A stretch of 64,000 nt of DNA. It comes from Calothrix sp. NIES-4105 (GTDB lineage Bacteria; Cyanobacteriota; Cyanobacteriia; Cyanobacteriales; Nostocaceae). Under the pieces are notes generated by a model that was given only the letters and a program-made list of their open reading frames with translations, had not been told where the DNA came from and ran no database searches. Location: the NCBI RefSeq assembly GCF_002368415.1, contig NZ_AP018292.1, forward strand, positions 62,001-126,000, in the 5' to 3' direction. Both the position numbers and the translations under genes were made by a program. How positions within the stretch are numbered: the stretch's first letter is position 1; each line of letters starts with the position of its first letter. This document shows positions 1 to 64,000 of the stretch, piece by piece.

Positions 1-450
1 GTAGAGGAAGCTGGTGGAAAAGTCCCTTCCGGGCGCCTTGTAAAAGATATAGTGGAGCGCATCATGGAAAGAACGAAAATAGAGAATCCTTATTCAGTGG
101 GTGAAGTCTGTCAAATCATACCCAAGGATAATCCTGACTTAAGAGGTAAAGCTGGATGTTGGTGTCTAGTCAAAGAAATACATGAATTTAGTTGCACTGT
201 AGCTGCTTGGGATTCCGAATACACACTTAGAATTGACCACCTCAAATCTCTTAATTATTTAGATTCGGGATGCGACTTTATGGCTTCATTACATAAACGT
301 ATTAGCTCCATACGCTCTCATGGAGATTTAGAAGAAGCTGCGATTAACTCTTTAAGACAATTGGGAGGAATCGGGCGTCACTATTTAACCAAGTTAGAAG
401 AAACATTTCTAACTGATATGGAACATATGTACAACACTATCGATAAATAA
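1..450 (+). CDS. C-terminal part of a plasmid-type cyanobacterial protein (cut by window edge)
   Basis: The frame is open from the first base, so the gene begins outside the window; a GTG at 52 is probably internal. The visible 149 residues start with a basic helical stretch (GRLVKDIVERIMERTK) followed by a small beta-rich segment (VGEVCQIIPKDN...LRIDHLK) that looks like an SH3/KOW-type fold, then a helical C-terminus. From memory this resembles C-termini of conserved proteins on Nostoc-type plasmids, possibly with a DNA-binding N-terminus, but I cannot name the family. The Rep-like and dnaB genes downstream fit a plasmid-maintenance context. A GGCGCC lies in the coding region at 32-37. Confidence 0.6.
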   Translation, partial: VEEAGGKVPSGRLVKDIVERIMERTKIENPYSVGEVCQIIPKDNPDLRGKAGCWCLVKEIHEFSCTVAAWDSEYTLRIDHLKSLNYLDSGCDFMASLHKRISSIRSHGDLEEAAINSLRQLGGIGRHYLTKLEETFLTDMEHMYNTIDK

Positions 451-552
451 ATACCATTTACAATTCGCAATTACTCCGGAGGAGTCACTACATGAACGCA
501 ATTTACGCGCGGATAACTTCGTTAACGCAATTTATAAACAATATGCTGAAAA

Positions 553-581
553 CCCCACCCATTCATGGCGGGGATGAAAGC
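553..581. repeat. IS200/IS605-type end hairpin
   Basis: CCCC (553-556) and GGGG (570-573) form a hairpin followed directly by ATGAAAGC. The same GGGGATGAAAGC string occurs near 23816-23827, beside the decayed tnpA/tnpB element. It probably marks the end of an IS200/IS605-type element that has lost its other parts here. Confidence 0.4.
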
Positions 582-594
582 TTTGAGAATGGCT

Positions 595-753
595 TTAGCC
601 ATCAATCATACTATGATTTCTAATCATTTGCTCAAGATATTCACTTGCACTGATACTGTTTCGTGTTGCCAATTCTTGTACTTTATGCCATGCAGTATCG
701 GTAAGCATTACGCCACGCTTTTTCTTAGGCTCGTCGTATAAAACTGCGACAAT
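595..753 (-). pseudogene. Remnant of a small ribbon-helix-helix protein
   Basis: The minus strand reads VAVLYDEPKKKRGVML then TDTAWHKVQELATRN and SASEYLEQMIRNH, ending at a stop at 595-597. This matches small antitoxin-like or IS-associated proteins of cyanobacteria, with a beta strand followed by two helices. There is no ATG, GTG or TTG at the expected N-terminus and an in-frame stop lies a few codons upstream (769-771), so the start is lost. The adjacent IS605-type hairpin at 553-581 suggests it belonged to a transposon-linked locus. Confidence 0.5.
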
Positions 754-862
754 GAATGAATTTTGAATTTAAGCTTTATGGAGTGGCGCCTCAAAAAATA
801 TGCTCAAGTCATTTCAAACTTGAGCAGCAAAAAACTATGTAAAAAATCTTGTTACACGCATT

Positions 863-2041
863 ATGACGCAAAATCCTAGCTTTCTTCAACTGGAATTATA
901 CCCAACTCAATCGAATCCGGCGCCAGTTAATCAAACATCCGACCGTTCGGTGAAACAGAAAAAGTATGTACATCCACATGTAATTATTCCGAGTTCAGAT
1001 ATGGAGTGGGCATTCCAGCAAAGAATACCAGTCTTAAAATTGTGGGGAGATGCTTGGAGGAGTGACCCATACGGTAGTCGTTGGGTACGATTAGAAACAA
1101 CTCTCGGCAAAGAAAACTTCAGAAAAGCTAAAAAAGATTTAATCGACGCTGGACTATTCCAATTTGAATGTCGAATCGAATCATCCGGCGCCGAACATAA
1201 ATATTGTTGGTGGGTTAAAAACCTACATGGATGTAGAACTGATTACTGGAAAAAGGCTCAGAAAAATAATGATTTAAATAACATAACCCTAGACTTCCAG
1301 ACCTTAGAGCAATCTGAATTCGGGTCAGAAAGTAACTTAGATAACATCGTATCAGACTTCCATACTGAAGAAGCTTTGATAAAAGGTGATGGAACGTTAT
1401 CAGCAGAATTCCAAGCTAGCGACACAACAGTAGAGTTAAAAATTGAAAATTCAGACAATATTGAATTGAATGTTGATTTATTATCCCAACAACCGTCTTC
1501 TGCTGATGTTGATATAGATAAAACATCGAATTTAGATAATTTACCATCAACTAATTGTGATGAGATCAAGGTATTTCAAGTAAATCCTGGGGCTGGCGCC
1601 AACATAACTAGGAATGGCGTCCTGTTTACTGTGGTTGGTAATGACAATACCACCTCGCGTGTTGCTTTTACCAACTATTTGGATGTAAACGCTTTGATAA
1701 CAGGGGTTTCAAGAGTTCTCAAGAACGTTTCAGAAACAGCTTATAAACATTTCAGCAACTCTCTCAATATCCAAGGGCGCCAGGGATTTATTAATTTCTG
1801 CGTAGATAAAATACAATCGCTCAAAAAGGTAAATTTTGAGGTAAGAACATGGGATGCATGGATTGCAAGACATTACGAGCAGTATATGAACGAATGGGGA
1901 ATTCTTTCATCAAAACGGGTGGAAGAACCAAAACGTACTTCCTTAGACGAATTCAATTCTTGGCGGTCTGAGTTGTTGGAAAAAGAGAAGCGCGCAAAAG
2001 AACAAAGAATGCTTCGTAGAGAACAATTACAAACAGCATAG
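863..2041 (+). CDS. Putative plasmid replication protein with N-terminal winged-helix-like domain
   Basis: 392 residues. Residues about 35-125 (VLKLWGDAWRSDPYGSRW, then LETTLGKENFRKAKKDLIDA) look like a helix-turn-helix region; the middle is acidic and low in complexity; the C-terminus is basic with a predicted helix. It ends 15 bases before dnaB on the same strand, so the two are probably co-transcribed. That pairing suggests a replication initiator or helicase-loading partner, but this is inference from position; I do not recognise a named family. The ATG at 863 follows a long AT-rich gap. Three or more GGCGCC sites fall inside it. Confidence 0.6.
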   Translation: MTQNPSFLQLELYPTQSNPAPVNQTSDRSVKQKKYVHPHVIIPSSDMEWAFQQRIPVLKLWGDAWRSDPYGSRWVRLETTLGKENFRKAKKDLIDAGLFQFECRIESSGAEHKYCWWVKNLHGCRTDYWKKAQKNNDLNNITLDFQTLEQSEFGSESNLDNIVSDFHTEEALIKGDGTLSAEFQASDTTVELKIENSDNIELNVDLLSQQPSSADVDIDKTSNLDNLPSTNCDEIKVFQVNPGAGANITRNGVLFTVVGNDNTTSRVAFTNYLDVNALITGVSRVLKNVSETAYKHFSNSLNIQGRQGFINFCVDKIQSLKKVNFEVRTWDAWIARHYEQYMNEWGILSSKRVEEPKRTSLDEFNSWRSELLEKEKRAKEQRMLRREQLQTA

Positions 2042-2056
2042 TCATCAGAGTTAAAA

Positions 2057-3397
2057 ATGGTAGAAAGAATACCTCCATCAGTAATTGATGTTGAAGAAAG
2101 CATATTGGGTGGTATAATGCTTGACCCAAGTGCAATTGGTAGAATTAGCGATACTTTAGTTGCAGATGCATTTTATATCAGTACGCATCAAATAATTTAC
2201 ACTTGTACTTTAAGACTGCATCAGCAAGGAAAACCAACTGATTTATTAAGCGTTACAAATTGGTTAGTCAGCAATGAATTACTTGAAAAAATTGGTGGTC
2301 GCAACAAATTAGCGATGTTACTTGAGTCAACTGTGTCAGCAGTAAACATTGATGCACTTGCTCAAATACTTATTGACAAATACACTCGCAGGCGCCTGAT
2401 TAGTGTTGGTAACTTTCTTGTAGAATTAGGTTATGAACAAGAAACTCCAATCGAATCAATTCTTGACCGTTCTGAGCAAAAACTGTATGAAGTGTCGAAT
2501 GCTCAATTTAGAAGAAATACTGAACATAATAGTGCAATAAGTACTACAGCCTATGAACAACTTTTAAATATCAAGCCAATATATCCAACGGGTTATAGAG
2601 ATTTGGATGATTTGATGGTTGGATTTGAACCAGGTACACTAACTATTCTTGGTGGTAGATCATCAATGGGCAAATCGTTCATATCTTGTAATCTTGCTTA
2701 CATGATGATGAAAAAGAATAATTTACCTGTTGTGATATTTTCCCTTGAGATGTCAAAGTTACAGCTTGAGTACAGGTTTTGGAGTCTCATTAGTATAACG
2801 CAAGATAAAGAGTCAAGTATTTTACCAGTAAACACAGGACGTATTCAAAGACATCGTTCTAAAGAAGACCCATTGGATGAGTACGAACTGCAAAATATGA
2901 AGAATGTTTCAAATATTGCTTCACAATTACCGTTGTATATAAACGACAGTAGAGACATGTCTTTATCAAGAATTGCCTCAGAATGTCGTCAAATCATTGC
3001 CAATGCTGGTTCAATAGGGTTGGTAATAGTTGATTATGTACAAATGATGGCAGAAGATAGTGGTGGTAATCGTAGTTACGAACTTGGTGATGTAGCGCGC
3101 GGTTTGTATAAGATAGCAGGTGAATTAGACTTTCCGATACTGGCTTTATCTCAAATATCCAGAAGCGTTGAGGCAAGACCTGACAAGCGTCCTTTGATGA
3201 GTGACTTATCACAATCTGGTATTTTAGAAACGGTTGCAGATAATATTCTCCTTGCTTACCGCGACGAATATTATAATCCCGATAGTACAGAACGTGGGCG
3301 CCTGGAATTAAGATTGGCAAAAGCACGACATGGGGAAATTGGTACTGTCAAATTCCTCTTTGATACTTTTTATGGTGTTTTAAAGGATTTGACTTGA
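2057..3397 (+). CDS. dnaB: Replicative DNA helicase DnaB
   Basis: 446 residues, the usual length for DnaB without an intein. The N-terminal DnaB domain has the typical opening (PPSVIDVEESILGGIM). The RecA-like C-terminal domain has a Walker A near residues 199-207 (GGRSSMGKS), the IFSLEMSKLQLEYR region, Walker B-type GLVIVDYVQMM, and the SQISRSVEARPDKRP and LSQSGILE motifs. DnaB forms the hexameric ring that unwinds DNA at replication forks and recruits primase. A second, divergent DnaB beside a Rep-like gene is typical of large plasmids or phage-like elements. It appears intact. Confidence 0.93.
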   Translation: MVERIPPSVIDVEESILGGIMLDPSAIGRISDTLVADAFYISTHQIIYTCTLRLHQQGKPTDLLSVTNWLVSNELLEKIGGRNKLAMLLESTVSAVNIDALAQILIDKYTRRRLISVGNFLVELGYEQETPIESILDRSEQKLYEVSNAQFRRNTEHNSAISTTAYEQLLNIKPIYPTGYRDLDDLMVGFEPGTLTILGGRSSMGKSFISCNLAYMMMKKNNLPVVIFSLEMSKLQLEYRFWSLISITQDKESSILPVNTGRIQRHRSKEDPLDEYELQNMKNVSNIASQLPLYINDSRDMSLSRIASECRQIIANAGSIGLVIVDYVQMMAEDSGGNRSYELGDVARGLYKIAGELDFPILALSQISRSVEARPDKRPLMSDLSQSGILETVADNILLAYRDEYYNPDSTERGRLELRLAKARHGEIGTVKFLFDTFYGVLKDLT

Positions 3398-3536
3398 AAT
3401 GTTGGCGCCGATAGTTAGTTTCCTTTGCTTTTAGTTACAAGTGTAATTTTTTCAAAAAACGGAATAGTAATATCCCTGGCCGTGTTCAAAGTGTGAAAAG
3501 GGTAGTAAATTATAGTTGTTGTACAGGTATTAAGTA

Positions 3537-3743
3537 ATGAGTGATGAGTTAAGCGCGCGGCAAGAATTTCTAAATTTTTTTGAGTACGTTTTAAAAGACC
3601 AGGCATTGCTCGATAAATTTATGACAGTACTTGATAACGAAGAAGAGATGATTTATTTAGCTGCAGAGTATGGGTTTCCTTTAGAACGCGCGGCGATTAA
3701 ACCAGGTATCGCACGAGTACTGGAGATATTAAAACAAGAGTAG
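3537..3743 (+). CDS. Nif11-like small protein
   Basis: 68 residues starting ATG at 3537. The pattern FLNFFEYVLKDQALLDKF, then EEEMIYLAAEYGFPLERAA, matches the Nif11 domain: a helix with acidic and leucine residues, then an 'LA..YGF' turn and a second helix. Nif11 proteins are common in cyanobacteria; some are leader regions of ribosomal natural-product precursors, others stand alone with unknown roles. This one has no Cys-rich core after the leader-like part, so it is probably a stand-alone Nif11 protein. Two GCGCGC motifs lie inside. Confidence 0.55.
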   Translation: MSDELSARQEFLNFFEYVLKDQALLDKFMTVLDNEEEMIYLAAEYGFPLERAAIKPGIARVLEILKQE

Positions 3744-3903
3744 TGGCGCCACTCACTTCTCAAACATTAAAACCTTTTTGTTCGATGTAAACTTCTAGAT
3801 ATTGATGCTAACTCCAGTGAGGAACTTCGTTTGTTTCAGCACTACTAGCACCAATATGAACAAAATGCAAGATTTAAGGCAGAGTAAGATAGTGAAGTAA
3901 AAG

Positions 3904-4089
3904 CTAACTCAGTACAATTTCTTCAAAGCTGACTGTAAAACCATTCCCTTGAGGAGAAGCGCACATCAACCCGACTTGTAATGTTTCAGCTTTTGTTAGA
4001 TACGCCATACGCAGCATTGTGTAGTCTTTGCCATCCAACGAGTAGTAAACTTCTATCGCTTCTGCATGACGTTTTAGCCTTAAGTACTT
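3904..4089 (-). pseudogene. C-terminal fragment of a DUF1349 (lectin-like) protein
   Basis: The minus strand encodes YLRLKRHAEAIEVYYSLDGK and then LQVGLMCASPQGNGFTVSFE, the typical C-terminal half of DUF1349 proteins, a concanavalin-like beta-sandwich. A normal protein is about 200 residues and only some 60 family-like residues remain. The reading frame upstream to 4152 is AT-rich and unlike the family, so the N-terminal two thirds are lost. Confidence 0.6.
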
Positions 4090-4365
4090 AAAAATTTTAT
4101 TTTTGAAAGTTTTAGAATTTATTAAAAGTGTGAGTTGGCAGCTTACCAACAAATTTTCTATTTAATACCGATGCTCTAAAATTAATGCAACTAATTCTTA
4201 TCTAGCTAAATAAAATCATCTTATTAGATTAGTTGTTTTATACTGCATACAAGTGTTCTTAGGGTCATGGCGCCTTGGGGTGCGGAATGTGGGATAAAAA
4301 ACTTTATTTTTGATTTAAAACAGATGCAGGAAGCAATATTCCAAAATTAATGATGTTTGGGATTG

Positions 4366-4446
4366 GAGGCGCCTCTACTACCAAGCGCCCAGTTGAGTTT
4401 ATTTCCAGATAATAAATTTCGCACGCGGCGCCAAAAAAAGAAGGCA
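4366..4446 (+). pseudogene. N-terminal fragment related to the GIY-YIG protein at 8505
   Basis: The frame reads E-APLLPSAQLSLFPDNKFRT-RRQKKK, clearly related to APLLPPGAQLTLFPDRKFRA in the intact gene at 8505-9173. The fragment is bordered by GGCGCC at its left (4369-4374), contains another at 4427-4432, and then runs into an interspersed repeat at 4443. It is one part of a composite pseudogene region. Confidence 0.65.
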
Positions 4447-4500
4447 TCGATGGCAAGCTTCGCCGTGCCGAGACTGATTGTGCCAGTTGCGTAAGTCCTG
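4443..4500 (+). repeat. Interspersed repeat A, copy 1
   Basis: About 58 bases from GGCATCGAT through CGAGACTGATTG and CCAGTTGCGTAAG to CCTG, nearly identical to 5184-5242. It joins a GIY-YIG gene fragment on its left to an AcrVA2-like gene fragment on its right. Function unknown. Confidence 0.7.
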
Positions 4501-4709
4501 AAGTTAATGAACCAGTATTTGTAGGTGCCGTTTCCGGGGAATGCAAAAGAAATGTGGTGCTGCATAAACAACGCGCGCATATTTGGAAACAACAGTATAG
4601 TAAGGAGTTACAGTCTTGGCGGCACGTCTGGATTAAGGAGACAACGATACATAGGGATAAGTACGAGCAGGCGCCGCAACAATACCGAATTTATGAAGTC
4701 ATTGAATAA
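4500..4709 (+). pseudogene. C-terminal fragment of an AcrVA2-like protein
   Basis: The frame from 4500 to the TAA at 4707 gives EVNEPVFVGAVSGECKRN, then LHKQRAHIWKQQYSKELQSW and ending YRIYEVIE. It aligns end to end with the C-terminal 69 residues of the intact protein at 12290-13615. The upstream part of the gene is missing and replaced by repeat A. It has no start of its own and is probably not functional. Confidence 0.75.
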
Positions 4710-4710
4710 A

Positions 4711-4746
4711 AAATACGCCCTTTTACGAGCGTAGTAGTACTAATGT
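4711..4746 (+). repeat. Repeat B, copy 1 (hairpin, then AGTAGTACTAATGT)
   Basis: Shared with 16147-16182: AAATACGCCC, a short loop, GCGYAG and AGTAGTACTAATGT. The ACGCCC...G-GCGT halves can pair. A second shared block follows each copy: the stretch between two GGTGCC at 4844-4873 corresponds to the one between two GGCGCC at 16347-16377. Confidence 0.6.
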
Positions 4747-5317
4747 GATTTCAAGCCTATCACCTTAGAGTACATTTGCTTTATTTATTATTTAAATAAA
4801 TAAAATTTGTCTACTAGGGAAAAGTTAATGGAGCATACTAATGGGTGCCTGTGATTGTTATGGTGCAGGTGCCATATGTAGATACGATTATTGTTGTTTA
4901 TGACACTTATAACCAAAAATCTATATTTACAAATTGTAAAATTTAGGTTTTAAGCCGTTTTCAGCATTAATATGTGCCGTCAGGTCGATGGTCTAGCTTC
5001 GTTAAACCAAAATCGATTCCGGTGCCTTTATATTAAGTAAGTTGGCGCCGGAAAGCGCTACTATATTTTGTTTTGTAAAGAAGCTCAAACCCAGGCTAAA
5101 TTATGCTTTTATTAAAAGTTTACATTCTGTTACATAGTTAGTTTTATTTTTACTCACCTACTTATACAAATCGTGCCACTTCAGGCATCGATAGCATGGC
5201 TTCGCAGCGCCGAGACTGATTGTACCAGTTGCGTAAGCCCTGTTATAATCTTGTAATAGCACTAATTGGGACGGATAAATATAAAAAGATTTATAAGGGA
5301 ATTGGAGGTCAAATTGT
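4747..5317. other. Intergenic, no gene seen
   Basis: AT-rich spacer without a convincing gene. It holds the GGTGCC-bounded block 4844-4873 shared with 16347-16377, a GGCGCC at 5044-5049 and the second copy of repeat A (5184-5242). Short ORFs here are low-complexity or antisense. Confidence 0.6.
5184..5242 (+). repeat. Interspersed repeat A, copy 2
   Basis: Matches 4443-4500 over its length with a few substitutions and a short indel in the GGCAAGCTTCGC part. It sits about 75 bases upstream of the membrane-protein gene at 5318. Confidence 0.7.
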
Positions 5318-5749
5318 TTGGAGAAAGATAAGACATACGAGATATTACTCAAGTTGCTGGAAATAGAACAAAACAGGATTAACAGTCTTGATTCAACTGA
5401 ATTTACAATAAAAGGCTTGTCTGTAACTTTATTCTCTGCCTTCGTTGGTTTTGCATTTGATAAAAAAAGCCTAGTTCTTCTATATGTAGGAGTTGTAGCT
5501 GTTATATTTTCTTCAATTATAGATTTTATTTATAGAAAAGTTCAGTTATCGCATGTTGAAAAAGCCTCAAATATTTATAAATACTTGAAAAAAGAGTATT
5601 TGGAAAAAGTAGAATCATCAAATAATTTAAAGATTGCTAGTGAATATAAAAGTAATTTAATCAATGACTATTCACCTTTATTTATGCTATATTTTCCCAT
5701 GTTAGCTGTGTTGATTATGCTGACAAAATTTATTCCCTCTACTCGGTGA
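5318..5749 (+). CDS. Small membrane protein, three predicted TM helices
   Basis: 143 residues from a TTG start at 5318, chosen because GGAGG lies at 5304-5308 with a 9-base spacing. There is an N-terminal amphipathic helix, then two close hydrophobic helices (about residues 32-68, GLSVTLFSAFVGFAF and LLYVGVVAVIFSSIIDF), a charged cytosolic segment, and a C-terminal hydrophobic helix (PLFMLYFPMLAVLIML). The layout recalls small membrane effectors of the SLATT type, but no motif proves it. It lies convergent to the CHAT gene at 5889-7400. Family not recognised. Confidence 0.6.
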   Translation: MEKDKTYEILLKLLEIEQNRINSLDSTEFTIKGLSVTLFSAFVGFAFDKKSLVLLYVGVVAVIFSSIIDFIYRKVQLSHVEKASNIYKYLKKEYLEKVESSNNLKIASEYKSNLINDYSPLFMLYFPMLAVLIMLTKFIPSTR

Positions 5750-5888
5750 ATCTCTCATCGACTTTCTAGAAATTCGTAGTAGTTATGTTAGGTGTGGATA
5801 AGCATATATTAGTTAAAAATTGTTTGATAAAATAGTAACTACTTACTTTTCGCTCTTGCTTCCAGCAGTTACAAAACTCACTAAACAC

Positions 5889-7400
5889 CTAAATATTACA
5901 CCTCACAAGTCTCAAGGTGAGAAAAGAGACTGCACTTCCATACCACCCACACACACAACTCAACACCCAACCTAGCGGGAGGTGACCTGGAGGGGCTGAG
6001 ATATCAAAAATACCTTCATCGTACAAAATCACAGTTCCCTTCACTCTCCATCCAATAGCGTCGCCAAATTTTTCCCAAGCTTGTTGATAGTACTCACCAT
6101 CGGGTAAGCCACCAACACATAGGTAAATTTGTTTTTGAACGCTAAAACCAAAGTGTCCATCGCTGTATCTCACCCACAGCCGATCGATTGTACGAAGGTC
6201 TTTGCAGGGGAAATTGAGGAGATCGTCATGAACAAACCAGTCGCCCTCCTTTTTACCAACCGCCTGAATCATCATCCGATAAGTTTCTTGGTCTGCTTCT
6301 TTCCACTTTTGTGCTTTTAGGAAATCTCGGAGTTTGGTGTAGTCTACATTGCGAGCGCTACTTAGGTCATCGCTTGATGGAGGTTGTTGTCTTGACTCAG
6401 GAGTTTCAGCAGGAGCAGTTCTGTTTTGATTAGGACTAAAATCATTAACTTCTTTGCTGTGACTTACTGGGATGACTTCCTTTGCAAGCTGTGAACAAAG
6501 GATACCATTCTCCCATAAGGAGGGTACTGCATCTTGCAAAAGGTTTTCTAGTTCAATAGCAATTATACCTTCATCATAAGCTCTTTTAATAACAGCTTGA
6601 TTATTTACATTGTCATAACCCAACCCATCATAAAATCCTTGAGCAAAGACAATTGCTGCTCTATCTTGGATTGGCTGGTTCATACCAATAACATAATTAA
6701 CGTGTTTACCAATTGCCTCTGCTGATTTAGAAGAATAACAGGCATTCAGTAGTACACATTTCACACGTTCAGCGTGCAGCCTAAATAATGATACCAGTCC
6801 TCTAGGGGATACAGGTTTATTATTTCCGCCATCATCCTCCAAAAGCAAACTACCATCTTCCAAACCATGCCCACAGAAATGAACAATAGATGGTTGTTCT
6901 TCTGCAATAGCACGACGAATATCTTGAGGTCGCACAGCAGTTCTAATTTTTATTTCATATGAATCTCGTTTGACTGCACGTTTAATGGCATCTTCGATTT
7001 CACGAATCTCTTTATCCAAACGCAGCCCGTGAGGAATTGCTGTTAAAACTAATATTTTTTGTGGCTGATTAGTTTCTTTTGGGGGATTGTTAGTTAAGGG
7101 AACAGGTGATTTTCCTGGGTCAAGATTTAATAATTCTTGGGTAATAGCTTTTAGTTTTAGGTTTCCAGGGTTTTCTTTACACGCAGCATCAATTAATTGG
7201 TCAATCCATCCCTGAGATTCTGCTACTGCTATTAAGTTAAAAACAATAACTTTTAAATTACCTCCTCCAGCAACTACGTCTAAATTTTTCTCTAATCCAA
7301 ACGATAACATCTGCTTCAGGGATGATTTAGTCGGAAAAGCATCAATCAAAGCATCTTGTAGTTTTTTACGCTGCTGGCCAGATAAAGTCATATTTTTCAA
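5889..7400 (-). CDS. EAD1-CHAT protease-GUN4 fusion protein
   Basis: 503 residues in three domains. Residues 1-90 are an effector-associated domain 1 (EAD1; LSGQQRKKLQDALIDAFPTK, then SQGWIDQLIDAA). Residues about 114-300 are a caspase-like CHAT peptidase with catalytic His178 in HFCGHG and Cys221 in LLNACYSS. Residues about 350-503 are a GUN4 domain (DYTKLRDFLKAQKWKEAD, FGFSVQKQIY, SAPPGHLP and the typical end LRLVRCNI). CHAT proteases act in bacterial conflict and cell-death pathways; EAD1 pairs like with like to bring protease and partner together; GUN4 binds tetrapyrroles. I infer a protease gated by a tetrapyrrole or photosynthetic-stress cue. A second EAD1 protein is at 60350. Both catalytic residues are present. 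Confidence 0.88.
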   Translation of the reverse strand: MKNMTLSGQQRKKLQDALIDAFPTKSSLKQMLSFGLEKNLDVVAGGGNLKVIVFNLIAVAESQGWIDQLIDAACKENPGNLKLKAITQELLNLDPGKSPVPLTNNPPKETNQPQKILVLTAIPHGLRLDKEIREIEDAIKRAVKRDSYEIKIRTAVRPQDIRRAIAEEQPSIVHFCGHGLEDGSLLLEDDGGNNKPVSPRGLVSLFRLHAERVKCVLLNACYSSKSAEAIGKHVNYVIGMNQPIQDRAAIVFAQGFYDGLGYDNVNNQAVIKRAYDEGIIAIELENLLQDAVPSLWENGILCSQLAKEVIPVSHSKEVNDFSPNQNRTAPAETPESRQQPPSSDDLSSARNVDYTKLRDFLKAQKWKEADQETYRMMIQAVGKKEGDWFVHDDLLNFPCKDLRTIDRLWVRYSDGHFGFSVQKQIYLCVGGLPDGEYYQQAWEKFGDAIGWRVKGTVILYDEGIFDISAPPGHLPLGWVLSCVCGWYGSAVSFLTLRLVRCNI

Positions 7401-7487
7401 TAGAATTTATGCATAGAAGCTGTGGCAAGTTGGAAATTATTATTACTGGTTTCAAGCTATCGCTGGATTGCTCTCCTACAACACCGA

Positions 7488-7643
7488 TTACTTATTACTG
7501 TTTGCAAAGCTCTTATCAATCTCAGAATAGGAGCTTCGTTGATCCTTAACCATTGCTCGATTAGCCCTGTCACAATTCAAGCCGCGCAGGGCACAAGCCG
7601 CATGGAACCGCTTTTTCAGATTATCTGAAATACTGATGTGCAT
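7488..7643 (-). CDS. Small ribbon-helix-helix-like protein
   Basis: A 51-residue ORF on the minus strand from ATG at 7643 to TAA at 7488: MHISISDNLKKRFHAACALR, followed by GLNCDRANRAMVKDQRSS. The beta strand, 'LKKRFHAACALRGLN' helix and second helix are typical of CopG/ParG-type plasmid DNA-binding proteins. The second helix is less canonical than usual, so it could be a decaying copy. No strong ribosome-binding site is visible. It lies just upstream of the CHAT gene on the same strand and might regulate it; that is inference. Confidence 0.5.
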   Translation of the reverse strand: MHISISDNLKKRFHAACALRGLNCDRANRAMVKDQRSSYSEIDKSFANSNK

Positions 7644-7774
7644 AGGTGTTACAGTTTTATTGCTTTCCTCGCTAATTATATTTAAACATAGTTACAAAAG
7701 CACAAAATATGATTCCGGAATAATGTAAGCGAGGAGCGTTGTTGGCACCTGGAGCGCACTGAATGCTTATTATT

Positions 7775-7813
7775 AGGGTGTCTGACAAGGTACGTGCTGT
7801 CCAGAGACACCTT
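7775..7813. other. Imperfect hairpin
   Basis: AGGGTGTCT (7775-7783) pairs with AGACACCTT (7805-7813), extended inside by GACA/TGTC. It lies in the gene-poor stretch 7644-8338, has no T-run after it, and its role is unknown. Confidence 0.4.
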
Positions 7814-8338
7814 GTAAAGTTTTGTTATAGAATCCCTTATTAAGTTCCTACCTCTATTGATGCAATATCTACCGTAAACGTACAGACATAGCAAAAACCA
7901 ACCGAATCTCAATTCAAGTAATGCAGTTGTAATAAAAGTTTCAGCCATTTAAATAATGAGTATTTCAAAAGTAATACAAACTTTTTGCTATAAGTTTGGG
8001 TGTAAAAAAAGGTTAATATTTATGTATTGCTGAAATTTCAGGAAAAATAATCTTTTAATTATGTTTTAAGTAAAAACTTATACTTAAAGTTTCGATGTAT
8101 ATTTATTCTCTAAACTTCCATAATTATATACTGATGAAGTGATTGTAATCGGCGCCCGTCAAAAGTACACGGCACCGAACTATTGTATTTACGGCATCAA
8201 GTATTATAATACGCAAGTGGAGCTGAGAGTTAGAACGTTATTAAAACTAAACACTACTGCGGATAAATCCGCATTTTTGCCTTTGCGCCGATGCTTAAAA
8301 GCCAGGGGCGCGACCTCGCTTTATCTTGTTTACGTGTG
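7814..8338. other. Intergenic, no gene seen
   Basis: AT-rich spacer without supported coding. A possible 88-residue ORF on the minus strand (to 7948) has no family signal and no ribosome-binding site. One GGCGCC lies near 8151. Confidence 0.5.
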
Positions 8339-8407
8339 TTAGTTAACCGTCGGCACAAACCCACCATCGACTCGAATGTTAGCACCATTGATGTAGTCAA
8401 CAAGTAT
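8339..8407 (-). pseudogene. C-terminal fragment of a short-chain dehydrogenase (SDR)
   Basis: The minus strand reads VDYINGANIRVDGGFVPTVN then stop (8339-8341). 'YINGANIRVDGG' is the hallmark end of SDR-family NAD(P)-dependent oxidoreductases. Only about 22 residues remain of a protein normally near 250, and no other part of the gene is nearby. Confidence 0.7.
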
Positions 8408-8504
8408 GTGAACTAAGTATAGAAGGTTTTAAGAAGCGTAAGTATCAATGATGTTCTATATTTATATAAATCTTGTTGTAAAGTGAGGAATTAAGGGGTG
8501 TTCT

Positions 8505-9173
8505 GTGGATAAACCGCGCCAACTAGATATATTCTCAGACAACGGTATAGAACATGGTGAACCTCAGCAACTTGAACTGCCTCTGGAAAAATCGGCGCCT
8601 CTACTACCACCCGGCGCCCAGCTAACTCTATTCCCAGATAGAAAATTCCGCGCGCGTCGTTCCAAAGAACCAGTAATGGACGTTGATACATTACAGCGCT
8701 GGAAAAATCAAATATTGGAATATCAACAAATTGCGCGCGTAACTCCCCGAAGCGAACAAGTAGCATTGTTCGATTTGGCGCCTTCTCATTGTGACCCTGA
8801 ACGTATTGACCCATTGCAGTTGCAAATGCAGTCAATGGCGTTTTATCGAATGCCAGCAGATTATCCTGGGGAAGCTTGTTTATATTTTGTAATTGATTCG
8901 GCGCCGGGGTTAATTTTGTATATCGGTGAAACTTGCCGTAGTAATAAGCGGTGGAAGGGAATACACGATTGCAAGGAATATATAGCTAGTTACCAAGATT
9001 TACATCATAAGTACAAGTTGAAGACAGCTGTAAATATTGCTTTTTGGTGGGAAACTCCTCAAAGACGGGAATGGCGCCAGGAATTGGAGCAGTATTTAAT
9101 TGTCAAGTGGCGTAGCCCATTTAATAAGGAAAACTGGGCACGGTGGGGACAACCATTCGGCAAGATAGTTTAA
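8505..9173 (+). CDS. GIY-YIG nuclease-fold protein
   Basis: 222 residues from a GTG start at 8505. The N-terminal third is Gln/Leu/Pro-rich (LDIF..., QLTLFPDRK) and resembles linker sequences of cyanobacterial mobile genes. Residues about 124-205 form a GIY-YIG-like domain: CLYFVID (strand with the 'GIY' position), LILYIGET with YIG at 139-141, basic RSNKRWK, a Glu helix (WRQELEQYLI) and PFNKEN near the end. GIY-YIG enzymes cut DNA through a metal held by the helix Glu. The first 'GIY' triad is degenerate (YFV), so activity is uncertain. Fragments of relatives occur at 4366-4446 and 12146-12202. Confidence 0.65.
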   Translation: MDKPRQLDIFSDNGIEHGEPQQLELPLEKSAPLLPPGAQLTLFPDRKFRARRSKEPVMDVDTLQRWKNQILEYQQIARVTPRSEQVALFDLAPSHCDPERIDPLQLQMQSMAFYRMPADYPGEACLYFVIDSAPGLILYIGETCRSNKRWKGIHDCKEYIASYQDLHHKYKLKTAVNIAFWWETPQRREWRQELEQYLIVKWRSPFNKENWARWGQPFGKIV

Positions 9174-9558
9174 GTGTATTTAATAGTATTTTTGTATAGA
9201 TAATAATAAAGTTGGAAACTCAAACTTGAAGTTTCTTAACGACTAGCTCAAACATTTGCACTATTATACCATCAATATTTTTGTAGCATCTTCGTTTGGG
9301 GCTTGTTCGAGGTATAGCTTATCAGTTAATTGTTTTAATCAAATAGATATATATCTTATCGAGTTAGTTATTTCAGTATTAGCACGATTGTTGAATGTTA
9401 ATAAAATGACAAGATAGTTTTTTATGTAAATTCATCTGTTGAACGGTTTAATGCAGTAGTGCATAAGTTGATTTAGACCACACCTATTTAGCGTATAGAA
9501 GAGGTGAAAAGCATCTTCTTAAAAAAATTAACTTTATGTTTATTAGGGAAAAATTATC
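9174..9558. other. Intergenic, upstream region of the small Cys-ended genes
   Basis: AT-rich spacer; no gene, repeat or strong hairpin recognised. It presumably carries the promoter for the small gene at 9559. Confidence 0.4.
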
Positions 9559-9807
9559 ATGGCAACTGAAAAATTACAGCATTTACAAGACGAAAACTAT
9601 TTAACGACAACCCAAATCAGTGAAGGTAATGATGGTCAATCAGTAAAAGGAAAAGAATTAATCGAGGCTACTGTGTTTGAAGTTCATGCTGAACAAGTAC
9701 AGAAAGTTTTACAAGAAAGTTTAAAACTTGAGATTAAGCCCAACGGATGCATAACAGTAAGACCTTGTCCAACAACAAGTAATCCTCAAGGATGCATAGT
9801 ATGCTAG
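9559..9807 (+). CDS. Small leader-plus-Cys-core protein, copy 1
   Basis: 82 residues from ATG at 9559. An acidic/Gln-rich N-terminal part (SVKGKELIEATVFEVHAEQV, then QKVLQESLKLEIKP) is followed by a compact end with four cysteines: NGCITVRPCPTTSNPQGCIVC. A leader-like helix plus a short Cys-rich tail is the shape of a ribosomal peptide natural-product precursor, but no maturation enzyme is visible nearby, so this is a hypothesis. A close paralogue follows at 10045. An inverted repeat (9853-9890) follows the gene. Confidence 0.6.
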   Translation: MATEKLQHLQDENYLTTTQISEGNDGQSVKGKELIEATVFEVHAEQVQKVLQESLKLEIKPNGCITVRPCPTTSNPQGCIVC

Positions 9808-9852
9808 TACAGTGAAGAACCGGAAATTTTAATCAGGAGTTTAAGAATTTTT

Positions 9853-9890
9853 AAGTATATAGGATGGGCTATTGCTTATTTTACATGCTT
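9853..9890. repeat. Inverted repeat after small gene, copy 1
   Basis: AAGTATATAGGAT, a loop (GGGCTATTGCTT), then ATTTTACATGCTT; the stem is imperfect. It is the degenerate partner of the perfect hairpin at 10364-10401, with an identical loop. It may stabilise the transcript end; no T-run follows. Confidence 0.6.
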
Positions 9891-10044
9891 ATGTAAGAAA
9901 AACAGATTATATCAGAATATATAGGTTCTATGTTTTACGTGCCATATCGTTGTAAAATATAGCAATGATAATCAATGTATCATTAGGTTAACCAAAGGAT
10001 AAGCATCCGTATATAAATCAGTGATTGTTATAGAGGTATGTATA

Positions 10045-10305
10045 ATGTTGAACAATATTTTCAGTAGCAGCTTGCGAGTTTTAGGCATAATTTGTTGTGG
10101 AGTAATAGCTTTAACTACACCTCAAATTAATGAAGGTAATAATGAGCAACCAATTAAAGGAAAGGAATTAATGAAAGCTACTGTGTCTGAACTTCATAGT
10201 GAAAAGATACAAGAAGCTTTACAAGAAAGTTTAAAACCTGAGATTAAACTCAACGGATGCATAAAAGTAACCCCTTGCCCAACAGGTAATCCTCAAGGAT
10301 GCTAG
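10045..10305 (+). CDS. Small Cys-ended protein, copy 2, with signal-like N-terminus
   Basis: Start taken at ATG 10045, because the same bases precede the ATG of the related leader at 10548; a GTG at 10021 is possible. The N-terminus (SSSLRVLGIICCGVIAL) is a hydrophobic signal-like segment found also at the start of the broken haemagglutinin gene at 10548. From TPQINEGN onward it parallels copy 1 and ends NGCIKVTPCPTGNPQGC. It therefore looks like a chimera of an export leader and the Cys-tail protein. Export of a Cys-rich peptide is possible. Hairpin 10364-10401 follows. Confidence 0.55.
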   Translation: MLNNIFSSSLRVLGIICCGVIALTTPQINEGNNEQPIKGKELMKATVSELHSEKIQEALQESLKPEIKLNGCIKVTPCPTGNPQGC

Positions 10306-10363
10306 GTATGCGGTTAATGAATTTATATATATAGAAAATTTAAATCATTGTTAAAGAATCTTT

Positions 10364-10401
10364 AAGTATGTAGGATGGGCTATTGCTTATCCTACATACT
10401 T
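10364..10401. repeat. Perfect inverted repeat after small gene, copy 2
   Basis: AAGTATGTAGGAT (10364-10376) pairs perfectly with ATCCTACATACTT (10389-10401) around a 12-base loop. Same position relative to the gene as 9853-9890. Strong RNA hairpin, but followed by GCGTGG, not a T-run, so perhaps a stabiliser or processing site and not a classical terminator. Confidence 0.7.
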
Positions 10402-10547
10402 GCGTGGAATATGAGGCATTATATTTAAATATAGAAGTTTTACATGTTATATTGTTCTAATATGTACTAAGAATAATCAATCTAGTATCACATTGACTTA
10501 ATGATAAACATCATCTTGAATAAATGATTGTTAAGAAGGTACGTATA

Positions 10548-12134
10548 ATGATTAATACTACTTTAAGTTACTGTTTAAAAGTTTTAGGTGTAATATGTTG
10601 TGGAGTAATAGCTTTAAAAGAAAACTTTGCTGTTGCTTAAATAATACCTTACACGATTTTATCTAATAATTAAAGCGTACAGAGTATTAATAATAGTAAA
10701 ATCATAAATGGAGGAACTCAAGTAGGAAGTAATTTATTTCACAGTTTTGAAGAATTCTCCATACCTATTGGTACTAGTGCTTACTTTAACAGGGGTCGAT
10801 TGACTGTAAATGCGGATTTTGTGGAACTTAAAGGTGGTTATTCTTTTAAATATCCAGGTATCGATCGTAATCTTTTTATACCCAGTGCAATTTTGAGTTC
10901 AGCTTACGCTACTGGAAGTGCTGGTGAAGTAACAATCAATACGTCTCGGTTAGATATTCAGGGCGGGGCAGCGATATCAACTTCTGCACCAGGGGAGTAT
11001 AAAGCGACTTTTAACCAATACATACCAGCCACTGGGCAAGGAGGGAATTTAACTGTGAACGCTACAGATTCCATAGAGGTGTCAGGATATAATGGCAAGA
11101 CAGCTAGTAGTTTACTTACTTCGACTGAAGGAACTGGAAATGCTGGAAACTTGGAGCTTAATACGCAGCAATTAATTGTGCGCGATAGAGCCGAAGTGAA
11201 TCTTAGCAGTAAGGTTGCGAACAATTTTATTTACTCTTCAAGTGATGCAAACAATCTCGGTTCAGCAGGCGCCCTTAAAGTCCAAGCTCGTTCGATAATT
11301 TTAGATAACCAAGGTAAACTCATATCTGAAGCTGACTCTGGTAGGGGCGGTAATATAAATTTACTCTTAAGTGATTTATTACTAATGCGTAGAGGTAGCC
11401 AGATATCAGCATCGGCAGGTAAGTTAGATACTCCTGGGGATGGTGGCAATATTACTATTGATACCCCTACTGGTTTTATTGTGGCGCCACTTCGAGAGAA
11501 CAATGATATTACTGCGAATGCGTTTAGCGGTAGTGGTGGTAAAGTTCAAATTAACGCGATTAGTATTTTTGGTGTGGCGCCTCGTAGTCGAGAAGATTTA
11601 GCTAGACAATTAGGGGTTAATGGTACAAATCCAAGTTTGCTTGACCCAAGTCGGCTATCAACAAGCGATATCACGGCTATTTCCCAGGAGAATGCAACAT
11701 TGAACGGCGCCGTAAATATAAATACTCTAGATAACAATATTAACCGCATACCTATTACTTTACCAACTCAGCCACTTGTTTCTAAAGTTGTTACTAGCTG
11801 TAGACCTGATGTAGTAAGAGGTCAAAGCCAATTTGTAATTACTGGGCGTGGCGGATTGCCAGCTACTCCTATTGACCCGATTAGAAGTAACACTACCGTG
11901 GAACCCGATTGGGTTTCAGTTCAGAGAAATAATAGTAGAGACTCTGAAGATTTTACAAATGTACGCACTCCGGAAATAAACGTAGGTTCAGGAAAGTCTT
12001 ATCCAAAGGAGATTGTGGAAGCACAAGGTTTAGTACGTTCTTCTAAAGGTGATTTATACTTAGTTGCTAATATGCCCGTAACGACAAATTATAATCCTTG
12101 GTTTCGCTCCTTTGAATGTGTTGTTCCAAATTAA
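10548..12134 (+). pseudogene. Broken haemagglutinin-type exoprotein (two-partner secretion family)
   Basis: The ATG at 10548 starts a signal-like leader (VLGVICCGVIAL) ending at an in-frame TAA (10638-10640); a second TAA is at 10671-10673. After it the frame continues with SKIINGGTQVGSNLFHSFEE, the first half of a TPS haemagglutinin domain, then jumps at about 10790 to LTVNADFVELKG, so most of the TPS domain (NPNGIIFG region) is deleted. From 10800 a 444-residue open frame encodes beta-helix repeats and the usual C-terminus (SCRPDVVRGQSQFVITGRGG). An intact relative is at 42995-46216. It is unlikely to yield a secreted protein. Confidence 0.8.
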
Positions 12135-12145
12135 TATTTATCTTA

Positions 12146-12202
12146 AAGTGGCGCCCGCCTTTTAATAAGCCTTCGTTTCAGTGGTGGGGATTACCATTCT
12201 AG
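12146..12202 (+). pseudogene. C-terminal fragment of a GIY-YIG-family gene
   Basis: KWRPPFNKPSFQWWGLPF then stop (12200-12202), matching VKWRSPFNKENWARWGQPF at the end of the intact gene at 8505. The homology begins at a GGCGCC (12150-12155), where the intact gene has GGCGTA. Only about 18 codons remain. Confidence 0.65.
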
Positions 12203-12289
12203 CTAATGATGGTGATGTGAGTGTTAGTATCGTGCGCGCGGTGGGAAATATATAGTCAGAACATTTACCTAGATTTAGGAGCGTGCGTT

Positions 12290-13615
12290 ATGCCAGTTAA
12301 AAGAAATAATCCTTTACTACAATATCATCCAGTTCGGTTTTATGAGGTAAGAAAGGATTTTATAACAGAACTAATAAATATTATCTTACCTGCTTGCAAA
12401 GAAAACGTTAATTTAGCTTTTTCAGTTCCAGAAGATATAAAAGCACAAGCTTATTTTAGTTTGACTAATTCATTTGTTAGGCAGATTTATTTATCCGTAT
12501 CTAATGAATTATTTCCTACTTATTTAAGAGAAATGTCTAATTTAGGTAAAAATTATTATTTAACAAAGAATTATTTGGGACTAGAAGCCATAAAGGATTT
12601 TTTTGATTTGTTGACAAACGATGATTATCTAGCTTTTGAACAATATACGTCATTTAACGTGTGTGGAAGTAATATTTTTGAATTTTCACAGGAATTGTTA
12701 GAATTTTTCCTACACACCGATGTAGACAAGGTATTGTTAAGAGATATTCGTTTACCATTTAATACAATTTATTTACATTTTGGTCGGCAAGAGGACAAAA
12801 GAATTAATGGGAATATCAGTTTTACTATTCAATCACTTCAATTAGAAGACCCGTCTAAAAAGTTTGAAGACATTTGTTTTTTACTAGATGGTGCCTATGT
12901 TAATCAATGTCCTGATACTGGTAGTTTGAAAATTACTTTGACAAGTGTAAAAAATAAAATTACTAAATATACAAACAATTGCGTTGATTATTACGAAGAC
13001 ACATTATCTTTCTATTTAGAGGCAGATTCTATTAATAGTACTATACAAGATGCTGCATCAAAAGAACGTCAAAGATTGTTAGAATCGAACAAAATTCAAA
13101 TACAACGACAGATTGACGAAGGAGTATTTACCCAGTCTACGTACAATGAAGCAAAGTTAAATAAATCAATAGATGATATAATCAACTATTTAAAGCTAGT
13201 AATAAACTGTGCTTTATACCTTCAATCGTACCCAGATGATATTGAAGAGGATTATACTACAGAGGCACCACGAAATTTAGTACAACAGACTAAACGGGCG
13301 CCAGGTGCAGCGGCAGCTGCGACTAAGAAGTTAAATCAACTTGGTTATAGGAAAATCAAGTTCTGTGGCTCTAAGAGACAACAGTTTTGGCAACTGGAGG
13401 ATGAAGAAGTCTCGGAACCAGTACTTGTAGGAGCAGTTTCTCTTGAGTCCAAAAGAAATATGGCGCCACACAAGAGACGCGCGCATATCCGTAAACAACG
13501 TTATGGTAAGGAATTACAGTCTTGGAGGTACGTCTGGATTAAGGAAACGACTGTACATAAAGATAAATATAATTTGGCGCCGCAACAGTACAGAATTTAT
13601 GAAGTAGCTGATTAA
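12290..13615 (+). CDS. AcrVA2-like protein
   Basis: 441 residues from ATG 12290, chosen over the GTG at 12221 because AGGAG lies at 12277-12281. The N-terminal 150 residues are helical; the middle (RLPFNTIYLHFG, then DICFLLDGAYVNQC) looks like the 'LPf.tvyl.f' beta region of the AcrVA2 family; the C-terminal tail (APHKRRAHIRKQRYG, SWRYVWIKET) matches the 'PH.RR.H......G......W' end of that family. AcrVA2 of Moraxella blocks Cas12a production by acting on its message, but family members are widespread on plasmids without Cas12a, so a different job is possible. Assignment is by motif memory only. A fragment lies at 4500 and a related protein at 56604. Confidence 0.55.
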   Translation: MPVKRNNPLLQYHPVRFYEVRKDFITELINIILPACKENVNLAFSVPEDIKAQAYFSLTNSFVRQIYLSVSNELFPTYLREMSNLGKNYYLTKNYLGLEAIKDFFDLLTNDDYLAFEQYTSFNVCGSNIFEFSQELLEFFLHTDVDKVLLRDIRLPFNTIYLHFGRQEDKRINGNISFTIQSLQLEDPSKKFEDICFLLDGAYVNQCPDTGSLKITLTSVKNKITKYTNNCVDYYEDTLSFYLEADSINSTIQDAASKERQRLLESNKIQIQRQIDEGVFTQSTYNEAKLNKSIDDIINYLKLVINCALYLQSYPDDIEEDYTTEAPRNLVQQTKRAPGAAAAATKKLNQLGYRKIKFCGSKRQQFWQLEDEEVSEPVLVGAVSLESKRNMAPHKRRAHIRKQRYGKELQSWRYVWIKETTVHKDKYNLAPQQYRIYEVAD

Positions 13616-13650
13616 AATAAACAGGCGCCCAAATATAAAACTTCCACCCT

Positions 13651-13689
13651 TAAGTCTCTAACATTTAAGTACTTAGATGCTTAAATATG
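13651..13689 (+). repeat. 8-bp periodic repeat (TAAGTATC type)
   Basis: Degenerate octamers TAAGTCTC, TAACATTT, AAGTACTT, AGATGCTT. Similar tracts occur at 58576-58622, 59336-59364 and 63634-63670, each close to a GGCGCC. They resemble the short tandemly repeated repetitive sequences known from heterocystous cyanobacteria. Confidence 0.5.
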
Positions 13690-13743
13690 ATGATTACAAG
13701 GCGCCTAGGATATAACCATATGTTTCAAATCCGCGCCAAATGT

Positions 13744-14337
13744 CTAAATAGATATTTGTCTATCCTCACTAGCATTATTCAATAAATAGCGATATTGAAA
13801 CTCAAAAGCTTGTTTTATTTCCGGTAAAACAATTTTTCTTTCCCAATCCGTTTTTAGTTTGTTCCGATTCCTTGCTTGTAGTTCTTCGATTGATAAATCA
13901 CTATTTTCCCACCAATATATACTGAAGAATGGACCAATCATATGAGCGGCGCCATCTGCGGAAGAAATAATTTGAATTTCAATACTCTCAGTTAGCAACT
14001 CTTGAGGGTCTTTACGGTCTATTATTTTGATGCTGGCAATTACCTGAAGAGCTAGTTGGGTAGAAACTCCACTGTCAATCAGAAATTTTTCCCCTGCAAT
14101 TTCTGCATCATGTGCCGATTGATTCGTAATTTTACCGTAATCATGCATCCAAACGAGTAGTAAAACCAGTTCTCGATTAGCATTTTGATAGATGCTGCAA
14201 AGTTTTATAGCGATTTCTTCGACAATCAACAAATGATGTTTTACATACCACTTGTGATGTATAAATGCAGGATTTGCACTATAGCTGATAATTTGCTCTC
14301 GAACTCGCTCTATAACTGAACTTTCACTCACAAACAC
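13744..14337 (-). CDS. HD-domain phosphohydrolase
   Basis: 197 residues. The HD superfamily metal ligands are visible in order: His in VKHHLLIVEE, the HD pair in LVWMHDYGKI, a further His in SAHDAEIAG and Asp in ISSADGAAHM. These proteins hydrolyse phosphomonoesters or nucleotides. The C-terminal third (WERKIVLPEIKQAFEFQYRY) is helical. The length fits stand-alone HD proteins. It stands alone, divergent from psbA and convergent with the AcrVA2-like gene; substrate unknown. Confidence 0.75.
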   Translation of the reverse strand: MFVSESSVIERVREQIISYSANPAFIHHKWYVKHHLLIVEEIAIKLCSIYQNANRELVLLLVWMHDYGKITNQSAHDAEIAGEKFLIDSGVSTQLALQVIASIKIIDRKDPQELLTESIEIQIISSADGAAHMIGPFFSIYWWENSDLSIEELQARNRNKLKTDWERKIVLPEIKQAFEFQYRYLLNNASEDRQISI

Positions 14338-14855
14338 CTCGCGTTTAGGCGCCTAAATATATTGATTTACAATAGTTTATTGTACTAAATCCACTATCAC
14401 TAACGTTGGCACCTAACCATCAAGTTATTAGATGCATGTCAATAGTTTGACGTTTTGTGGTACGAGCAACTTCAAGGGTATATGGCGCCTGATAACCGAC
14501 ATTCTAATGTTCTAGTACATAAAAGCAGCTAGCAATAAAAATATCTTTATCGACATATAAACAATTCTTTATATATCGGTGCCTATAGAAGCTCATACTT
14601 AATGCAGCCTATGAATCTTAAGTAGCTAATACTATAAGTGAAGGTAGCTGACTTTAATATTTTGCTGTTTTTAATACATGAGTACGCAGGTTGTATGTGA
14701 GTCCGGCTTATAGTTTTCGTGCGTATGAAATAAAACCAACATGTAGGGCGCCCTTAAAAAAACATCTATATATATGGGCATATACAGGCGCCTGAACCTA
14801 AGAGTTATATAAGCAACACTGATATATTTGATTACCAACGATAATTAAAAACTGC
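14338..14855. other. Long spacer upstream of psbA
   Basis: AT-rich, with several GGCGCC (including 14347, 14485 and 14748) and decayed GGCACC/GGTGCC copies. GAGTCCGGCTTATA near 14700 resembles the GAGTCCGGCGTATAAA stretch of the repeat C family. No gene seen. Confidence 0.5.
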
Positions 14856-16029
<1,174 letters not shown>

Positions 16030-16060
16030 TAACTTACATAACTGAATAATTAAAGCGAAA

Positions 16061-16087
16061 GCGTCTCTAGCAATAGAGGCGCCTTTT
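16061..16087 (+). terminator. psbA terminator
   Basis: GCGTCTCTA pairs with TAGAGGCGC around a GCAA loop, followed by CTTTT. It is a standard intrinsic terminator 32 bases after the psbA stop, and its 3' arm contains a GGCGCC. Confidence 0.8.
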
Positions 16088-16146
16088 GCTATATATATAG
16101 ATGTTTCAAATGCAAGCGGTGCCGTTGTAAATATGTAGAAAAAGAA

Positions 16147-16182
16147 AAATACGCCCTCGAAAAGGCGCAGTAGTACTAATGT
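16147..16182 (+). repeat. Repeat B, copy 2
   Basis: Matches 4711-4746: AAATACGCCC, loop, GGCGCAG, AGTAGTACTAATGT, with a hairpin in the first half. It lies between psbA and repeat C copy 1, in a stretch that holds no gene. Confidence 0.6.
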
Positions 16183-16371
16183 AGCTTCTAGTTTACCAGC
16201 AAGTGTAAGTACGTTTGATTTTTTTGTTATTTAATTTAGTAAAATTCATCCTCATGGCGCCTTCCTAGGTTAATGGTTGGTAATTAATCATAGTCAAGTA
16301 TCTACAAAAGCTTTGGTAGCGGCGATTTTTGGTTAATTATATATAAGGCGCCTGTGATTGTTGTGAGTGTA

Positions 16372-16643
16372 GGCGCCATATTTACTGATGAGAGGTTTGT
16401 GAGTCCGGCGTATAAAATCCTCAGTAATTAGTATTATTTTACTCCACAAATGTATAAGATTATCTAAGTATGGAATTTCGGCACCTGTATCTAAAAATTT
16501 CTTAAAAAATTAGTGTCAACTTTTTCGGACGGGACAGAAGTAGTGGCTGTAGCAACTACTATACAAACGATTATTATTAACGGACTATATTAAAGCGTGC
16601 GGATTCCGCCATCAAACCTGGTCTTTCTAAGGCTGGGTTTTTT
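16372..16643 (+). repeat. Repeat C, copy 1 (about 270 bp, carries a predicted small RNA)
   Basis: Starts at a GGCGCC (16372-16377). It shares with 23149-23397 and 26735-27010 these blocks in order: GAGTCCGGCGTATAAA, CAGTA...AGTAT, TATCTAAGTATGGA, an internal GGCGCC/GGCACC, AAAAAATAGTGTCAAC-like, TACAAACGATTATTATTAAC, TATATTAAAGCG and a terminator. It fills the gap between psbA and the exoprotein gene at 16797. Confidence 0.8.
16598..16643 (+). ncRNA. Predicted small RNA of repeat C, copy 1
   Basis: A TATATT -10-like box at 16586-16591 is followed by a mini-hairpin GCGG-ATT-CCGC (16599-16609) and an intrinsic terminator, AACCTGG...GCTGGGTT then T-run (16615-16643). The pairing is kept in the other two copies by wobble and compensatory changes. 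The start point is estimated from the -10 box; expression is not shown. Confidence 0.5.
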
Positions 16644-16796
16644 GATAGATTATGGCGGGAAAACGATTTGGGTAAATTAAGTATGGGCAACTACTACTTG
16701 TTGAACCATCTGGTACAACGGCACAAAACAGATAAGGATTCCCGCAAAAAAATCGATATTGGTTACATTTAGATAATTGGCTTAAAAGTCTTATCA

Positions 16797-19385
16797 CTAG
16801 TGGCACTGAGATAATACATTACTTTCGGGAAAATTAGCAGGCGCCGCAGCGGTCAATATAACATCACCATCAGAATCAATTATCCATCTCTGTGCTTCAA
16901 CAATTTGATTAGAAGCAGGTGAGGAAGTATTTAATACAGGAGTATTTCGGACTGTTACGCTCCTTTGTTGTTTTGATACTTGCATGAGGCGCCAATCTTC
17001 CCAAGAAAAATTACTAATTGCGGGATTATCTGGTGAAGAAGGTATACCACCACGTCCTATAACTGTAAAGCTACTATTTGCAGTGCGCGCGCAGACATTA
17101 TCATTAACTAATCGAGCAACATCAACAACATCTAGGGGCAGTTCTACTAATCCTTGGCTAGGGTCTACATTGGGTACATTGAACGTGACTTTTCCAGTTG
17201 CAACAATGTTACTTTCTGGAGTTAACTGTTGCCGAAATTGAGTGCCAAAAATTCCTTGAGCATTGACTTGGATGTTACTGCCTGGTGTTCTCCCGAAGCC
17301 AGTTGCAATAATATCGCTATTCTCTAATGGGACAGCAACTAAGAATTTGGTATTGATGTTTATATTACCGTCAAGCCCATTATTACCTGGAACGCCACTA
17401 GTAGCAGATATTAAACTATTACGACGCAACAACATTAGATTTAACGCTTCTAGTTGAATGTCTCCACCTTTACCTGATTCAGATTGAGCCGTGAGCATTC
17501 CCTTATTATCTAAGCTAGTGTCAAAAACATAGGCTCGTATTCGACCGGCATTTCCTGTCCCTTGATTACTCACAGTCACTGCACTTCCATCTCGAACTAC
17601 CAATCGTGCAGCATTAAGGTCTATATTTCCCCCATTTCCTACAGCACCTCGACTAACAGCAGATGTCAAGCCACTCGCTATACCATTGGCAGATGTGCCA
17701 CTCAGCATAGAATATAGGGCAGTAACGTTTAAACTTCCTGCATCCCCTTCCCCAAAAGTACTGGCACTTACTTGGGCGCCATTGGTAAGAGAAAGTGAGA
17801 GAGTATCAAGCCTAACATTACCTCCTCTACCCCTAGCTCCCATATCAACCCGACTAAATACACCACTAGAAAAGGCACCGTCGCTAGTTGTGCCATCAAA
17901 AGAAATCTTATTGGCAATAATATTAATATTACCTGCATCCCCTTCCGAGAAAGTACTGGCACTTACTTGGGCGCCATTGGTAAGAGAAAGTGAGCCTGTG
18001 TAAATTCTGATGTCGCCTCCATCGCCGAATCTTGCAAATCTAACGTCGCTAAATACACCGCTAGAAAAGGTGCCATCGCTACTTGTGCCATCAGAAGAAA
18101 TCTCATCACGGGCATTAATATTAATATCACCTGCATACCCTTGCCCAGAAGTACTAGCAAAGACTTGGGCACCATTGGTAAGAGAAAGTGAGCCTGTGGT
18201 AATGTTAATGTCGCCGCCATTGCCAACTGCCCCAAGTCTAACGCCGCTAAATGCACCACTGCCAAAGGCACCATCGCTACTTGTACCATCAAAAGAAACA
18301 TTATCACGGGCATTAATGGTGATATTACCTGCATTCCCTCGCCCAGAAGTACTAGCAAAGACATAGGCGCCATTGGTAAGAAAAAGTGAGCCTGTGGTAA
18401 TGTTAATGTCGCCTCCCTCGCCCACTGTGTCAAGTTCAACCCCACTGGAGATAAAACTGTTATCTAGTGCAACTGAATCATCAACTCGTATAGAAAGATT
18501 TGCAGCAGTTTCTTGTTCACGAGTATTAATCCTCAAAGAGGAATTATCTGTTATTGACAATGACCTAGCTCGAATATTGACACTGCCGCTAGTTACATTA
18601 ACTTGAGTATTGTTAGTGAGATTTATATTTGCTAGCTTCACATTAGTAGGAAAAGACAAGCTGAGATTATTGCGCTCACTCAAGAGTCCTACCATCCCAG
18701 CACCAGCAACTCCTCCAAGCTCAACTCTTCCCCCGTCAAGGGTTAAACTCCCTCCGTCTATATTTATATCGCCGCCCACCAAAGCCAAGGTCTTACCTAC
18801 TCCTGGCTCTATAGCATCACTAGAATTAGGTGTCCGGAATCGATTTGAGATGGGAGCAGGGTTCGTCCCGAATTGCAAACCAAATGGAACGCTCACAGTT
18901 AGCAAGGGTGTATTGTTTGTAGCAGTAGCACTGAACTCTTTGCCATCAGCAAACAAGAGACTACTCGCTGTACTTGCCACAAAAGAACCACCAATGTTCA
19001 ACTGAGCATTTCTACCAAAAATGATGCCGTTGGGATTAATCAAAAACAGATTAGCTACACCGTTCGCTTTAATCAAACCATCGATATTAGAGACAGACCC
19101 CCCCGTAACTCGGCTAATAATGTTTTGAATGGTTACAGCGTTGTTAAAAAATGCGCTACTACCAACAGAAACAGAAAAATCTTCAAAACTATGGAAGAGG
19201 TTATTTCCGGCAGTACTTCCTCCATTGATGATTTTAGTATTTCCTTCTAATGTGACACTGGAATTGTTTGGTAGAGTCCTATCTGGGGTAATTTGAGCAA
19301 GTACCGTACTTGGAGAGAAAGTAATCACATTGAAAAGTACAATTCCTAGATGCAACCAGTACAAATGCATGGATATCCCAGACAT
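16797..19385 (-). CDS. Haemagglutinin-type exoprotein (two-partner secretion, beta-helix)
   Basis: 862 residues. After an N-terminal signal region ending near VLAQITPD comes a complete TPS domain (LEGNTKIINGGSTAGNNLFH, NLFLINPNGIIFGRNAQLN, VPFGLQFG), which directs export through an outer-membrane TpsB-type pore. The rest is a repetitive beta-helix with about three 60-residue repeats (DGTSSDGAFGSG..., LSLTNGAQVSAST) around residues 350-560. The C-terminus has the cyanobacterial family ending (NDNVCARTANSSFTVIGRGG). No TpsB gene is in the window. It seems intact; the role is likely adhesion or surface structure. Confidence 0.88.
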   Translation of the reverse strand: MSGISMHLYWLHLGIVLFNVITFSPSTVLAQITPDRTLPNNSSVTLEGNTKIINGGSTAGNNLFHSFEDFSVSVGSSAFFNNAVTIQNIISRVTGGSVSNIDGLIKANGVANLFLINPNGIIFGRNAQLNIGGSFVASTASSLLFADGKEFSATATNNTPLLTVSVPFGLQFGTNPAPISNRFRTPNSSDAIEPGVGKTLALVGGDINIDGGSLTLDGGRVELGGVAGAGMVGLLSERNNLSLSFPTNVKLANINLTNNTQVNVTSGSVNIRARSLSITDNSSLRINTREQETAANLSIRVDDSVALDNSFISSGVELDTVGEGGDINITTGSLFLTNGAYVFASTSGRGNAGNITINARDNVSFDGTSSDGAFGSGAFSGVRLGAVGNGGDINITTGSLSLTNGAQVFASTSGQGYAGDININARDEISSDGTSSDGTFSSGVFSDVRFARFGDGGDIRIYTGSLSLTNGAQVSASTFSEGDAGNINIIANKISFDGTTSDGAFSSGVFSRVDMGARGRGGNVRLDTLSLSLTNGAQVSASTFGEGDAGSLNVTALYSMLSGTSANGIASGLTSAVSRGAVGNGGNIDLNAARLVVRDGSAVTVSNQGTGNAGRIRAYVFDTSLDNKGMLTAQSESGKGGDIQLEALNLMLLRRNSLISATSGVPGNNGLDGNININTKFLVAVPLENSDIIATGFGRTPGSNIQVNAQGIFGTQFRQQLTPESNIVATGKVTFNVPNVDPSQGLVELPLDVVDVARLVNDNVCARTANSSFTVIGRGGIPSSPDNPAISNFSWEDWRLMQVSKQQRSVTVRNTPVLNTSSPASNQIVEAQRWIIDSDGDVILTAAAPANFPESNVLSQCH

Positions 19386-19547
19386 TTTAGTCTCCTATTA
19401 AAAAATTAACGAGAACCTTAATAGGACTCTAGGTTCTGTTTGCATTGATTTATGCACGCACATTTTATGGTTAATGGCGCCTAATATAAGCCTGTTCCGG
19501 TAATTTTTTTAACCGATATTAAATTTGCAGGGCATGGCGCCTGTTAA

Positions 19548-19940
19548 CTAAATACTGTCGTCTACCCATCCACATTCTGGACAATCAAAGTGGATTATAG
19601 CGGTGTAATCACGGTTGAAAGTATATCCGCACTCCGGGCATTTGCCAGTAAATAAAGGATGATTATCGAGGATACGTAACTGTTCTTCTGTTGTTAAATG
19701 CTGCGGCACCTGTCTTACACCGTAAGTAATACGCTCGATTACTAACTCATCATTTATATATCTGGCGCCGTCTGGTTCCCACAGTTCCGGTTCCTCTGCA
19801 TCGGGATCGGGTGCAAAGTATGGGCAAGTGTCACCATCGGGACCATCCGGTACAACTGCACAAAACAGATATGGATTACCACAGTAAAAACGACATTTTG
19901 TACACTCTGGTAATTGACGGGTGGCTTTAGGCTTAATCAT
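19548..19940 (-). CDS. Small zinc-ribbon-like protein
   Basis: 130 residues. Two cysteine clusters suggest metal binding: CTKCRFYCGNPYLFC...CPYF near the N-terminus, and CPECGYTF...HFDCPECGW at the C-terminus, the latter a typical zinc ribbon. The middle is acidic (DPDAEEPELWEPDG). Similar small proteins are common in cyanobacteria, with unknown function. It stands alone between the exoprotein gene and the IS607 element. Confidence 0.6.
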   Translation of the reverse strand: MIKPKATRQLPECTKCRFYCGNPYLFCAVVPDGPDGDTCPYFAPDPDAEEPELWEPDGARYINDELVIERITYGVRQVPQHLTTEEQLRILDNHPLFTGKCPECGYTFNRDYTAIIHFDCPECGWVDDSI

Positions 19941-20552
19941 AATGCACCTAAATAATTACATTCCACCATCTTAACCATTAGGGAGCTTTAACTCAGGCGC
20001 CAAATTTACTTAACTTGTGTGACAGAGTAATAATTGGCACAGCTATTATTAAGATAGTGTCAACATATTTAGAGATATAAAATTCTTTTTAGAGAGATTA
20101 ATTAGTATAGCAATAAGGGTTTGAGTCGCTAAAAAATATTATCAAAAAGTTTGAGATTTTTCCGTAATCATTCTCATTAGCTATGTATCCTATATAAGTT
20201 CAAACGCCTGAGTAAAAACTAGGGTATTGCAATTTTAAGTAAGTGCAAATACCGAATTATACGTACAAATACCGAATTATACGTAAAAATTAAATATAAC
20301 TCCAGATTGTTTGGGTAATTGAACAATAAGAGTAGTCAACGAAACGTAGTAAATCCTGGGGAATACTCGTTTTTCATTGTTCACTTCGCAAAACTCCTCT
20401 GTAGTCGTAACCCGTAGCAAGCGAGTCGTAGACTCAACCACATGGTACGTAGTATGGTAGGAATTTTACAGGCAGTCTACCCAAGCCTAATACAATGAAT
20501 GTGGTCGTTGCCTACCTTTCAAGATTCATTGCATACCCAATCTATTACTAAA
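19941..20552. other. Spacer before IS607, including its probable guide-RNA end
   Basis: Left part AT-rich without genes. Contains a perfect 20-bp direct repeat (20246-20285). The part from about 20380 to 20552, just downstream of tnpB on its strand, is GC-richer with potential pairing (TAGTCGTAACCCGTAGC, CAATGAATGTGG versus TTCATTG) and is where the omega-RNA and end of an IS607-type element would lie. Confidence 0.5.
20246..20285 (+). repeat. 20-bp tandem direct repeat, two units
   Basis: CAAATACCGAATTATACGTA occurs twice in a row (20246-20265, 20266-20285) without mismatch. Could be an iteron-like or target-site structure; only two units. Confidence 0.8.
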
Positions 20553-21902
20553 CTAGGCTTTCCGCAGTGTAAACACTACGTTAGTTTTGTGTCGTAATAT
20601 TGCTTTTAATCCGATGTTTCGAGCAGCATTCAAACCAGAATGAGCGGAATAACAATTTTTGGGATTAACAACAAAGTCGGCACCAGATTCATATTTTGGT
20701 TCTAATTTCCCATCATGAATCATACGTATTGCTACTTCACCACTGTGTAAATTAATCCTGTATAATTCATTGTTCCAAGGGTCTAATCTTGAAGTGTCTC
20801 TGGGATTAACACGAGTCGTTAGTATTCCATAATCTTGGTATGCAATCCGGTTCGTTTCCTGAAACACTTTAGATTTTAACCAATATGCTCGTTTTTGATT
20901 TGAACGACGGGAATATTTTCCGCGACAGGGTTTTAAGTTAGCAAGATGTTCAAAGGCAATCACTGAACATTTCCAGTCACGGGCGAAATTTGCAATTCTT
21001 CGTGCAACTCTTCTACCCATTTCCCTTTCACTGTTGCGTATTTGTTCCCAGCGTCGGTTGCAAAAACCTTTATTTATAATTCCGGTTTTTCTCATTCGGA
21101 TTGCTATCCGACCTAAAAACCTCTTCCTACGCTTTGTATGGTTCGATTGTTTGATGAAGTGTCGTGCAACCTCTACAACTACACCGTTAGCGTCGGTTTC
21201 TAGGACAGAAAGAATAGCAATATTACGGTCTAAATCCATATCAACTCCCAAAACTCTAACAGAGTCTATCTTAAGTTGATTTTTAATTCCTCCTGTAGCG
21301 GGAATATATTTCTGTAAGCTGAATGTTAAATATGGTTTGCTTCCTTTAATTACAATACTTGGTGATGCTTTATGCCAGCCATTTAAACCTGATTGGTCAT
21401 ATACAAATTCTGGACGCTGGTAATCAAACTTAATCCACTTCCATTGACCTTTAATCTTTACTTTGAGCAAGATGTTTTCATCAAAGTCATCCTTCCAAAC
21501 TCCAGCATCGTAACCCGGAGAAAAATTAAATTTTCTAGGTTGAACTGGTGGCCTGTGATGTTTTTTCTTATTTGGTCGATCCTTCCATTTCTGGTAAGAA
21601 GTATTCCACGATTCCCAGGCGCCAATTGCTTTACGTATTGCAGAACGTTTTAACTGAGCAGGAATATCATATGGAAGCGGGAATTGACTGCTAGCATTGC
21701 TCAATAATTCGTAAGCCCTCCATCCTGAATATTCTGAATCATCCGATAAAACATGTTCAGGGTAAGTATTAATTAATGCAAAATAGAAATTTACAACTTC
21801 GTTATAAGCAAGCTTTGTTTCTGTTAAATCAATTCCATTACGAATCAACTTACATTGTAAAGACTTGGTTCCAATGTTGTAACCTTTCTTTTTCTGTAGC
21901 AT
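20553..21902 (-). CDS. tnpB: TnpB-family RNA-guided nuclease of IS607, third catalytic Asp not conserved
   Basis: 449 residues. RuvC-like blocks: VLGVDMDLDRN with Asp221, VIAFEHLANLKP with Glu318, and CYSAHSGLNAARNIGLKAI. In active TnpB the last block reads D-x-N-A-A; here the residue two before Asn is Gly423, so the third metal ligand is missing or displaced. The zinc-finger cysteines before it are also largely absent (only NPKNCYS). TnpB proteins use a guide RNA from the element end to cut DNA and keep the transposon. This copy may bind without cutting, or be decaying; the frame is otherwise open. Confidence 0.8.
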   Translation of the reverse strand: MLQKKKGYNIGTKSLQCKLIRNGIDLTETKLAYNEVVNFYFALINTYPEHVLSDDSEYSGWRAYELLSNASSQFPLPYDIPAQLKRSAIRKAIGAWESWNTSYQKWKDRPNKKKHHRPPVQPRKFNFSPGYDAGVWKDDFDENILLKVKIKGQWKWIKFDYQRPEFVYDQSGLNGWHKASPSIVIKGSKPYLTFSLQKYIPATGGIKNQLKIDSVRVLGVDMDLDRNIAILSVLETDANGVVVEVARHFIKQSNHTKRRKRFLGRIAIRMRKTGIINKGFCNRRWEQIRNSEREMGRRVARRIANFARDWKCSVIAFEHLANLKPCRGKYSRRSNQKRAYWLKSKVFQETNRIAYQDYGILTTRVNPRDTSRLDPWNNELYRINLHSGEVAIRMIHDGKLEPKYESGADFVVNPKNCYSAHSGLNAARNIGLKAILRHKTNVVFTLRKA

Positions 21903-21959
21903 TAACTTTTACCACCCAGTTTTATCTGTTTAACTCTAAAATCGATTATCACAGAAATA

Positions 21960-22529
21960 CTACGATTCGTCAACTTCGTTTAAAATCTTTTTTTCGTACT
22001 TACGCAGGAAGTAAAGTTTGCTACTAAAACAATGCATTATGCTCATAAAATCCTCCATCATCTCTTGGTGTGGAGGTTTGTAGGTATTATTTAAAACAAT
22101 AATTTTGCACCCATTCAGGTTACAAAACCATTCAATAAAATCAAATCCAAACCTTGCTAATCTATCTTTATGAGCAACCACAATGTTGGTAACTTCACCC
22201 TTTGCAACTCGTTCCATCACCTGTATAAATTTTTTGCGTTTGAAATTGAGTCCTGAACCTATATCCGTAACACACTCGTTGCCTGGGTAATGATTCACTA
22301 AGTACTCTATCTGTGTTTTTAAATCGTCTTTCTGGGTACTGGTTGAAACGCGCGCATACAATACCGTTGTGATTGAACCAGATTTTATTTGTTCGAGACT
22401 TGATACTGAGTAACGTCTATGACCACCTGGAGACTTGATGCATTCTATTTTTCCATCGTTAGCCCAATCTACCAAGGTTCTTGGATGAAAACCATACCGT
22501 CTTTGTGCTTCTTGCGGAGTTATGTACAC
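21960..22529 (-). CDS. tnpA: IS607 transposase, serine recombinase
   Basis: 189 residues. An N-terminal MerR-like helix-turn-helix (ITPQEAQRRYGFHPRTL, SPGGHRRYSVSSL) precedes a small serine-recombinase domain with the nucleophile Ser in YARVSTSTQKDDL, plus VAHKDRLARFGFDFIEWFC. This is the IS607 TnpA layout and length. It catalyses strand exchange through a Ser-DNA link, with little target specificity. It lies upstream of tnpB on the same strand. It ends IMHCFSSKLYFLRKYEKKI, where relatives have a longer 'FSARLYGLR' helix, so it is probably complete. Confidence 0.88.
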   Translation of the reverse strand: MYITPQEAQRRYGFHPRTLVDWANDGKIECIKSPGGHRRYSVSSLEQIKSGSITTVLYARVSTSTQKDDLKTQIEYLVNHYPGNECVTDIGSGLNFKRKKFIQVMERVAKGEVTNIVVAHKDRLARFGFDFIEWFCNLNGCKIIVLNNTYKPPHQEMMEDFMSIMHCFSSKLYFLRKYEKKILNEVDES

Positions 22530-22558
22530 TTCACTGATTTACTACACTTTACCATAAT

Positions 22559-23086
22559 ATGCTACGCTATATTGCTACTAGATGCAACGACAAAACAACC
22601 AAAGCTCCTATCGACGGCGCCAAAATAACTCTTGAGAAAAGTGGCAAACCATATATAGCCCATACCGACAGTGAAGGATTATATCATTTGAATGCTTGTC
22701 TTGAAAAGGATTCAGAGTTCGCACGTATCCGCGTAGAGACAGAGGGATATGATAAATATAATAGAAATATTACTCTTTTATCAAATAATAATACAATCGA
22801 AGAAATTCATATAACCAAAATCCAAGCAAAGCCTAAAAAACGTTTTGACTTGGTAGGAGTTTCAACTGTACTAGGAACTGTTTTTGGTTTTATAAGTATT
22901 GTGATTGCTTACCAACAACTGGCGCCGAATAAACAAGACTGTGACCCATCATATCCAACATTGTGTTTATCTCAAAATATATCTAACTTAAAGTGTTCAG
23001 ATATTAAAGACCGTAACTTTAAGGTTAAACAACCAGATACTCACAACTTTGACCGTGATAAAAATGGAATCGGTTGCGAAAAATAG
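22559..23086 (+). CDS. Membrane-anchored Excalibur-domain protein
   Basis: 175 residues. The N-terminal part (KAPIDGAKITLEKSGKP, HTDSEGLYHLNA) is a carboxypeptidase-regulatory-like beta-sandwich; residues about 98-120 (VGVSTVLGTVFGFISIVIAY) are a transmembrane helix; the C-terminus (LKCSDIKDRNF, HNFDRDKNGIGCEK) is an Excalibur calcium-binding motif with the DxDxDGxxCE signature (Asn in one position). It is divergent from IS607 tnpA with only 29 bases between starts, so the element may have displaced its promoter or truncated its 5' end. Role likely at the cell surface. Confidence 0.7.
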   Translation: MLRYIATRCNDKTTKAPIDGAKITLEKSGKPYIAHTDSEGLYHLNACLEKDSEFARIRVETEGYDKYNRNITLLSNNNTIEEIHITKIQAKPKKRFDLVGVSTVLGTVFGFISIVIAYQQLAPNKQDCDPSYPTLCLSQNISNLKCSDIKDRNFKVKQPDTHNFDRDKNGIGCEK

Positions 23087-23148
23087 ATATGGGACGGCGC
23101 CTACCGTAACCTACGCGCCGAACAAACTAACTAATAAACAATTTTGTT

Positions 23149-23397
23149 TTTGAGTCCAGCGTATAAAATTATCAGTACGAAAAAGTATATTTTGATTCTT
23201 GTGTAACTTGGGAGTTTTCTAAGTATGGATTATGGGCGCCAATATCTAAACTGTCTCAAAAAATAGTGTCAACTTATCCGAAATCATAGAAGCACAACTT
23301 GTAGTAGCTACTATACAAACGATTATTATTAACTTCCTATATTAAAGCGCGCGGGCATACCGCACTTCAGAACCCAGTTTTAAAAAGCTGGGTTTTT
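23149..23397 (+). repeat. Repeat C, copy 2
   Basis: Same block order as 16372-16643, from GAGTCCAGCGTATAAA to the terminator. The internal GGCGCC is at 23235-23240. It follows the Excalibur gene. Confidence 0.8.
23350..23397 (+). ncRNA. Predicted small RNA of repeat C, copy 2
   Basis: TATATT at 23338-23343, mini-hairpin GCGG-GCATA-CCGC (23351-23363), then a terminator with perfect 7-bp stem AACCCAG/CTGGGTT (23371-23394) and T-run. Compared with copies 1 and 3, base pairs change but pairing is kept. Confidence 0.5.
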
Positions 23398-23765
23398 GAT
23401 TATTTTTTAATTAGATGAAAAAAAGCTGTTTATCTTCGTATAAATAAGGATGCTTTCTTAATATATATCGTGCAAAAATATTAAATCAAGTCAGAGTTCC
23501 TACTTAAACAAAGAATAGAATAATACTTATTAATAATGTGTAATGCCGTACACATAAGAATTCATACTCTACTTATTACTAATGCGAACATAATATGATA
23601 ATACGTTGGTGAGCAGGCGCCGGATTCACTTATATGTTGAGTACTTTAAATTCCCTAGGAAGAAGTTTTGCAAACACAAACTTCATGCGTTAGTACGGAT
23701 GAATTGCACTCCGTAATTATAAATTGTGTTTACCATGTTTAACGTGAAAGGCTGAAAGCCCCGTA

Positions 23766-23803
23766 GTAAAAGTCTTAATCCCAATAATAATTAAGACTTT
23801 TAC
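23766..23803. repeat. Left-end hairpin of the IS605-like element
   Basis: GTAAAAGTCTTAAT (23766-23779) and ATTAAGACTTTTAC (23790-23803) form a perfect 14-bp inverted repeat with a 10-base loop, nested in CCCCGT...ACGGGG and followed by GGGGATGAAAGC. Single-strand hairpins at the ends are what Y1 transposases of this family recognise. Confidence 0.6.
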
Positions 23804-23874
23804 GTTATTTATAACGGGGATGAAAGCCACATGCGATTAAAATCGCATTCGCTATTTTATGTATTAAAACTATG

Positions 23875-24215
23875 GTGAGTGCATTCCGGTGGGTTGTTAA
23901 TATAGTCTTGAATAACAGCCGTTGAAACTTGGACAGTTGTATTGTAGAAATAGGCGTTTGTCCTTCAAAGATGAATGACGTAACAAATGTGGATACTCAC
24001 GTCTTAAATAACATTCTGGAGCGACTTTTAAACGTGCGATTTAATTTGATGCATTGCTTCCCGTTGTAGTGATTACTCTACAAGTGAATGAACATGATTG
24101 GGTGCAATTGTTATTGCTTTTATAATCTAACCATTCTCGTTATCAACCTCGTTAGATATGAAAGAAAAAGCCTTATTGTTACACCAGCGATTAACACTTT
24201 TCATACGCTTTGAAA
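23875..24215 (-). pseudogene. tnpA: Decayed Y1 (HUH) transposase tnpA
   Basis: The minus strand shows, in different frames and with stops, ITIAPNHVHSLVE (the 'pDHvHlli' HUH motif, His-x-His kept), then RREYPHLLRHSSLKDKR and AVIQDYINNP near the C-terminus, all characteristic of IS200/IS605 TnpA. The frame changes and stops prove it inactive. Confidence 0.7.
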
Positions 24216-24365
24216 TCTAGACAAAATGTACGGGGGCACTACTGCTAAGTAATGATTGCAACAATCAATTTCTCTGTTTATTTATATAATAGAAAAAAGT
24301 TGACATTTGTTTGAAATGATACTATTATTAATAATAGATTTAAAAAGTTCAAGGAGGTAAAAAAT

Positions 24366-25931
24366 ATGGCGAACAAAGAAAAGACACCATCATTTATTAC
24401 AGAGTTTGAACTAATAGTAACTAGTCTTGCAGAAAAAGAACTAGATGCTAGATTCCAAGCTGGCAGACAACTGTATAATGCAGCGCTAAGTGAAGCAATA
24501 GTTCGTGTCTCTCTGGTGCGTAATTCTGAGCCATATCAAGAGGCATCTAGGATAAAAGTTAAAAGCGACGAAGATAAAAAGTTAAGAAACGAGTTATTCT
24601 CTCAAGCTAGGAAGCAATCACGCTTTTCTGACTTCGAGTTACAGAATTTTGCTACCATAACAGCTAAAAATGCAAAATGGATTGCTGAAAAACTAGATTC
24701 ACACACAATCCAGAAAATTGGGACACGTGCGTTCAAAGCAGCAGAGCGCGTCTTATTCGGCAAGGCTAGAAAAGTAAGATTTAAAAGTTTTAATGCGTTT
24801 CATTCTTTGGAGAGTAAAACGAATGCATCGGGAATTAGATTCTTTGGTGGTACTGATTGCTGCATGAAATGGGGGTCATATTTAACTCTTCCAATTAGAT
24901 TCCCTTTGGAATGGAACGAAGTACTTGAATATGGCTATCGTTCGCCAGTCAAATATTGTCGTATTTTGTGGCGAGAAATAAACGGTAAGCGTCGTTGGTA
25001 TGTACAGCTTATTAATGAAGGTGTACCGTACAAAGAAACTCCAGCTTATAAACTACATAACAAAGTTAATCTTAATACTGGGTTAGTCGGTATTGATTTA
25101 AATGTTAGTAATGTAGCCGTAGTTGGTGACGACAAAGCAGGTTTATTCCCATTTGCAGAAAACGTACCCACGCTTGAGCAAGAAATTAAAGCCTTGCAGC
25201 GTAAAATGGAACGGTCGCGTCGTGCAACCAATCCAACTAATTACGAGCCTGACTTTGAGAAGAAAGTTGGACGTAGAAATAAGCGCAAAAAAGGTAAAGT
25301 TAAAAAAGGAACTAGGAAATGGTTTAACTCTAAAGCTTATAAAAAATATGCTAAAAATAAACGCGATTTAGAAAGGCGTAAAGCTGCCTATGCTAAATCG
25401 CAAAATAGAGGTTTAGCGAATCAAATAGTTCGCAAATTTGGTAATAATATTAAAGCTGAAAAAGTATCAGTAAAGGCTTGGCAACGCCGCTATGGAAAAG
25501 CAATATCTGCTAAGTCTCCAGGTTTTTTCCAATCGGAATTATCTCGCAAGGCTGAAAGCGCCGGTGGGAAATTCACAACATTTTCTACTCGCAAAACTGC
25601 GTTATCTCAAACACATCTTGATGGCACTCGAATCAAAAAGTCGCTATCAGAAAGGGTACATAAAGATGTGAGCGGTTTTGAAATGCAGCGAGACTTATTC
25701 TCTGCATATTTGAGTAGGTACGTGAATGACGACTCGGAACTTCAAGTTTCTCAGGCTTATAGCAACTGGGGTAGGGCGGAGCCGCTCTTAACACAGGCTT
25801 GGAGTGAGTTCAAAACTGCGAGCGCAAGGACTAGTTCTAAGCCAGGTGGTGTCATTTCCCCCTCAGAGCAGAACTGTGTAAAGGCTAACCAGCAACGCCA
25901 GATAGCTTTTAAAAAGGGCAAAAAGCGTTGA
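24366..25931 (+). CDS. tnpB: TnpB-family RNA-guided nuclease, zinc-finger cysteines lost
   Basis: 521 residues with AAGGAGG just before ATG 24366. The RuvC triad is complete: Asp244 in GLVGIDLNVSN, Glu365 in KAEKVSVKAW, Asp443 in MQRDLFSAYL. Between the last two, relatives carry CxxC pairs; here the matching stretch is ALSQTHLDGTRIKKSLSERV and HKDVSGFE with no cysteine. This may be a recognised sub-family without the zinc finger. TnpB cuts DNA guided by RNA from the right end and preserves the transposon. The linker rich in Lys/Arg (RRNKRKKGKVKKGTRK) is normal. The neighbouring tnpA is dead, so this gene may persist for another use. Confidence 0.85.
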   Translation: MANKEKTPSFITEFELIVTSLAEKELDARFQAGRQLYNAALSEAIVRVSLVRNSEPYQEASRIKVKSDEDKKLRNELFSQARKQSRFSDFELQNFATITAKNAKWIAEKLDSHTIQKIGTRAFKAAERVLFGKARKVRFKSFNAFHSLESKTNASGIRFFGGTDCCMKWGSYLTLPIRFPLEWNEVLEYGYRSPVKYCRILWREINGKRRWYVQLINEGVPYKETPAYKLHNKVNLNTGLVGIDLNVSNVAVVGDDKAGLFPFAENVPTLEQEIKALQRKMERSRRATNPTNYEPDFEKKVGRRNKRKKGKVKKGTRKWFNSKAYKKYAKNKRDLERRKAAYAKSQNRGLANQIVRKFGNNIKAEKVSVKAWQRRYGKAISAKSPGFFQSELSRKAESAGGKFTTFSTRKTALSQTHLDGTRIKKSLSERVHKDVSGFEMQRDLFSAYLSRYVNDDSELQVSQAYSNWGRAEPLLTQAWSEFKTASARTSSKPGGVISPSEQNCVKANQQRQIAFKKGKKR

Positions 25932-26005
25932 ATGAGTGGTTCTGGATAACCAGGACTGCGGGTTAGCTCGAATCCCGTCTATTTATAGCGGGGAGTCGGC
26001 TCAAG
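25932..26005 (+). ncRNA. Right end and probable omega-RNA 3' part of the IS605-like element
   Basis: Directly after tnpB: GGGTTAGCTCGAATCCC and CCCGTCTATTTATAGCGGGG can fold into hairpins, followed by AGTCGGCTCAA, like right ends of cyanobacterial IS605 elements. In this family the guide RNA overlaps the tnpB end. The boundary is approximate. Confidence 0.5.
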
Positions 26006-26030
26006 GAGTGTACTTTCATATAACTATAAA

Positions 26031-26393
26031 TTATTTGAGTCCTTTTAAAGATTCAATATCATTATTTAAATTGATACTTGGATAATTACCAGGAGATAGA
26101 ACTATGCTATAACCTTTTTTATTTTCTTTTGCCCAGAACTGCCATCTTTGATTATTCAGAACCTTGATAGATGAAGTTTTATTATTAAATCTGCCTAAGC
26201 TATCTACTCCCTTAGTAAGTCTAATTGCGCGCCCCGTAAAATTCTGACCTTCATATAAAATGACATCTGGTGTTTTTTGAGCAGACACAGGAACTTGAAG
26301 GAGAGCAAATCCACCTAGCGCACTTGCTATTAATAATCCTATTGCTGTAATGCGCTTAGATTTACCTTGATTCGATTTATTAGCTGTAAACAT
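26031..26393 (-). CDS. Secreted beta/gamma-crystallin-like protein
   Basis: 120 residues. A signal peptide (IGLLIASALGGFALLQVPVSA) precedes one beta/gamma-crystallin motif pair: VILYEGQNFTGRAIRL, SIKVLNNQRWQFWAKENKKG, VLSPGNYPSI. The domain often binds calcium and stabilises extracellular proteins. It lies in a run of exported proteins that continues to 34.8 kb. Confidence 0.75.
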   Translation of the reverse strand: MFTANKSNQGKSKRITAIGLLIASALGGFALLQVPVSAQKTPDVILYEGQNFTGRAIRLTKGVDSLGRFNNKTSSIKVLNNQRWQFWAKENKKGYSIVLSPGNYPSINLNNDIESLKGLK

Positions 26394-26734
26394 AGCTATT
26401 TCCTTTGATTGATGTGTTTTTGGTATATAGACTTATGGAGTTAAACGAGGAGTGCTTTCTTAAAATTGAAAATCGCATTGCTTAATTATCAATAAGCGGG
26501 ATAAACTATCTCGTTCTATTTATTAACAGGGGTGACAAAATTAATTTATGCAGTCAGCAGTATCAAGCTGCCTCAGATTTTATATAATGATCTCCTAGGA
26601 AGATTGTGAAATAAAAGCTGGGCAAGGCTTTTAAGTTATGTGGAAAATTAATGTAAGCGTTTGAGATAGGGTAGGTGCCACTTCTAATTTATGCACTGAC
26701 ATGAAACTCAATCGAGCATCAGTACTATAAAACA
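26394..26734. other. Intergenic, no gene seen
   Basis: AT-rich spacer between the crystallin gene start and repeat C copy 3. It presumably includes the crystallin promoter on the minus strand. One GGTGCC near 26674. Confidence 0.4.
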
Positions 26735-27010
26735 GGCGCTGGATTTACTGATAAATCAAAAGCTTTGTGAGTCCGGCGTATAAATATTTCAGTATTAAGT
26801 ATTATTTGAATCCTTGTCTATAGAGATTTATCTAAGTGTGGAATATAGGCGCCGGAATCTAAAACTGTCTCAAAAAATCAATGTTAAATTTTCCGAAATC
26901 ATCAAACCAGTAGTTGTAGTAGCCAATATAGAAACGATTATTATTAACTTATTATATTAAAGCGTGCGGATATACTGCAATCAAACCTGGTCTGGAAAGG
27001 CTAGGTTTTT
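26735..27010 (+). repeat. Repeat C, copy 3
   Basis: Begins at GGCGCT (a one-base variant of GGCGCC) and shares with copy 4 the string TACTGATAAATCAAAAGC after it, then the whole block order of copies 1 and 2 to the terminator. The internal GGCGCC is at 26848-26853. Confidence 0.8.
26965..27010 (+). ncRNA. Predicted small RNA of repeat C, copy 3
   Basis: TATATT at 26953-26958; mini-hairpin GCGG...CTGC (26966-26978), where one G-C pair has become G-U; terminator AACCTGG/CTAGGTT (26984-27007) with U-A and G-U in place of C-G pairs of copy 2. Pairing is kept despite sequence change. Confidence 0.5.
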
Positions 27011-27244
27011 GATTATATAGATATTTTATTTAACCTACCTATGGTTATATTAAAAAACCGTGACTATGGTCATACCTGATTCGTGAATGAGTGCATGAAC
27101 TATTTTCAATAAATATAAGACTAAATAATAAGTAGTGGAAAGGCATTAGTTATTACGTTGGTTTTGTAGCATGGAATATAGCAAATCGTCTTGCGAGGTT
27201 TTTCTGTATATAAATATAAATAACGGCGCTTTCATATCAAAACA
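27011..27244. other. Intergenic, no gene seen
   Basis: AT-rich spacer between repeat C copy 3 and repeat D; no gene, hairpin or other repeat recognised. Confidence 0.4.
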
Positions 27245-27312
27245 GGCGCCTAAAATATAATATATCAGTATAAAATATTGCGTGTTGTACGGTATAAAGT
27301 TATTTAGGGAAC
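27245..27312 (+). repeat. Repeat D, copy 1
   Basis: Starts at GGCGCC (27245-27250) and continues TAAAAT...AGTATAAAATATTGC...AGTTATTTAGGGAAC, matching 28562-28630. It ends about 50 bases before the ATG at 27365 and may hold its promoter. Confidence 0.6.
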
Positions 27313-27364
27313 TTTTTGCGGTGTATTGAGACTATACTTCTCGTCTAACCAAAATGTATAATTT

Positions 27365-27985
27365 ATGCTTCGTACAAAGAATATTGTTCAAGTACTAGCC
27401 CTTTCTACTGTAATGTTCGGCGCCGGGGTAACTGTAGCAACTGTTGCTTTGTCATACTTACCGATGGTGAATGCTAGCTCTACAAGCATTGCACAGGGTA
27501 TAAAGCAATCGAAAGCTGAGGAGGTTGATGAGGAAAACAATATAAAATATCGATTTCAAGATTGTAAAAGAACTGGTAAAACTGTTGTTTGCAGTGTTCT
27601 AGCAACTAATCTGAAAACTGAAAACCAGAAAATATTTTATCAAGGTGGGGGTGGCGCCGCGAGTAGAGTTATTGATGTTGATGGAAATCAATATGCTGGC
27701 AGACAAATTGTAGATGGCAAACCACAAGATGCTGGTTGGGTCACTACGAGTCTAATTTACAATGTTCCTACAAGAATAAGTTTTAGTTATGAAATTCCAC
27801 GGGAAGTAACAAAGCTAGCAGCTCTAGAACTTAGTTATAGATATCCTTACGACGCGCCTAGTACATCTAAACCTAATACAATACAGTTACGTAATCTTAG
27901 TATCGGCGCCTCACAAGCTTCCAACCCTGGAAAGAGTGATTGTACTCCGGCGCCAACAAATCCAAAGAAACCAAGAGGTAGATAA
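27365..27985 (+). CDS. Exported protein sharing the outer domain of the EAD1 protein at 60350
   Basis: 206 residues. An N-terminal hydrophobic signal or anchor (LALSTVMFGAGVTVATVAL) is followed at residues about 58-165 by a beta-rich domain: IKYRFQDCKRTGKTVVCSVL, ATNLKTENQ, SRVIDVDGNQY, FSYEIPREVTKLAALELSYR. The same pattern occurs in the C-terminal half of the protein at 60350 (FKFQFQGCQRNGERVDCSLL, SRVIDNKGKVY). The tail is Pro/Lys-rich. I recognise this as a common cyanobacterial domain of unknown function. It is a candidate partner or sensor in the EAD1 system; that is inference. Confidence 0.65.
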   Translation: MLRTKNIVQVLALSTVMFGAGVTVATVALSYLPMVNASSTSIAQGIKQSKAEEVDEENNIKYRFQDCKRTGKTVVCSVLATNLKTENQKIFYQGGGGAASRVIDVDGNQYAGRQIVDGKPQDAGWVTTSLIYNVPTRISFSYEIPREVTKLAALELSYRYPYDAPSTSKPNTIQLRNLSIGASQASNPGKSDCTPAPTNPKKPRGR

Positions 27986-28097
27986 TAATCGCACTTATTA
28001 AATACGTTAATCAGGATTGGTAACAGCTGTAGCTATTGTATGGGCGCCTGTTATTCTTCCTCATTTAATTAAGAGTGCGCTTTTATATTTAAGGACA

Positions 28098-28216
28098 GGC
28101 GCCGATATTACTGATAAATCAAAAGCTTTATGAGTCCGGCGTATAAATATCCCAGTATTAAGTATAATTTTATTCATTATGTATGAGAATTATCTAAATG
28201 TGGAATATCAGGCGCC
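28098..28216 (+). repeat. Repeat C, copy 4, truncated at GGCGCC
   Basis: Starts at GGCGCC (28098-28103) and matches copy 3 through GAGTCCGGCGTATAAATAT and TTATCTAAATGTGGAATAT to the internal GGCGCC (28211-28216). Homology stops exactly there; the small-RNA half is absent. Confidence 0.8.
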
Positions 28217-28233
28217 GATATTTATATCCTTTC

Positions 28234-28517
28234 TTACAATAAACCTGCATCTAACTGTTCAAGATAGATAAACTCAGGAGCTTTAACGCCTGCCTCTTCT
28301 CTGATTTTAATTAGCTCTGGAGATTCAAAGAATTTTCTAGCATTGCTTATACATGTCCAAGCAGAGAAATGAACTATTATGCTCGTGGTTCATTTTCATA
28401 TTTAAGAACCTGGTAGGAACGCTCACCCGCTTCCCTTCTTATACTTGCAGCTTTGTCAAATACTTTTTTCCAGGCTTCATAATTTTCTACCTCATGAATA
28501 ATTAATACGTAATGCAT
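28234..28517 (-). pseudogene. Frameshifted dimeric alpha/beta-barrel (antibiotic-biosynthesis-monooxygenase-like) gene
   Basis: From ATG at 28517: HYVLIIHEVENYEAWKKVFD, then KAASIRREAGERSYQVLKY; near 28390 the frame shifts and continues IVHFSAWTCISNARKFFESP, ELIKIREEAGVKAPEF, stop at 28234. Joined, this is a typical ABM/EthD-like small barrel of about 93 residues. One frameshift separates the halves, so it is recently broken or carries a sequencing error. Confidence 0.7.
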
Positions 28518-28561
28518 AACTACACTTCTAAAAACGATTGAGTAGTTAATTTTACCTCATA

Positions 28562-28630
28562 GGCACCTAAAATTTCACATACAAGTATAAAATATTGCTT
28601 CAAACACAGTATTAAGTTATTTGGGGAACC
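28562..28630 (+). repeat. Repeat D, copy 2
   Basis: Matches 27245-27312; begins at GGCACC (decayed GGCGCC) and ends at TTATTTGGGGAAC. It lies between the ABM pseudogene and the lipoprotein gene at 28666. Confidence 0.6.
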
Positions 28631-28665
28631 AATTAAAAAACGTTAAGTAATTATTACTTGAATAT

Positions 28666-29052
28666 TTATTCTTTGATATTTGTATCATACCAACGAGTTC
28701 CAAGAAAATTATCTGGTGGAGTTACTGTAACTCTGGCAAGTGACCAAGTATCATCATTATATTTGACGAAAGCTGCCACTCCGGGACCAGAATAAGAACC
28801 ATATTGGCTATCAGTAAAATTATTTAATTCTATTTTGGCTTCAGCAACTGAAGCACCCTCATCCTGAATAACACCAGTAACTTTGATAGTTCCATTATAA
28901 GGACTAGAAAACTTATTTACTAAAGCTTGAGCTTTTGCCTCATGGAGTATTTTGTTATTAGTAACTATGTTAGAGCAACCAGAAAACAACAAAAAAGCAG
29001 GCAATATGAATGTTAAAGCAATATTGTTTTTATAAAAGTTAAGGAATTTCAT
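28666..29052 (-). CDS. Small lipoprotein
   Basis: 128 residues. The N-terminus (IALTFILPAFLLFSGC) ends in a lipobox with Cys at about residue 26, so it is probably lipid-anchored after signal peptidase II cleavage. The mature part (KVTGVIQDEGASVAEAKIEL, WSLARVTVTPP) is beta-rich. Family not recognised. It is one of several minus-strand exported-protein genes here, each with a related repeat (repeat E) upstream. Confidence 0.6.
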   Translation of the reverse strand: MKFLNFYKNNIALTFILPAFLLFSGCSNIVTNNKILHEAKAQALVNKFSSPYNGTIKVTGVIQDEGASVAEAKIELNNFTDSQYGSYSGPGVAAFVKYNDDTWSLARVTVTPPDNFLGTRWYDTNIKE

Positions 29053-29248
29053 ATTAAGGTTAGTAGTGATGTTTTGATTTTTACTTTATAACTTTATTTG
29101 TTTTTTATAACTACCGTAAAATTACGAATAAAAATTTAATTTTTAAATAATTTTATTTGAAAATAATATATTAAAAAAATCTAAATTTATTTTCGTTATA
29201 CTAATATTTTAGATTGTTGCTTTAGTTTCTTTGTTTAATACTATAAAA
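29053..29248. other. AT-rich spacer upstream of the lipoprotein gene
   Basis: Very AT-rich; presumably the promoter region of 28666-29052. No coding signal. Confidence 0.4.
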
Positions 29249-29326
29249 GTGTTCCTACATATTATTTGGGAACATTGCGAAGAGAATATGAGGGTGAAAA
29301 TAAAAGATTTTTCTGATGACGGCGCC
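29249..29326 (+). repeat. Repeat E, copy 1
   Basis: Shares ATTATTTGGGAACA, GCGAAGAGAATATGAGGGT and a final GGCGCC (29321-29326) with copies at 30596 and 32259. Each copy lies upstream of a minus-strand gene for an exported protein, so it may be a regulatory or mobile block. After copies 1 and 3 a similar hairpin-forming GATTGATTATTTTTATT string appears (about 29540 and 32455). Confidence 0.6.
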
Positions 29327-29650
29327 TTTTTGATAAAAACAACGTATCATCAAGGGTTTGCTGCGGCACCTTTGTGCAGGTGACGACTGGTTCTACAGTA
29401 GTCACGGCACCTACTGGTAAAGCTTAATTCACAAAGCATGATATCAGTCGATATAGTAGCTGTATAAATAATGCCTAATAGTTTTTATCAGTACAAAATA
29501 CAGATGTATTTGATTATCCAATGCAGGCGTTATAATTAGGATTGATTATTTTTATTTAATCTAGGAAAAAAAAAGAGTTAATCATTCTTAACAGTAAGAC
29601 AGTAAGTATTAAGAATGTAGTGCCAAGTTATTAAATTCACAAATAAGGAG

Positions 29651-30583
29651 CTATGGGTATAAAATTTGTGCTTGATAATTTTCAGCACCTTTGGGCGACT
29701 GACGCAGTAAATATAAACTTAAACCACCGAAACTTACCGGCTGAAAATAAGGTTGGCTATAGACCCAAGATACTCCTTTTTGAACATGTTCTACCATGAC
29801 ACCTCTTGGCTGAGTTGCATTATTGTCAAAATGTAAACTAGCACGATTACCTGAACAAGATAAATCATATTTAACGCCATATACTCTATCACTAACAATT
29901 CCAAATTCGGGGCATTTTAGACTAATTATTTTGGATTCTCTAGAACTTATTTGTACTTTTCCAACTCCTAGTTTAAATATGAATTTATTGTTGGCATTAT
30001 TTAGCAGTCTATCTATTTTGATTACTTGATTAGAATTGAGTTTAGCAGTACTATAAAATAGTGGGTTAGCACTGCTATATATATATGTAAGATTTTGAAT
30101 TTTGGGGTCTAAGATGCTCTCTCTGAAAAACTCATTAACAGTTCCTTCAAAAGTTAAATATGAATATTGAGGAGATTTATTCACAAAAGAAAAAGTGACA
30201 ATATCTGTATCTGGTCGTCCATCTTTATCTTTATCTAAGGGACATTGACTATTTATTTCAAAATTTTCAAAATTAGAGTTTTCGCCACACGTTAGTGCAA
30301 TTTCTTTTGATTCAGAATAAAATTGTTGTTCTGGGTCGGTAACAGAGTTAGTGTCGCTAGGTTCGGGAGTATCAGCATTGGAATCACTGTCTATTGTATT
30401 TTCAGAATTGGAAGATGGAGAACTTGTGACTAGAGAATTTTGATGACTACCCACTTCTAAATTGGAAGAAGATTCACTGTTTGCACAACCAGTCAAACAA
30501 TAATAAAAAATAATTAAAAATACCAAATATTTAGAATATTTTTTTATTTTGTACATGCTTTGTATTGAATTTAAATATTTCAT
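29651..30583 (-). CDS. Lipoprotein with Ser/Asp-rich linker
   Basis: 310 residues; M10 (MYKIKKYSK) may be the true start. A hydrophobic segment (YLVFLIIFYYCLTGC) gives a lipobox. A low-complexity linker of Ser, Asn, Asp and Thr follows (about residues 40-85), with a DKDKDGRPDTD stretch near residue 118 that resembles a calcium-binding loop. The rest is beta-rich. No family recognised. Probably exposed in the periplasm or outer membrane. Confidence 0.6.
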   Translation of the reverse strand: MKYLNSIQSMYKIKKYSKYLVFLIIFYYCLTGCANSESSSNLEVGSHQNSLVTSSPSSNSENTIDSDSNADTPEPSDTNSVTDPEQQFYSESKEIALTCGENSNFENFEINSQCPLDKDKDGRPDTDIVTFSFVNKSPQYSYLTFEGTVNEFFRESILDPKIQNLTYIYSSANPLFYSTAKLNSNQVIKIDRLLNNANNKFIFKLGVGKVQISSRESKIISLKCPEFGIVSDRVYGVKYDLSCSGNRASLHFDNNATQPRGVMVEHVQKGVSWVYSQPYFQPVSFGGLSLYLLRQSPKGAENYQAQILYP

Positions 30584-30931
30584 GATGCTGTTTAATTCAG
30601 TTTGTACCTTATATTATTTAGGAACACTGGGAGGCGAATATGAGGGTCAAAGCAAAATATTTATCTGGAATAGGTGCCATTATATACATACTTGTTGAAT
30701 AGCACCGACCTTTGGAGAAGGCACCGGGTTCTGGAGACCCAACGAAAGAGCAAGTTCCTCTGTAGTTAGCCACGAGCGTGGTGCTGTTGTCTTTACTTAT
30801 TAACCGCGATTAGCCCTGAGAACTTTTTTTACTCAGTTGCCGACTTTTCAAACATCCTCTTAGACTTTGAGTAAGTTGAGTAATAAATTTTGTTAAGTTC
30901 ATGTAGACTGTACACGTTCAATTATCCTCTT
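30584..30931. other. Intergenic with repeat E copy 2
   Basis: Holds repeat E copy 2 (30596-30678) and otherwise no gene. A GC-richer patch near 30700-30790 gives no recognisable product. Confidence 0.4.
30596..30678 (+). repeat. Repeat E, copy 2
   Basis: TTCAGTTTGTACCTTATATT, ATTTAGGAACACTG, GCGAATATGAGGGTCAA, AAAATATTTATCTGGA, ending at GGTGCC (30673-30678), a decayed GGCGCC. Nearly the same as 32259-32341. Confidence 0.7.
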
Positions 30932-32080
30932 TTAATACCTATTCATAGTTACTGCATTGGTAGGGCATTCAAGTTGATTAGTAACTCTAGAAAATATTGG
31001 TGTAGCTAATGGCTTACGAGATGGTTTACGTGTCAAACAAGTAACAGAAGCTAAGGTGTATGAATTATTACGATTCTTTCTAGCAACCACAGCAGCTACC
31101 ATCCCATCTAAACCAGGTAGTTTGGGTTGAGCAATTATTTTTACTATTTTGTAGCTCTTACTTGTGCTTTGTGGGATTATTTTGTATTCATGACTATAAC
31201 GTGCATCGCGGTCATTGTATAAAACCATACCAAGTTGCTTAATTTGGCTAGCAAATCTACCATTCTCAAGGAAAAAAGCATGTTGTGCTTTTGCGATCAG
31301 AGCTATATTTTGTATAGAAAAAGCATTTCTCGATTTTCTTAACCCCTCTGGCGCTTCTCTTCTTTGTTTTTCAATTGCACTGTTAATTTGGTTTTGTATA
31401 TCTTGTGGTAGGCTACCATTAGAGGATACTTTTTCAAATAGTATAGTTTTAGAAGAAAAAGATTCAGGTCTTGGTGATTTGGGTAAAGTAGAAAAATCAA
31501 TTTCCAATTGATTATTACTATTAAATTTGAATATTGTTTGCAATGTTTGCATTTCGCCAGAATAATGCCTAGCTGTAATATCTAAATTCATGGGGAAAGT
31601 ATCAGGATTAATTTTGTAATTTCCTGGAACAAGATTAATAATTTTCCCTAACTCATTTTTACCAACCAAATAAAATAAATTTTTATTCGTAAATACAAGT
31701 AATAGTTTGTTATTATTTGTTAAAGCATTGCTTTCCCATCTACCTATGATTTTTTGCCTTACTGATTGGGATTGCGGATTAGAAGCAAGTAAATATTTAT
31801 GTAAAAGTGAATGACCATTTGCTACAAAAGGAACGGTACGAATTTCGATTGCTGCAATATTAGCTTTACTCGCATCAAAAAAAACCATAGATTTTTCATT
31901 TATTGCTAGACTTCTAGGTTTACCATTGCTGTTAACGACTTTAATAGAAGAGATTTGTGCTTTAACTTTACCTGATTGACGAGTAACTGATTCTTTTGGG
32001 AGTTCTGCTAATCCTGGTAATTGATTGGCAGCTAAAGTTATCAAGCTAGTTCCTAAAATAGTTAGTATTTGTTTTATCAT
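30932..32080 (-). CDS. Exported protein with type IV pilin G/H-like domain
   Basis: 382 residues. A signal peptide (ILTILGTSLITLAANQLPGLA) precedes a beta-rich region. The C-terminal 140 residues carry the cyanobacterial 'pilin-like G/H' pattern: SIQNIALIAKAQHAFFLENG, RFASQIKQLGMVL, YSHEYKI, MVAAVVARKNRNNSYTLASV, CLTRK. Unlike true minor pilins this domain has no N-terminal prepilin helix, being placed after a soluble region. Its role is unknown; it is a probable periplasmic protein. Confidence 0.65.
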   Translation of the reverse strand: MIKQILTILGTSLITLAANQLPGLAELPKESVTRQSGKVKAQISSIKVVNSNGKPRSLAINEKSMVFFDASKANIAAIEIRTVPFVANGHSLLHKYLLASNPQSQSVRQKIIGRWESNALTNNNKLLLVFTNKNLFYLVGKNELGKIINLVPGNYKINPDTFPMNLDITARHYSGEMQTLQTIFKFNSNNQLEIDFSTLPKSPRPESFSSKTILFEKVSSNGSLPQDIQNQINSAIEKQRREAPEGLRKSRNAFSIQNIALIAKAQHAFFLENGRFASQIKQLGMVLYNDRDARYSHEYKIIPQSTSKSYKIVKIIAQPKLPGLDGMVAAVVARKNRNNSYTLASVTCLTRKPSRKPLATPIFSRVTNQLECPTNAVTMNRY

Positions 32081-32258
32081 ATTTGAATTTAGTTGATTTT
32101 TTTGAATTATTTAATAACCTTAAACTTGTTGAATATATAATGATAATCGTAAATATACTGAAAGAAATTTAACAAAAACATTTTGTTTAATATGTAGTTG
32201 ACAATAATAAATCCTTCTTCACGCCTACGAGAGAGTTGACTGAAAGAAATATAAATAA

Positions 32259-32341
32259 TTCAGTTTGTACTCTATATCATTTGGGAACACTACGAAGCTA
32301 ATATGAGTGTCAAGGTAAAATATTTATCTGGAGCGGGCGCC
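32259..32341 (+). repeat. Repeat E, copy 3
   Basis: TTCAGTTTGTACTCTATATC, ATTTGGGAACACTACGAAGC, AATATGAGTGTCAAGG, AAAATATTTATCTGGAG, ending at GGCGCC (32336-32341), where homology to copies 1 and 2 stops. The remainder of 32081-32671 holds no gene. Confidence 0.7.
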
Positions 32342-32671
32342 AGTTTGCTCTTATTTACCTAACAGAGCAAGGAGCAGAAGCAATCTCAACGAATTGTTGC
32401 TATCAGTACTAATTGATGCACTTTGAGTTATCGATGGTGGCGCCGTCATTAAGATTGATTATTTTTATTCAATCTGGAAAAATAAGTATATTCTCGCAAG
32501 ACCATCGTATTTTTAGTTTCTAAACTAGAATCAATTAACCAAGCTTTAATTGTTCTTTACAGCATTTAGAGAAGCATTTTAAATACAACTCAAGCTTTAT
32601 TAACAGTGTGATTTAAATAAGCGGTTAATAGTTTGAGGGTTATTAAATAGATTTTTTAAACTTTTAAAAAT

Positions 32672-33160
32672 ATGATAAATTTTTTCTGTAATAAGATTTA
32701 TGGAAATAGCCTAGCGATAGGGATAGGTATAACCTTTCCCGGAGTTTTAACACAATACAGTATAGCAGTTAGCTCTCAATTAGCATCAGCCAATTCTCCT
32801 GAAGTTCAGAAAATGGCTAACAGCATTAAATCTGTTGGAGAAGTTAAAGGAGAAATTCGAGAAGCTATATCAGATTGTCAAGAAGGTGGATGTAGTGGAT
32901 ATGGTATGCATTCTATGGGTATGAGAATATGCAAACTAGTACAGGCTTTGGATATAAAAGTAAATGGCAAAATTAGCAGTAAGCGTTTATCCAATCGTCA
33001 AGCTATCCGTATTTCAAAATCTGATACCAGTTTGATGCGTATGATTTTAAGCCAGTGTAAGTGGAAAGTTCGCTTTCCAGAAGACCCACCAGATTTTATT
33101 TACGCTCCTGCACCTAAAATTAGCCAAAAAATTAATAGACAGCTTAAAATACCGATTTAA
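32672..33160 (+). CDS. Small exported protein of unknown family
   Basis: 162 residues with an N-terminal hydrophobic region (LAIGIGITFPGVLTQYSIA). The centre has paired cysteines and glycines (ISDCQEGGCSGYGMHSMG, RICKLVQAL), and a further Cys near LSQCKWKV, so disulphides are possible. The end is basic and Pro-rich. No family recognised. It is followed on the same strand by three other small exported proteins. Confidence 0.5.
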   Translation: MINFFCNKIYGNSLAIGIGITFPGVLTQYSIAVSSQLASANSPEVQKMANSIKSVGEVKGEIREAISDCQEGGCSGYGMHSMGMRICKLVQALDIKVNGKISSKRLSNRQAIRISKSDTSLMRMILSQCKWKVRFPEDPPDFIYAPAPKISQKINRQLKIPI

Positions 33161-33234
33161 CTATGTCGGTATATAGGCGCCAAAAATAGTTTAAAGTTGT
33201 AATAGCATAATTTAACTATAAAATAAACACTCTT

Positions 33235-33690
33235 ATGTCGATAAAACATTTTGCAGTTGGGTTTACTATTAGTTTAATGGTAGGACTATTCCCTAATAGC
33301 CCAATAATGGCTCAAGAAACAATTGTTGACGGTAAGTGTAGAAATAATCAACAAATTCATCCAGATGATGAACTTAGCGTATTCTACAAGTTGCAATTTA
33401 AAACAGAAGGACAAACTTACTGGTTATATTCTGCCAGATATCAAGATGGTGGTGCTATCGTTTGTATTTCCAAACCTGGGTTTAAACAAGCAAGACATTT
33501 AAAGTTAAAACCGATAGATTCTGTTTTTATTCATAGAGTTACTAAAGACGCGCGCAATAAAACAGCTTTTCTAATTACTGTTGCTGATGGCAATGGCTCG
33601 TATGTACCAATGACGCAGTATAGGCTCTCTTTATCCACACTTAATAAACCTGTACTTACCAAGCTGCGAACTTGGACATCTTCAAATTAA
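33235..33690 (+). CDS. Small exported protein of unknown family
   Basis: 151 residues. A signal peptide (FTISLMVGLFPNSPIMA, cut before QETIV) precedes a compact beta-rich domain with two cysteines (VDGKCRNNQQ and GAIVCISKPGF) that could form one disulphide. It lies 75 bases after the previous gene and 46 bases before the next, all on the plus strand. Confidence 0.55.
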   Translation: MSIKHFAVGFTISLMVGLFPNSPIMAQETIVDGKCRNNQQIHPDDELSVFYKLQFKTEGQTYWLYSARYQDGGAIVCISKPGFKQARHLKLKPIDSVFIHRVTKDARNKTAFLITVADGNGSYVPMTQYRLSLSTLNKPVLTKLRTWTSSN

Positions 33691-33735
33691 ACCAGTTTAA
33701 GTACAACTTACATAGTTTTTGAAAATATACTGATT

Positions 33736-33996
33736 ATGAAAAAGCAATCTTTACAGAACATTGGAATAGCTGCAATATTAATCATTGTTGTCATTTCTAT
33801 TTTTTCACCTTTACAAAATATGACTGCTAAAGCTCAGTCTAAACAAGTTATTGAATACAAAGTAGTAACAATACCAGGAAATATTTCACAATCATCTCTT
33901 CAAACTACCTTAAATGAACAGGGTAAATTAGGGTGGAGATACAATAATCTGAACACTCTTATTGGTGGTAACTACTTAATATTCTCTAGACCTTAA
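33736..33996 (+). CDS. Small exported DUF4177-like protein
   Basis: 86 residues: an N-terminal membrane or signal helix (IGIAAILIIVVISIFS) then IEYKVVTIPG, LQTTLNEQGKLGWRYNNLN and YLIFSRP. The 'EYKVV...LN..G..GW' pattern is that of DUF4177 proteins, which are short and of unknown function. Good start ATG at 33736. Confidence 0.6.
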   Translation: MKKQSLQNIGIAAILIIVVISIFSPLQNMTAKAQSKQVIEYKVVTIPGNISQSSLQTTLNEQGKLGWRYNNLNTLIGGNYLIFSRP

Positions 33997-34156
33997 CGCT
34001 ATTATTTGATTTAGTACCTACGGCGCCTACGTTCTTATTGGTATTTTACTGCCCAGATGGAGAAAAATTGAAACAAGCTGGTTGTATTACTTCCTTGCCA
34101 AGAAGATAGTAAGTTACGGCGCCGTTATACGACAAAGAGTTTTACAATTTTTTAGC

Positions 34157-34765
34157 ATGAATAAGATAAAAATACTTCAATCTATTTTAGTAACAATTGT
34201 ACTATTGAGTACTCCATTGCTTACTGCTAAAACATCAGCACAGCAATCAGGTTATCATGAGTATGATAATTTAAGCTTGTCGAAAGCATCAATAAAACCA
34301 GTTAAGGTTAATTGGAAAAAGCTACAGCGTCAAAGTGATTTATTAGATAAATTTGTAAATAGCCGAAGAGGAAATTTAGACACTCTTAAAATTCCTAATC
34401 ATTTGCAAATAAAATTACCAAATGGCTTGATTTATAATTCACGTAATAAAAATGATGCTAGCTTTGCTAATATTCTTCGTCGTACAGGAGGTGAAAGTAT
34501 TACGCTACATTGCGTTATGGACGGAGGTGTTTACTCTTATTTAGCTATAACGTCAGGAGGAATATTATATGAAGGATTAACAAATGGACGTACTTATCCT
34601 GCTACTGGGATGGACGATACAAATTATATGGAGCTTATAAATTTAACAATTAATCAGATTGTTAAACAAGATTCAAAGTTTTATTTTTACACTCAAAAGG
34701 GAGTTTATTTAGTAGATGTGAGGCAGCGCTCTGTTGTTAAAACATCAAATTATCCTAATATTTAG
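34157..34765 (+). CDS. Small exported protein of unknown family
   Basis: The ATG at 34157 is preferred over the one at 34082, because it places a clean signal peptide first (ILQSILVTIVLLSTPLLTA, cut near TSAQQ). The mature part of about 175 residues is mixed alpha/beta (IPNHLQIKLPNGLIYNSRN, LRRTGGESITLHCVMDGGVY, FYFYTQKGVYLVDVRQR). Family not recognised. Last of four consecutive plus-strand exported genes. Confidence 0.55.
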   Translation: MNKIKILQSILVTIVLLSTPLLTAKTSAQQSGYHEYDNLSLSKASIKPVKVNWKKLQRQSDLLDKFVNSRRGNLDTLKIPNHLQIKLPNGLIYNSRNKNDASFANILRRTGGESITLHCVMDGGVYSYLAITSGGILYEGLTNGRTYPATGMDDTNYMELINLTINQIVKQDSKFYFYTQKGVYLVDVRQRSVVKTSNYPNI

Positions 34766-34879
34766 GAAAGAAGACCTTTATAAAGCTACATTAAAATGCG
34801 AGGCGCCTGTTGTAACGTTTAACTTGAGTTACCAGACGGTATAAAATTTGAACTGTAGGCGCCAATAACCACGGCGCCT

Positions 34880-35122
34880 TTACTCCTCAATAATATTCCC
34901 GTCTTTATCACGTTTTATCTCTATTACCTGCACATCACCACCTTGCCACTCATGCACGGTAAACCCCGCTCTTACTTCCTCCGGGTACCGAATTGCCATT
35001 TTCTGCCAAGCTTCTTCCTCGTTTCGAGCCATGATGTAATGTCCCTGACGCTCTCTTAAGTCATGGCGCCCGGTACAATCATGTTGATATAAAGCGTTTC
35101 TGGTGCATCTGTACTCACGCAT
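34880..35122 (-). CDS. Conserved small cyanobacterial protein
   Basis: 80 residues: YRCTRNALYQHDCTGRHDLR, then ERQGHYIMARNEEEAWQKMA and a C-terminal beta part (VQVIEIKRDKDGNI). The Cys and His pattern at the N-terminus may bind a metal. I recall similar short proteins encoded on cyanobacterial plasmids; function unknown. A GGCGCC is inside at 35065. Confidence 0.55.
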   Translation of the reverse strand: MREYRCTRNALYQHDCTGRHDLRERQGHYIMARNEEEAWQKMAIRYPEEVRAGFTVHEWQGGDVQVIEIKRDKDGNIIEE

Positions 35123-35160
35123 TTTTTAAAGCTGATTATAAAACAGCTCAATATCTTAGC

Positions 35161-35193
35161 GTATTGGTGCGTAAGTTGGCAGCGAGTGGGCGC
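35161..35193 (+). repeat. Repeat F, copy 1
   Basis: GTATTGGTGCGTAAGTTGGC, AGCGAGTGGGCGC; matches 37205-37237 with one change. In both, homology stops within GGCGC(C). Confidence 0.7.
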
Positions 35194-35310
35194 GTTAAGT
35201 ATTGGCGCCGGGGTCTTTGTAAAATGGGACGCGAAGTAAAGTTTTGTGAACTTCACTTGCAACAACTACTATTTCATGATTTTTACAAAGTCGGGGCGTA
35301 TAGAAGATTT

Positions 35311-36090
35311 CTAACTAAATAGTAGCGTCAAAGTTATAGGTGCGAGAGATGCCTGTGTGTTTGCCAGAGCCATTATCATTAGTAACAAGGTAACAGGAAC
35401 AGCTATCACTCCTATTGTGGTGAGTGCTTTTTCTTTCAGGCGCCACACAGGCTGACTTGCTCGTAAATTTATCAGTTTTCTCCATAAGCGCGCGGTAAAA
35501 ACAGTGAACACCACAAGCAAGATGCTACAGACGATTGCCTTTGGTCGTTGCCACGAAAGGCGATTTTTTATCTTATTTTGCAATATAGACGGTATTTTAG
35601 TACTGCCTGACTGTGCCCAGGTATTAACTGCTTGGTGAAGCGCTGCCTTTTGCGTGCCTGCTTGCGGTGTGCCAAGGTCTGGAATAAATTGGGCAAAGCC
35701 TTCTTGAGGGTTTAATACGCTACTTAGATTTGCCGCCACAATCAAAAACATAAATAGAGTGACGATAGTGCTTACCAGCCCAAAACAAAAATACACTTTT
35801 TTCTCAAATGTCTTAGCTTTTTTTGTTTTCTTAAATCGGCGCCAAAAATACACGCTTAATATTATGAGCAGCAGCATAAAAATGCCTCCTTCGATAAAGA
35901 GTACAGCATGAAACTTAATATAATCATGCAGTAGCGTGTTATAGGCAGGGTTAGAGCGCTCCCCAGATTGCATTAAGCTAATTAGCGTATTTTGTAGGTT
36001 GTTGCTATCTTCTGGATTATTTAGTTCTTGGGTACTAGCATAATATGGAAAAGCTGTAAGAGTTGCGTAAGTCATGGCAAGAATAAGCAA
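35311..36090 (-). CDS. Integral membrane protein, four predicted TM helices
   Basis: 259 residues. Hydrophobic helices at the N-terminus (ILAMTYATLTAFPYYA), near residue 55 (LFIEGGIFMLLLIILSVYFW), near 100 (FGLVSTIVTLFMFLIVAA), near 185 (AIVCSILLVVFTVFTARL) and near 235 (IGVIAVPVTLLLMIMALA). The loop between helices three and four is extracytoplasmic by charge. No family recognised. It lies divergent from the first PEP-CTERM gene. Confidence 0.6.
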   Translation of the reverse strand: MLILAMTYATLTAFPYYASTQELNNPEDSNNLQNTLISLMQSGERSNPAYNTLLHDYIKFHAVLFIEGGIFMLLLIILSVYFWRRFKKTKKAKTFEKKVYFCFGLVSTIVTLFMFLIVAANLSSVLNPQEGFAQFIPDLGTPQAGTQKAALHQAVNTWAQSGSTKIPSILQNKIKNRLSWQRPKAIVCSILLVVFTVFTARLWRKLINLRASQPVWRLKEKALTTIGVIAVPVTLLLMIMALANTQASLAPITLTLLFS

Positions 36091-36127
36091 AGCTTGGATT
36101 TGTTAAACATAAAATGTAGAAGTGAGC

Positions 36128-36233
36128 GGCGCCGTTTATTTGTTGAAAGTCAGAACGATTGGTTCTCAAATAGTCATTTTAATTAGTACAAGGGTTTTGT
36201 ATATTTTCGCGTGAGGTAGTGAATATCGGCGCC
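36128..36233 (+). promoter_or_regulatory. GGCGCC-bounded upstream block with operator-like palindrome, copy 1
   Basis: Bounded by GGCGCC at 36128-36133 and 36228-36233. It contains AGAAC-N5-GTTCT (36152-36166) followed by CAAATAGT, and GTGAGGTAGT before the right end. The same block precedes the second PEP-CTERM gene (37233-37336). The palindrome could bind a regulator shared by both genes. Confidence 0.5.
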
Positions 36234-36457
36234 AGAAATATAGAGTAAAAAATATGACAATAAACAGAATCAACAGCCAGTCAGGGGCGCCCGTATTAAC
36301 AAATACTTTGTGCCCCTACTGTGATAGTTGGTTGAAGGCGCCACGGTCACGGCTGGCACTTATCATCAGGTTATTTGATAGCCCTAGTTGTGAAAAATAA
36401 GCAGTTACTATATCCTAATGGTTATATTAAGTAATTTCCACATTTATAAGGGCAGTT

Positions 36458-37126
36458 ATGAACCGCTTGTATACTCCGTGGGTTTTTGGAATCGTGACTT
36501 TAGTTAGTTTCGGGTCAAGTTTAAGAAGTGCAAAGGCGCAAACTACCTATACATTTAATGCTACCTATGATGGTTCTGTGCTAACAAGACAGATAGCAGA
36601 AAATATAACACAAACAAGTATTTCAGGTCTAAGTAATGATGCACTTTATGGTTTAACTAAAGCAAGCGGTATTGCCTACATAAAAACAAACCCAATTGAC
36701 GGTTCATATCGTTTCAGCACGAATCCACAAACATTTGGTTTGGAAAATCAACCACTTGGTGGAGTGACGTTATTTGGAGAAGGCGGCAACAAATTGTTCT
36801 ATCAAGTTGAAAATGGTACAGGTGTTTTCAATCCTGAAACTTTGACTACTAGTGGTTCTAATACAAACATAATCACTGGTGGAGAAGGTTTATTTGAAGG
36901 CGCCACAGGTACGCTTACTGGTTCTGAAGTTTATCAAGTCGCCAACCTTCTAGTAGACCCAACTAGCGCTAGTAAAGGAATAGTGAGAATAAACGGCGCC
37001 ATCGTTGTACCAGCAACTCAAAAAGTACCAGAGCCAAATGCTACTGCTGCATTCGTTGCGATAGGTATAGGTGCTACTTTTCTATTACGAAGAAGGCGCC
37101 TGTCGAGAGAGCAAAAACTTTCTTAA
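36458..37126 (+). CDS. PEP-CTERM exported protein
   Basis: 222 residues. N-terminal signal (FGIVTLVSFGSSLRSAKA), a beta-rich middle (TYTFNATYDGSVLTRQIAE, LENQPLGGVTLFGEGGNKL) and a C-terminal sorting signal: VPEPNATAAF, a hydrophobic helix and RRRRLSREQ. PEP-CTERM proteins are recognised by exosortase and delivered to the surface or matrix. No exosortase gene is in the window. Intact. Confidence 0.8.
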   Translation: MNRLYTPWVFGIVTLVSFGSSLRSAKAQTTYTFNATYDGSVLTRQIAENITQTSISGLSNDALYGLTKASGIAYIKTNPIDGSYRFSTNPQTFGLENQPLGGVTLFGEGGNKLFYQVENGTGVFNPETLTTSGSNTNIITGGEGLFEGATGTLTGSEVYQVANLLVDPTSASKGIVRINGAIVVPATQKVPEPNATAAFVAIGIGATFLLRRRRLSREQKLS

Positions 37127-37204
37127 ATTCTGTAATAAAGGAAGTCAGATTGATTAGATATCACGTCTGAAATTCTCGCATTTGCCCAACCCAATATAAA
37201 GCGC

Positions 37205-37237
37205 GTATTGGTGCGTAAGTTAGCAGCGAGTGGGCGC
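37205..37237 (+). repeat. Repeat F, copy 2
   Basis: GTATTGGTGCGTAAGTTAGC, AGCGAGTGGGCGC; matches 35161-35193. Here it leads directly into the GGCGCC at 37233 that starts the regulatory block upstream of the second PEP-CTERM gene. Confidence 0.7.
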
Positions 37238-37336
37238 CGTGCGTTTATCCGAGAACGAGTTGTTCTCAAATTGTACTAGCGAGTAGTACAGCTATTGCTT
37301 GTGCATTTCAACGTGAGGCAGTAAGAGATAGGCGCC
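37233..37336 (+). promoter_or_regulatory. GGCGCC-bounded upstream block with operator-like palindrome, copy 2
   Basis: Bounded by GGCGCC at 37233-37238 and 37331-37336. Contains a perfect GAGAAC-N5-GTTCTC palindrome (37251-37267) followed by AAATTGT, and GTGAGGCAGT near the right end. About 185 bases upstream of the PEP-CTERM pseudogene. Confidence 0.5.
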
Positions 37337-37451
37337 AGGAGAAACGCATGTCTATTTTTCCAAAATTTGTTCAATAAATAGCAAAAAATATCTATTAGTT
37401 ATTTGATTACAAGTATGATAATATCCCTTCAGAATTAATATAGGCGCCCTA

Positions 37452-38042
37452 ATGATAAGTACTGTTCGACAAATCAAATTTTGCGTTGCTCTAATTGGTT
37501 TGGTAGCAGGAAGCGTCTTTCATGCTGCTCCCGTGCTAGGAGCTATTCTAACTAGACAAGAATTTTCGGGCGATTTTACAAGAGTCTCAGTTAGTCCTTT
37601 CCTAGAAAATATTGTGCCGGACAAAAGCGAATATTCAGGATTTGTGGCTTACTCAGATGACGGAACTCTCAGTGATTGGGAAGTAAACGTCAACGATTTA
37701 AACTTGAATTTGAACGCAGATTCGAGTTGAGATTTTAGCCCAACCCCAAACTTCAATTTTGAGCTTTCTTCTGAGTCAAATTGGAATTTGGTGGTTGATT
37801 TTGGCATCGCTTTTGATGCTCCTAGATATACCTTAGAAAGAACGTCTGGCGCCTCCCTAACTTTGACAGGTGAAGTGGGACGGGCTGGAGGATACATTTA
37901 TACTGACCCAGGCGCCAATATTACGCTGAGTTCTTCTAAAACATCAGTACCTGAACCAGCTTCGCTACTAGGTTTATTGTTTGGAGCTGGTGGAATTGCC
38001 GTTTATAGAAAAAGTAGTAAGAGTAAAGCTAAAGTTTCATAA
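37452..38042 (+). pseudogene. PEP-CTERM protein gene interrupted by an in-frame TGA
   Basis: The frame from ATG 37452 has a signal peptide (LIGLVAGSVFHAAPVLG), a beta-rich part and a stop TGA at 37728-37730 within an Asn/Ser-rich stretch; the same frame then continues without shift to VPEPASLLGLLFGAGGIAVY and a basic tail, a full PEP-CTERM signal. One base change would restore a 196-residue protein. Likely a recent nonsense mutation; readthrough cannot be excluded. Confidence 0.7.
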
Positions 38043-38632
38043 AGTGGCGCGGTTCAACTATTTGCCTTAAATCTACGTAAACCTATACATATGTCATTAT
38101 TTTCAGAAGATACATAGGTTTAAGGAAATCGTAACAAAGCAGTAAAGCAGGGACTGTTATGTACCCGTTTTTCGTTCCCTTACCGGAATGCACCTCTCCG
38201 TATATACTTAGGCTAAGTAAGAATCAGCGCTACGGAAGCTACATTGTTTTCATTGCTTTTTATCGCTAAATCAAGAACTTTAGCTTTAATACTGAGTGCT
38301 TAAAATTTGTCATTTTTTCTTGGTGCATTCCGGTGATTTCCGGAATCTTTTTGACACCTTTATACACAATCTATCAACTCCCAGATATGCATGGAAAGAG
38401 CGCTATGCTCCTGAAAAGAGTGAGAAGTTGCTTCAAGACAACAATCCTTACAGATGCGGGAAAATCCAATTTTTTTTTAAGGGAAGTTTACGGTAGAAAA
38501 TAATTTATTATAAATTCTATATGTTTTTTATCGTTACAAAATTTTGTGATAATTATTAACAATATTACTTTGGTAAAAACCAGAAATTATGTTATATTAA
38601 ATTTATCAATTTTATTCAAATAAATAGTTGTT
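38043..38632. other. Spacer before the TnpB-like gene
   Basis: No supported gene. AT-rich near 38500-38630. TGCATTCCGGTGATTTCCGGAAT near 38322 has a short palindrome. This is where an upstream element end would lie, but no tnpA remnant was seen. Confidence 0.4.
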
Positions 38633-40183
38633 ATGAAAGCTAAAAAGCAACAAACAACTGAAGAGTCTTATACAGTGATTACGCCTGTTATTTTTTGTGA
38701 TGATGAACCACAAATAGACAGGTTAATGAATGCTTGTGGAGTTGTAAGAGCAGTAACTTATAATAAATTAGGGTCACTACAAGGATGGAATTTAAATTGG
38801 ATGTTTGCGGCGCCTCAAATTAAACCAATACTGCCTCCAGAGTCAGTAGGAATGTCGAAGTGTAGGAAAATTTGGGAATGGTCTGTAAACGATTGCATGA
38901 AAGCGATTGCTGCACAACAAGAAGCAGCAATTGCTCTAATTATCCGTGAAATCTGGCAGAAATTGCCAATGCAAGTCAATCAACAAAAACGAATAGCTTG
39001 GTTGTCAGAGACATATAATAAAAAACTTCATGAACAGGCATTAATATTATTTCCTAAATGTGAAATAGAATTATCAAGAGAAAAATTATTAAATCTTTTA
39101 TACACAAACCCAACTGCGGATAATTGGATACATCGACGTATTAGAAAACATTTTCAACGAGGACATACTTATAAACGTAATCAAATCGTGTACCAAGGCG
39201 CTGGTTACAAGTGTAAGCGAGTGAATCGTCATTCAGTAGTATTAACTGTAATGGGTGAAGATGCGCGTCAAAAAATTACATTAAAATTACGTAGCCGCCA
39301 AATCATTAAAGGACAAATTCGATTAATTCGTAACGAGCAAGGTGTACTTGAAGTTCATTGGACAAGAACTAGAACTATTATTTTACCCACACAATCTAAG
39401 TTACCTGTAAAAATTGGCCTTGATAAAGGTTATACAGAAGGATTTTACACATCAGATGGTATACAGGTGGCGCCTGGACTAGGTAAGTTAATGTCTGATA
39501 AAACTAATCGGATTACAGCAAAAAATCGTAATCGCTACCGAATTCGAGCTTTTTCTGAATCATTGAAGAAACATGACCCTGTTAAAGCAGCACGTATTTT
39601 AAAAAATAATCTTGGTTATAAAGTTAAATCTCGAAAGCTACAAAACGAGAAAAATACCATCAAAAATTTTATTCGCAGAGACTTAAGACAAGTAATTACA
39701 ACAAATGTAGAGTTATTCTGCGAAGATTTATGCTCTCCGATAAAAAGTAAGACCGCTGCGAAATCAATTAATCGCAAGCTGAATCAGTGGATGAAAGGAG
39801 AGTTACAGACTTCAGTCGATAAGATCGCTCTGGAGACCGGTTCAAAAGTTACGTTAGTCAACTGTGCTTACACATCGCAAACGTGTTCTCTGACTGGAAC
39901 GCTTTTAGGTTTTAGAAAAGGGGATCGTTTTACCTGCCACACAGGGGTTGTGCTGCAAGCTGACTTAAATGCGGCCAAAAATATTCGTAATCGTGGTACA
40001 GATTATGAAATCCAAAGGTTTATGAAATCTGAGGTAGTTTTGGTTGTGTTATTGAATCGTACCATTCGGTATTTAGTTTCGATTGGGAAGTCTATAAGCG
40101 ATGCTTTAGAGTTGGGTTGGCTCAACCCAAAGTTCAAAACCAAAGCTTTAAAACTTGAAACTATTTATCACTCTCAGGGGTAG
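38633..40183 (+). CDS. Stand-alone TnpB/Cas12-like RNA-guided nuclease
   Basis: 516 residues. The N-terminus (PVIFCDDEPQIDRLMNACG, VRAVTYNKLGSLQGWNLNW) differs from ordinary TnpB and recalls TnpB-derived type V-U proteins of cyanobacteria, though I cannot fix the sub-type. The RuvC triad is complete: Asp264 in KIGLDKGYTEG, Glu364 in ELFCEDLCSP, Asp444 in ADLNAAKNI. A Cys-containing finger precedes the last Asp (CAYTSQTCSLTG, FTCHTG). No tnpA and no adjacent CRISPR array; the nearest CRISPR-like repeats are at 47163. The guide RNA might come from the 3' region (40184-40490), which contains an inverted repeat. Confidence 0.75.
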   Translation: MKAKKQQTTEESYTVITPVIFCDDEPQIDRLMNACGVVRAVTYNKLGSLQGWNLNWMFAAPQIKPILPPESVGMSKCRKIWEWSVNDCMKAIAAQQEAAIALIIREIWQKLPMQVNQQKRIAWLSETYNKKLHEQALILFPKCEIELSREKLLNLLYTNPTADNWIHRRIRKHFQRGHTYKRNQIVYQGAGYKCKRVNRHSVVLTVMGEDARQKITLKLRSRQIIKGQIRLIRNEQGVLEVHWTRTRTIILPTQSKLPVKIGLDKGYTEGFYTSDGIQVAPGLGKLMSDKTNRITAKNRNRYRIRAFSESLKKHDPVKAARILKNNLGYKVKSRKLQNEKNTIKNFIRRDLRQVITTNVELFCEDLCSPIKSKTAAKSINRKLNQWMKGELQTSVDKIALETGSKVTLVNCAYTSQTCSLTGTLLGFRKGDRFTCHTGVVLQADLNAAKNIRNRGTDYEIQRFMKSEVVLVVLLNRTIRYLVSIGKSISDALELGWLNPKFKTKALKLETIYHSQG

Positions 40184-40293
40184 AGAGTACGCTTAAGCTC
40201 ACCATTGGAAGACAACACCAAACGTCAACAATAGTCTAAAAGCACTAACCAATGCGTGAAGATAGCAGCAATTAAAGACAAATTTATTGAGAG

Positions 40294-40333
40294 CTATGCA
40301 AACACTATATTTCAAATATCAGGGTTTGCATAG
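40294..40333. repeat. Inverted repeat downstream of TnpB-like gene
   Basis: CTATGCAAAC (40294-40303) and GTTTGCATAG (40324-40333) form a perfect 10-bp stem with a 20-base loop. It may belong to the end of the element or to a structured guide RNA. The rest of 40184-40490 shows no gene. Confidence 0.5.
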
Positions 40334-40490
40334 AAATAAGTAGATTTAGTTTACCCCTTATATACTTGTATCTCCCTCTAGGTCGTGAACTTATGCAACC
40401 GAACAGTCGGTGTTGGTGGATAAATATATTTACAATAATACAGGTGCCATTAAATGAAAGGCGCCTAAAAATATTACATAAATTTAAGTC

Positions 40491-40895
40491 TTAATATAAT
40501 GCGTCTATTCCTTCTTCAGTAACTTCAAGTTGGATATATTCGCCTGGTCTGAGCAAGGCAGCTTCAATAAAGTCTGTTTCTAAAAAGTCGATACCATCAT
40601 CTGATCCAAAAGATTCTTCTTTTATACGGCGCCATTCCTCAAAAGGTAAGGTTAGAGGATTACATTCTGTTGCATATACTACAAAAGCCGGACTTTCTGG
40701 AATTGCTTGTTCAAAGGCGCCGTCCCGAAATAAGCCTGGTTTTCCATTCGAGATGAGATAAATTCCTTCGTCTCCTACTATTAATAGTCCTGGTTGGTTT
40801 GTGCTTTCATCCCCATATACCGCAACATGCTCTTCAGAGTTTTTGGTGTGTTCCAATAATTTTTGAACATCTCGTTTTAAAAAATGTAATTTCAT
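40491..40895 (-). CDS. DUF3085-like protein
   Basis: 134 residues: RDVQKLLEHTKNSEEHVAVY, PGLLIVGDEGIYLISNGKPG and AFVVYATECNPLT. The 'H......GLWLVGD.GVYLMSNG' pattern is that of DUF3085 proteins, usually found on plasmids and phages. The acidic C-terminus (GSDDGIDFLETDFIEAALLR) is extra. Function unknown. Two GGCGCC are in the coding region. Confidence 0.6.
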   Translation of the reverse strand: MKLHFLKRDVQKLLEHTKNSEEHVAVYGDESTNQPGLLIVGDEGIYLISNGKPGLFRDGAFEQAIPESPAFVVYATECNPLTLPFEEWRRIKEESFGSDDGIDFLETDFIEAALLRPGEYIQLEVTEEGIDALY

Positions 40896-41035
40896 GACTT
40901 ATTACTGCTTGGTTAGTATAGGTTAATACATCTGTATGTATAGAATGGGCGCCTTTCGTGTGTATATAAGTTTGATTATTATCTCAAAACTGGGAACTAT
41001 ATAAAGAACACCGTTAGTATGATATTTATAATTAA

Positions 41036-41359
41036 ATGTTAAACCTTGCTCAAGTCAATGTTGCTCTTGGCAATACTCCAGCTACTCAACTAGGACTAAT
41101 TTATATGATTCTCGGCGCCGTGTATTTAGTATGTTGGATTGTTTGGCTCAAATCAAAAGCTACAATAAACAATACTTTTATTTGTCAAATAATTCAAACA
41201 ATACTTGTAACTTTAGCATTAGAATTGTGTGGTTTTCTAATGCTTTATCATGGTTGGCGCCTTGACCCACTTCTTCAATTTTCGCAAGTTTTGTTGTTTT
41301 TATTATTGCTTTATTTTATAATTAGAGATTCCCTAAGCCAAATGTTGAATAGGAATTGA
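41036..41359 (+). CDS. Ycf66-like membrane protein
   Basis: 107 residues. MLNLAQVNVALGNTPATQLG, a helix (IYMILGAVYLVCWIVWL), a second hydrophobic region, and LCGFLMLYHGWRLDPLLQFS. The 'GWRLDPILQF' motif and length match the Ycf66 N-terminal region found in cyanobacteria and chloroplasts. Role unknown; membrane-located by hydrophobicity. Confidence 0.75.
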   Translation: MLNLAQVNVALGNTPATQLGLIYMILGAVYLVCWIVWLKSKATINNTFICQIIQTILVTLALELCGFLMLYHGWRLDPLLQFSQVLLFLLLLYFIIRDSLSQMLNRN

Positions 41360-41364
41360 TGATA

Positions 41365-41814
41365 TTACAACCGAGCCAGAGCAACTTTATTATTTAATAT
41401 GACAGACTTAGCTTCTATTATAGGTGAGTATTTAACACTGTCTTGGTAATAGAATTGGTGATGTTCTCGATGTAAATTATAGGTTATAATTTGATACCCT
41501 TGATTGATAAGTTGATGTACTACATGATTATCAAGTATATCCCAAGACAGCGCGCGCAAAGTACCAACAACATAAGCGTGTACATTTTTACGACCCTGAC
41601 GAATAGCCCGCGCACGCCCCGCTGATTCCACTTCAAAAGTAGCATCACTAATTTCACACATCCCAGCATGAGTGAGCAAGCACCCGTTCCTTCCACCTTC
41701 TTTGATAGAAAACACGCAGTAGTGCAGATTATAGTACACTGCAACCCGGCGCCCGTAGTAAGAAGTAGGATTTATGACGCTAAACGGATATCGATGAGCC
41801 ATGCATTCAATCAT
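41365..41814 (-). CDS. Conserved plasmid/phage-type protein
   Basis: 149 residues. The opening YPFSVINPTSYYGRRVAVYY, followed by NLHYCVFSIKEGG, and the later GRKNVHAYVVGTLRAL match a small family I recall from plasmids and phages ('...SLINPTSYYG.RVAVYYNLHK..LSV'). Function unknown. It is convergent with the Ycf66-like gene, with 5 bases between the stops. Confidence 0.6.
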   Translation of the reverse strand: MIECMAHRYPFSVINPTSYYGRRVAVYYNLHYCVFSIKEGGRNGCLLTHAGMCEISDATFEVESAGRARAIRQGRKNVHAYVVGTLRALSWDILDNHVVHQLINQGYQIITYNLHREHHQFYYQDSVKYSPIIEAKSVILNNKVALARL

Positions 41815-41938
41815 GATTTTTGTTGCATTGCATAGCTTACTACGAAAGTATATATATTCTGTATCTCTGTACTCCTGTGCTTTTAACTACTCATGAGTTA
41901 GGCTGGTGCCGAACCGTGAGGAGTATAATTTAGTACAG

Positions 41939-42979
41939 ATGTCAGAGGCGAAGTTTTTTGCGGTTGACCCAAAGTTGGAGGATTATTGGCGCGCGATTAT
42001 TTTGTTTGGTCGGAATGTAGCTAGTTACAAGTTCGCACTCGCTAAGTCTCTGTTGGAACTGGCGCCTCAAGGTAAAACGATTATCACCTTAGAAGACTTA
42101 GCAGAACCATACTCCCGTCACATTGTTGAACACATTAAAGAAGTTAAAACACAAACAACTTCGCGTTCCAGTCGTTTTTTGGATGCTTGTCAGCAATTCG
42201 GCGCCCAAGAGATATCCAAAACCAAGCTTATTGATACTACAGTCAGTCTAGGATTTGAAAATGTAATAGATGCTTTTCATAATCTAAGTGCTGGAGAAAC
42301 ACCTGTTCGCTTTTTTACTGATGAACGTAAAGGCGCCGCTAAGGGAATTAGGCTAACTGATGAATTATTTGAACTATTACAGGTACTGCAAGCAGAAAAT
42401 TTACCATCGGAAGTAGAAGCAAGGTGGCGCCTGGTTGAAAATGCATGGGAATTAAAGATTTCGCCAAAACTAATATCTGTCGATTATGACCCCACGCGAG
42501 AACTGCTATTTACATTCGGTGAGAACAGGCGCCGGGTTGACTTAACTTCTTGTCGAGATGGGTTAAACGGATATCAAAAAGGCAGGTGTTTCTATTCGTT
42601 CGCAGAAATATCAATATTATATGGTTCTCCCAATCTAGCTGATGTAGACCATTTTTTCCCTTTTGTACTGCATGAATATATTAAAAACATTGATGGTGTG
42701 TGGAATTTAGTACTCGCGTCTGTTGATTGCAATCGGGGGAAAGATGGAAAATTTGATAGACTACCGCACATTGATTATTTAGAGCGTCTGTACAACCGTA
42801 ACGAATTTTTGATTACTAGTCATCACCCTTTACGAGAGACTTTAATTAAGCAATCTGGTAGTACTCCTGAAAAAAGGCGCCTGTTTTTACAAGCTGTTTA
42901 CAATACATCTCAAGCAATTTTAGGAAACGGGAAGAGTGATGGTTGGAAGGCGCCATTTGAATATCCGAATACGTTTTAA
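41939..42979 (+). CDS. HNH endonuclease family protein
   Basis: ATG at 41939 preferred; a GTG at 41906 in frame is possible. About 346 residues: a helical N-terminal half and a C-terminal HNH region: GYQKGRCFYSF (Cys of the first knuckle), ADVDHFFPFVL (the D-H pair), and LVLASVDCNRGKDGKFDRLP (Asn and Cys of the 'N..C..CN..K' block). HNH enzymes cut DNA with one metal ion. Similar large HNH proteins are often linked to restriction or other defence. Five GGCGCC sites lie within it. Target unknown. Confidence 0.7.
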   Translation: MSEAKFFAVDPKLEDYWRAIILFGRNVASYKFALAKSLLELAPQGKTIITLEDLAEPYSRHIVEHIKEVKTQTTSRSSRFLDACQQFGAQEISKTKLIDTTVSLGFENVIDAFHNLSAGETPVRFFTDERKGAAKGIRLTDELFELLQVLQAENLPSEVEARWRLVENAWELKISPKLISVDYDPTRELLFTFGENRRRVDLTSCRDGLNGYQKGRCFYSFAEISILYGSPNLADVDHFFPFVLHEYIKNIDGVWNLVLASVDCNRGKDGKFDRLPHIDYLERLYNRNEFLITSHHPLRETLIKQSGSTPEKRRLFLQAVYNTSQAILGNGKSDGWKAPFEYPNTF

Positions 42980-42994
42980 GTTTTGTAAATAATT

Positions 42995-45900
42995 TTAATT
43001 TTGAGGTGCCTGTGGTTTTAATTCAAAGCAAGAAACAGAATTTGAAGTTTGAAGGCTTCGAGAGGCAGGCGCCACTAATTCTATATTCCCGCTTTTATCA
43101 GCTATCCATCCCGAAGCTTCTATAATGGTCGGCGCCGCTGCAATTAAGTCCGGTTTATTTATTCTTACTGCATTCGGGTTTTCTGGTTTGGCTTGAAATC
43201 TGACCCAGGCACTATTAGTACTTTGGTCTTGTAATTGTTCATATGGACTAATAGGTAAACCGGAACGTCCAGTTACAGTAAAAGTACTATCGAATTTAGG
43301 ATTACCTGGAGTGCAAGCATTAGAAATTTGGTTAGAGGCATCAACTAAATTAATCGGAATTTCCACTAAGCCCCTACTAGGCTCTATTAAAGTAGTAATG
43401 TTAATATTGCCATTTAATGCACTAGTTGCTCCACTCGCTGTAATTTCACTATCTGGACTGAGAAAAAGACCTTGAGTTATAATATTAATATTACCACCTC
43501 GAAAGTTATCAGAGTTGGCGGTAATTTTACTGTTTTCAAAGGCGCCTAACACATCTGTGTTTATATTGATATCACCACCAATTACTTGAGTACCTCTAGC
43601 GTTTGTGGTAATACTGCTATTACGACGTAGTATCAAATCTCGTGAATTAATGTTAATTGTTGCTTGAGTAACATCAGTTCTATTACTGCGTGTATTTGCG
43701 GTGAGTAGAGCCTTTTGGTCTAAATTGATTGAGTTAGCACCTATAGTTAGGTTCCCTGCAGTTCCTGTTCCGGAACTCTCCACGTATACTCCAGCTCCAT
43801 CTTGAACTAACAAGGTATTAGTTTTAATAGTCAAATTCCCTGCATCCCCTGTTGAGTTTAACATTGCGGAAGCACCTAAGCCACTGGAAAACTGATTATC
43901 AACGCTTTTACCAATTAGTTGGATATCTTGGGCATCAACACTCAAAAAACCCCCCTTGCCTGAACCAAGTGTAACAGTAAGCACCGCTGCCCCATCTCGC
44001 ACTAACAAGGTATTAGTTTTAATAGTCAAATCCCCTGCATCCCCCGTTGAGTTTGGCAGTGTGGAAGCAGCTAATGTACTGGGAAGCTGATTATTAACGC
44101 TTCTACCAATCAGTTGGATATCTTGGGCATCAACGCTCAAAGAACCCCCCTTGCCCGCACCAGCTGTAGCAGTACTCACTTGTGCCCCCGAACGCAATAG
44201 CAAGGTATTAGTTTTAATCTTCAAAGAACCTGCATCCCCCGTTGAGTTCGGCAGTACAGAAGCAGCCAATACACTGGCAAACCGACCATTGGCGGTTGTA
44301 CCAATCAGTTGGATATCTTGGGCATCAACGCTCAAAGAACCCCCCTTACCCGCACCAGATGTAAAAGCAGTCACCTGCGCCCCATCTCGCACTAGCAAGG
44401 TATTAGTTTTAATCGTCAAAGAACCGGCATCCCCTGTTGAGTTTGGCATTGCGGAAGCACCCAAGCGACTGGGATGATTAGCAGTGCTTCTACCAATCAG
44501 TTGGATATCTTGGGCATCAACGTTCAAATTTCCCCCCTTACCCGCACCAAATGTATCAGTACTAACTTCTGCCCCCGAATGCAATAGCAAGGTATTAGTT
44601 GTAATAGTCAAATCTCCTGCATCCCCTGTTGAGTTTTGCTGTGCAGAAGTACCCAAAGCACTGGGAAGCCGATTATTAACCCCTCGACCAATTAGTTGAA
44701 TATCTTGGGCATTAACGCTCAAAGAACCCCCCTTGCCCACACCAAATGTAGCAGCACTCACCTGTGCCCCATCTTGCACTAGCAAGGTATTAGTTTTAAT
44801 CTTTAAAGAACCCGCATCCCCTGTTAAGCTCTCGTCTGCGGAAACACCCAAGCCACTCGGAAACCGACCATTAGCGGTTGTACCAATCAGTTGGATATCT
44901 TGGGCATCAACGCTCAAAGAACCCGCCTTGCCCGTACCAGATGAAACAGCACTTACCTGTGCCCCATCTTGCACTAGCAAGGTATTAGTTTTAATCGTTA
45001 AAGAACCCGCATCCCCTGTTGAGTTAGGTTGTGCAGAAACACTCAAGCCAGTGGCATTTGGATTTTCTGCTAATGTACCAATCAGTTGTATGTCTTGGGC
45101 TTCAACGGTTAAATTTCCCCCCTTACCCGCACCAAATGTAAAAGCACCCATTGTTGCCCTATCTATGAGCAGTAATTCACGAGTGTTAATTTTCACGTTA
45201 CCCGCGTTCCCAGTTGCCTTTTGGTAAGCATTAGCAATCAAACTACTCGATATACTTGCTTCTAACGACTCAGTAGCATTTACTACTAAATCTCCCCCCT
45301 GTTTTGCCCCCAGAGTACTTGTTTGTATCTGCGAACGATTTGTAACGGTGATACGTCTGCCTTGTACTTGAATATCACCACCACCTTCCCCGCTTGCATC
45401 CACAGTTGCCCGTTGGGATAATTGAATATTTCCAAAGTTTTGTACCCCACTATAACCTAAAGCAAAACCTTTATTCGCAAGTGTGAGGCTAACTAAATTA
45501 TTTCCAGCAACACTGCCTAGTTCTATCCTTCCACCAGCAGTTTTCAGTGTTGCTCCTTCTAAGTTAATATCTCCACCAACCAACGCTAAAGTTTTATCGG
45601 GTTGTACCCGTAAGTCGGATTGTGTATCAATAATAGGAGAATTAAAATTTCTAGCTCCCTGACCATTACCCTGTACCTGAATCAAACCTGGATTGGCGCC
45701 AAACTGCAAACCAACAGGCGCCGTTACAGTCAGTAAAGGTTTAGACTCAGTATTAACAGCACTAAATTCAAAACTATCGCCAAATTTTATACTCGAAGCG
45801 GATGTAGCAAGAAAGGAACCACCAATATCCAGTCGAGCATTCTGACCGAAAATAATACCATTGGGATTAATTAGAAATAAGTTGGCGCCGCCGTTTGCCT

Positions 45901-46216
45901 TAATTAAACCATCAATATTAGAGATAGACTTTCCTGTAACTCGGCTAATTATGTTTTGAATATCTATAGCATTGTTAAAGGTGGCACCGCTACCAGTAGG
46001 AATGGAAAAATCTTTGAAGCTGTGGAATAGATTACCCCCGGCAGTACTTCCTCCTGTGATATTAAAAGTATTACCCTCCAATGTGACGTTGGAATTATTT
46101 GGCAGAGTCGCATCTGGGGTTATTTGGGCGACAGAACTATTTGTATATAAAGTGATTGCACTTGCAATTGCAATTTCGATCTGCCACCAATACAAACGTA
46201 TAGATACCCCAGTCAT
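42995..46216 (-). CDS. Large haemagglutinin-type exoprotein with seven tandem repeats
   Basis: 1073 residues. The N-terminus has a signal region, then a full TPS domain (LEGNTFNITGGSTAGGNLFH, NLFLINPNGIIFGQNARLD, GLQFGANPGLI). Residues about 360-830 contain seven repeats of about 66 residues, each with DAQDIQLIG, a variable loop, STGDAGSLTIKTNTLLVQDG and AQVSA...GAGKGGSLSV, seen also as a DNA tandem repeat between 43780 and 45110. The C-terminus has the usual ISNACTPG, STFTVTGRSGLP and IIEASGWI. Predicted to be exported and to form a long beta-helix fibre. Repeat number may vary by recombination. Confidence 0.88.
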   Translation of the reverse strand: MTGVSIRLYWWQIEIAIASAITLYTNSSVAQITPDATLPNNSNVTLEGNTFNITGGSTAGGNLFHSFKDFSIPTGSGATFNNAIDIQNIISRVTGKSISNIDGLIKANGGANLFLINPNGIIFGQNARLDIGGSFLATSASSIKFGDSFEFSAVNTESKPLLTVTAPVGLQFGANPGLIQVQGNGQGARNFNSPIIDTQSDLRVQPDKTLALVGGDINLEGATLKTAGGRIELGSVAGNNLVSLTLANKGFALGYSGVQNFGNIQLSQRATVDASGEGGGDIQVQGRRITVTNRSQIQTSTLGAKQGGDLVVNATESLEASISSSLIANAYQKATGNAGNVKINTRELLLIDRATMGAFTFGAGKGGNLTVEAQDIQLIGTLAENPNATGLSVSAQPNSTGDAGSLTIKTNTLLVQDGAQVSAVSSGTGKAGSLSVDAQDIQLIGTTANGRFPSGLGVSADESLTGDAGSLKIKTNTLLVQDGAQVSAATFGVGKGGSLSVNAQDIQLIGRGVNNRLPSALGTSAQQNSTGDAGDLTITTNTLLLHSGAEVSTDTFGAGKGGNLNVDAQDIQLIGRSTANHPSRLGASAMPNSTGDAGSLTIKTNTLLVRDGAQVTAFTSGAGKGGSLSVDAQDIQLIGTTANGRFASVLAASVLPNSTGDAGSLKIKTNTLLLRSGAQVSTATAGAGKGGSLSVDAQDIQLIGRSVNNQLPSTLAASTLPNSTGDAGDLTIKTNTLLVRDGAAVLTVTLGSGKGGFLSVDAQDIQLIGKSVDNQFSSGLGASAMLNSTGDAGNLTIKTNTLLVQDGAGVYVESSGTGTAGNLTIGANSINLDQKALLTANTRSNRTDVTQATININSRDLILRRNSSITTNARGTQVIGGDININTDVLGAFENSKITANSDNFRGGNINIITQGLFLSPDSEITASGATSALNGNINITTLIEPSRGLVEIPINLVDASNQISNACTPGNPKFDSTFTVTGRSGLPISPYEQLQDQSTNSAWVRFQAKPENPNAVRINKPDLIAAAPTIIEASGWIADKSGNIELVAPASRSLQTSNSVSCFELKPQAPQN

Positions 46217-46426
46217 TTGTTATCTCCTAGGAGCGCGTGCAACTCTATTAAAAATATAGGCACCTGTTGCATTGATTTATGCACTTTTATGAAACACTAT
46301 ATTTGGAGTGGTGCCAACATTTACCTATAAATAACGGTGCTAATTATTACAATCTGCTTCTACAGACTCTTAGTTAAAATTAGCTATCTTGAGAACTTTT
46401 AGGATGGAAGATAGTGTTTAATAATC

Positions 46427-47002
46427 CTAGATATTAAGTGCAAGCTTTACCCAGTTCTCAATACCTTTTTTTGTGGGCATCCCTTTGTTGCTAAATGTCC
46501 AGACCGCGCGCTTGTGTTCCAGCCCGTAACTTATATGAATCGGTCGCGTTTCTCCGTAGTAAAACAGTGAATCAAACTTTAGATGTGCGTGTAATATCCA
46601 GTCTACGACTTGATTACTGGGTACATTGGTAATGAGAAAATCACAAGAAGCTCCCGGTCTTTTACAATAATACTGACCGTTTCGGTTTGTTTCTAGTGCC
46701 ATATGTTGATCGGTACTAGGGTCAATTCTGCCGTTTTTTTGGTTGGTTGCAGGGTCTTTTTTCTCTAGATACCGTTTTAAGTCTTTTGAGCAGAATCCGT
46801 AAGTCAATTGAAAATTCTCTTCACCGAAGTAATCAATTATTGGGTCAATAATATGCTCACAAAGATTTTTAATAGCAGTTATGCTTCCTGAGTTACTTGG
46901 GAAGGGGTCAATTTGTGATGCATATTTTTTATATGTGTTAGTACAGGTGCAGAAATCGTTAAAATTTAAATATTTTCCTATTTCAGTATTTAGAGACTGC
47001 AT
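46427..47002 (-). CDS. Peptidase M15-like protein
   Basis: 191 residues. Pattern of a D-Ala-D-Ala-carboxypeptidase fold: SITAIKNLCEHIIDPIIDYF, FQLTYGFCSKDL, DQHMALETN (first zinc His), GASCDFLI (zinc Asp), LFYYGETRPIHISYG (second zinc His). The usual 'S.H..G.A.D' is altered, so activity is likely but unproven. M15 enzymes trim peptidoglycan; related domains also occur in phage lysis and conflict loci. It is divergent from the CRISPR-like locus and the HNH gene. Confidence 0.55.
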   Translation of the reverse strand: MQSLNTEIGKYLNFNDFCTCTNTYKKYASQIDPFPSNSGSITAIKNLCEHIIDPIIDYFGEENFQLTYGFCSKDLKRYLEKKDPATNQKNGRIDPSTDQHMALETNRNGQYYCKRPGASCDFLITNVPSNQVVDWILHAHLKFDSLFYYGETRPIHISYGLEHKRAVWTFSNKGMPTKKGIENWVKLALNI

Positions 47003-47162
47003 AAAATTAATTTTAATAAATAAAAATATTTTTATCTATAATAGCTTCTTTAATTTGATTATGTCTAGGTATAGTTGAGCTATAGACATCATAAAGTTTT
47101 CAGTTTATAATTTAAATAATTGAAGTTGTAATTGATTAAATTACAAAAGTTCAATGAACACA

Positions 47163-47273
47163 GTGACAATTTCTGCAAAAAGGAATTGAGGATTGAAACG
47201 ACTACAAGTGTCCTAATATTTATATCTGGCATGAAAGTGACAATTCCTTTTTAAAGGAATTGAGGATTGAAAC
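47163..47273 (+). CRISPR. Orphan two-repeat CRISPR locus
   Basis: Two 37-base repeats (47163-47199 and 47237-47273) flank one 37-base spacer (47200-47236). Both start GTGACAAT and end AAGGAATTGAGGATTGAAAC; the ATTGAAAC end is typical of CRISPR repeats. In the second repeat AATTCCTTT and AAAGGAATT form a perfect stem; in the first, the left arm is mutated (TTCTGC). An AT-rich stretch lies upstream. No cas1, cas2 or effector complex gene is near; an HNH nuclease gene follows. Confidence 0.75.
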
Positions 47274-47310
47274 AATCGTAGTACTGGCATTGCGCCAAAC
47301 AACCCAAAGA

Positions 47311-47344
47311 ATAGCAATTGCGATTGATTTATTGCAATTGCTAT
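47311..47344. repeat. Inverted repeat between CRISPR locus and HNH gene
   Basis: ATAGCAATTGC (47311-47321) and GCAATTGCTAT (47334-47344) form a perfect 11-bp stem with a 12-base loop. It could terminate CRISPR transcription or act as an operator for the HNH gene at 47430. Confidence 0.55.
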
Positions 47345-47429
47345 TTGATTAATTCAAATGCAAATCAGTAAAAGCTTAGTAAAGTACTATACAATAAATT
47401 TTATATAAAACAAAACGTAGCGTAATGTT

Positions 47430-48401
47430 ATGACTAAAAACTTAGCATACTATTCTAAAAAGTTTTCCCCGAAGGTTAAAACAACAAATCCCAGTGGTTT
47501 AAATGTGAACCGCTCTATGGGTACGGCGCCCAACAAACCAATTTTACTGCTATCCATTATTGAACTCATTAGCAGGGGAGGGATAAGAAAAAACCAAATA
47601 CCCTTATCTGGCGAACTTGTAGCTACATTTATGAATGTTTGGCGCCACTTAGAACCAAACCGCAATCCAGACATCGGACAACCGTTTTTCTACTTACGCA
47701 GTGATGGATTTTGGCACTTCCAACCGAACCCTGGTTTTGAGCTAGCGATTAATTCTAAGGCAAAACTTGTATCAGCAGGCGCCTTAAAACAAGCTGTGGA
47801 GTACGCATATTTTGATGATGAGTTGTGGCAAATTTTACAAGACTCTCATGATAGAAGTGTGTTGATACAGGTGTTGATAGATGAATGGTTTAGTGGCGCC
47901 AGTAATATTGAAGGAATTTTACAAGTAAATGTTTTTGCCCAGTTGCAGGAAGAGTTAGAGCGCGCTGGGGGCAAAATTTATCAACCAGAAGAACTTAATT
48001 CTGAGCAGAAAGTTATAGTTCGAGATGCCGCATTTCGTAAAATTGTTGCTACTACTTATGGCTACCGATGTGCGTTTTGTGGATACCAAGTACTTGATAT
48101 TCAGGGGCAAGGTATTATAGATGGCGCCCATATCAAGCCGTTTGCTAAATACTTTGATGACCGTATAGATAACGGTTTATCGTTGTGCAAAAATCACCAT
48201 TGGGGATTTGACCGTGGCTGGTTTTCTATCAATGATGACTACACAATTATCGTTTCTGAGGAATTGAGGGAAGAGGCGCCGAATTGTAAACCAATGAGAG
48301 AATTTGTCGGAGAGTCGATTATACTACCCGCAAAACAACAGTATTATCCCAGAATAGAAGCATTGCGATGGCATAGAGAGAATATATTTGATGCTGCTTG
48401 A
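47430..48401 (+). CDS. HNH restriction endonuclease-like protein (HNH_2 type)
   Basis: 323 residues. The N-terminal half (NKPILLLSIIELISRGGIRK, WRHLEPNRNPDIGQPFFYL) is typical of putative McrA-like restriction enzymes. The C-terminal HNH_2 domain has CAFCGYQVLDI, IIDGAHIKPF and NGLSLCKNHHWGFDRGW, with the Cys pair, catalytic His and Asn/His block all present. Such enzymes cut modified or foreign DNA. It is followed 53 bases later by the 111-residue gene at 48455, perhaps as a pair. A fragment of its C-terminus recurs at 53326-53451, beginning at the GGCGCC found here at 48275-48280. Confidence 0.8.
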   Translation: MTKNLAYYSKKFSPKVKTTNPSGLNVNRSMGTAPNKPILLLSIIELISRGGIRKNQIPLSGELVATFMNVWRHLEPNRNPDIGQPFFYLRSDGFWHFQPNPGFELAINSKAKLVSAGALKQAVEYAYFDDELWQILQDSHDRSVLIQVLIDEWFSGASNIEGILQVNVFAQLQEELERAGGKIYQPEELNSEQKVIVRDAAFRKIVATTYGYRCAFCGYQVLDIQGQGIIDGAHIKPFAKYFDDRIDNGLSLCKNHHWGFDRGWFSINDDYTIIVSEELREEAPNCKPMREFVGESIILPAKQQYYPRIEALRWHRENIFDAA

Positions 48402-48454
48402 ATGAAAGGCGCCTTATTTGTAAGATATTAGTTATAAAATGATATATAACATTT

Positions 48455-48790
48455 ATGCCTTGGCTGTATATTCCCCACAAAAAACCTGAAGAAATCAAAG
48501 AGGACGATGAACTTTGGTATATTGGATTTGATAAAATTTATTTTGTAGTAGAAGAAGATTGCATTTACTTCGAGTATCAATCTGATAGTAAAGCAAATGT
48601 GATTTCTAGCCGCAATAAGGATAACTTTGCTGTTAGAGTGGCACCGAACGGTAAAGTTAAAGGTAAGGGGTCTGTTACTCACAAATCCACAATTGAATAT
48701 ATTTATAGCTGGTACAAAATAGCTACAGGGGAAATACAAGCCAATCTACCATCTAAATTTATTGGCTCTCTAATTTACGACTCCGAGTGA
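48455..48790 (+). CDS. Small duplicated protein, copy 1
   Basis: 111 residues: MPWLYIPHKKPEEIKEDDEL, WYIGFDKIYFVVEEDCIYFE, YQSDSKAN, then a basic centre (RVAPNGKVKGKGSVTHKSTI) and a helical end. About 80% identical to 56216-56548. Family not recognised; size and pairing with the HNH gene suggest a control or immunity partner, which is inference. The shared DNA with the second copy extends past the stop to a GGCGCC (48830-48835) and ends there. Confidence 0.6.
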   Translation: MPWLYIPHKKPEEIKEDDELWYIGFDKIYFVVEEDCIYFEYQSDSKANVISSRNKDNFAVRVAPNGKVKGKGSVTHKSTIEYIYSWYKIATGEIQANLPSKFIGSLIYDSE

Positions 48791-48881
48791 AAAGGCTTGT
48801 GAGGTATTAGAATAAATACGGCGCCTTGAAATCACAACACCATCTTGTATATTTTAAAACACGCTCTATACTCGAATAACT

Positions 48882-49088
48882 CTATAAATAGGTACTCAAA
48901 TGAAAATCAATATCTTCTGGGCTTTCTCCAGTTTCTAACGCTTCTACTAAGGAGGGAGCATCTTCTTTTTTTAGAATTTTAACCTTTTTCCCGTTGTAGT
49001 AAATGACTATATAAACACTATTATCTTCATAATCATAAACCGGATAATCACAAGTATAAACCGGAGATGTGTTAATTTTTTTCTTCAT
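48882..49088 (-). CDS. Small acidic protein
   Basis: 68 residues: TSPVYTCDYPVYDYEDNSVY, IVIYYNGKKVKILKKEDAP, SLVEALETGESPEDIDFHLS. A beta hairpin followed by an acidic helix. No family recognised; probably real because codon use and start context are normal and nothing overlaps it. Confidence 0.4.
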   Translation of the reverse strand: MKKKINTSPVYTCDYPVYDYEDNSVYIVIYYNGKKVKILKKEDAPSLVEALETGESPEDIDFHLSTYL

Positions 49089-49185
49089 TTTGTTACTTTT
49101 CTGGAAACCCCGACTATAATTGTATAAGTATTTCCGCGCGTGATTTAATATTTAATTACAATACTATCTTTGACTAAGGAAAAAG

Positions 49186-49542
49186 ATGGATTTAAAAGAA
49201 ACTTTGATGGCACTTGAGGAAAAGTTTTGGAAGGCTAGCTCTGCTGCTAACGTTAACTTGATTCGGGAATACCTTACTGATGATGGACTTACTGTAGGAA
49301 ATTTTGGAGTATTAGACAAAGAAACTACAATTGCGGTTAATGAAGGGCAACCACCATTCTTGTTTTGGCGTATCGACTCGGCGCCGCAAATTTTACAACT
49401 AGCAACAGACAGCGCTGTTGTAATTTATAAGGCTACAGCACAACGTGAGGGGCGCGAACCGTTCACAGTAATGATAAGTAGTACTTATGTTAATCGTTTG
49501 GGTTCTTGGAAGCTTGTGTTTCATCATCAGACACCACTGTAG
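49186..49542 (+). CDS. NTF2/SnoaL-like protein
   Basis: 118 residues. An N-terminal helix pair (TLMALEEKFWKASSAANVNL, IREYLTDDG) then a curved sheet (VVIYKATAQREGREPFTVM, SSTYVNRLGSWKLVFHHQTP). This is the DUF4440/SnoaL-like NTF2 fold. Such proteins bind small ligands or catalyse simple reactions; substrate unknown. ATG 49186 has GGAAAAAG upstream. Confidence 0.7.
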   Translation: MDLKETLMALEEKFWKASSAANVNLIREYLTDDGLTVGNFGVLDKETTIAVNEGQPPFLFWRIDSAPQILQLATDSAVVIYKATAQREGREPFTVMISSTYVNRLGSWKLVFHHQTPL

Positions 49543-49671
49543 TTTGGGCGCCCAATCATGATTACACAACTATGGTTTAACAACAAATGATAAACACCAA
49601 ACTATATGTTGAAGAATCGGCGCCTGCATATTATAAATTCATGGCGCCGTATTTTAAAAATAATAGTGTCA

Positions 49672-50094
49672 CTATTCTAAATGCTGAACTGGTAGCTTCG
49701 TTATTTCTTGTAATTTCAAAGCTACTTCTGTGCGATGACATCTTGCACTTTGCAACTCAGCACATAGTAACAGGCTAGTTTGAGATTGAATAATTTGGGA
49801 AACTTCCTCTAAAGCCTGTGCTGCTTCCGAGGTAGAAGGAGGAATCCATTTACTATTGCCGCTGGTATTTCCTAAAGCTGGCATTGAAATGTATTTAACA
49901 TCTTGAGATTCGCAAAGCTTCTCTATTTCTTGCCCGTACCACTTTCGACTCCACGCACGTGGGGAATTACGTACATCAATTACGTATTTAACGTCGAATG
50001 ATTTTAAATATTGTATAAATTCATAATAGTCTTTTCTATTACCGTATCCAAATGTGAGTATGTAATGATTAGTGTTAATATCCTGGCATATCAT
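49672..50094 (-). CDS. DUF488 protein
   Basis: 140 residues: YILTFGYGNRKDYYEFIQYL, KSFDVKYVIDVRNSPRAWSR and the hallmark SLLLCAELQSARCHRTEVAL near the C-terminus, whose paired Cys/His-Arg are conserved in DUF488. The length is normal. DUF488 proteins are often plasmid-borne, of unknown biochemical role. It lies 10 bases after the gene at 50105 on the same strand, so the two form an operon. Confidence 0.8.
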   Translation of the reverse strand: MICQDINTNHYILTFGYGNRKDYYEFIQYLKSFDVKYVIDVRNSPRAWSRKWYGQEIEKLCESQDVKYISMPALGNTSGNSKWIPPSTSEAAQALEEVSQIIQSQTSLLLCAELQSARCHRTEVALKLQEITKLPVQHLE

Positions 50095-50104
50095 TATAAT
50101 TTCC

Positions 50105-50899
50105 CTAAAATAAACTTAACTGTTCTGATTGTACTATTGGTGGGTAAAATAAGCCAATAATCATGAAAGAATTTTTATGATTTTTAAGATTACCAACGAT
50201 AAAGTGTAAATCGTTATTTACAGCAAAATTTTCTAGCTTTTGTTTTACTTTATCTAATGACTCTTGCTCTTTTGCTTCAATACTTTTTGCTTTAGAGTTA
50301 TTTCTACAATTTCTGTATAGCTGCATTATTTCCCAATCACTTATAGAATATTTATGTTTATCGCCAGCTTCATCCGTAAACTCATATCCAAACTGGTAAG
50401 GAATTTTTTCTAATTCAACCGATTCTTCAAATAAATCTAATTGGTCTAATACTGCTTGCTGTTTCGGCGCCCACTCTCGTTCAGTTGGTTTAGAATAGTA
50501 TTTTTTTATACTCAAAGGTTTGATAATTCCTAACGATTTATTTTGTTCTTTTATTTGTTTAATCGAATCGAATTTTAATGGCAGTAGTAAAGACTTTCTT
50601 TCATGCCAATTATTCAATGTACCTATTTTCCTGACTATTTTGATGGTATTCGGATTAATGCGAAAACTTTCTTCTCTATAATCCTTATCATTTCTCTCTA
50701 TATCTGCCTCAATAATAGACCATCTAGGGTAACGCTGGTCAAAATCCATATATCTAAAAGGAATAGGGTATATCCGAATCCATTGCAATGGCTTTTCATC
50801 ATCACTTAATAAAACTCCTGCCGTACAAACAGTTTCTCTATATTTAGTGCTGATTGAAGGGTAAGTTTTAGTCGCTATCAAAATTTTTCTAGTATCCAT
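50105..50899 (-). CDS. Partner of DUF488, unknown family
   Basis: 264 residues. The N-terminus (DTRKILIATKTYPSISTKYR, ETVCTAGVLLSD, WIRIYPIPFRYMD) is beta-rich; the middle is basic, and the C-terminus contains a helix (SKAKSIEAKEQESLDKVKQK) and a final strand (SFMIIGLFYPP). Not a named family to me. Its tight coupling with DUF488 suggests a two-gene functional unit, possibly defence or stress related. Confidence 0.55.
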   Translation of the reverse strand: MDTRKILIATKTYPSISTKYRETVCTAGVLLSDDEKPLQWIRIYPIPFRYMDFDQRYPRWSIIEADIERNDKDYREESFRINPNTIKIVRKIGTLNNWHERKSLLLPLKFDSIKQIKEQNKSLGIIKPLSIKKYYSKPTEREWAPKQQAVLDQLDLFEESVELEKIPYQFGYEFTDEAGDKHKYSISDWEIMQLYRNCRNNSKAKSIEAKEQESLDKVKQKLENFAVNNDLHFIVGNLKNHKNSFMIIGLFYPPIVQSEQLSLF

Positions 50900-51149
50900 A
50901 AATTTCTATCAATACGGCTAAATTTAACCTCTTGTAATAACTGTAACAATTTGTTTCTATGTAAGCTACGTGCGCGAGAAGGAGAAGAGACTTTTGTTCG
51001 CGCCAGTGCTTGGATGTTTGAGTCGTAGATATTTAGAGGTTAAACAAAGGCGCCGGAATTGAAACGTTAATGTAATGCTTTGTTGTAAAATGGCGCCCCA
51101 TAATCCCTTAAAGGAAATAACAGGCGCCTTTGAATAAAATACTACCAGT

Positions 51150-52484
51150 ATGATTACACAATTCCAGGGGTTTGACATCACCAGTTTAGATGAACTAACG
51201 ATATCTCCATCGCAGTTCAACGACTTTATGATCGAGGCAGATAGCTGTGTGCATCCAATCGGCGCCCTTTACACCTCAACAGTGCGTATTTTACGTCATG
51301 CATCATGGCTAGCGGAACAAAAGGCAACGCTCACCAAACAGGAATATAAAGAATTATTAAGAAAATATAACTGGGAGGGAGAGGAAAAGGCTCATCTGAA
51401 GGTACACGAGGCTTTTGGTACTTTTGCCCCACATCAACTAGCTCAAATCGAACCGCGCACAATCTTTCAAATCGCTTTAAACCTCAAGAAGTACCAGTCA
51501 GTAATCGCCCAAATGCTTTCCTTGCCTATAATTACCCAAAACAAAGTTCGTGGGTTTATGAAAAAATGCCACAAAGCGAGAGCTACTAAGGAAACAGAAG
51601 AAGCTACCATATGGCGAATGATGCCTGATAAAAAGCGCGCGTGCGTTATTGGACCAATCTATAACCAGTCAGTTGGTGTCATGCTCGAAGAGATGATGGA
51701 TAAGTCTGGTAAAAGCGCGCAGTTTATCGTCGAAAAAGCTTTAATTGCTCACTATGAATCTGAATACGCTACCCAAGAGGTAGAAGCTGTTTCTTGTGAG
51801 GCACAGAGTGTTGATGTAGTGGGTAGTGATGAACAGGCGCCGATCGTTGGTGTGGTTGTTGATAGTGAAGAGGTACAGAGTGTTGATGCGGTTATTGATT
51901 CGGAAACGGCGCCTGCGTATTCAGAAGCAGCGTTAAATAGTTCCGCTGCTTCGTGGGATAAAGACTTAGTAGCACACGAAGAATCTCTGAATGAAACATC
52001 TGAGTACAATCCTTGGTACGATGAAGAATTAGATGTACAAGAGGCTTGGAGCTTTGAACCAGAGGAGAAAGATGATGTCATTGAAGATTACGAATTTTTA
52101 ACAAGCGAAGTTTCCAAAACTACGGCGCCTGTTGGATTTACTAGCTCAACAGTATCTGTTTCTGGCACAATGGTGCTTTCCGCTGTTGAAGAGTTGGTTC
52201 AAGCATTGCAAACAGCCACCTCTTGGCAAGAAATTAATGAAGCTCTTAAAACCCATGAAGAATATAAAGAGGAAGCTTGGGACGCTCTTACACCTGTGGA
52301 ACGGCGCCGGGTTATAGAATTGACACCTCCTACCGTTATAAGGCTTAGTAATGCTAAACGTGCAGGTTTGATTACAGATTTCCGTGTTGAACGAGAATGT
52401 GTGTATCAAATAAAGCAGAGCGGATGTTTGTTCTGGGACATCGTTTTTGAATGGCGGATAGATGAATATTTCGCACGCTTGTAA
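51150..52484 (+). CDS. DUF3102-like plasmid protein with acidic linker
   Basis: 444 residues. Residues about 45-130 (LAEQKATLTKQEYKELLRKY, AHLKVHEAFGTFAPHQLAQI, PRTIFQIALNLKKYQSVI) resemble the DUF3102 helical domain seen in plasmid and phage proteins. Residues about 215-320 are an acidic, Val/Ser/Glu-rich linker with imperfect repeats (EVQSVDAVIDSE). The C-terminal 110 residues are a separate domain (LVQALQTATSWQEINEALKT, WDALTPVERRRVIELTPP). It carries many GGCGCC and GCGCGC motifs. Confidence 0.6.
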   Translation: MITQFQGFDITSLDELTISPSQFNDFMIEADSCVHPIGALYTSTVRILRHASWLAEQKATLTKQEYKELLRKYNWEGEEKAHLKVHEAFGTFAPHQLAQIEPRTIFQIALNLKKYQSVIAQMLSLPIITQNKVRGFMKKCHKARATKETEEATIWRMMPDKKRACVIGPIYNQSVGVMLEEMMDKSGKSAQFIVEKALIAHYESEYATQEVEAVSCEAQSVDVVGSDEQAPIVGVVVDSEEVQSVDAVIDSETAPAYSEAALNSSAASWDKDLVAHEESLNETSEYNPWYDEELDVQEAWSFEPEEKDDVIEDYEFLTSEVSKTTAPVGFTSSTVSVSGTMVLSAVEELVQALQTATSWQEINEALKTHEEYKEEAWDALTPVERRRVIELTPPTVIRLSNAKRAGLITDFRVERECVYQIKQSGCLFWDIVFEWRIDEYFARL

Positions 52485-52652
52485 TTTAATACAAGAATTT
52501 ACAGGCGCCTGATTACTTACTTAATTAAATAATACGTTTCGTATCTAAATATATTGATGTTGTGGCGTGGTTTAAAAGTGTAACGGCGCCATGCGTGGAG
52601 CGTGCCTATAATTTGATAATCTGGGTGTAATTAATATCAGACTTGTAAAATA

Positions 52653-53243
52653 ATGAAATTATTAAAGTTTTACAAATTTCGGTTTTGCTCGATTATTTTG
52701 TTCTTGCTGGTATTAACGGTGCCTTTGTCTTCTTCTGCGGTCAAAAACGTAATAAATAATTCAATCGTGCTTAATGATGATATAATATACGAATATATTG
52801 ATACTTCTCCACCCAAGGGTAGTGGTTCGGCGCCGACCGTTAGGACTTTAAATTTAAAAGAAACCTTAGAGCAAATCGATTCTGATGCCGCACAAGCTCT
52901 TGCCCAAATAGATAAACAACTGTTAGAATTTGAAGCTGCACTCAAAAATCCGAAAGTAAGAGATGAATTAGAGAAGCGAAAAGCTCAATTTAGAGTGGAG
53001 CTTACAGAATTTCTTAATGATGAGCAAAAATATAAAGAAGCTTTAGAGAATCCGTATTTTCCACAAAATATAAAATATTTATTAATGAGGGCTAAGAAAA
53101 ATCCTGAAGAAATTGATAAATTTATTGAGGAACAATTTCAACTTAAAAATTTAGCGGAACAACAAAAGTTAGAGATTCGCAAACGTAGAGATTTAGCTAA
53201 AAAGCAAGCAAGAGAAAGAGCATTAAGAATGAAATTACGTTAA
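52653..53243 (+). CDS. Exported coiled-coil protein
   Basis: 196 residues. A signal peptide (FCSIILFLLVLTVPLSSSA) is followed by a short Pro/Gly part and a long charged helix (LEQIDSDAAQALAQIDKQLL, KNPKVRDELEKRKAQFRVEL) ending in Arg/Lys-rich sequence. Likely a periplasmic or surface coiled coil. No family recognised. Confidence 0.5.
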   Translation: MKLLKFYKFRFCSIILFLLVLTVPLSSSAVKNVINNSIVLNDDIIYEYIDTSPPKGSGSAPTVRTLNLKETLEQIDSDAAQALAQIDKQLLEFEAALKNPKVRDELEKRKAQFRVELTEFLNDEQKYKEALENPYFPQNIKYLLMRAKKNPEEIDKFIEEQFQLKNLAEQQKLEIRKRRDLAKKQARERALRMKLR

Positions 53244-53325
53244 ATCAAAAAGTAACACTAGGCGCCACCTGCATGAAGTGGTAAGTGACAATCAAGAGGC
53301 GCCTACTTTAAATCAACCATTATAG

Positions 53326-53451
53326 GCGCCTAATTGTAAACCAATGCGCGATATGGACGGAGAATCAATAATATTACCAGCGCAACAGCAATATTACCCG
53401 CGCACGGAGGCGCTACAGTGGCATCGAGATAATGTATTCGATGCTGCTTGA
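53326..53451 (+). pseudogene. C-terminal fragment of the HNH_2 gene
   Basis: APNCKPMRDMDGESIILPAQ, QQYYPRTEALQWHRDN, VFDAA then stop. It aligns with the last 41 codons of the gene at 47430-48401. The fragment begins exactly at a GGCGCC (53325-53330), the same site as in the intact gene (48275-48280), and its 3' flank ends at another GGCGCC (53470-53475). Confidence 0.85.
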
Positions 53452-53695
53452 AGAACTAGAATAATATACGGCGCCTGAACAATCTTACAGCTAACTATAA
53501 AGCAGTTTTGTTCGTTGCCGCTGTTCAAATATGCTTTAGAATTAGCTATAATTGAATTTGCATAAAAGCTTATAAGTTTATTTAGAAACCTCCTTCCTTT
53601 ATATCCTCAATGCTTACTACTAAACCAATCAATGCAAATATAGAGCCGAATATTAAACCACAAACTTCAATAATTTGAAAACTTAATTTTCAGTT

Positions 53696-53890
53696 TCAAA
53701 TATTAATTATAATATTAATTCGATTGCCAATTAATAAACCTAAAAATGCACCTATCATAAAACCTGTAGACATATAAATCATTCCCACAAGTCCACCCCA
53801 AAAAATAATTTTAAGTAAACTCATCATAAGCAACATAACTCCTATATCTTTTATTTCCAAATAGTTATTGATTATAGAAATGTCAGGCAC
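53696..53890 (-). CDS. Possible small membrane protein
   Basis: 64 residues with two hydrophobic stretches (GVMLLMMSLLKIIFWGGLVG and STGFMIGAFLGLLIGNR). A further hydrophobic frame without a start (VCGLIFGSIFALIGLVVSIE) lies just downstream at about 53580-53690, so this may be a decaying membrane gene. Low support. Confidence 0.3.
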   Translation of the reverse strand: MPDISIINNYLEIKDIGVMLLMMSLLKIIFWGGLVGMIYMSTGFMIGAFLGLLIGNRINIIINI

Positions 53891-54176
53891 TACTAATTTT
53901 TTAGTAATAAAAGTGTTTTATGCCAACCGTTACAAAACTTAATAAAATTGTTAAAAGTTAATTTTACTCTTGTTGGCGCCAATTATCTCAACTGAATCAG
54001 AAGCGTGCAGGCGCCTCAATAGTCCTTTAAGTAACAGCTCGTAAATATCAGTATTATTTAATATAAATAATATTTGGCATACAGAAACTTTATCTAAACA
54101 AGCGTAATTATACCTAGAAACTTTAAACGGATAGTGATACGATTATTTGAAAATAGTTAATAACTTAGGGTAATCT

Positions 54177-54290
54177 ATGCTTAACTTGTGTAAAAAAGTA
54201 CTCCCTGTAGTCGGTTTATCACTTGCATTTATTGGAATACCAAACCAAGCACAAGCTTTGATTAAATTTACATCGGAATACGATTTATGA
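54177..54290 (+). pseudogene. Truncated start of an exported protein
   Basis: 37 codons: a signal peptide (VLPVVGLSLAFIGIPNQAQA) followed by LIKFTSEYDL and a stop (54288-54290). It looks like the beginning of a PEP-CTERM-type protein whose remainder has been lost. No continuation was found in the next 190 bases. Confidence 0.5.
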
Positions 54291-54485
54291 AGGTCGTATC
54301 GTATTAGTACTAGAAAAAATCTTTTAATTGGACTACTACATGTGCCTGTAAATTGTAAAGGTTAAAAGTTTACAATTTTTATTAATTGATTACTTAAAAC
54401 TTAACTTGAGTTAAATCTGTGTGTTGCAAAAATGCTGTAATATCCGATTCTATCGCTTTAAATAATACAAGTAAGGAAATTTAAT

Positions 54486-56045
54486 ATGACCAGGGGAGTG
54501 AGTCGGCGCCGATTCCTGCAAACATCGTTGGCGACTACGGCAAGTGTAGGCATTTTTAATCTTCAGAAAGCTTTTGCCGAGCGTTCTGCTGAACGTGTAG
54601 AAGCTGTAGTAATTGGTAGTGGTTTTGGTGGAGCTGTTGCTTCCTTACGTCTGGGTACTGCAGGCATTGAAACAGTTGTACTGGAACGTGGGCGTTGGTG
54701 GGAAATAACTGATGCCGGAGATACTTTCTGTACGTCGCAAAAGCCCGATGGTCGCTCTACTTGGCTGAGTCCAACTACACTAGCTCTATTTGGTCAAACT
54801 CCAATCGATGTATATACAGGAGTTTTGGATATTAAGGTAGGTGATGGTATTAGTGCTTTGCGAGGCGCCGGTGTAGGTGGTAGTTCTCTTGTATATAACG
54901 GAATTACTTATCAACCAACTCAAGAACTTTTCTATCAAGTCTTTCCACGTAGCATTAACTATGAAGAATTAGACCGGGTTTATTATCCACGAGTGCGTTC
55001 TATACTCAAACCATCTCCTATACCTGACGACATCCTCGCAACACAATTTTATTTAGCAAGTCGCATTTTTTTAGAGCAGGCAACGAAGGCAAATTTAAAA
55101 GCGCGCAAATTAGATATTAATGTTGACTGGGATATTGTTCGTCAGGAAATCGCTGGAACAAAAGTCCCAAGCACAATTCTGGGTGAGATATATTATGGCA
55201 TCAACAGTGGAGCAAAGCAAAGTTTAGACCGCAACTACCTCAAAATGGCTTTATCTACTGGTTGTGTGCAAATACGACCTTTACATGTAGTCACGGAAAT
55301 TGAGGAATCTGATAATAACCGTTTCCGAATTACTTGCAACCAAATCAACGAACAGGGAGTTGTTGTTGATAAAAAAACAATTGTTTGTCGCTATCTATTT
55401 TTAGCGGCTGGTTCCATTGGAACTACTGAACTATTACTGCGCGCTAAAAACACTGGTAAATTGCGACGTTTGAACGAGCAAGTAGGTAAATTATGGGGAA
55501 ACAATGGAGATACTCTTGGTCTTATTGCAACCGTTGGACAAACTAACCCTACACAAGGTGGACCTGCTGCCATCGCAATTGAGGATTTTGACAATCCAAT
55601 CTCTCCTGTTGCAATCCAACAATTTCCTTTCCCTGGTCTTCCTGAAGGCACCTATAATGTTTTTGGTATTGCACTTACTAAGCCAGAGGGGTATTTTACG
55701 TATGATGCTTCTAAACAAACAGCTAATTTAGTTTGGCCTCAAAATTCAGCTAATGATCAGAAAATTAAAAATGCTGCTCTTGATACTTACCAACGGTTAA
55801 ATCAAGCAAATGGTACAACTTTAGCGGCTGCACCTGGTACGGGTATAACTGGTCATCCCCTTGGTGGCGCCACAATCGGCGCCGTATGTAATCCTTACGG
55901 ACGAGTCCACGGCTACCCTAACTTGTTTGTTGTTGACGGTGCCTTCATCCCTGGTTCTACAGCTTGTACCAATCCTTCTTTAACTATTGCGGCTTTGGCG
56001 GAGCGTAGTATGGATAGGTTTCTGAATGGAAATTTTAAAGACTAG
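54486..56045 (+). CDS. Tat-exported GMC oxidoreductase, cholesterol-oxidase-like
   Basis: 519 residues. A twin-arginine signal (SRRRFLQTSLATT) ends near AFAERS. The FAD-binding Rossmann fold follows (EAVVIGSGFGGAVASLRLG, VVLERGRWW). Further signatures are GAGVGGSSLVYNG, the substrate-domain LFLAAGSIGTTELLLRA and the C-terminal catalytic blocks GHPLGGATIG (His) and STACTNPSLTIAALAERS (Asn), both conserved in cholesterol oxidases. It probably oxidises a sterol-like or other alcohol with FAD in the periplasm; hydroxysteroid activity is inference. Confidence 0.85.
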   Translation: MTRGVSRRRFLQTSLATTASVGIFNLQKAFAERSAERVEAVVIGSGFGGAVASLRLGTAGIETVVLERGRWWEITDAGDTFCTSQKPDGRSTWLSPTTLALFGQTPIDVYTGVLDIKVGDGISALRGAGVGGSSLVYNGITYQPTQELFYQVFPRSINYEELDRVYYPRVRSILKPSPIPDDILATQFYLASRIFLEQATKANLKARKLDINVDWDIVRQEIAGTKVPSTILGEIYYGINSGAKQSLDRNYLKMALSTGCVQIRPLHVVTEIEESDNNRFRITCNQINEQGVVVDKKTIVCRYLFLAAGSIGTTELLLRAKNTGKLRRLNEQVGKLWGNNGDTLGLIATVGQTNPTQGGPAAIAIEDFDNPISPVAIQQFPFPGLPEGTYNVFGIALTKPEGYFTYDASKQTANLVWPQNSANDQKIKNAALDTYQRLNQANGTTLAAAPGTGITGHPLGGATIGAVCNPYGRVHGYPNLFVVDGAFIPGSTACTNPSLTIAALAERSMDRFLNGNFKD

Positions 56046-56050
56046 TGTTA

Positions 56051-56153
56051 GGTGCCTAATTACCGGAACATTAGTTTATTAACAGTGGTCTTGATTGGCA
56101 GTTTTGGCAATAAACTAATGCTTAAAATATTTACAAAAACTTCATTTAATGCT
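56051..56153 (+). repeat. Copy of the 5' region of the gene at 58801
   Basis: From a GGTGCC (56051-56056) to GCT at 56153 it matches 58731-58836, including the ATG and first codons (ATGCTTAAAATATTTACAAA) of that gene. A fragment with no continuing frame; homology starts at the decayed GGCGCC. Confidence 0.75.
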
Positions 56154-56215
56154 GCGTAATTTTTATTTTGGTGACGTATTAGTTATATAATTATAAAAAA
56201 TAATATTTAATAATT

Positions 56216-56548
56216 ATGCCGTGGCTATACGTCCCTTATAAAAAATCAGAAGAGATAAAAGATTCGGATGAACTCTGGTATGTTGGGTTTGATAAAATAT
56301 ATTTTCAAGTAGAAGAAAATTGTATTTACTTCGAGTATCAATCTAATAGTAAAGCTTCTGTCAGCGCTAGCCGTAATAAAGATAACTTTGCTGTAAGAGT
56401 GGCGCCGGACGGTAAAATTAAAGGCAAGGGTTCTGTTACTCATAAAGCCACAATTGAAAATGCCTATAACTGGTATAAAATCGCTACTGGAGAAACACAC
56501 ACTAATTTATCATCCAAATTTGTTGACTCCCTGATTTATGATGAGTAA
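56216..56548 (+). CDS. Small duplicated protein, copy 2
   Basis: 110 residues: MPWLYVPYKKSEEIKDSDEL, WYVGFDKIYFQVEENCIYFE, then RVAPDGKIKGKGSVTHKATI. Paralogue of 48455-48790; here it stands without the HNH gene, which survives only as the fragment at 53326. Substitutions are mostly conservative, so both copies look functional. Downstream homology with copy 1 ends at GGCGCC (56578-56583). Confidence 0.6.
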   Translation: MPWLYVPYKKSEEIKDSDELWYVGFDKIYFQVEENCIYFEYQSNSKASVSASRNKDNFAVRVAPDGKIKGKGSVTHKATIENAYNWYKIATGETHTNLSSKFVDSLIYDE

Positions 56549-56603
56549 GAGTACTTGTAAGGTATTAGAATAAATACGGCGCCTGAATACACTATAAGTA
56601 AGG

Positions 56604-57461
56604 ATGAGTAAAAAGCCTAAAGGTTGGTATAAAGACATAGTATTACGTCCTGTTCTCAACGTAGACGGCTATATGCCCTATGAAAAAATTTGTGGACATG
56701 TAGCTGATGTATATTACTCAGTTGACCCCAAAAGCATCGAGCGACAGGTACTAGACCGCGCGCGCGATTCATTATTTATCAGTACATACACTCTGTTTAA
56801 AGTAGGTCAAGCGAAGTGTCCCGCCTATTGGGTAAATAGTGACCTACTAGCAGCATTAGCTCAATCAGATTTATCAGTAGAAGCTGAAAATCTAAATTGG
56901 GCAATGGAAACAGGAATATTCATGCTACCAATAGGCGCCGTACTCTCTCCAGAAAATTATGCTGTACAAGCACTTTATTGGCACTGCGACAAAGAACGCA
57001 GTTTATTATATTGGGCTGCTACTGATGGAATTAATATATTTTGTCGTAGATATAGATTAGAGGACAATGAGAGGAAAATTAGACATATAGACGCTCAAGA
57101 ATTAGACTCAGAAACTGTAGTAGATTTTAATGAATATCTACAATCTATATTTTTAAGATTATTACTAATAATGGAAGCTCGACCAGAGTATGTTGATACA
57201 ACTAGCGAGCGAGTAATTGTAAATAAAGGTTTCTCTAAAAGCAGTGAGAAAGATTATTATAAACCTTTGTGGATAGGTAAAGAATATCGGTTAAGAAAAG
57301 AAGGTAATACTGAAAATACAGGCACCAGTACGGGAAGTTCAAAGTCAATGCACTGGCGCCGGGGCTATCTAAGAAATCAAGCTTATGGAGAGGGACGGAG
57401 TAAAAGAAAGCTTATTTGGATAGAACCAGTATTAGTAATGGGTAGCGCCTCTGATTTATAA
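56604..57461 (+). CDS. Protein with AcrVA2-like C-terminal tail
   Basis: 285 residues. The middle (WAMETGIFMLPIGAVLSPEN, LYWHCDKERSLLYWAATDGI) has the LP..-strand and W-rich sheet seen in the AcrVA2 family, and the C-terminus ends SKSMHWRRGYLRNQAYGEGR, SKRKLIWIEPVLV, a strong 'HWRRGHWR.....GRS..KLIWI.P' signature. Related in architecture to 12290-13615 but diverged. Many plasmids carry such genes; only a few members are proven anti-CRISPR proteins. Function here is uncertain. Confidence 0.55.
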   Translation: MSKKPKGWYKDIVLRPVLNVDGYMPYEKICGHVADVYYSVDPKSIERQVLDRARDSLFISTYTLFKVGQAKCPAYWVNSDLLAALAQSDLSVEAENLNWAMETGIFMLPIGAVLSPENYAVQALYWHCDKERSLLYWAATDGINIFCRRYRLEDNERKIRHIDAQELDSETVVDFNEYLQSIFLRLLLIMEARPEYVDTTSERVIVNKGFSKSSEKDYYKPLWIGKEYRLRKEGNTENTGTSTGSSKSMHWRRGYLRNQAYGEGRSKRKLIWIEPVLVMGSASDL

Positions 57462-57487
57462 GCTACATTTAATATGATTCACTTGAG

Positions 57488-57513
57488 ATTCTTAGAATCA
57501 TCCCTAAGAATCG
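57488..57513. other. Perfect 9-bp hairpin
   Basis: GATTCTTAG (57488-57496) and CTAAGAATC (57505-57513) with an 8-base loop, 27 bases after the stop of 56604-57461. It could end that transcript, though no T-run follows directly. Confidence 0.5.
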
Positions 57514-57561
57514 TTTCCACCTTATAGTAAACGCTATGAGGTGGTTTTTATAATAAGGCGC

Positions 57562-57630
57562 CTAATCAACCATCATTTCAGTGGGAGCTGTGCATCGAAG
57601 GGCGCGCGCGCTGACTCATCAGAATGTTTT
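57562..57630 (-). pseudogene. Decayed C-terminal fragment of the gene at 59384
   Basis: The minus strand has KHSDESARA and, after a frame change, EMMVD then stop, against EHSDEEARA...AEMLVD in the intact gene. It begins at a GGCGCC (57558-57563). Confidence 0.55.
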
Positions 57631-57715
57631 AATACTTATGTTTGCCATAAAACGGCACCTGACTTTAGGGTGCTGCTACCATATATAATCATTGTGTTAT
57701 TATCTAGATGGAAAA

Positions 57716-58489
57716 ATGTATTTTAACTTTTTCATTAGTTCTAGTATTGGTTTTGTTGTTCTATTACTCCTAGCTTTTGGGATATTACAGTGGTTTAATA
57801 TTCCTACAGGTAATTTCCTAGACTGGGTAATTGGTGGTGCAAGCTTTTGGTGGTTATTAGTAATTGTCACTGTACCTTGGAACGTTCATTTTCAGGCAAA
57901 ACAAGTTTTAGCAGAAGCAGAACAATCACAAGAAAAAGGTATTCCTGTAGATGAAAAACAATTAGCATACGTTAAAATTCTAGCAAAGCGTTCTTTTGTA
58001 GTTGCGCTCGTCTTGCACTTAGTATCAACCCTTAGTCTTTATATACTTGCTGCTGTTGGTATTAGCGCTGTGGGATACATTGGTTCTGGTGCTGCTCTAT
58101 TATTAACAGGTTTGCGACCAGCTATTAGTGCATATGAATATTTATCCACCAGGTTACTTGCTATTCGTCAACAATGGACTTACCGCGCGAAGATATTGTT
58201 GAGTTACGCAGTCGTGTTTCTCAGTTAGAACAAACAGTCAAACGTATGACCGAACAACTAAACCCAGAACAACCTTATTCTCTGGCTGCTAATCAACAAA
58301 TTTATATTGATGAAACTCGTAAAGAATTAGCACGCTTGGCTAACAACGCGCGAAGAATTACGTGTTGTTAACCAATCAGAACACGAACGTTTGGTTGGGG
58401 AAACTAGAAACGCAATTTCTCAATTGTCTACTGATGCTCAATTTTTAGACCATGTTCGCGAAATTATTCGGTTTTTCAAGACAGCATAA
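57716..58489 (+). pseudogene. Membrane/coiled-coil protein gene with two frameshifts
   Basis: From ATG 57716: two membrane helix pairs (FFISSSIGFVVLLLLAFGIL, SFWWLLVIVTVPW, FVVALVLHLVSTLSLYILAA). Near 58180 the frame must change to continue with EDIVELRSRVSQLEQTVKRM, and near 58349 it returns to the first frame for EELRVVNQSEHERLVGE, DAQFLDHVREIIRFFKTA. Both shifts fall at the string CGCGCGAAG. Either the gene is broken, or the assembly has errors at this motif, or expression uses frameshifting. Intact, it would be about 257 residues. Confidence 0.65.
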
Positions 58490-58575
58490 AGTCTGTAACT
58501 TCTTGCTTTTGGATTAAAAGCAATGTTACGACACGTATTATATAAAGATTTACAGGCGCCGATATCTCTATACCG

Positions 58576-58622
58576 TAAGTATTTAAGTATCTAGATACTT
58601 GAGTATTCAGATGTTTAAATTT
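58576..58622 (+). repeat. 8-bp periodic repeat
   Basis: TAAGTATT, TAAGTATC, TAGATACT, TGAGTATTC; contains the palindrome AAGTATCTAGATACTT. Follows a GGCGCC near 58556. Related to 13651, 59336 and 63634. Confidence 0.6.
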
Positions 58623-58652
58623 AGCCTTAATAAAGGTACATTTCAGCGCCCA

Positions 58653-58739
58653 TTAATCAACCATCATTTCAGCTAGCATGGCAGCGTTAATCGCGCGCGC
58701 TTCTTCATCGGAGCGTTCTAAAATATCAAAGGCGCCATC
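58653..58739 (-). pseudogene. GGCGCC-bounded C-terminal fragment of the gene at 59384
   Basis: DGAFDILERSDEEARAINAA, MLAEMMVD then stop, nearly the same as the end of 59384-59863. Homology is limited to the stretch between AGCGCC (58646) and GGCGCC (58731-58736); the corresponding stretch in the intact gene is between GGCGCC at 59376 and 59462. Confidence 0.85.
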
Positions 58740-58800
58740 AAGACATTGGAACATTACTTTATTGGCAATGGTCTTTCTTGTCAGTTTTGGCAATAAATTA

Positions 58801-59298
58801 ATGCTTAAAATCTTTACAAAAACTTCATTTAATGCTTGTGTATTTGGTGTAATAGCAACTTTATTATTAACCCAGATAGTAACAGCCCAGAAGCCAATAA
58901 AAAAGGATGAGGCGCCGAAAAATCAACCAGTACAAAAATATTCTGGTAATCAAGTAAAAACATATCCTGCCGATAATGACTTACCGATAGTTAGTTTAAT
59001 TACGATGCAGGAAGCTACCAAGAATTCTGGTTACATGCGAATAACGGAAGCTAAACTTACCACTTATGAGGAGTTTGCCGCGAAAACAGGGCAGTACAAA
59101 AAAATTTATTCAAACAACCGAATGATATGGATGATTTCTGGTTTTGTCCCAGGCAAACATACATCATCACGAGGCAGAATGACTTGTATTGCTGGCGCCA
59201 AAATTATTGAAGTTATTGATGCAGAAACAGGCGACAGTTTTGGTCGAGGCATTAAATGCCCACCAGGGAATGATAGAAGTACTTTATCCATCCCATAA
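58801..59298 (+). CDS. Small exported protein
   Basis: 165 residues from ATG 58801; the earlier ATG at 58678 would translate the antisense gene fragment, so it is rejected. A signal peptide (FGVIATLLLTQIVTAQ) precedes a basic Pro-rich linker and a globular domain (YMRITEAKLTTYEEFAAKTG, RMIWMISGFVPGKH, MTCIAGAKIIEVIDAETGDS). Family not recognised. Its 5' part is duplicated at 56051-56153. Confidence 0.6.
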   Translation: MLKIFTKTSFNACVFGVIATLLLTQIVTAQKPIKKDEAPKNQPVQKYSGNQVKTYPADNDLPIVSLITMQEATKNSGYMRITEAKLTTYEEFAAKTGQYKKIYSNNRMIWMISGFVPGKHTSSRGRMTCIAGAKIIEVIDAETGDSFGRGIKCPPGNDRSTLSIP

Positions 59299-59335
59299 GT
59301 ATTACAGGCACTATTTTAGGCGCCTACCCGATATC

Positions 59336-59364
59336 TAAGTATTTAAAAATTTAAGTACTTAGGT
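59336..59364 (+). repeat. 8-bp periodic repeat
   Basis: TAAGTATTTAAAAATTTAAG, then TACTTAGG; lies between GGCGCC at about 59319 and 59376. Third member of the octamer family. Confidence 0.5.
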
Positions 59365-59383
59365 TTATCGTGAAGGGCGCCTA

Positions 59384-59863
59384 TTAATCAACCAACATTT
59401 CAGCTAACATTGCATCGTTAATCGCGCGCGCTTCTTCATCAGAGTGTTCCAGAATATCAAAGGCGCCATTAATTGCTTCTTGTACTTTGGCTGGCAACGC
59501 TTCAAATTTATCTGTATCAATGATGTGAATTCTACAACCTGTGTATGGCGTAAAATCAATAAACGGTTGCATTCCATGTTTCATTAGTAGCTTAGACAAT
59601 AATATTATTGGTTGTCGAGGTTTATCATTGTCTGAAGTGCTGTTAATCTCCGAGGCAAAGTATCCGCACAGCCAGCTTAAACTATCAATATCCTGATTTA
59701 ATGTTTTTACCAAACCTTGTAATACTTTGTTGTTAAGCTCAACAGGGAGATTATCAAATATTTTATCAAGCGCTTCAGGATTCCGGTGCCGACAATTATT
59801 AACTGCTTGTTCAATAAATTTATCAAGTTTAGTAGGTTGGGATTTACCGAATCCTTTTGACAT
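59384..59863 (-). CDS. Conserved hypothetical protein
   Basis: 159 residues, helical: KLDKFIEQAVNNCRHRNPEA, LQGLVKTLNQDIDSLSWLCG, KQGM-like HGMQPFIDFTPYTG and an acidic end (ILEHSDEEARAINDAMLAEM). No family recognised. Fragments of its C-terminus recur at 58653-58739 and 57562-57630, all bordered by GGCGCC. Confidence 0.6.
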   Translation of the reverse strand: MSKGFGKSQPTKLDKFIEQAVNNCRHRNPEALDKIFDNLPVELNNKVLQGLVKTLNQDIDSLSWLCGYFASEINSTSDNDKPRQPIILLSKLLMKHGMQPFIDFTPYTGCRIHIIDTDKFEALPAKVQEAINGAFDILEHSDEEARAINDAMLAEMLVD

Positions 59864-60020
59864 ATACGCTATTAATTCACTCTTTGATATCCTCTATGCA
59901 GGCGCCTCTCTTCTAGCTTCTCGAAAATCTCTACACCTTGCTGGTAATTGGGCACTGTATATCTTGAGACTTTCCGAAACCATGTTTCACAGCACTACCC
60001 CATGTTTTGGTGATTATCCA

Positions 60021-60181
60021 GGCGCCGAATACATTTTGACATAAAGTTAAAACATAAAAGCGGGTATCTTTACGCCATCAAGCGTTCTGTACTGCAAGCA
60101 ATGGGGAAGAGAAATAAACCTTTAACAGCAGTACAAGAGAACTTACTATCTTTAATTGAAAAAGCTTATGGAGTTGGGTAA
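60021..60181 (+). pseudogene. C-terminal fragment of an unknown protein
   Basis: An open frame without a start, beginning at a GGCGCC (60021-60026), encodes SGYLYAIKRSVLQAMGKRNK, PLTAVQENLLSLIEKAYGVG then stop. It has protein-like composition and looks like the end of a helical domain. The family is unknown, and no intact copy is in the window. Confidence 0.4.
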
Positions 60182-60349
60182 ATGGGTGCCTACTATGATG
60201 CGCGCGCAGTTATATCATCTTGCACGTGCAACAAGTATTTATGTATTTATATTAGTAGGCGCCTGTTCATCTCTTTGATATTTTATTCCTAATGTTCACT
60301 TGAAAAACGCTATAACAATTTCGTTCCTTGTAATGAAAATATAACAAAT

Positions 60350-61249
60350 ATGATTTTATCCGGACAACAACGTGGAAAACTACGAGATGCTTTAATTAAT
60401 GCTTACCCCAATACATCATCCCTAGAGCGAATGTTGTCAGATGAATTAGATAAAAATCTAGGAGCAATTGCTGGCGAAGGGAGTTTACAAGAAATTGTCT
60501 TTAAATTAATAGAAGCAGCAAATTCTCAGGGATGGGTTGAAGATTTAGTCAGTGCCGCGCGTAAGCACAACCCTGGAAATTTAGAACTAAATGCTATTGC
60601 TAAAGAAATATTAAACCAACAACCCCGAATCCAAGAATTACAAAACATGCTTGTACAAGCGCGTAATCGAAACAATGCAAGTTATAAGCTTGTTGCTGCC
60701 TTAATTTTTATGATAATAATAAGTGTAATAACCAATCCAGAGGTTAGATGCTTGTTGAAACTGCAATGCCCTTCTACTTCTTCCGCCAATAATATAGCTA
60801 CTCCGACACCAGACAATACACTTTTACCACCTACAGCAGTTAATTCCTCCTTAAATACTCAAACTCTAAACAACTTTAAGTTTCAGTTTCAGGGTTGCCA
60901 GCGTAACGGTGAAAGAGTAGATTGTTCACTACTAATTACTAACTTGGATAAAGATAGAAATTTAGAGATTTATGCGTCTTATAACGATATTATATCTCGT
61001 GTTATTGATAATAAAGGAAAAGTATATTTTGCTAAAGAAGTACAATTCGGTGGTGAAAAAACTTACAACTTTCTTAGAGTGAATATGATTAAAGATATTC
61101 AATTTGAAGCAGTTCTTAGTTATGAAGTTAATTCGGAAGTAGATAAGTTTGAAGCAGTTGAAATTAGATATTATAATAACGATACCAGCTGGGGTAAAGT
61201 AGTCTACGATGAAACTAATAGCAATGATAAGTCCAGGCGCCTCTATTAA
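60350..61249 (+). CDS. EAD1-transmembrane-outer-domain protein
   Basis: 299 residues. Residues 1-90 are an EAD1 domain (LSGQQRGKLRDALINAYPNT, SQGWVEDLVSAARKHNPGN) closely matching the start of the CHAT protein at 5889-7400. Residues about 111-129 (SYKLVAALIFMIIISVITN) are a transmembrane helix; a Ser/Thr/Pro linker follows; residues about 172-290 form the beta domain also found in the exported protein at 27365 (FKFQFQGCQRNGERVDC, SRVIDNKGKVY). By known EAD logic, this would recruit the CHAT protease to the membrane when the outer domain senses something; that is inference. Confidence 0.8.
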   Translation: MILSGQQRGKLRDALINAYPNTSSLERMLSDELDKNLGAIAGEGSLQEIVFKLIEAANSQGWVEDLVSAARKHNPGNLELNAIAKEILNQQPRIQELQNMLVQARNRNNASYKLVAALIFMIIISVITNPEVRCLLKLQCPSTSSANNIATPTPDNTLLPPTAVNSSLNTQTLNNFKFQFQGCQRNGERVDCSLLITNLDKDRNLEIYASYNDIISRVIDNKGKVYFAKEVQFGGEKTYNFLRVNMIKDIQFEAVLSYEVNSEVDKFEAVEIRYYNNDTSWGKVVYDETNSNDKSRRLY

Positions 61250-61288
61250 AAAAGATTGAAAATAATATTTGATGGTGCCTCTCACTAC

Positions 61289-62482
61289 TCAATACCCAAC
61301 AGGTATAAATTTAGAGTTGTTACTAATGACATCTCTTCCAATCCTTGCTGCAACGCCTTCGGGTATACCATTGATAAGAAAGCAAGAAAGCTGTAGTTTA
61401 TACTCATTACCCTCTACATACGCACACGGCAAGTCTACATACTGCTGATAAACTTTGGCGTAGTGTGTATATTCGGGGTCTGGATTAGTAACTACTTCCG
61501 AGGCGCCTTTAACAATTTCTACTTCTCTACCTTCCCGTCCCCAGGTTGGTTTTGCTACATATGGTGGTTTGATTTGATCTGGCACCATAAAGGTTGGTAA
61601 AAAGTGGCTAAAATCTACCAACCCATCATTACTGAAAAAATCACTGCCCAACTCTGTAATCAAAGCCATTAAAGCTTTGTTTTGCAGAACAAAAGAACTA
61701 ACTGGATTAATTAAAGCGACTTTACGCGCGTAAACAAGTGGTTCAAAATAATCCCATAGGCTGACTCCTGAATTTGGGTCCTCGTCTTCGACCATCCATT
61801 CCGTAGGATAAATACGATACACAACGTCAACGATTTCTCCAGTGTCGTCATAACAATAGTGTTCGTCCATCTCCAGATTCTCAACAGCACAGAACCGAGA
61901 CTTGTAATTACACAAAGACCTAAGATACTCAACTGTTCCAATATCCTCCGGCGCCTTTGATAACGCAGCAAAGACGATATTACACTTACTCGGCGCCTTA
62001 CCCAAATATCTAGCCGACTCCTCAATGTACTTATTGAGTTCACGTTTGAGTACTGCCTCAGCATTGATATTAGGGTCAACTTTACCAAAATGTGACGCGA
62101 CAATACCGTTCATCTTAAAAGTCTCTACTATAAATGTGGCAACTTCCGCGTTACACTCCAGTAAGTAAATGTTGTCATTACTAACGGCAAAATCGCAGTG
62201 GGCAATAAAAGGCGCCTGTGTGTTGCTTCTAATTAGTCGTAGTGTTTCTTCTGGGTAATCGAATTCTTCTACAAGTGTTTGATCATCAAACCTCTTCATG
62301 ACTTTGCCAGCTTTGTTTAAAACTTTCCACACACTCGCTGCCGCGCGCCGAACTCGTTCTATCGTAGAAGGCGCCACTGTTAACACGTCATAGCAAGCGT
62401 AATCATCAACATCGTACCAACAAAAAATATCTTTGTACTGTTCGTAGAACTCGTGTCTTGGAGGCCGGAGATTGTTCAACAT
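61289..62482 (-). CDS. Glutathionylspermidine-synthase-like ATP-grasp protein
   Basis: 397 residues. ATP-grasp C-terminal type of glutathionylspermidine synthase (GSP_synth; YgiC/YjfC-like): PFIAHCDFAVSNDNIYLLEC, NAEVATFIVETFKMNG, YRIYPTEWMVED, FLPTFMVPDQIKPPYVAKP, TWGREGREVEIV. The length fits a stand-alone synthetase half without the amidase. Such enzymes join an amine to a carboxylate with ATP. The upstream fragment at 62507-62713 looks like the partner gene of the known YgiB-YgiC pair. The codons are GGCGCC-rich. Confidence 0.85.
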   Translation of the reverse strand: MLNNLRPPRHEFYEQYKDIFCWYDVDDYACYDVLTVAPSTIERVRRAAASVWKVLNKAGKVMKRFDDQTLVEEFDYPEETLRLIRSNTQAPFIAHCDFAVSNDNIYLLECNAEVATFIVETFKMNGIVASHFGKVDPNINAEAVLKRELNKYIEESARYLGKAPSKCNIVFAALSKAPEDIGTVEYLRSLCNYKSRFCAVENLEMDEHYCYDDTGEIVDVVYRIYPTEWMVEDEDPNSGVSLWDYFEPLVYARKVALINPVSSFVLQNKALMALITELGSDFFSNDGLVDFSHFLPTFMVPDQIKPPYVAKPTWGREGREVEIVKGASEVVTNPDPEYTHYAKVYQQYVDLPCAYVEGNEYKLQLSCFLINGIPEGVAARIGRDVISNNSKFIPVGY

Positions 62483-62506
62483 ACGCGCGCTTTTAAATTA
62501 AATTGA

Positions 62507-62713
62507 TTAAGAACCTGAACCACCGGAGCGAAAACTACCAAAGCCACTAGCTCTGCTACTAGGAGCGCTGCGGTAGTGGGGACTTACATAAGTTCCGTTG
62601 CTACGAGTGTAACCACTAACATAAACTCTCGAACTACTATAACCAGAGTATCCAGAGTACCCGGAGTAACCACTACTTCCTGTACTACTATAAGTACTGC
62701 TCGAATCATCCGC
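62507..62713 (-). pseudogene. Ser/Gly/Tyr-rich fragment of the GSP_synth partner (YgiB-like)
   Basis: The minus strand encodes DDSSSTYSSTGSSGYSGYSG, then VYVSGYTRSNGTYVSPHYR and SGFGSFRSGGSGS with stop at 62507-62509. There is an in-frame TAA directly upstream and no start codon, so the N-terminal part is gone. Position 25 bases before the GSP_synth start on the same strand suggests the old operon partner. Confidence 0.55.
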
Positions 62714-62855
62714 TTAACGATGGCGCCAGTTGGTATATGGGCAAGAATTTAACGGCGATATGTATGTAAATGGTGAAGATTTCTCTTAACTATTTACAAT
62801 TTAGTTTTCATTCATAGAATATCTGATACATACAGATATATTGCTTTATCAATAA

Positions 62856-63122
62856 CTAAGCATTCTCGTTTGAATTTTCGTTTTCATCGTTAGTACTTTG
62901 GATAGTACGTTTATTAAAGGCAGGGAATGTAAATTTAGGATACTGCTCTTCACACGCGTGCAGTTTATCAAATATAGGCGCCTCCACACCAGTCACAACA
63001 CACCAAACGCGCGCACGGGTGAGAGCAACATGAGCATTTAAATTTAATTCAAAAGTACTACTTAATAAGGAACGGGCAACAGCGAGGAACAAACTATTGA
63101 ACGTTCCGTAATTAGGTTTAGT
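62856..63122 (-). pseudogene. C-terminal fragment of a UvrD-type helicase
   Basis: TKPNYGTFNSLFLAVARS, then NAHVALTRARVWCVVTGVEA; 'VALTRAR..CVVTG' is motif VI of superfamily 1 helicases. An in-frame stop lies just upstream, and the ATPase part is missing. A TTG at 63092 could start a 78-residue product, but the motif context marks it as a remnant. Confidence 0.6.
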
Positions 63123-63130
63123 TTACTCCG

Positions 63131-63364
63131 CTATTCTTGTTTTTCCTGTTTTGGCTTGATATCCTTATCATTCTGGAGTCCTAACAACTCGTGCAGATGG
63201 TAATAAATCCCATACTTAACTTCACTCTCAACTTTATACCTTCTTCCATAGCCTCCGCCTTCTCCTCCTCCATCAAGCGTGTGACCATCATCACAAGAGC
63301 TGTATTCTTCCTCATCGACTCTTTTTCTTCCTGCCATCTCTATCAATTCTTTTTGCTTTTCCAT
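63131..63364 (-). CDS. Small hydrophilic protein
   Basis: 77 residues with AAGGAGG 8 bases before the ATG, the best ribosome-binding site in this region. Sequence: QKELIEMAGRKRVDEEEYSS, GHTLDGGGEGGGYGRRYKVE, then a helical HLHELLGLQND. Family not recognised. Confidence 0.5.
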   Translation of the reverse strand: MEKQKELIEMAGRKRVDEEEYSSCDDGHTLDGGGEGGGYGRRYKVESEVKYGIYYHLHELLGLQNDKDIKPKQEKQE

Positions 63365-63664
63365 TAACTTATCCTCCTTTATCTCTTGTAGTTTTTTACA
63401 AAGCGAGCTTCAAATAAGAAACCCGCTTTTTTACGATACTTACTATATATTCTTTCTGAACTGCAAGAACTTATGCACCCATTACATATAGTGCTTCCCA
63501 GCTAGGGCGAGGTACATTTTTAACGGCGCCTTTATGAGTTGTTTGAAGCGTGAAGAATGTGGCGCCTGTTGATTAACATAAGATAGCTCTTCATAGTAGG
63601 GGCAAAGCCTGAACGTTAACAGGCGCCTCATATAAAGTATCTAAGTATCTGAGTATTTAAGTAC
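63365..63664. other. Spacer with GGCGCC cluster and octamer repeat
   Basis: No gene. Holds three GGCGCC (near 63525, 63561 and 63622), and the 8-bp periodic tract 63634-63670 begins here. Confidence 0.5.
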
Positions 63665-63670
63665 CTAAAT
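63634..63670 (+). repeat. 8-bp periodic repeat
   Basis: AAAGTATC, TAAGTATC, TGAGTATT, TAAGTACC, TAAAT: the clearest tract of the family; follows GGCGCC at 63622. Confidence 0.7.
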
Positions 63671-64000
63671 AACAGAGCATTTAACTTTATAAGCGGCTGC
63701 CGTTGCGATTGCTTCCTTGTCTTCGGATGTTAAAAGTTGTTGAAGTAGAGATTGTAGTACATGTCGGTTAGAAATAAATTCTTCGTTATATAGCTCATCC
63801 TGCTTTAGCACAGTTTCGAGGTAAGGAAGTATATCAGGGGATGGGGAGATTAATTTTTCTTTTATACAAGTGCGTGCGGTTTCAAGTGCTGGCTTTCTAC
63901 CAACTCCCAAGTCCATACTTTCAAGCGTCAAGCGTATTTCTCGGTTTAAGGATATACGTAAGGTTTTTAGGCGCCAGTACAAACCTGGATTAAGTAACAG
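63665..64000 (-). CDS. C-terminal part of a hypothetical protein (cut by window edge)
   Basis: The minus-strand frame is open to the last base of the window (LLLNPGLYWRLKTLRIS...), so the true start lies outside. The visible 111 residues include LTLESMDLGVGRKPALETAR, YLETVLKQDELYNEEFISN and LQQLLTSEDKEAIATAAAYK; helical and charged. No family recognised. A GGCGCC is inside at 63970. Confidence 0.5.
   Translation of the reverse strand: MLLNPGLYWRLKTLRISLNREIRLTLESMDLGVGRKPALETARTCIKEKLISPSPDILPYLETVLKQDELYNEEFISNRHVLQSLLQQLLTSEDKEAIATAAAYKVKCSVI

Follow-up and report, generated by a model that had tools for sequence, protein, structure and literature searches.

The function of highly iterated palindromes (HIPs) in cyanobacteria has been debated since the 1990s. 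HIP1 (GCGATCGC) is reported at a deletion in Synechococcus (Gupta 1993) and is reported to promote excision (Robinson 1997; both cited through PMC4390886, PMC6331805 and PMC6604393), and it has also been described as an insertion target of the repeat SDR5 (Elhai 2008, through PMC4390886). In its accessible text, Elhai 2015 (PMC4390886) refers to evidence that implicates HIP1 in site-specific recombination and states that there is none linking it to homologous recombination. From what these sources present, a role of HIPs in recombination has so far been proposed on the basis of one deletion and some cloned constructs. For Calothrix PCC 7103, Elhai 2015 gives GGCGCC as alternative HIP, and this was the only paper recovered in our literature search on GGCGCC and Calothrix, the coverage of which mostly left out subscription journals.

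Here we analysed a window of 64,000 nucleotides, the whole stretch under study, which is part of contig C3 (365,907 b), a large plasmid-sized replicon of Calothrix sp. NIES-4105. A sequence-only reading had proposed that duplicated modules in the window begin and end at GGCGCC by a mechanism not known to have been described. The latter statement was too strong, since HIP1 has already been linked to deletion, excision and SDR5 insertion. As in the Synechococcus HIP1 cases, where an iterated palindrome lies at a deletion and promotes excision, the sites found here are iterated palindromes. Those cases involve GCGATCGC and one locus or cloned sequences, whereas here many families, natural replicons and joints between loci are involved. 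SDR5 likewise places DNA exactly at an iterated palindrome, but it is one repeat module, while GGCGCC ends are spread over 27 families that differ in length and mostly have a single GGCGCC end.

GGCGCC as the iterated palindrome of the genus

The window contains 173 copies of GGCGCC (1 per 370 b), compared with 4.67 expected, and 0/100 shuffles reached the observed count. The whole genome holds 18131 copies in 12.04 Mb (reversed control, 7), and over-representation is seen in this genome and in 6/6 congeners, with 7475-20380 copies each. In 18/18 genomes from other genera of the family, the count does not exceed 530. GGCGCC as a HIP is not strictly confined to this clade: in a set of 16 genomes from other families, 2493 copies were counted in G032 (control 38) and 1106 in G025 (control 603). 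HIP1 is nearly absent; C3 has a single copy and the 800-kb chromosome sample has 8. GGCGCC shows the many-fold genome-wide excess of a HIP, has replaced HIP1 in this clade and is the alternative HIP of the genus. The alternative HIP described by Elhai 2015 (PMC4390886) is the same palindrome, with the same extreme over-representation and near absence of HIP1.

Among the one-off variants of GGCGCC, 297/438 are GGTGCC or GGCACC, which is how an m5C at the inner C would be expected to decay and what Elhai's model requires (PMC4390886). The genome encodes 17 Pfam matches to PF00145, candidate methyltransferases for GGCGCC. Orthologous pairs retain the palindrome in 79% of cases, compared with 32-68% for 14 other hexamers and 7% for its one-off variant GGTGCC. 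On C3, the 30 nt that follow stop codons hold 10.97 copies of GGCGCC per kb, and the 150 nt that precede them hold 2.3-2.9 per kb. Elhai 2015 (PMC4390886), in its accessible text, ties HIPs to methylation and mismatch repair and presents no data on homology ends at GGCGCC.

Homology ends at GGCGCC

Before counting, self matches, tandem or adjacent pairs (49/315 HSPs in the C3 end count, 81/758 in a mixed 1.07-Mb sample) and redundant ends within about 15 nt were dropped, and in most tests ends <30 nt from a sequence edge were left out. On C3, 28/284 non-redundant ends had GGCGCC among the final 12 columns of each copy, against 5.5 expected; where neither copy lay inside the window, the count was 23/227 against 4.9. 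In a shift null, ends were moved by 25-400 nt in 500 rounds and scored when both copies lay <=6 nt from GGCGCC. This gave 5/37 ends in the window (null 0.34, maximum 3), 23/223 on C3 outside it (3.39, maximum 9) and 28/283 on all of C3 (4.05, maximum 11). Since the observed ends exceed the shift null, ends on C3 lie closer to GGCGCC than random placement would put them, the opposite of the outcome that the sequence-only reading had named as counting against it. The excess was strongest where both copies are non-coding (18/119 ends, 15%, against 1.44 expected). About 10% of the C3 homology ends lie at GGCGCC and about 90% elsewhere; the effect is real, though smaller than had been implied.

The excess recurred in the mixed sample (17/501 ends, 3.79 expected), in comparisons of C3 with congener contig C9 of G004 (12/215, 3.11 expected) and with congener G002 (5/50, 0.68 expected), and among chromosome paralogues (5/333, 0.9 expected). 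C9 alone gave a weaker replicate (8/293, 2.58 expected; P about 0.005), and P values here assume independent ends, which is only partly true; a few sites recur across comparisons. Pooled, 53/841 ends lie at GGCGCC against 13.1 expected. The excess persisted in 5/5 scoring schemes (16-28 observed, 4.7-6.5 expected). The ends are sharp and are true termini: identity drops from 0.80 inside to 0.26 outside, the random value being 0.27, and homology resumes within 1.5 kb past 7/53 GGCGCC ends versus 169/788 other ends. GGCGCC ends were found in 27/103 C3 repeat families, 17 of the 27 consisting of a single HSP.

Six repeat families had been named as starting or stopping at the palindrome or its one-base variants, and three of them were confirmed. 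The 111-aa ORF block 48415..48826 is 80% identical to its second copy at 56177..56584, and both end at GGCGCC, 48820-48825 (previously placed at 48830) and 56578-56583. The repeat C copies 26732..26854 and 28095..28217 (86% identity) likewise end at 26848-26853 and 28211-28216. The 3' part of the HNH_2 gene (48274..48402) and a detached fragment (53324..53452, 75% identical) share their start at GGCGCC (48275-48280 and 53325-53330) but have no shared site at the far end, which falls 6 nt short of 48408 in the gene and 18 nt short of 53470 in the fragment. The remaining three agree in part. The fragment 58646..58741, said to span exactly one stretch between two palindromes, is 90% identical to 59377..59472; the right GGCGCC is common to both (58731-58736, 59462-59467), but the left is exact only at 59376-59381 and reads AGCGCC in the fragment. 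The upstream blocks said to be bounded on both sides, 36152..36235 and 37252..37338, show real similarity (score 41, where the highest value from 200 shuffles was 27). It runs to the right-hand GGCGCC in both (36228 and 37331) but begins 19 and 14 nt beyond the left site, so that the blocks have a GGCGCC boundary on one side only. PEP-CTERM was the earlier label for the genes beside these blocks, and a Pfam search of 36458-37126 gave no match. For repeat E, the copies 29259..29332 and 32274-32347 carry GGCGCC 6 nt inside the end (29321 and 32336), whereas after the third (30593-30669) comes the variant GGTGCC, at 30673.

Other blocks in the window have such ends. Block 4368..4438 starts at GGCGCC 4368 and its partner (8594..8669, 78%) at GGCGCC 8594; block 16371..16507 begins at GGCGCC 16372 and its partner 28097-28239 at GGCGCC 28098. 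Block 22918..23101, 73% identical to C9 187643-187464, shares GGCGCC at both ends (22921-22926, 23096-23101). A 5.7-kb stretch (3390..9084) is missing at the syntenic place in G002, where 35 unrelated bases are found. In this copy GGCGCC lies close to the two break points, at 3404-3409 and 9073-9078; at the break in G002 there is no GGCGCC, the nearest lying 29 nt into the right flank. A plasmid search with window positions 40-64 kb returned one short match only.

Block 22918..23101 is one of four two-ended blocks among the 61 with a GGCGCC end; the other 57/61 have the palindrome at one end. Broken down by comparison, two-ended blocks number 2/30 in C3, 0/11 in C9, 1/14 in C3 against C9 and 1/6 in C3 against G002, one block being counted twice. 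Counted by ends, the opposite end lies at GGCGCC in 8/53, to which each two-ended block contributes twice, and the baselines of the four comparisons give about 3.9. The claim of blocks bounded on both sides is thus upheld weakly at best, by four cases against 57, and two-ended cassettes as the rule were rejected. Three pairs show the pattern of HIP-mediated excision, with both ends at the palindrome and one copy left, although the direction could be either way: C3 27097 versus 1848..1933, C9 264381 versus 127535..127617, and C9 249853 versus 252987..255570.

Syntenic chromosomes showed no effect. In syntenic chromosome comparisons, made on collinear chains only, GGCGCC lay at 2/346 block ends (2.64 expected) and 3/184 gap edges (1.85% at random). 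Homology thus ends sharply at GGCGCC in many families, also in DNA outside the window, but these counts give no support to general genome-wide shuffling. None of 23 chromosomal indels with a repeat of at least 6 bp had GGCGCC as that repeat; the orthologous indel scan comprised 2406 gaps, mostly noise of permissive global alignment. A 120-kb comparison of G002 with itself gave 0/33 ends (0.08 expected). Overall, GGCGCC fell in the junction zone of three-way switch points no more often than by chance (C3, 7 against 4.0; C9, 4 against 4.3). In 71 clean insertions, the repeat was GGCGCC in 5 and TGACCA in 6 (mostly neighbouring gene copies on C9). As a HIP1 control, plasmid A of Trichormus variabilis (350 of 366 kb) had HIP1-core ends at 2/125 against 0.5-0.7, too low a count to carry weight either way. 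Mean identity at the events is 81%, so most are old, and because of this no event was watched.

Explanations for the excess

Chance was ruled out by the expected counts and the shift null. Joints could instead form passively wherever at least six bases are shared, with GGCGCC merely the commonest GC-rich shared hexamer. GGCGCC accounts for 2.3% of the coincident hexamer pairs on C3, for 9.3% of those with at least 3 GC and for 43% of those with at least 5 GC, a share that passive microhomology could explain if GC-rich matches alone were relevant. Annealing would also favour extra matches, and at least one is present just outside GGCGCC at 31/53 ends (random site pairs, 29%), part of these being background from the 12-column window. 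In the mixed sample, GC-rich hexamers numbered 70 against 45.1, in a list that includes hexamers overlapping GGCGCC. However, once GGCGCC ends are removed, other hexamers with at least 5 GC show little excess at the pooled ends (39 against 33.9), although on C3 alone they reach 19 against 13.8, and those with all six GC fall to 1 against 4.9 at the pooled ends. In a test limited to HSPs at least 60 columns long whose outside identity was <=0.4, the terminal match run includes GGCGCC at 33/579 ends (simulated, 12.0). Runs of at least 6 that lack it are not in excess (254 against 270), and terminal runs lacking it are no longer than those at simulated random breaks. General microhomology was rejected on these hexamer and terminal-run tests, and we regard it as unlikely. 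An alignment artefact, in which decaying alignments stop on GGCGCC because it is more conserved than its flanks, draws on the 79% conservation given above. Against it, identity just inside GGCGCC (0.80) equals the block average (0.81) and is random outside; gapped anchored extension is 1.04 at GGCGCC ends, compared with 0.88 at random and 1.45 at other ends; and syntenic chromosome alignments, with equal GGCGCC conservation, lack the end excess. A scoring artefact was rejected on the agreement of all schemes and a conserved-island artefact on end sharpness; we consider this explanation very improbable.

The high density of GGCGCC just after stop codons raises the possibility of a functional boundary, at which paralogous genes lose similarity. 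Gene-end-like sequence in both copies is indeed found at 11/31 non-coding GGCGCC ends versus 63/250 others, but across all ends the shares are about equal (12/53 versus 145/788). Moreover, the strongest excess on C3 is at ends non-coding in both copies, and for 13 of these 18 the nearest ORF of at least 90 aa is 95-461 nt away in both copies. A gene-end effect as the main cause was rejected and has hardly any probability left. Small mobile repeats that target GGCGCC for insertion, in the manner of SDR5 and HIP1, would account for the four blocks with GGCGCC at both ends and for an 80-bp block at C3 1848-1933, which has an inverted repeat and GGCGCC on its flanks and the right half of which recurs beside GGCGCC at C9 221752. 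A single mobile element should leave numerous copies, each fixed at both ends; across the whole signal we found instead ends in 27/103 families, mostly single HSPs, and 57/61 blocks one-ended. A single mobile family was rejected for the whole signal and seems rather unlikely, while the 80-bp block could still be such an element.

Proposed joining of GGCGCC sites and its meaning

The excess of homology ends suggests that DNA has been broken or rejoined at GGCGCC. Our best reading, which we consider probable, is illegitimate recombination between GGCGCC sites, a variant of HIP1-linked deletion and excision. On C3 and the similar-sized congener contig, non-homologous segments would have been joined repeatedly, GGCGCC to GGCGCC, each joint leaving two loci homologous through the palindrome and unrelated past it. 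Most events would be single junctions, and few would be excisions of a palindrome-flanked block. Breakage or strand exchange would occur at GGCGCC in both partners and would probably be tied to methylation of the inner cytosine. Ku (PF02735) was found in 0/7 genomes of the genus, with a control match in B. subtilis, and because of this, joining may proceed by annealing of short sequences or by a cut-and-join enzyme. The Vsr nickase (PF03852) was found in 0/7 genomes (control match in 5/14), and the RE_HaeII nuclease profile in 0/7, although its control matched nowhere either. More tentatively, as a possibility that we would not favour at present, a sequence-specific, methylation-linked activity might break or exchange strands at GGCGCC and join palindrome to palindrome in unrelated loci, so that the alternative HIP would provide genome-wide interchangeable joints remodelling the plasmid-like replicons of the genus.

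A clade with a changed palindrome is a natural experiment on HIPs. If the new palindrome also marks joints, the link would follow the HIP role, or methylation, and not the letters of HIP1. The recombination hypothesis would thereby be open to direct test by simple excision assays and methylase removals.

GGCGCC as the iterated palindrome of the genus

The window holds 173 copies of GGCGCC, compared with 4.67 in dinucleotide shuffles. In the 12.04-Mb genome of Calothrix sp. NIES-4105, 18131 copies stand against 7 of the reversed control CCGCGG. The palindrome is abundant in all 6 congeners (7475–20380 copies each), whereas each of 18 genomes from other genera of the family contains at most 530. 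Among 16 genomes from other families of the order, G032 contains 2493 (control 38) and G025 contains 1106 (control 603); the 6.2-Mb G032 perhaps carries a second, independent highly iterated palindrome (HIP) of this sequence. CCGCGG itself is strongly avoided, with 7 copies in the genome under study and 1–8 in each congener. The classical palindrome HIP1 is nearly missing (1 copy on contig C3, which carries the window, and 8 in the 800 kb of chromosome sampled). An alternative HIP has been described in Calothrix PCC 7103, in the text available as PMC4390886 (Elhai 2015), and it matches GGCGCC here.

The window covers positions 62001-126000 of C3, a contig of 365,907 bases; gene content and size suggest that C3 is a putative plasmid. 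It carries a psbA- or psbD-type gene for a photosystem II reaction centre (PF00124, window 14947-16029), DnaB, two TPS secretion genes and a TnpB-like nuclease. A 521-aa gene lacking a Pfam match (window 24366-25931) has 3 more copies, on the chromosome, with 82–86% identical DNA and 8 matches in the congener G002 (72–81%), five of equal score, and from these copies it behaves like a mobile element. The 5.7-kb stretch at window 3390-9084 has no counterpart at the syntenic place in G002, which holds 35 unrelated bases. Coding sequence of C3 has 2.36 GGCGCC per kb and non-coding sequence 4.35; for the chromosome sample the figures are 1.51 and 0.98 per kb, respectively. On C3, including the window, the density of the palindrome reaches 10.97 per kb in the first 30 nt downstream of stop codons, measured over 234 ORFs of at least 120 aa, whereas the 150 nt upstream of the stops have 2.3–2.9 per kb; in the 60 nt after stops it is 7.94 per kb on C3 and 1.38 in the chromosome sample.

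Homology ends at GGCGCC

C3 was aligned to itself, redundant ends were merged, and an end was assigned to GGCGCC when both copies held the palindrome within the last 12 alignment columns. GGCGCC was found at 28/284 ends, compared with 5.47 expected from the same alignments, and at 23/227 ends (4.89 expected) when neither copy lay in the window. Shifting the ends by 25–400 nt in 500 rounds gave 4.05, with a maximum of 11, against 28/283 observed. The sequence-only reading that duplicated modules start and stop nearer GGCGCC than chance is thus partly borne out on the entire contig. Five scoring schemes yielded 16–28 such ends with 4.7–6.5 expected. The counts were 18/119 (1.44 expected) where both copies were non-coding, 6/62 (1.05) where one was coding and 4/103 (1.42) where both were coding. 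GGCGCC at the same offset in both copies peaked in the last 12 nt, and none was found in the first 6 nt outside. When repeats were grouped by overlaps of at least 30 nt, 27 of the 103 families on C3 had a GGCGCC end, 17 of them single pairs, which rules out a single repeat as the source.

Excesses were also observed in C9, a contig of the congener G004 (8/293 ends, 2.58 expected; 376 of 392 kb aligned to itself), in C3 against C9 (12/215, 3.11 expected) and in C3 against 120 kb of G002 (5/50, 0.68 expected); the G002 sequence against itself gave 0/33 (0.08 expected). A mixed set of 52 stretches, 1.07 Mb with the window counted in, gave 17/501 versus 3.79, and chromosome paralogues in the 800-kb sample gave 5/333 versus 0.9. 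Syntenic chromosome comparisons showed no effect, either at block ends (2/346, 2.64 expected) or at gap edges (3/184 versus 1.85%), and GGCGCC was used in 0/23 chromosomal indels with a repeat of at least 6 bp.

Conserved islands, gene ends and microhomology

Conserved palindromes within decaying homology, or the ends of genes, could mimic such joints. The copies had an identity of 0.80 over the 30 columns inside the palindrome, near the block mean of 0.81, and of 0.26 over the 20 nt outside it, close to random C3 pairs (0.27); ends elsewhere retained slight similarity outside (0.32). Homology resumed within 1.5 kb at only 7/53 GGCGCC ends, compared with 169/788 other ends. Therefore the GGCGCC ends look like true termini rather than islands. 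Gene ends are rejected as the main cause, since 13 of the 18 non-coding pairs on C3 lie 95–461 nt from any ORF of at least 90 aa in both copies, and gene-end-like sequence accompanies 12/53 GGCGCC ends and 145/788 others. Among non-coding ends the figures are 11/31 and 63/250, a mild difference against recombination.

Passive microhomology, or GC-richness alone, would predict that other shared words serve equally well. Across the four comparisons (C3, C9, C3 against C9, C3 against G002; 841 ends), GGCGCC was found at 53 ends versus 13.1 expected, and it lay inside the terminal match run at 33/579 sharp ends versus 12.0 simulated. Ends without GGCGCC shared a hexamer of at least 5 GC in 39 cases versus 33.9 (19 versus 13.8 on C3 alone) and of 6 GC in 1 versus 4.9, and match runs of at least 6 without it numbered 254 versus 270 simulated; taken together, this disfavours the passive explanation. 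Any other shared hexamer occurred at 528 ends versus 465. In favour of the passive explanation, the bases just outside GGCGCC gave 0, 1 and 2+ extra matches at 22, 17 and 14 of the 53 ends, compared with 71, 21 and 8% of random site pairs; these extra matches would fit annealing and are partly background.

Single joints and a possible mechanism

The sequence-only reading had also proposed shuffling of whole blocks bounded by the palindrome. Two-ended blocks do exist, one of them at window 22918-23101 with its partner on C9, where homology ends at GGCGCC, but they make up only 4 of the 61 blocks with a GGCGCC end (C3 2/30, C9 0/11, C3 against C9 1/14, C3 against G002 1/6; the block at C3 41518-41550 enters twice). 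Counting each two-ended block twice, GGCGCC also stood at the other end in both copies in 4/28, 0/8, 2/12 and 2/5 cases in the same order, with baselines of 27/283, 6/293, 11/215 and 5/50. Coupling of ends is thus weak at best; judged from these alignments, single joints are the rule (57/61) and two-ended blocks the exception.

Several places pair one site with two. The single GGCGCC at C3 27097 corresponds to GGCGCC, 74 bases and GGCGCC at C3 1848-1933, and part of the 74 bases recurs next to a GGCGCC at C9 221752. This 80-bp bounded block, outside the window, contains the inverted repeat TTCCACCATTGGTGGA and is possibly a small mobile repeat targeting GGCGCC. Likewise, C9 264381 pairs with two sites at C9 127535..127617 (copies 89–96% alike), and C9 249853 with two at C9 252987..255570. 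At C3 264271-264276, a left block whose partner has GGTGCC and a right block whose partner has GGCGCC overlap by exactly this hexamer. Three-way switch points overall were not enriched in GGCGCC (7 versus 4.0 and 4 versus 4.3). Of 71 clean insertions, 5 were flanked on either edge by GGCGCC as the repeat, and in two of these the overlaps measured 27 and 40 nt; TGACCA flanked 6, mostly in neighbouring gene copies on C9.

The way the palindrome changes points to methylation. In orthologous chromosome alignments of 7 genomes of the genus at two loci (around L045 and L022), GGCGCC remained identical in 79% of the 3962 cases aligned, where 14 other hexamers reached 32–68% and the variant GGTGCC 7%; GGTGCC therefore looks like a transient product of decay. 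Among one-off replacements, 297/438 were GGTGCC or GGCACC, as deamination of m5C at the inner C would produce. The repair enzyme Vsr was found in 0/7 genomes, and the genome under study has 17 PF00145 matches, which at family level are candidate DNA methyltransferases.

Taken as sequence patterns, the joints probably reflect illegitimate recombination from GGCGCC to GGCGCC, whichever mechanism is at work. The full palindrome is present in both partners, so the joining step would appear to require it in both. This step could proceed by annealing where single-strand gaps or breaks are centred on GGCGCC, by nicking at the methylated site by a mismatch-repair or restriction-like enzyme, or by strand exchange through an unknown recombinase. 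Ku was found in 0/7 genomes, and therefore classical end joining is unlikely.

Among the papers listed by our literature searches, none dealt with GGCGCC at the ends of homology. For HIP1, as cited in PMC4390886, PMC6331805 and PMC6604393, the first report is a paper on a metallothionein-locus deletion (Gupta 1993), a title states that HIP1 promotes excision (Robinson 1997), and SDR5 inserts into HIP1 (Elhai 2008). With the present data, this idea of HIP1 recombination, by deletion, excision or insertion, is carried over to many loci and to a HIP other than HIP1.
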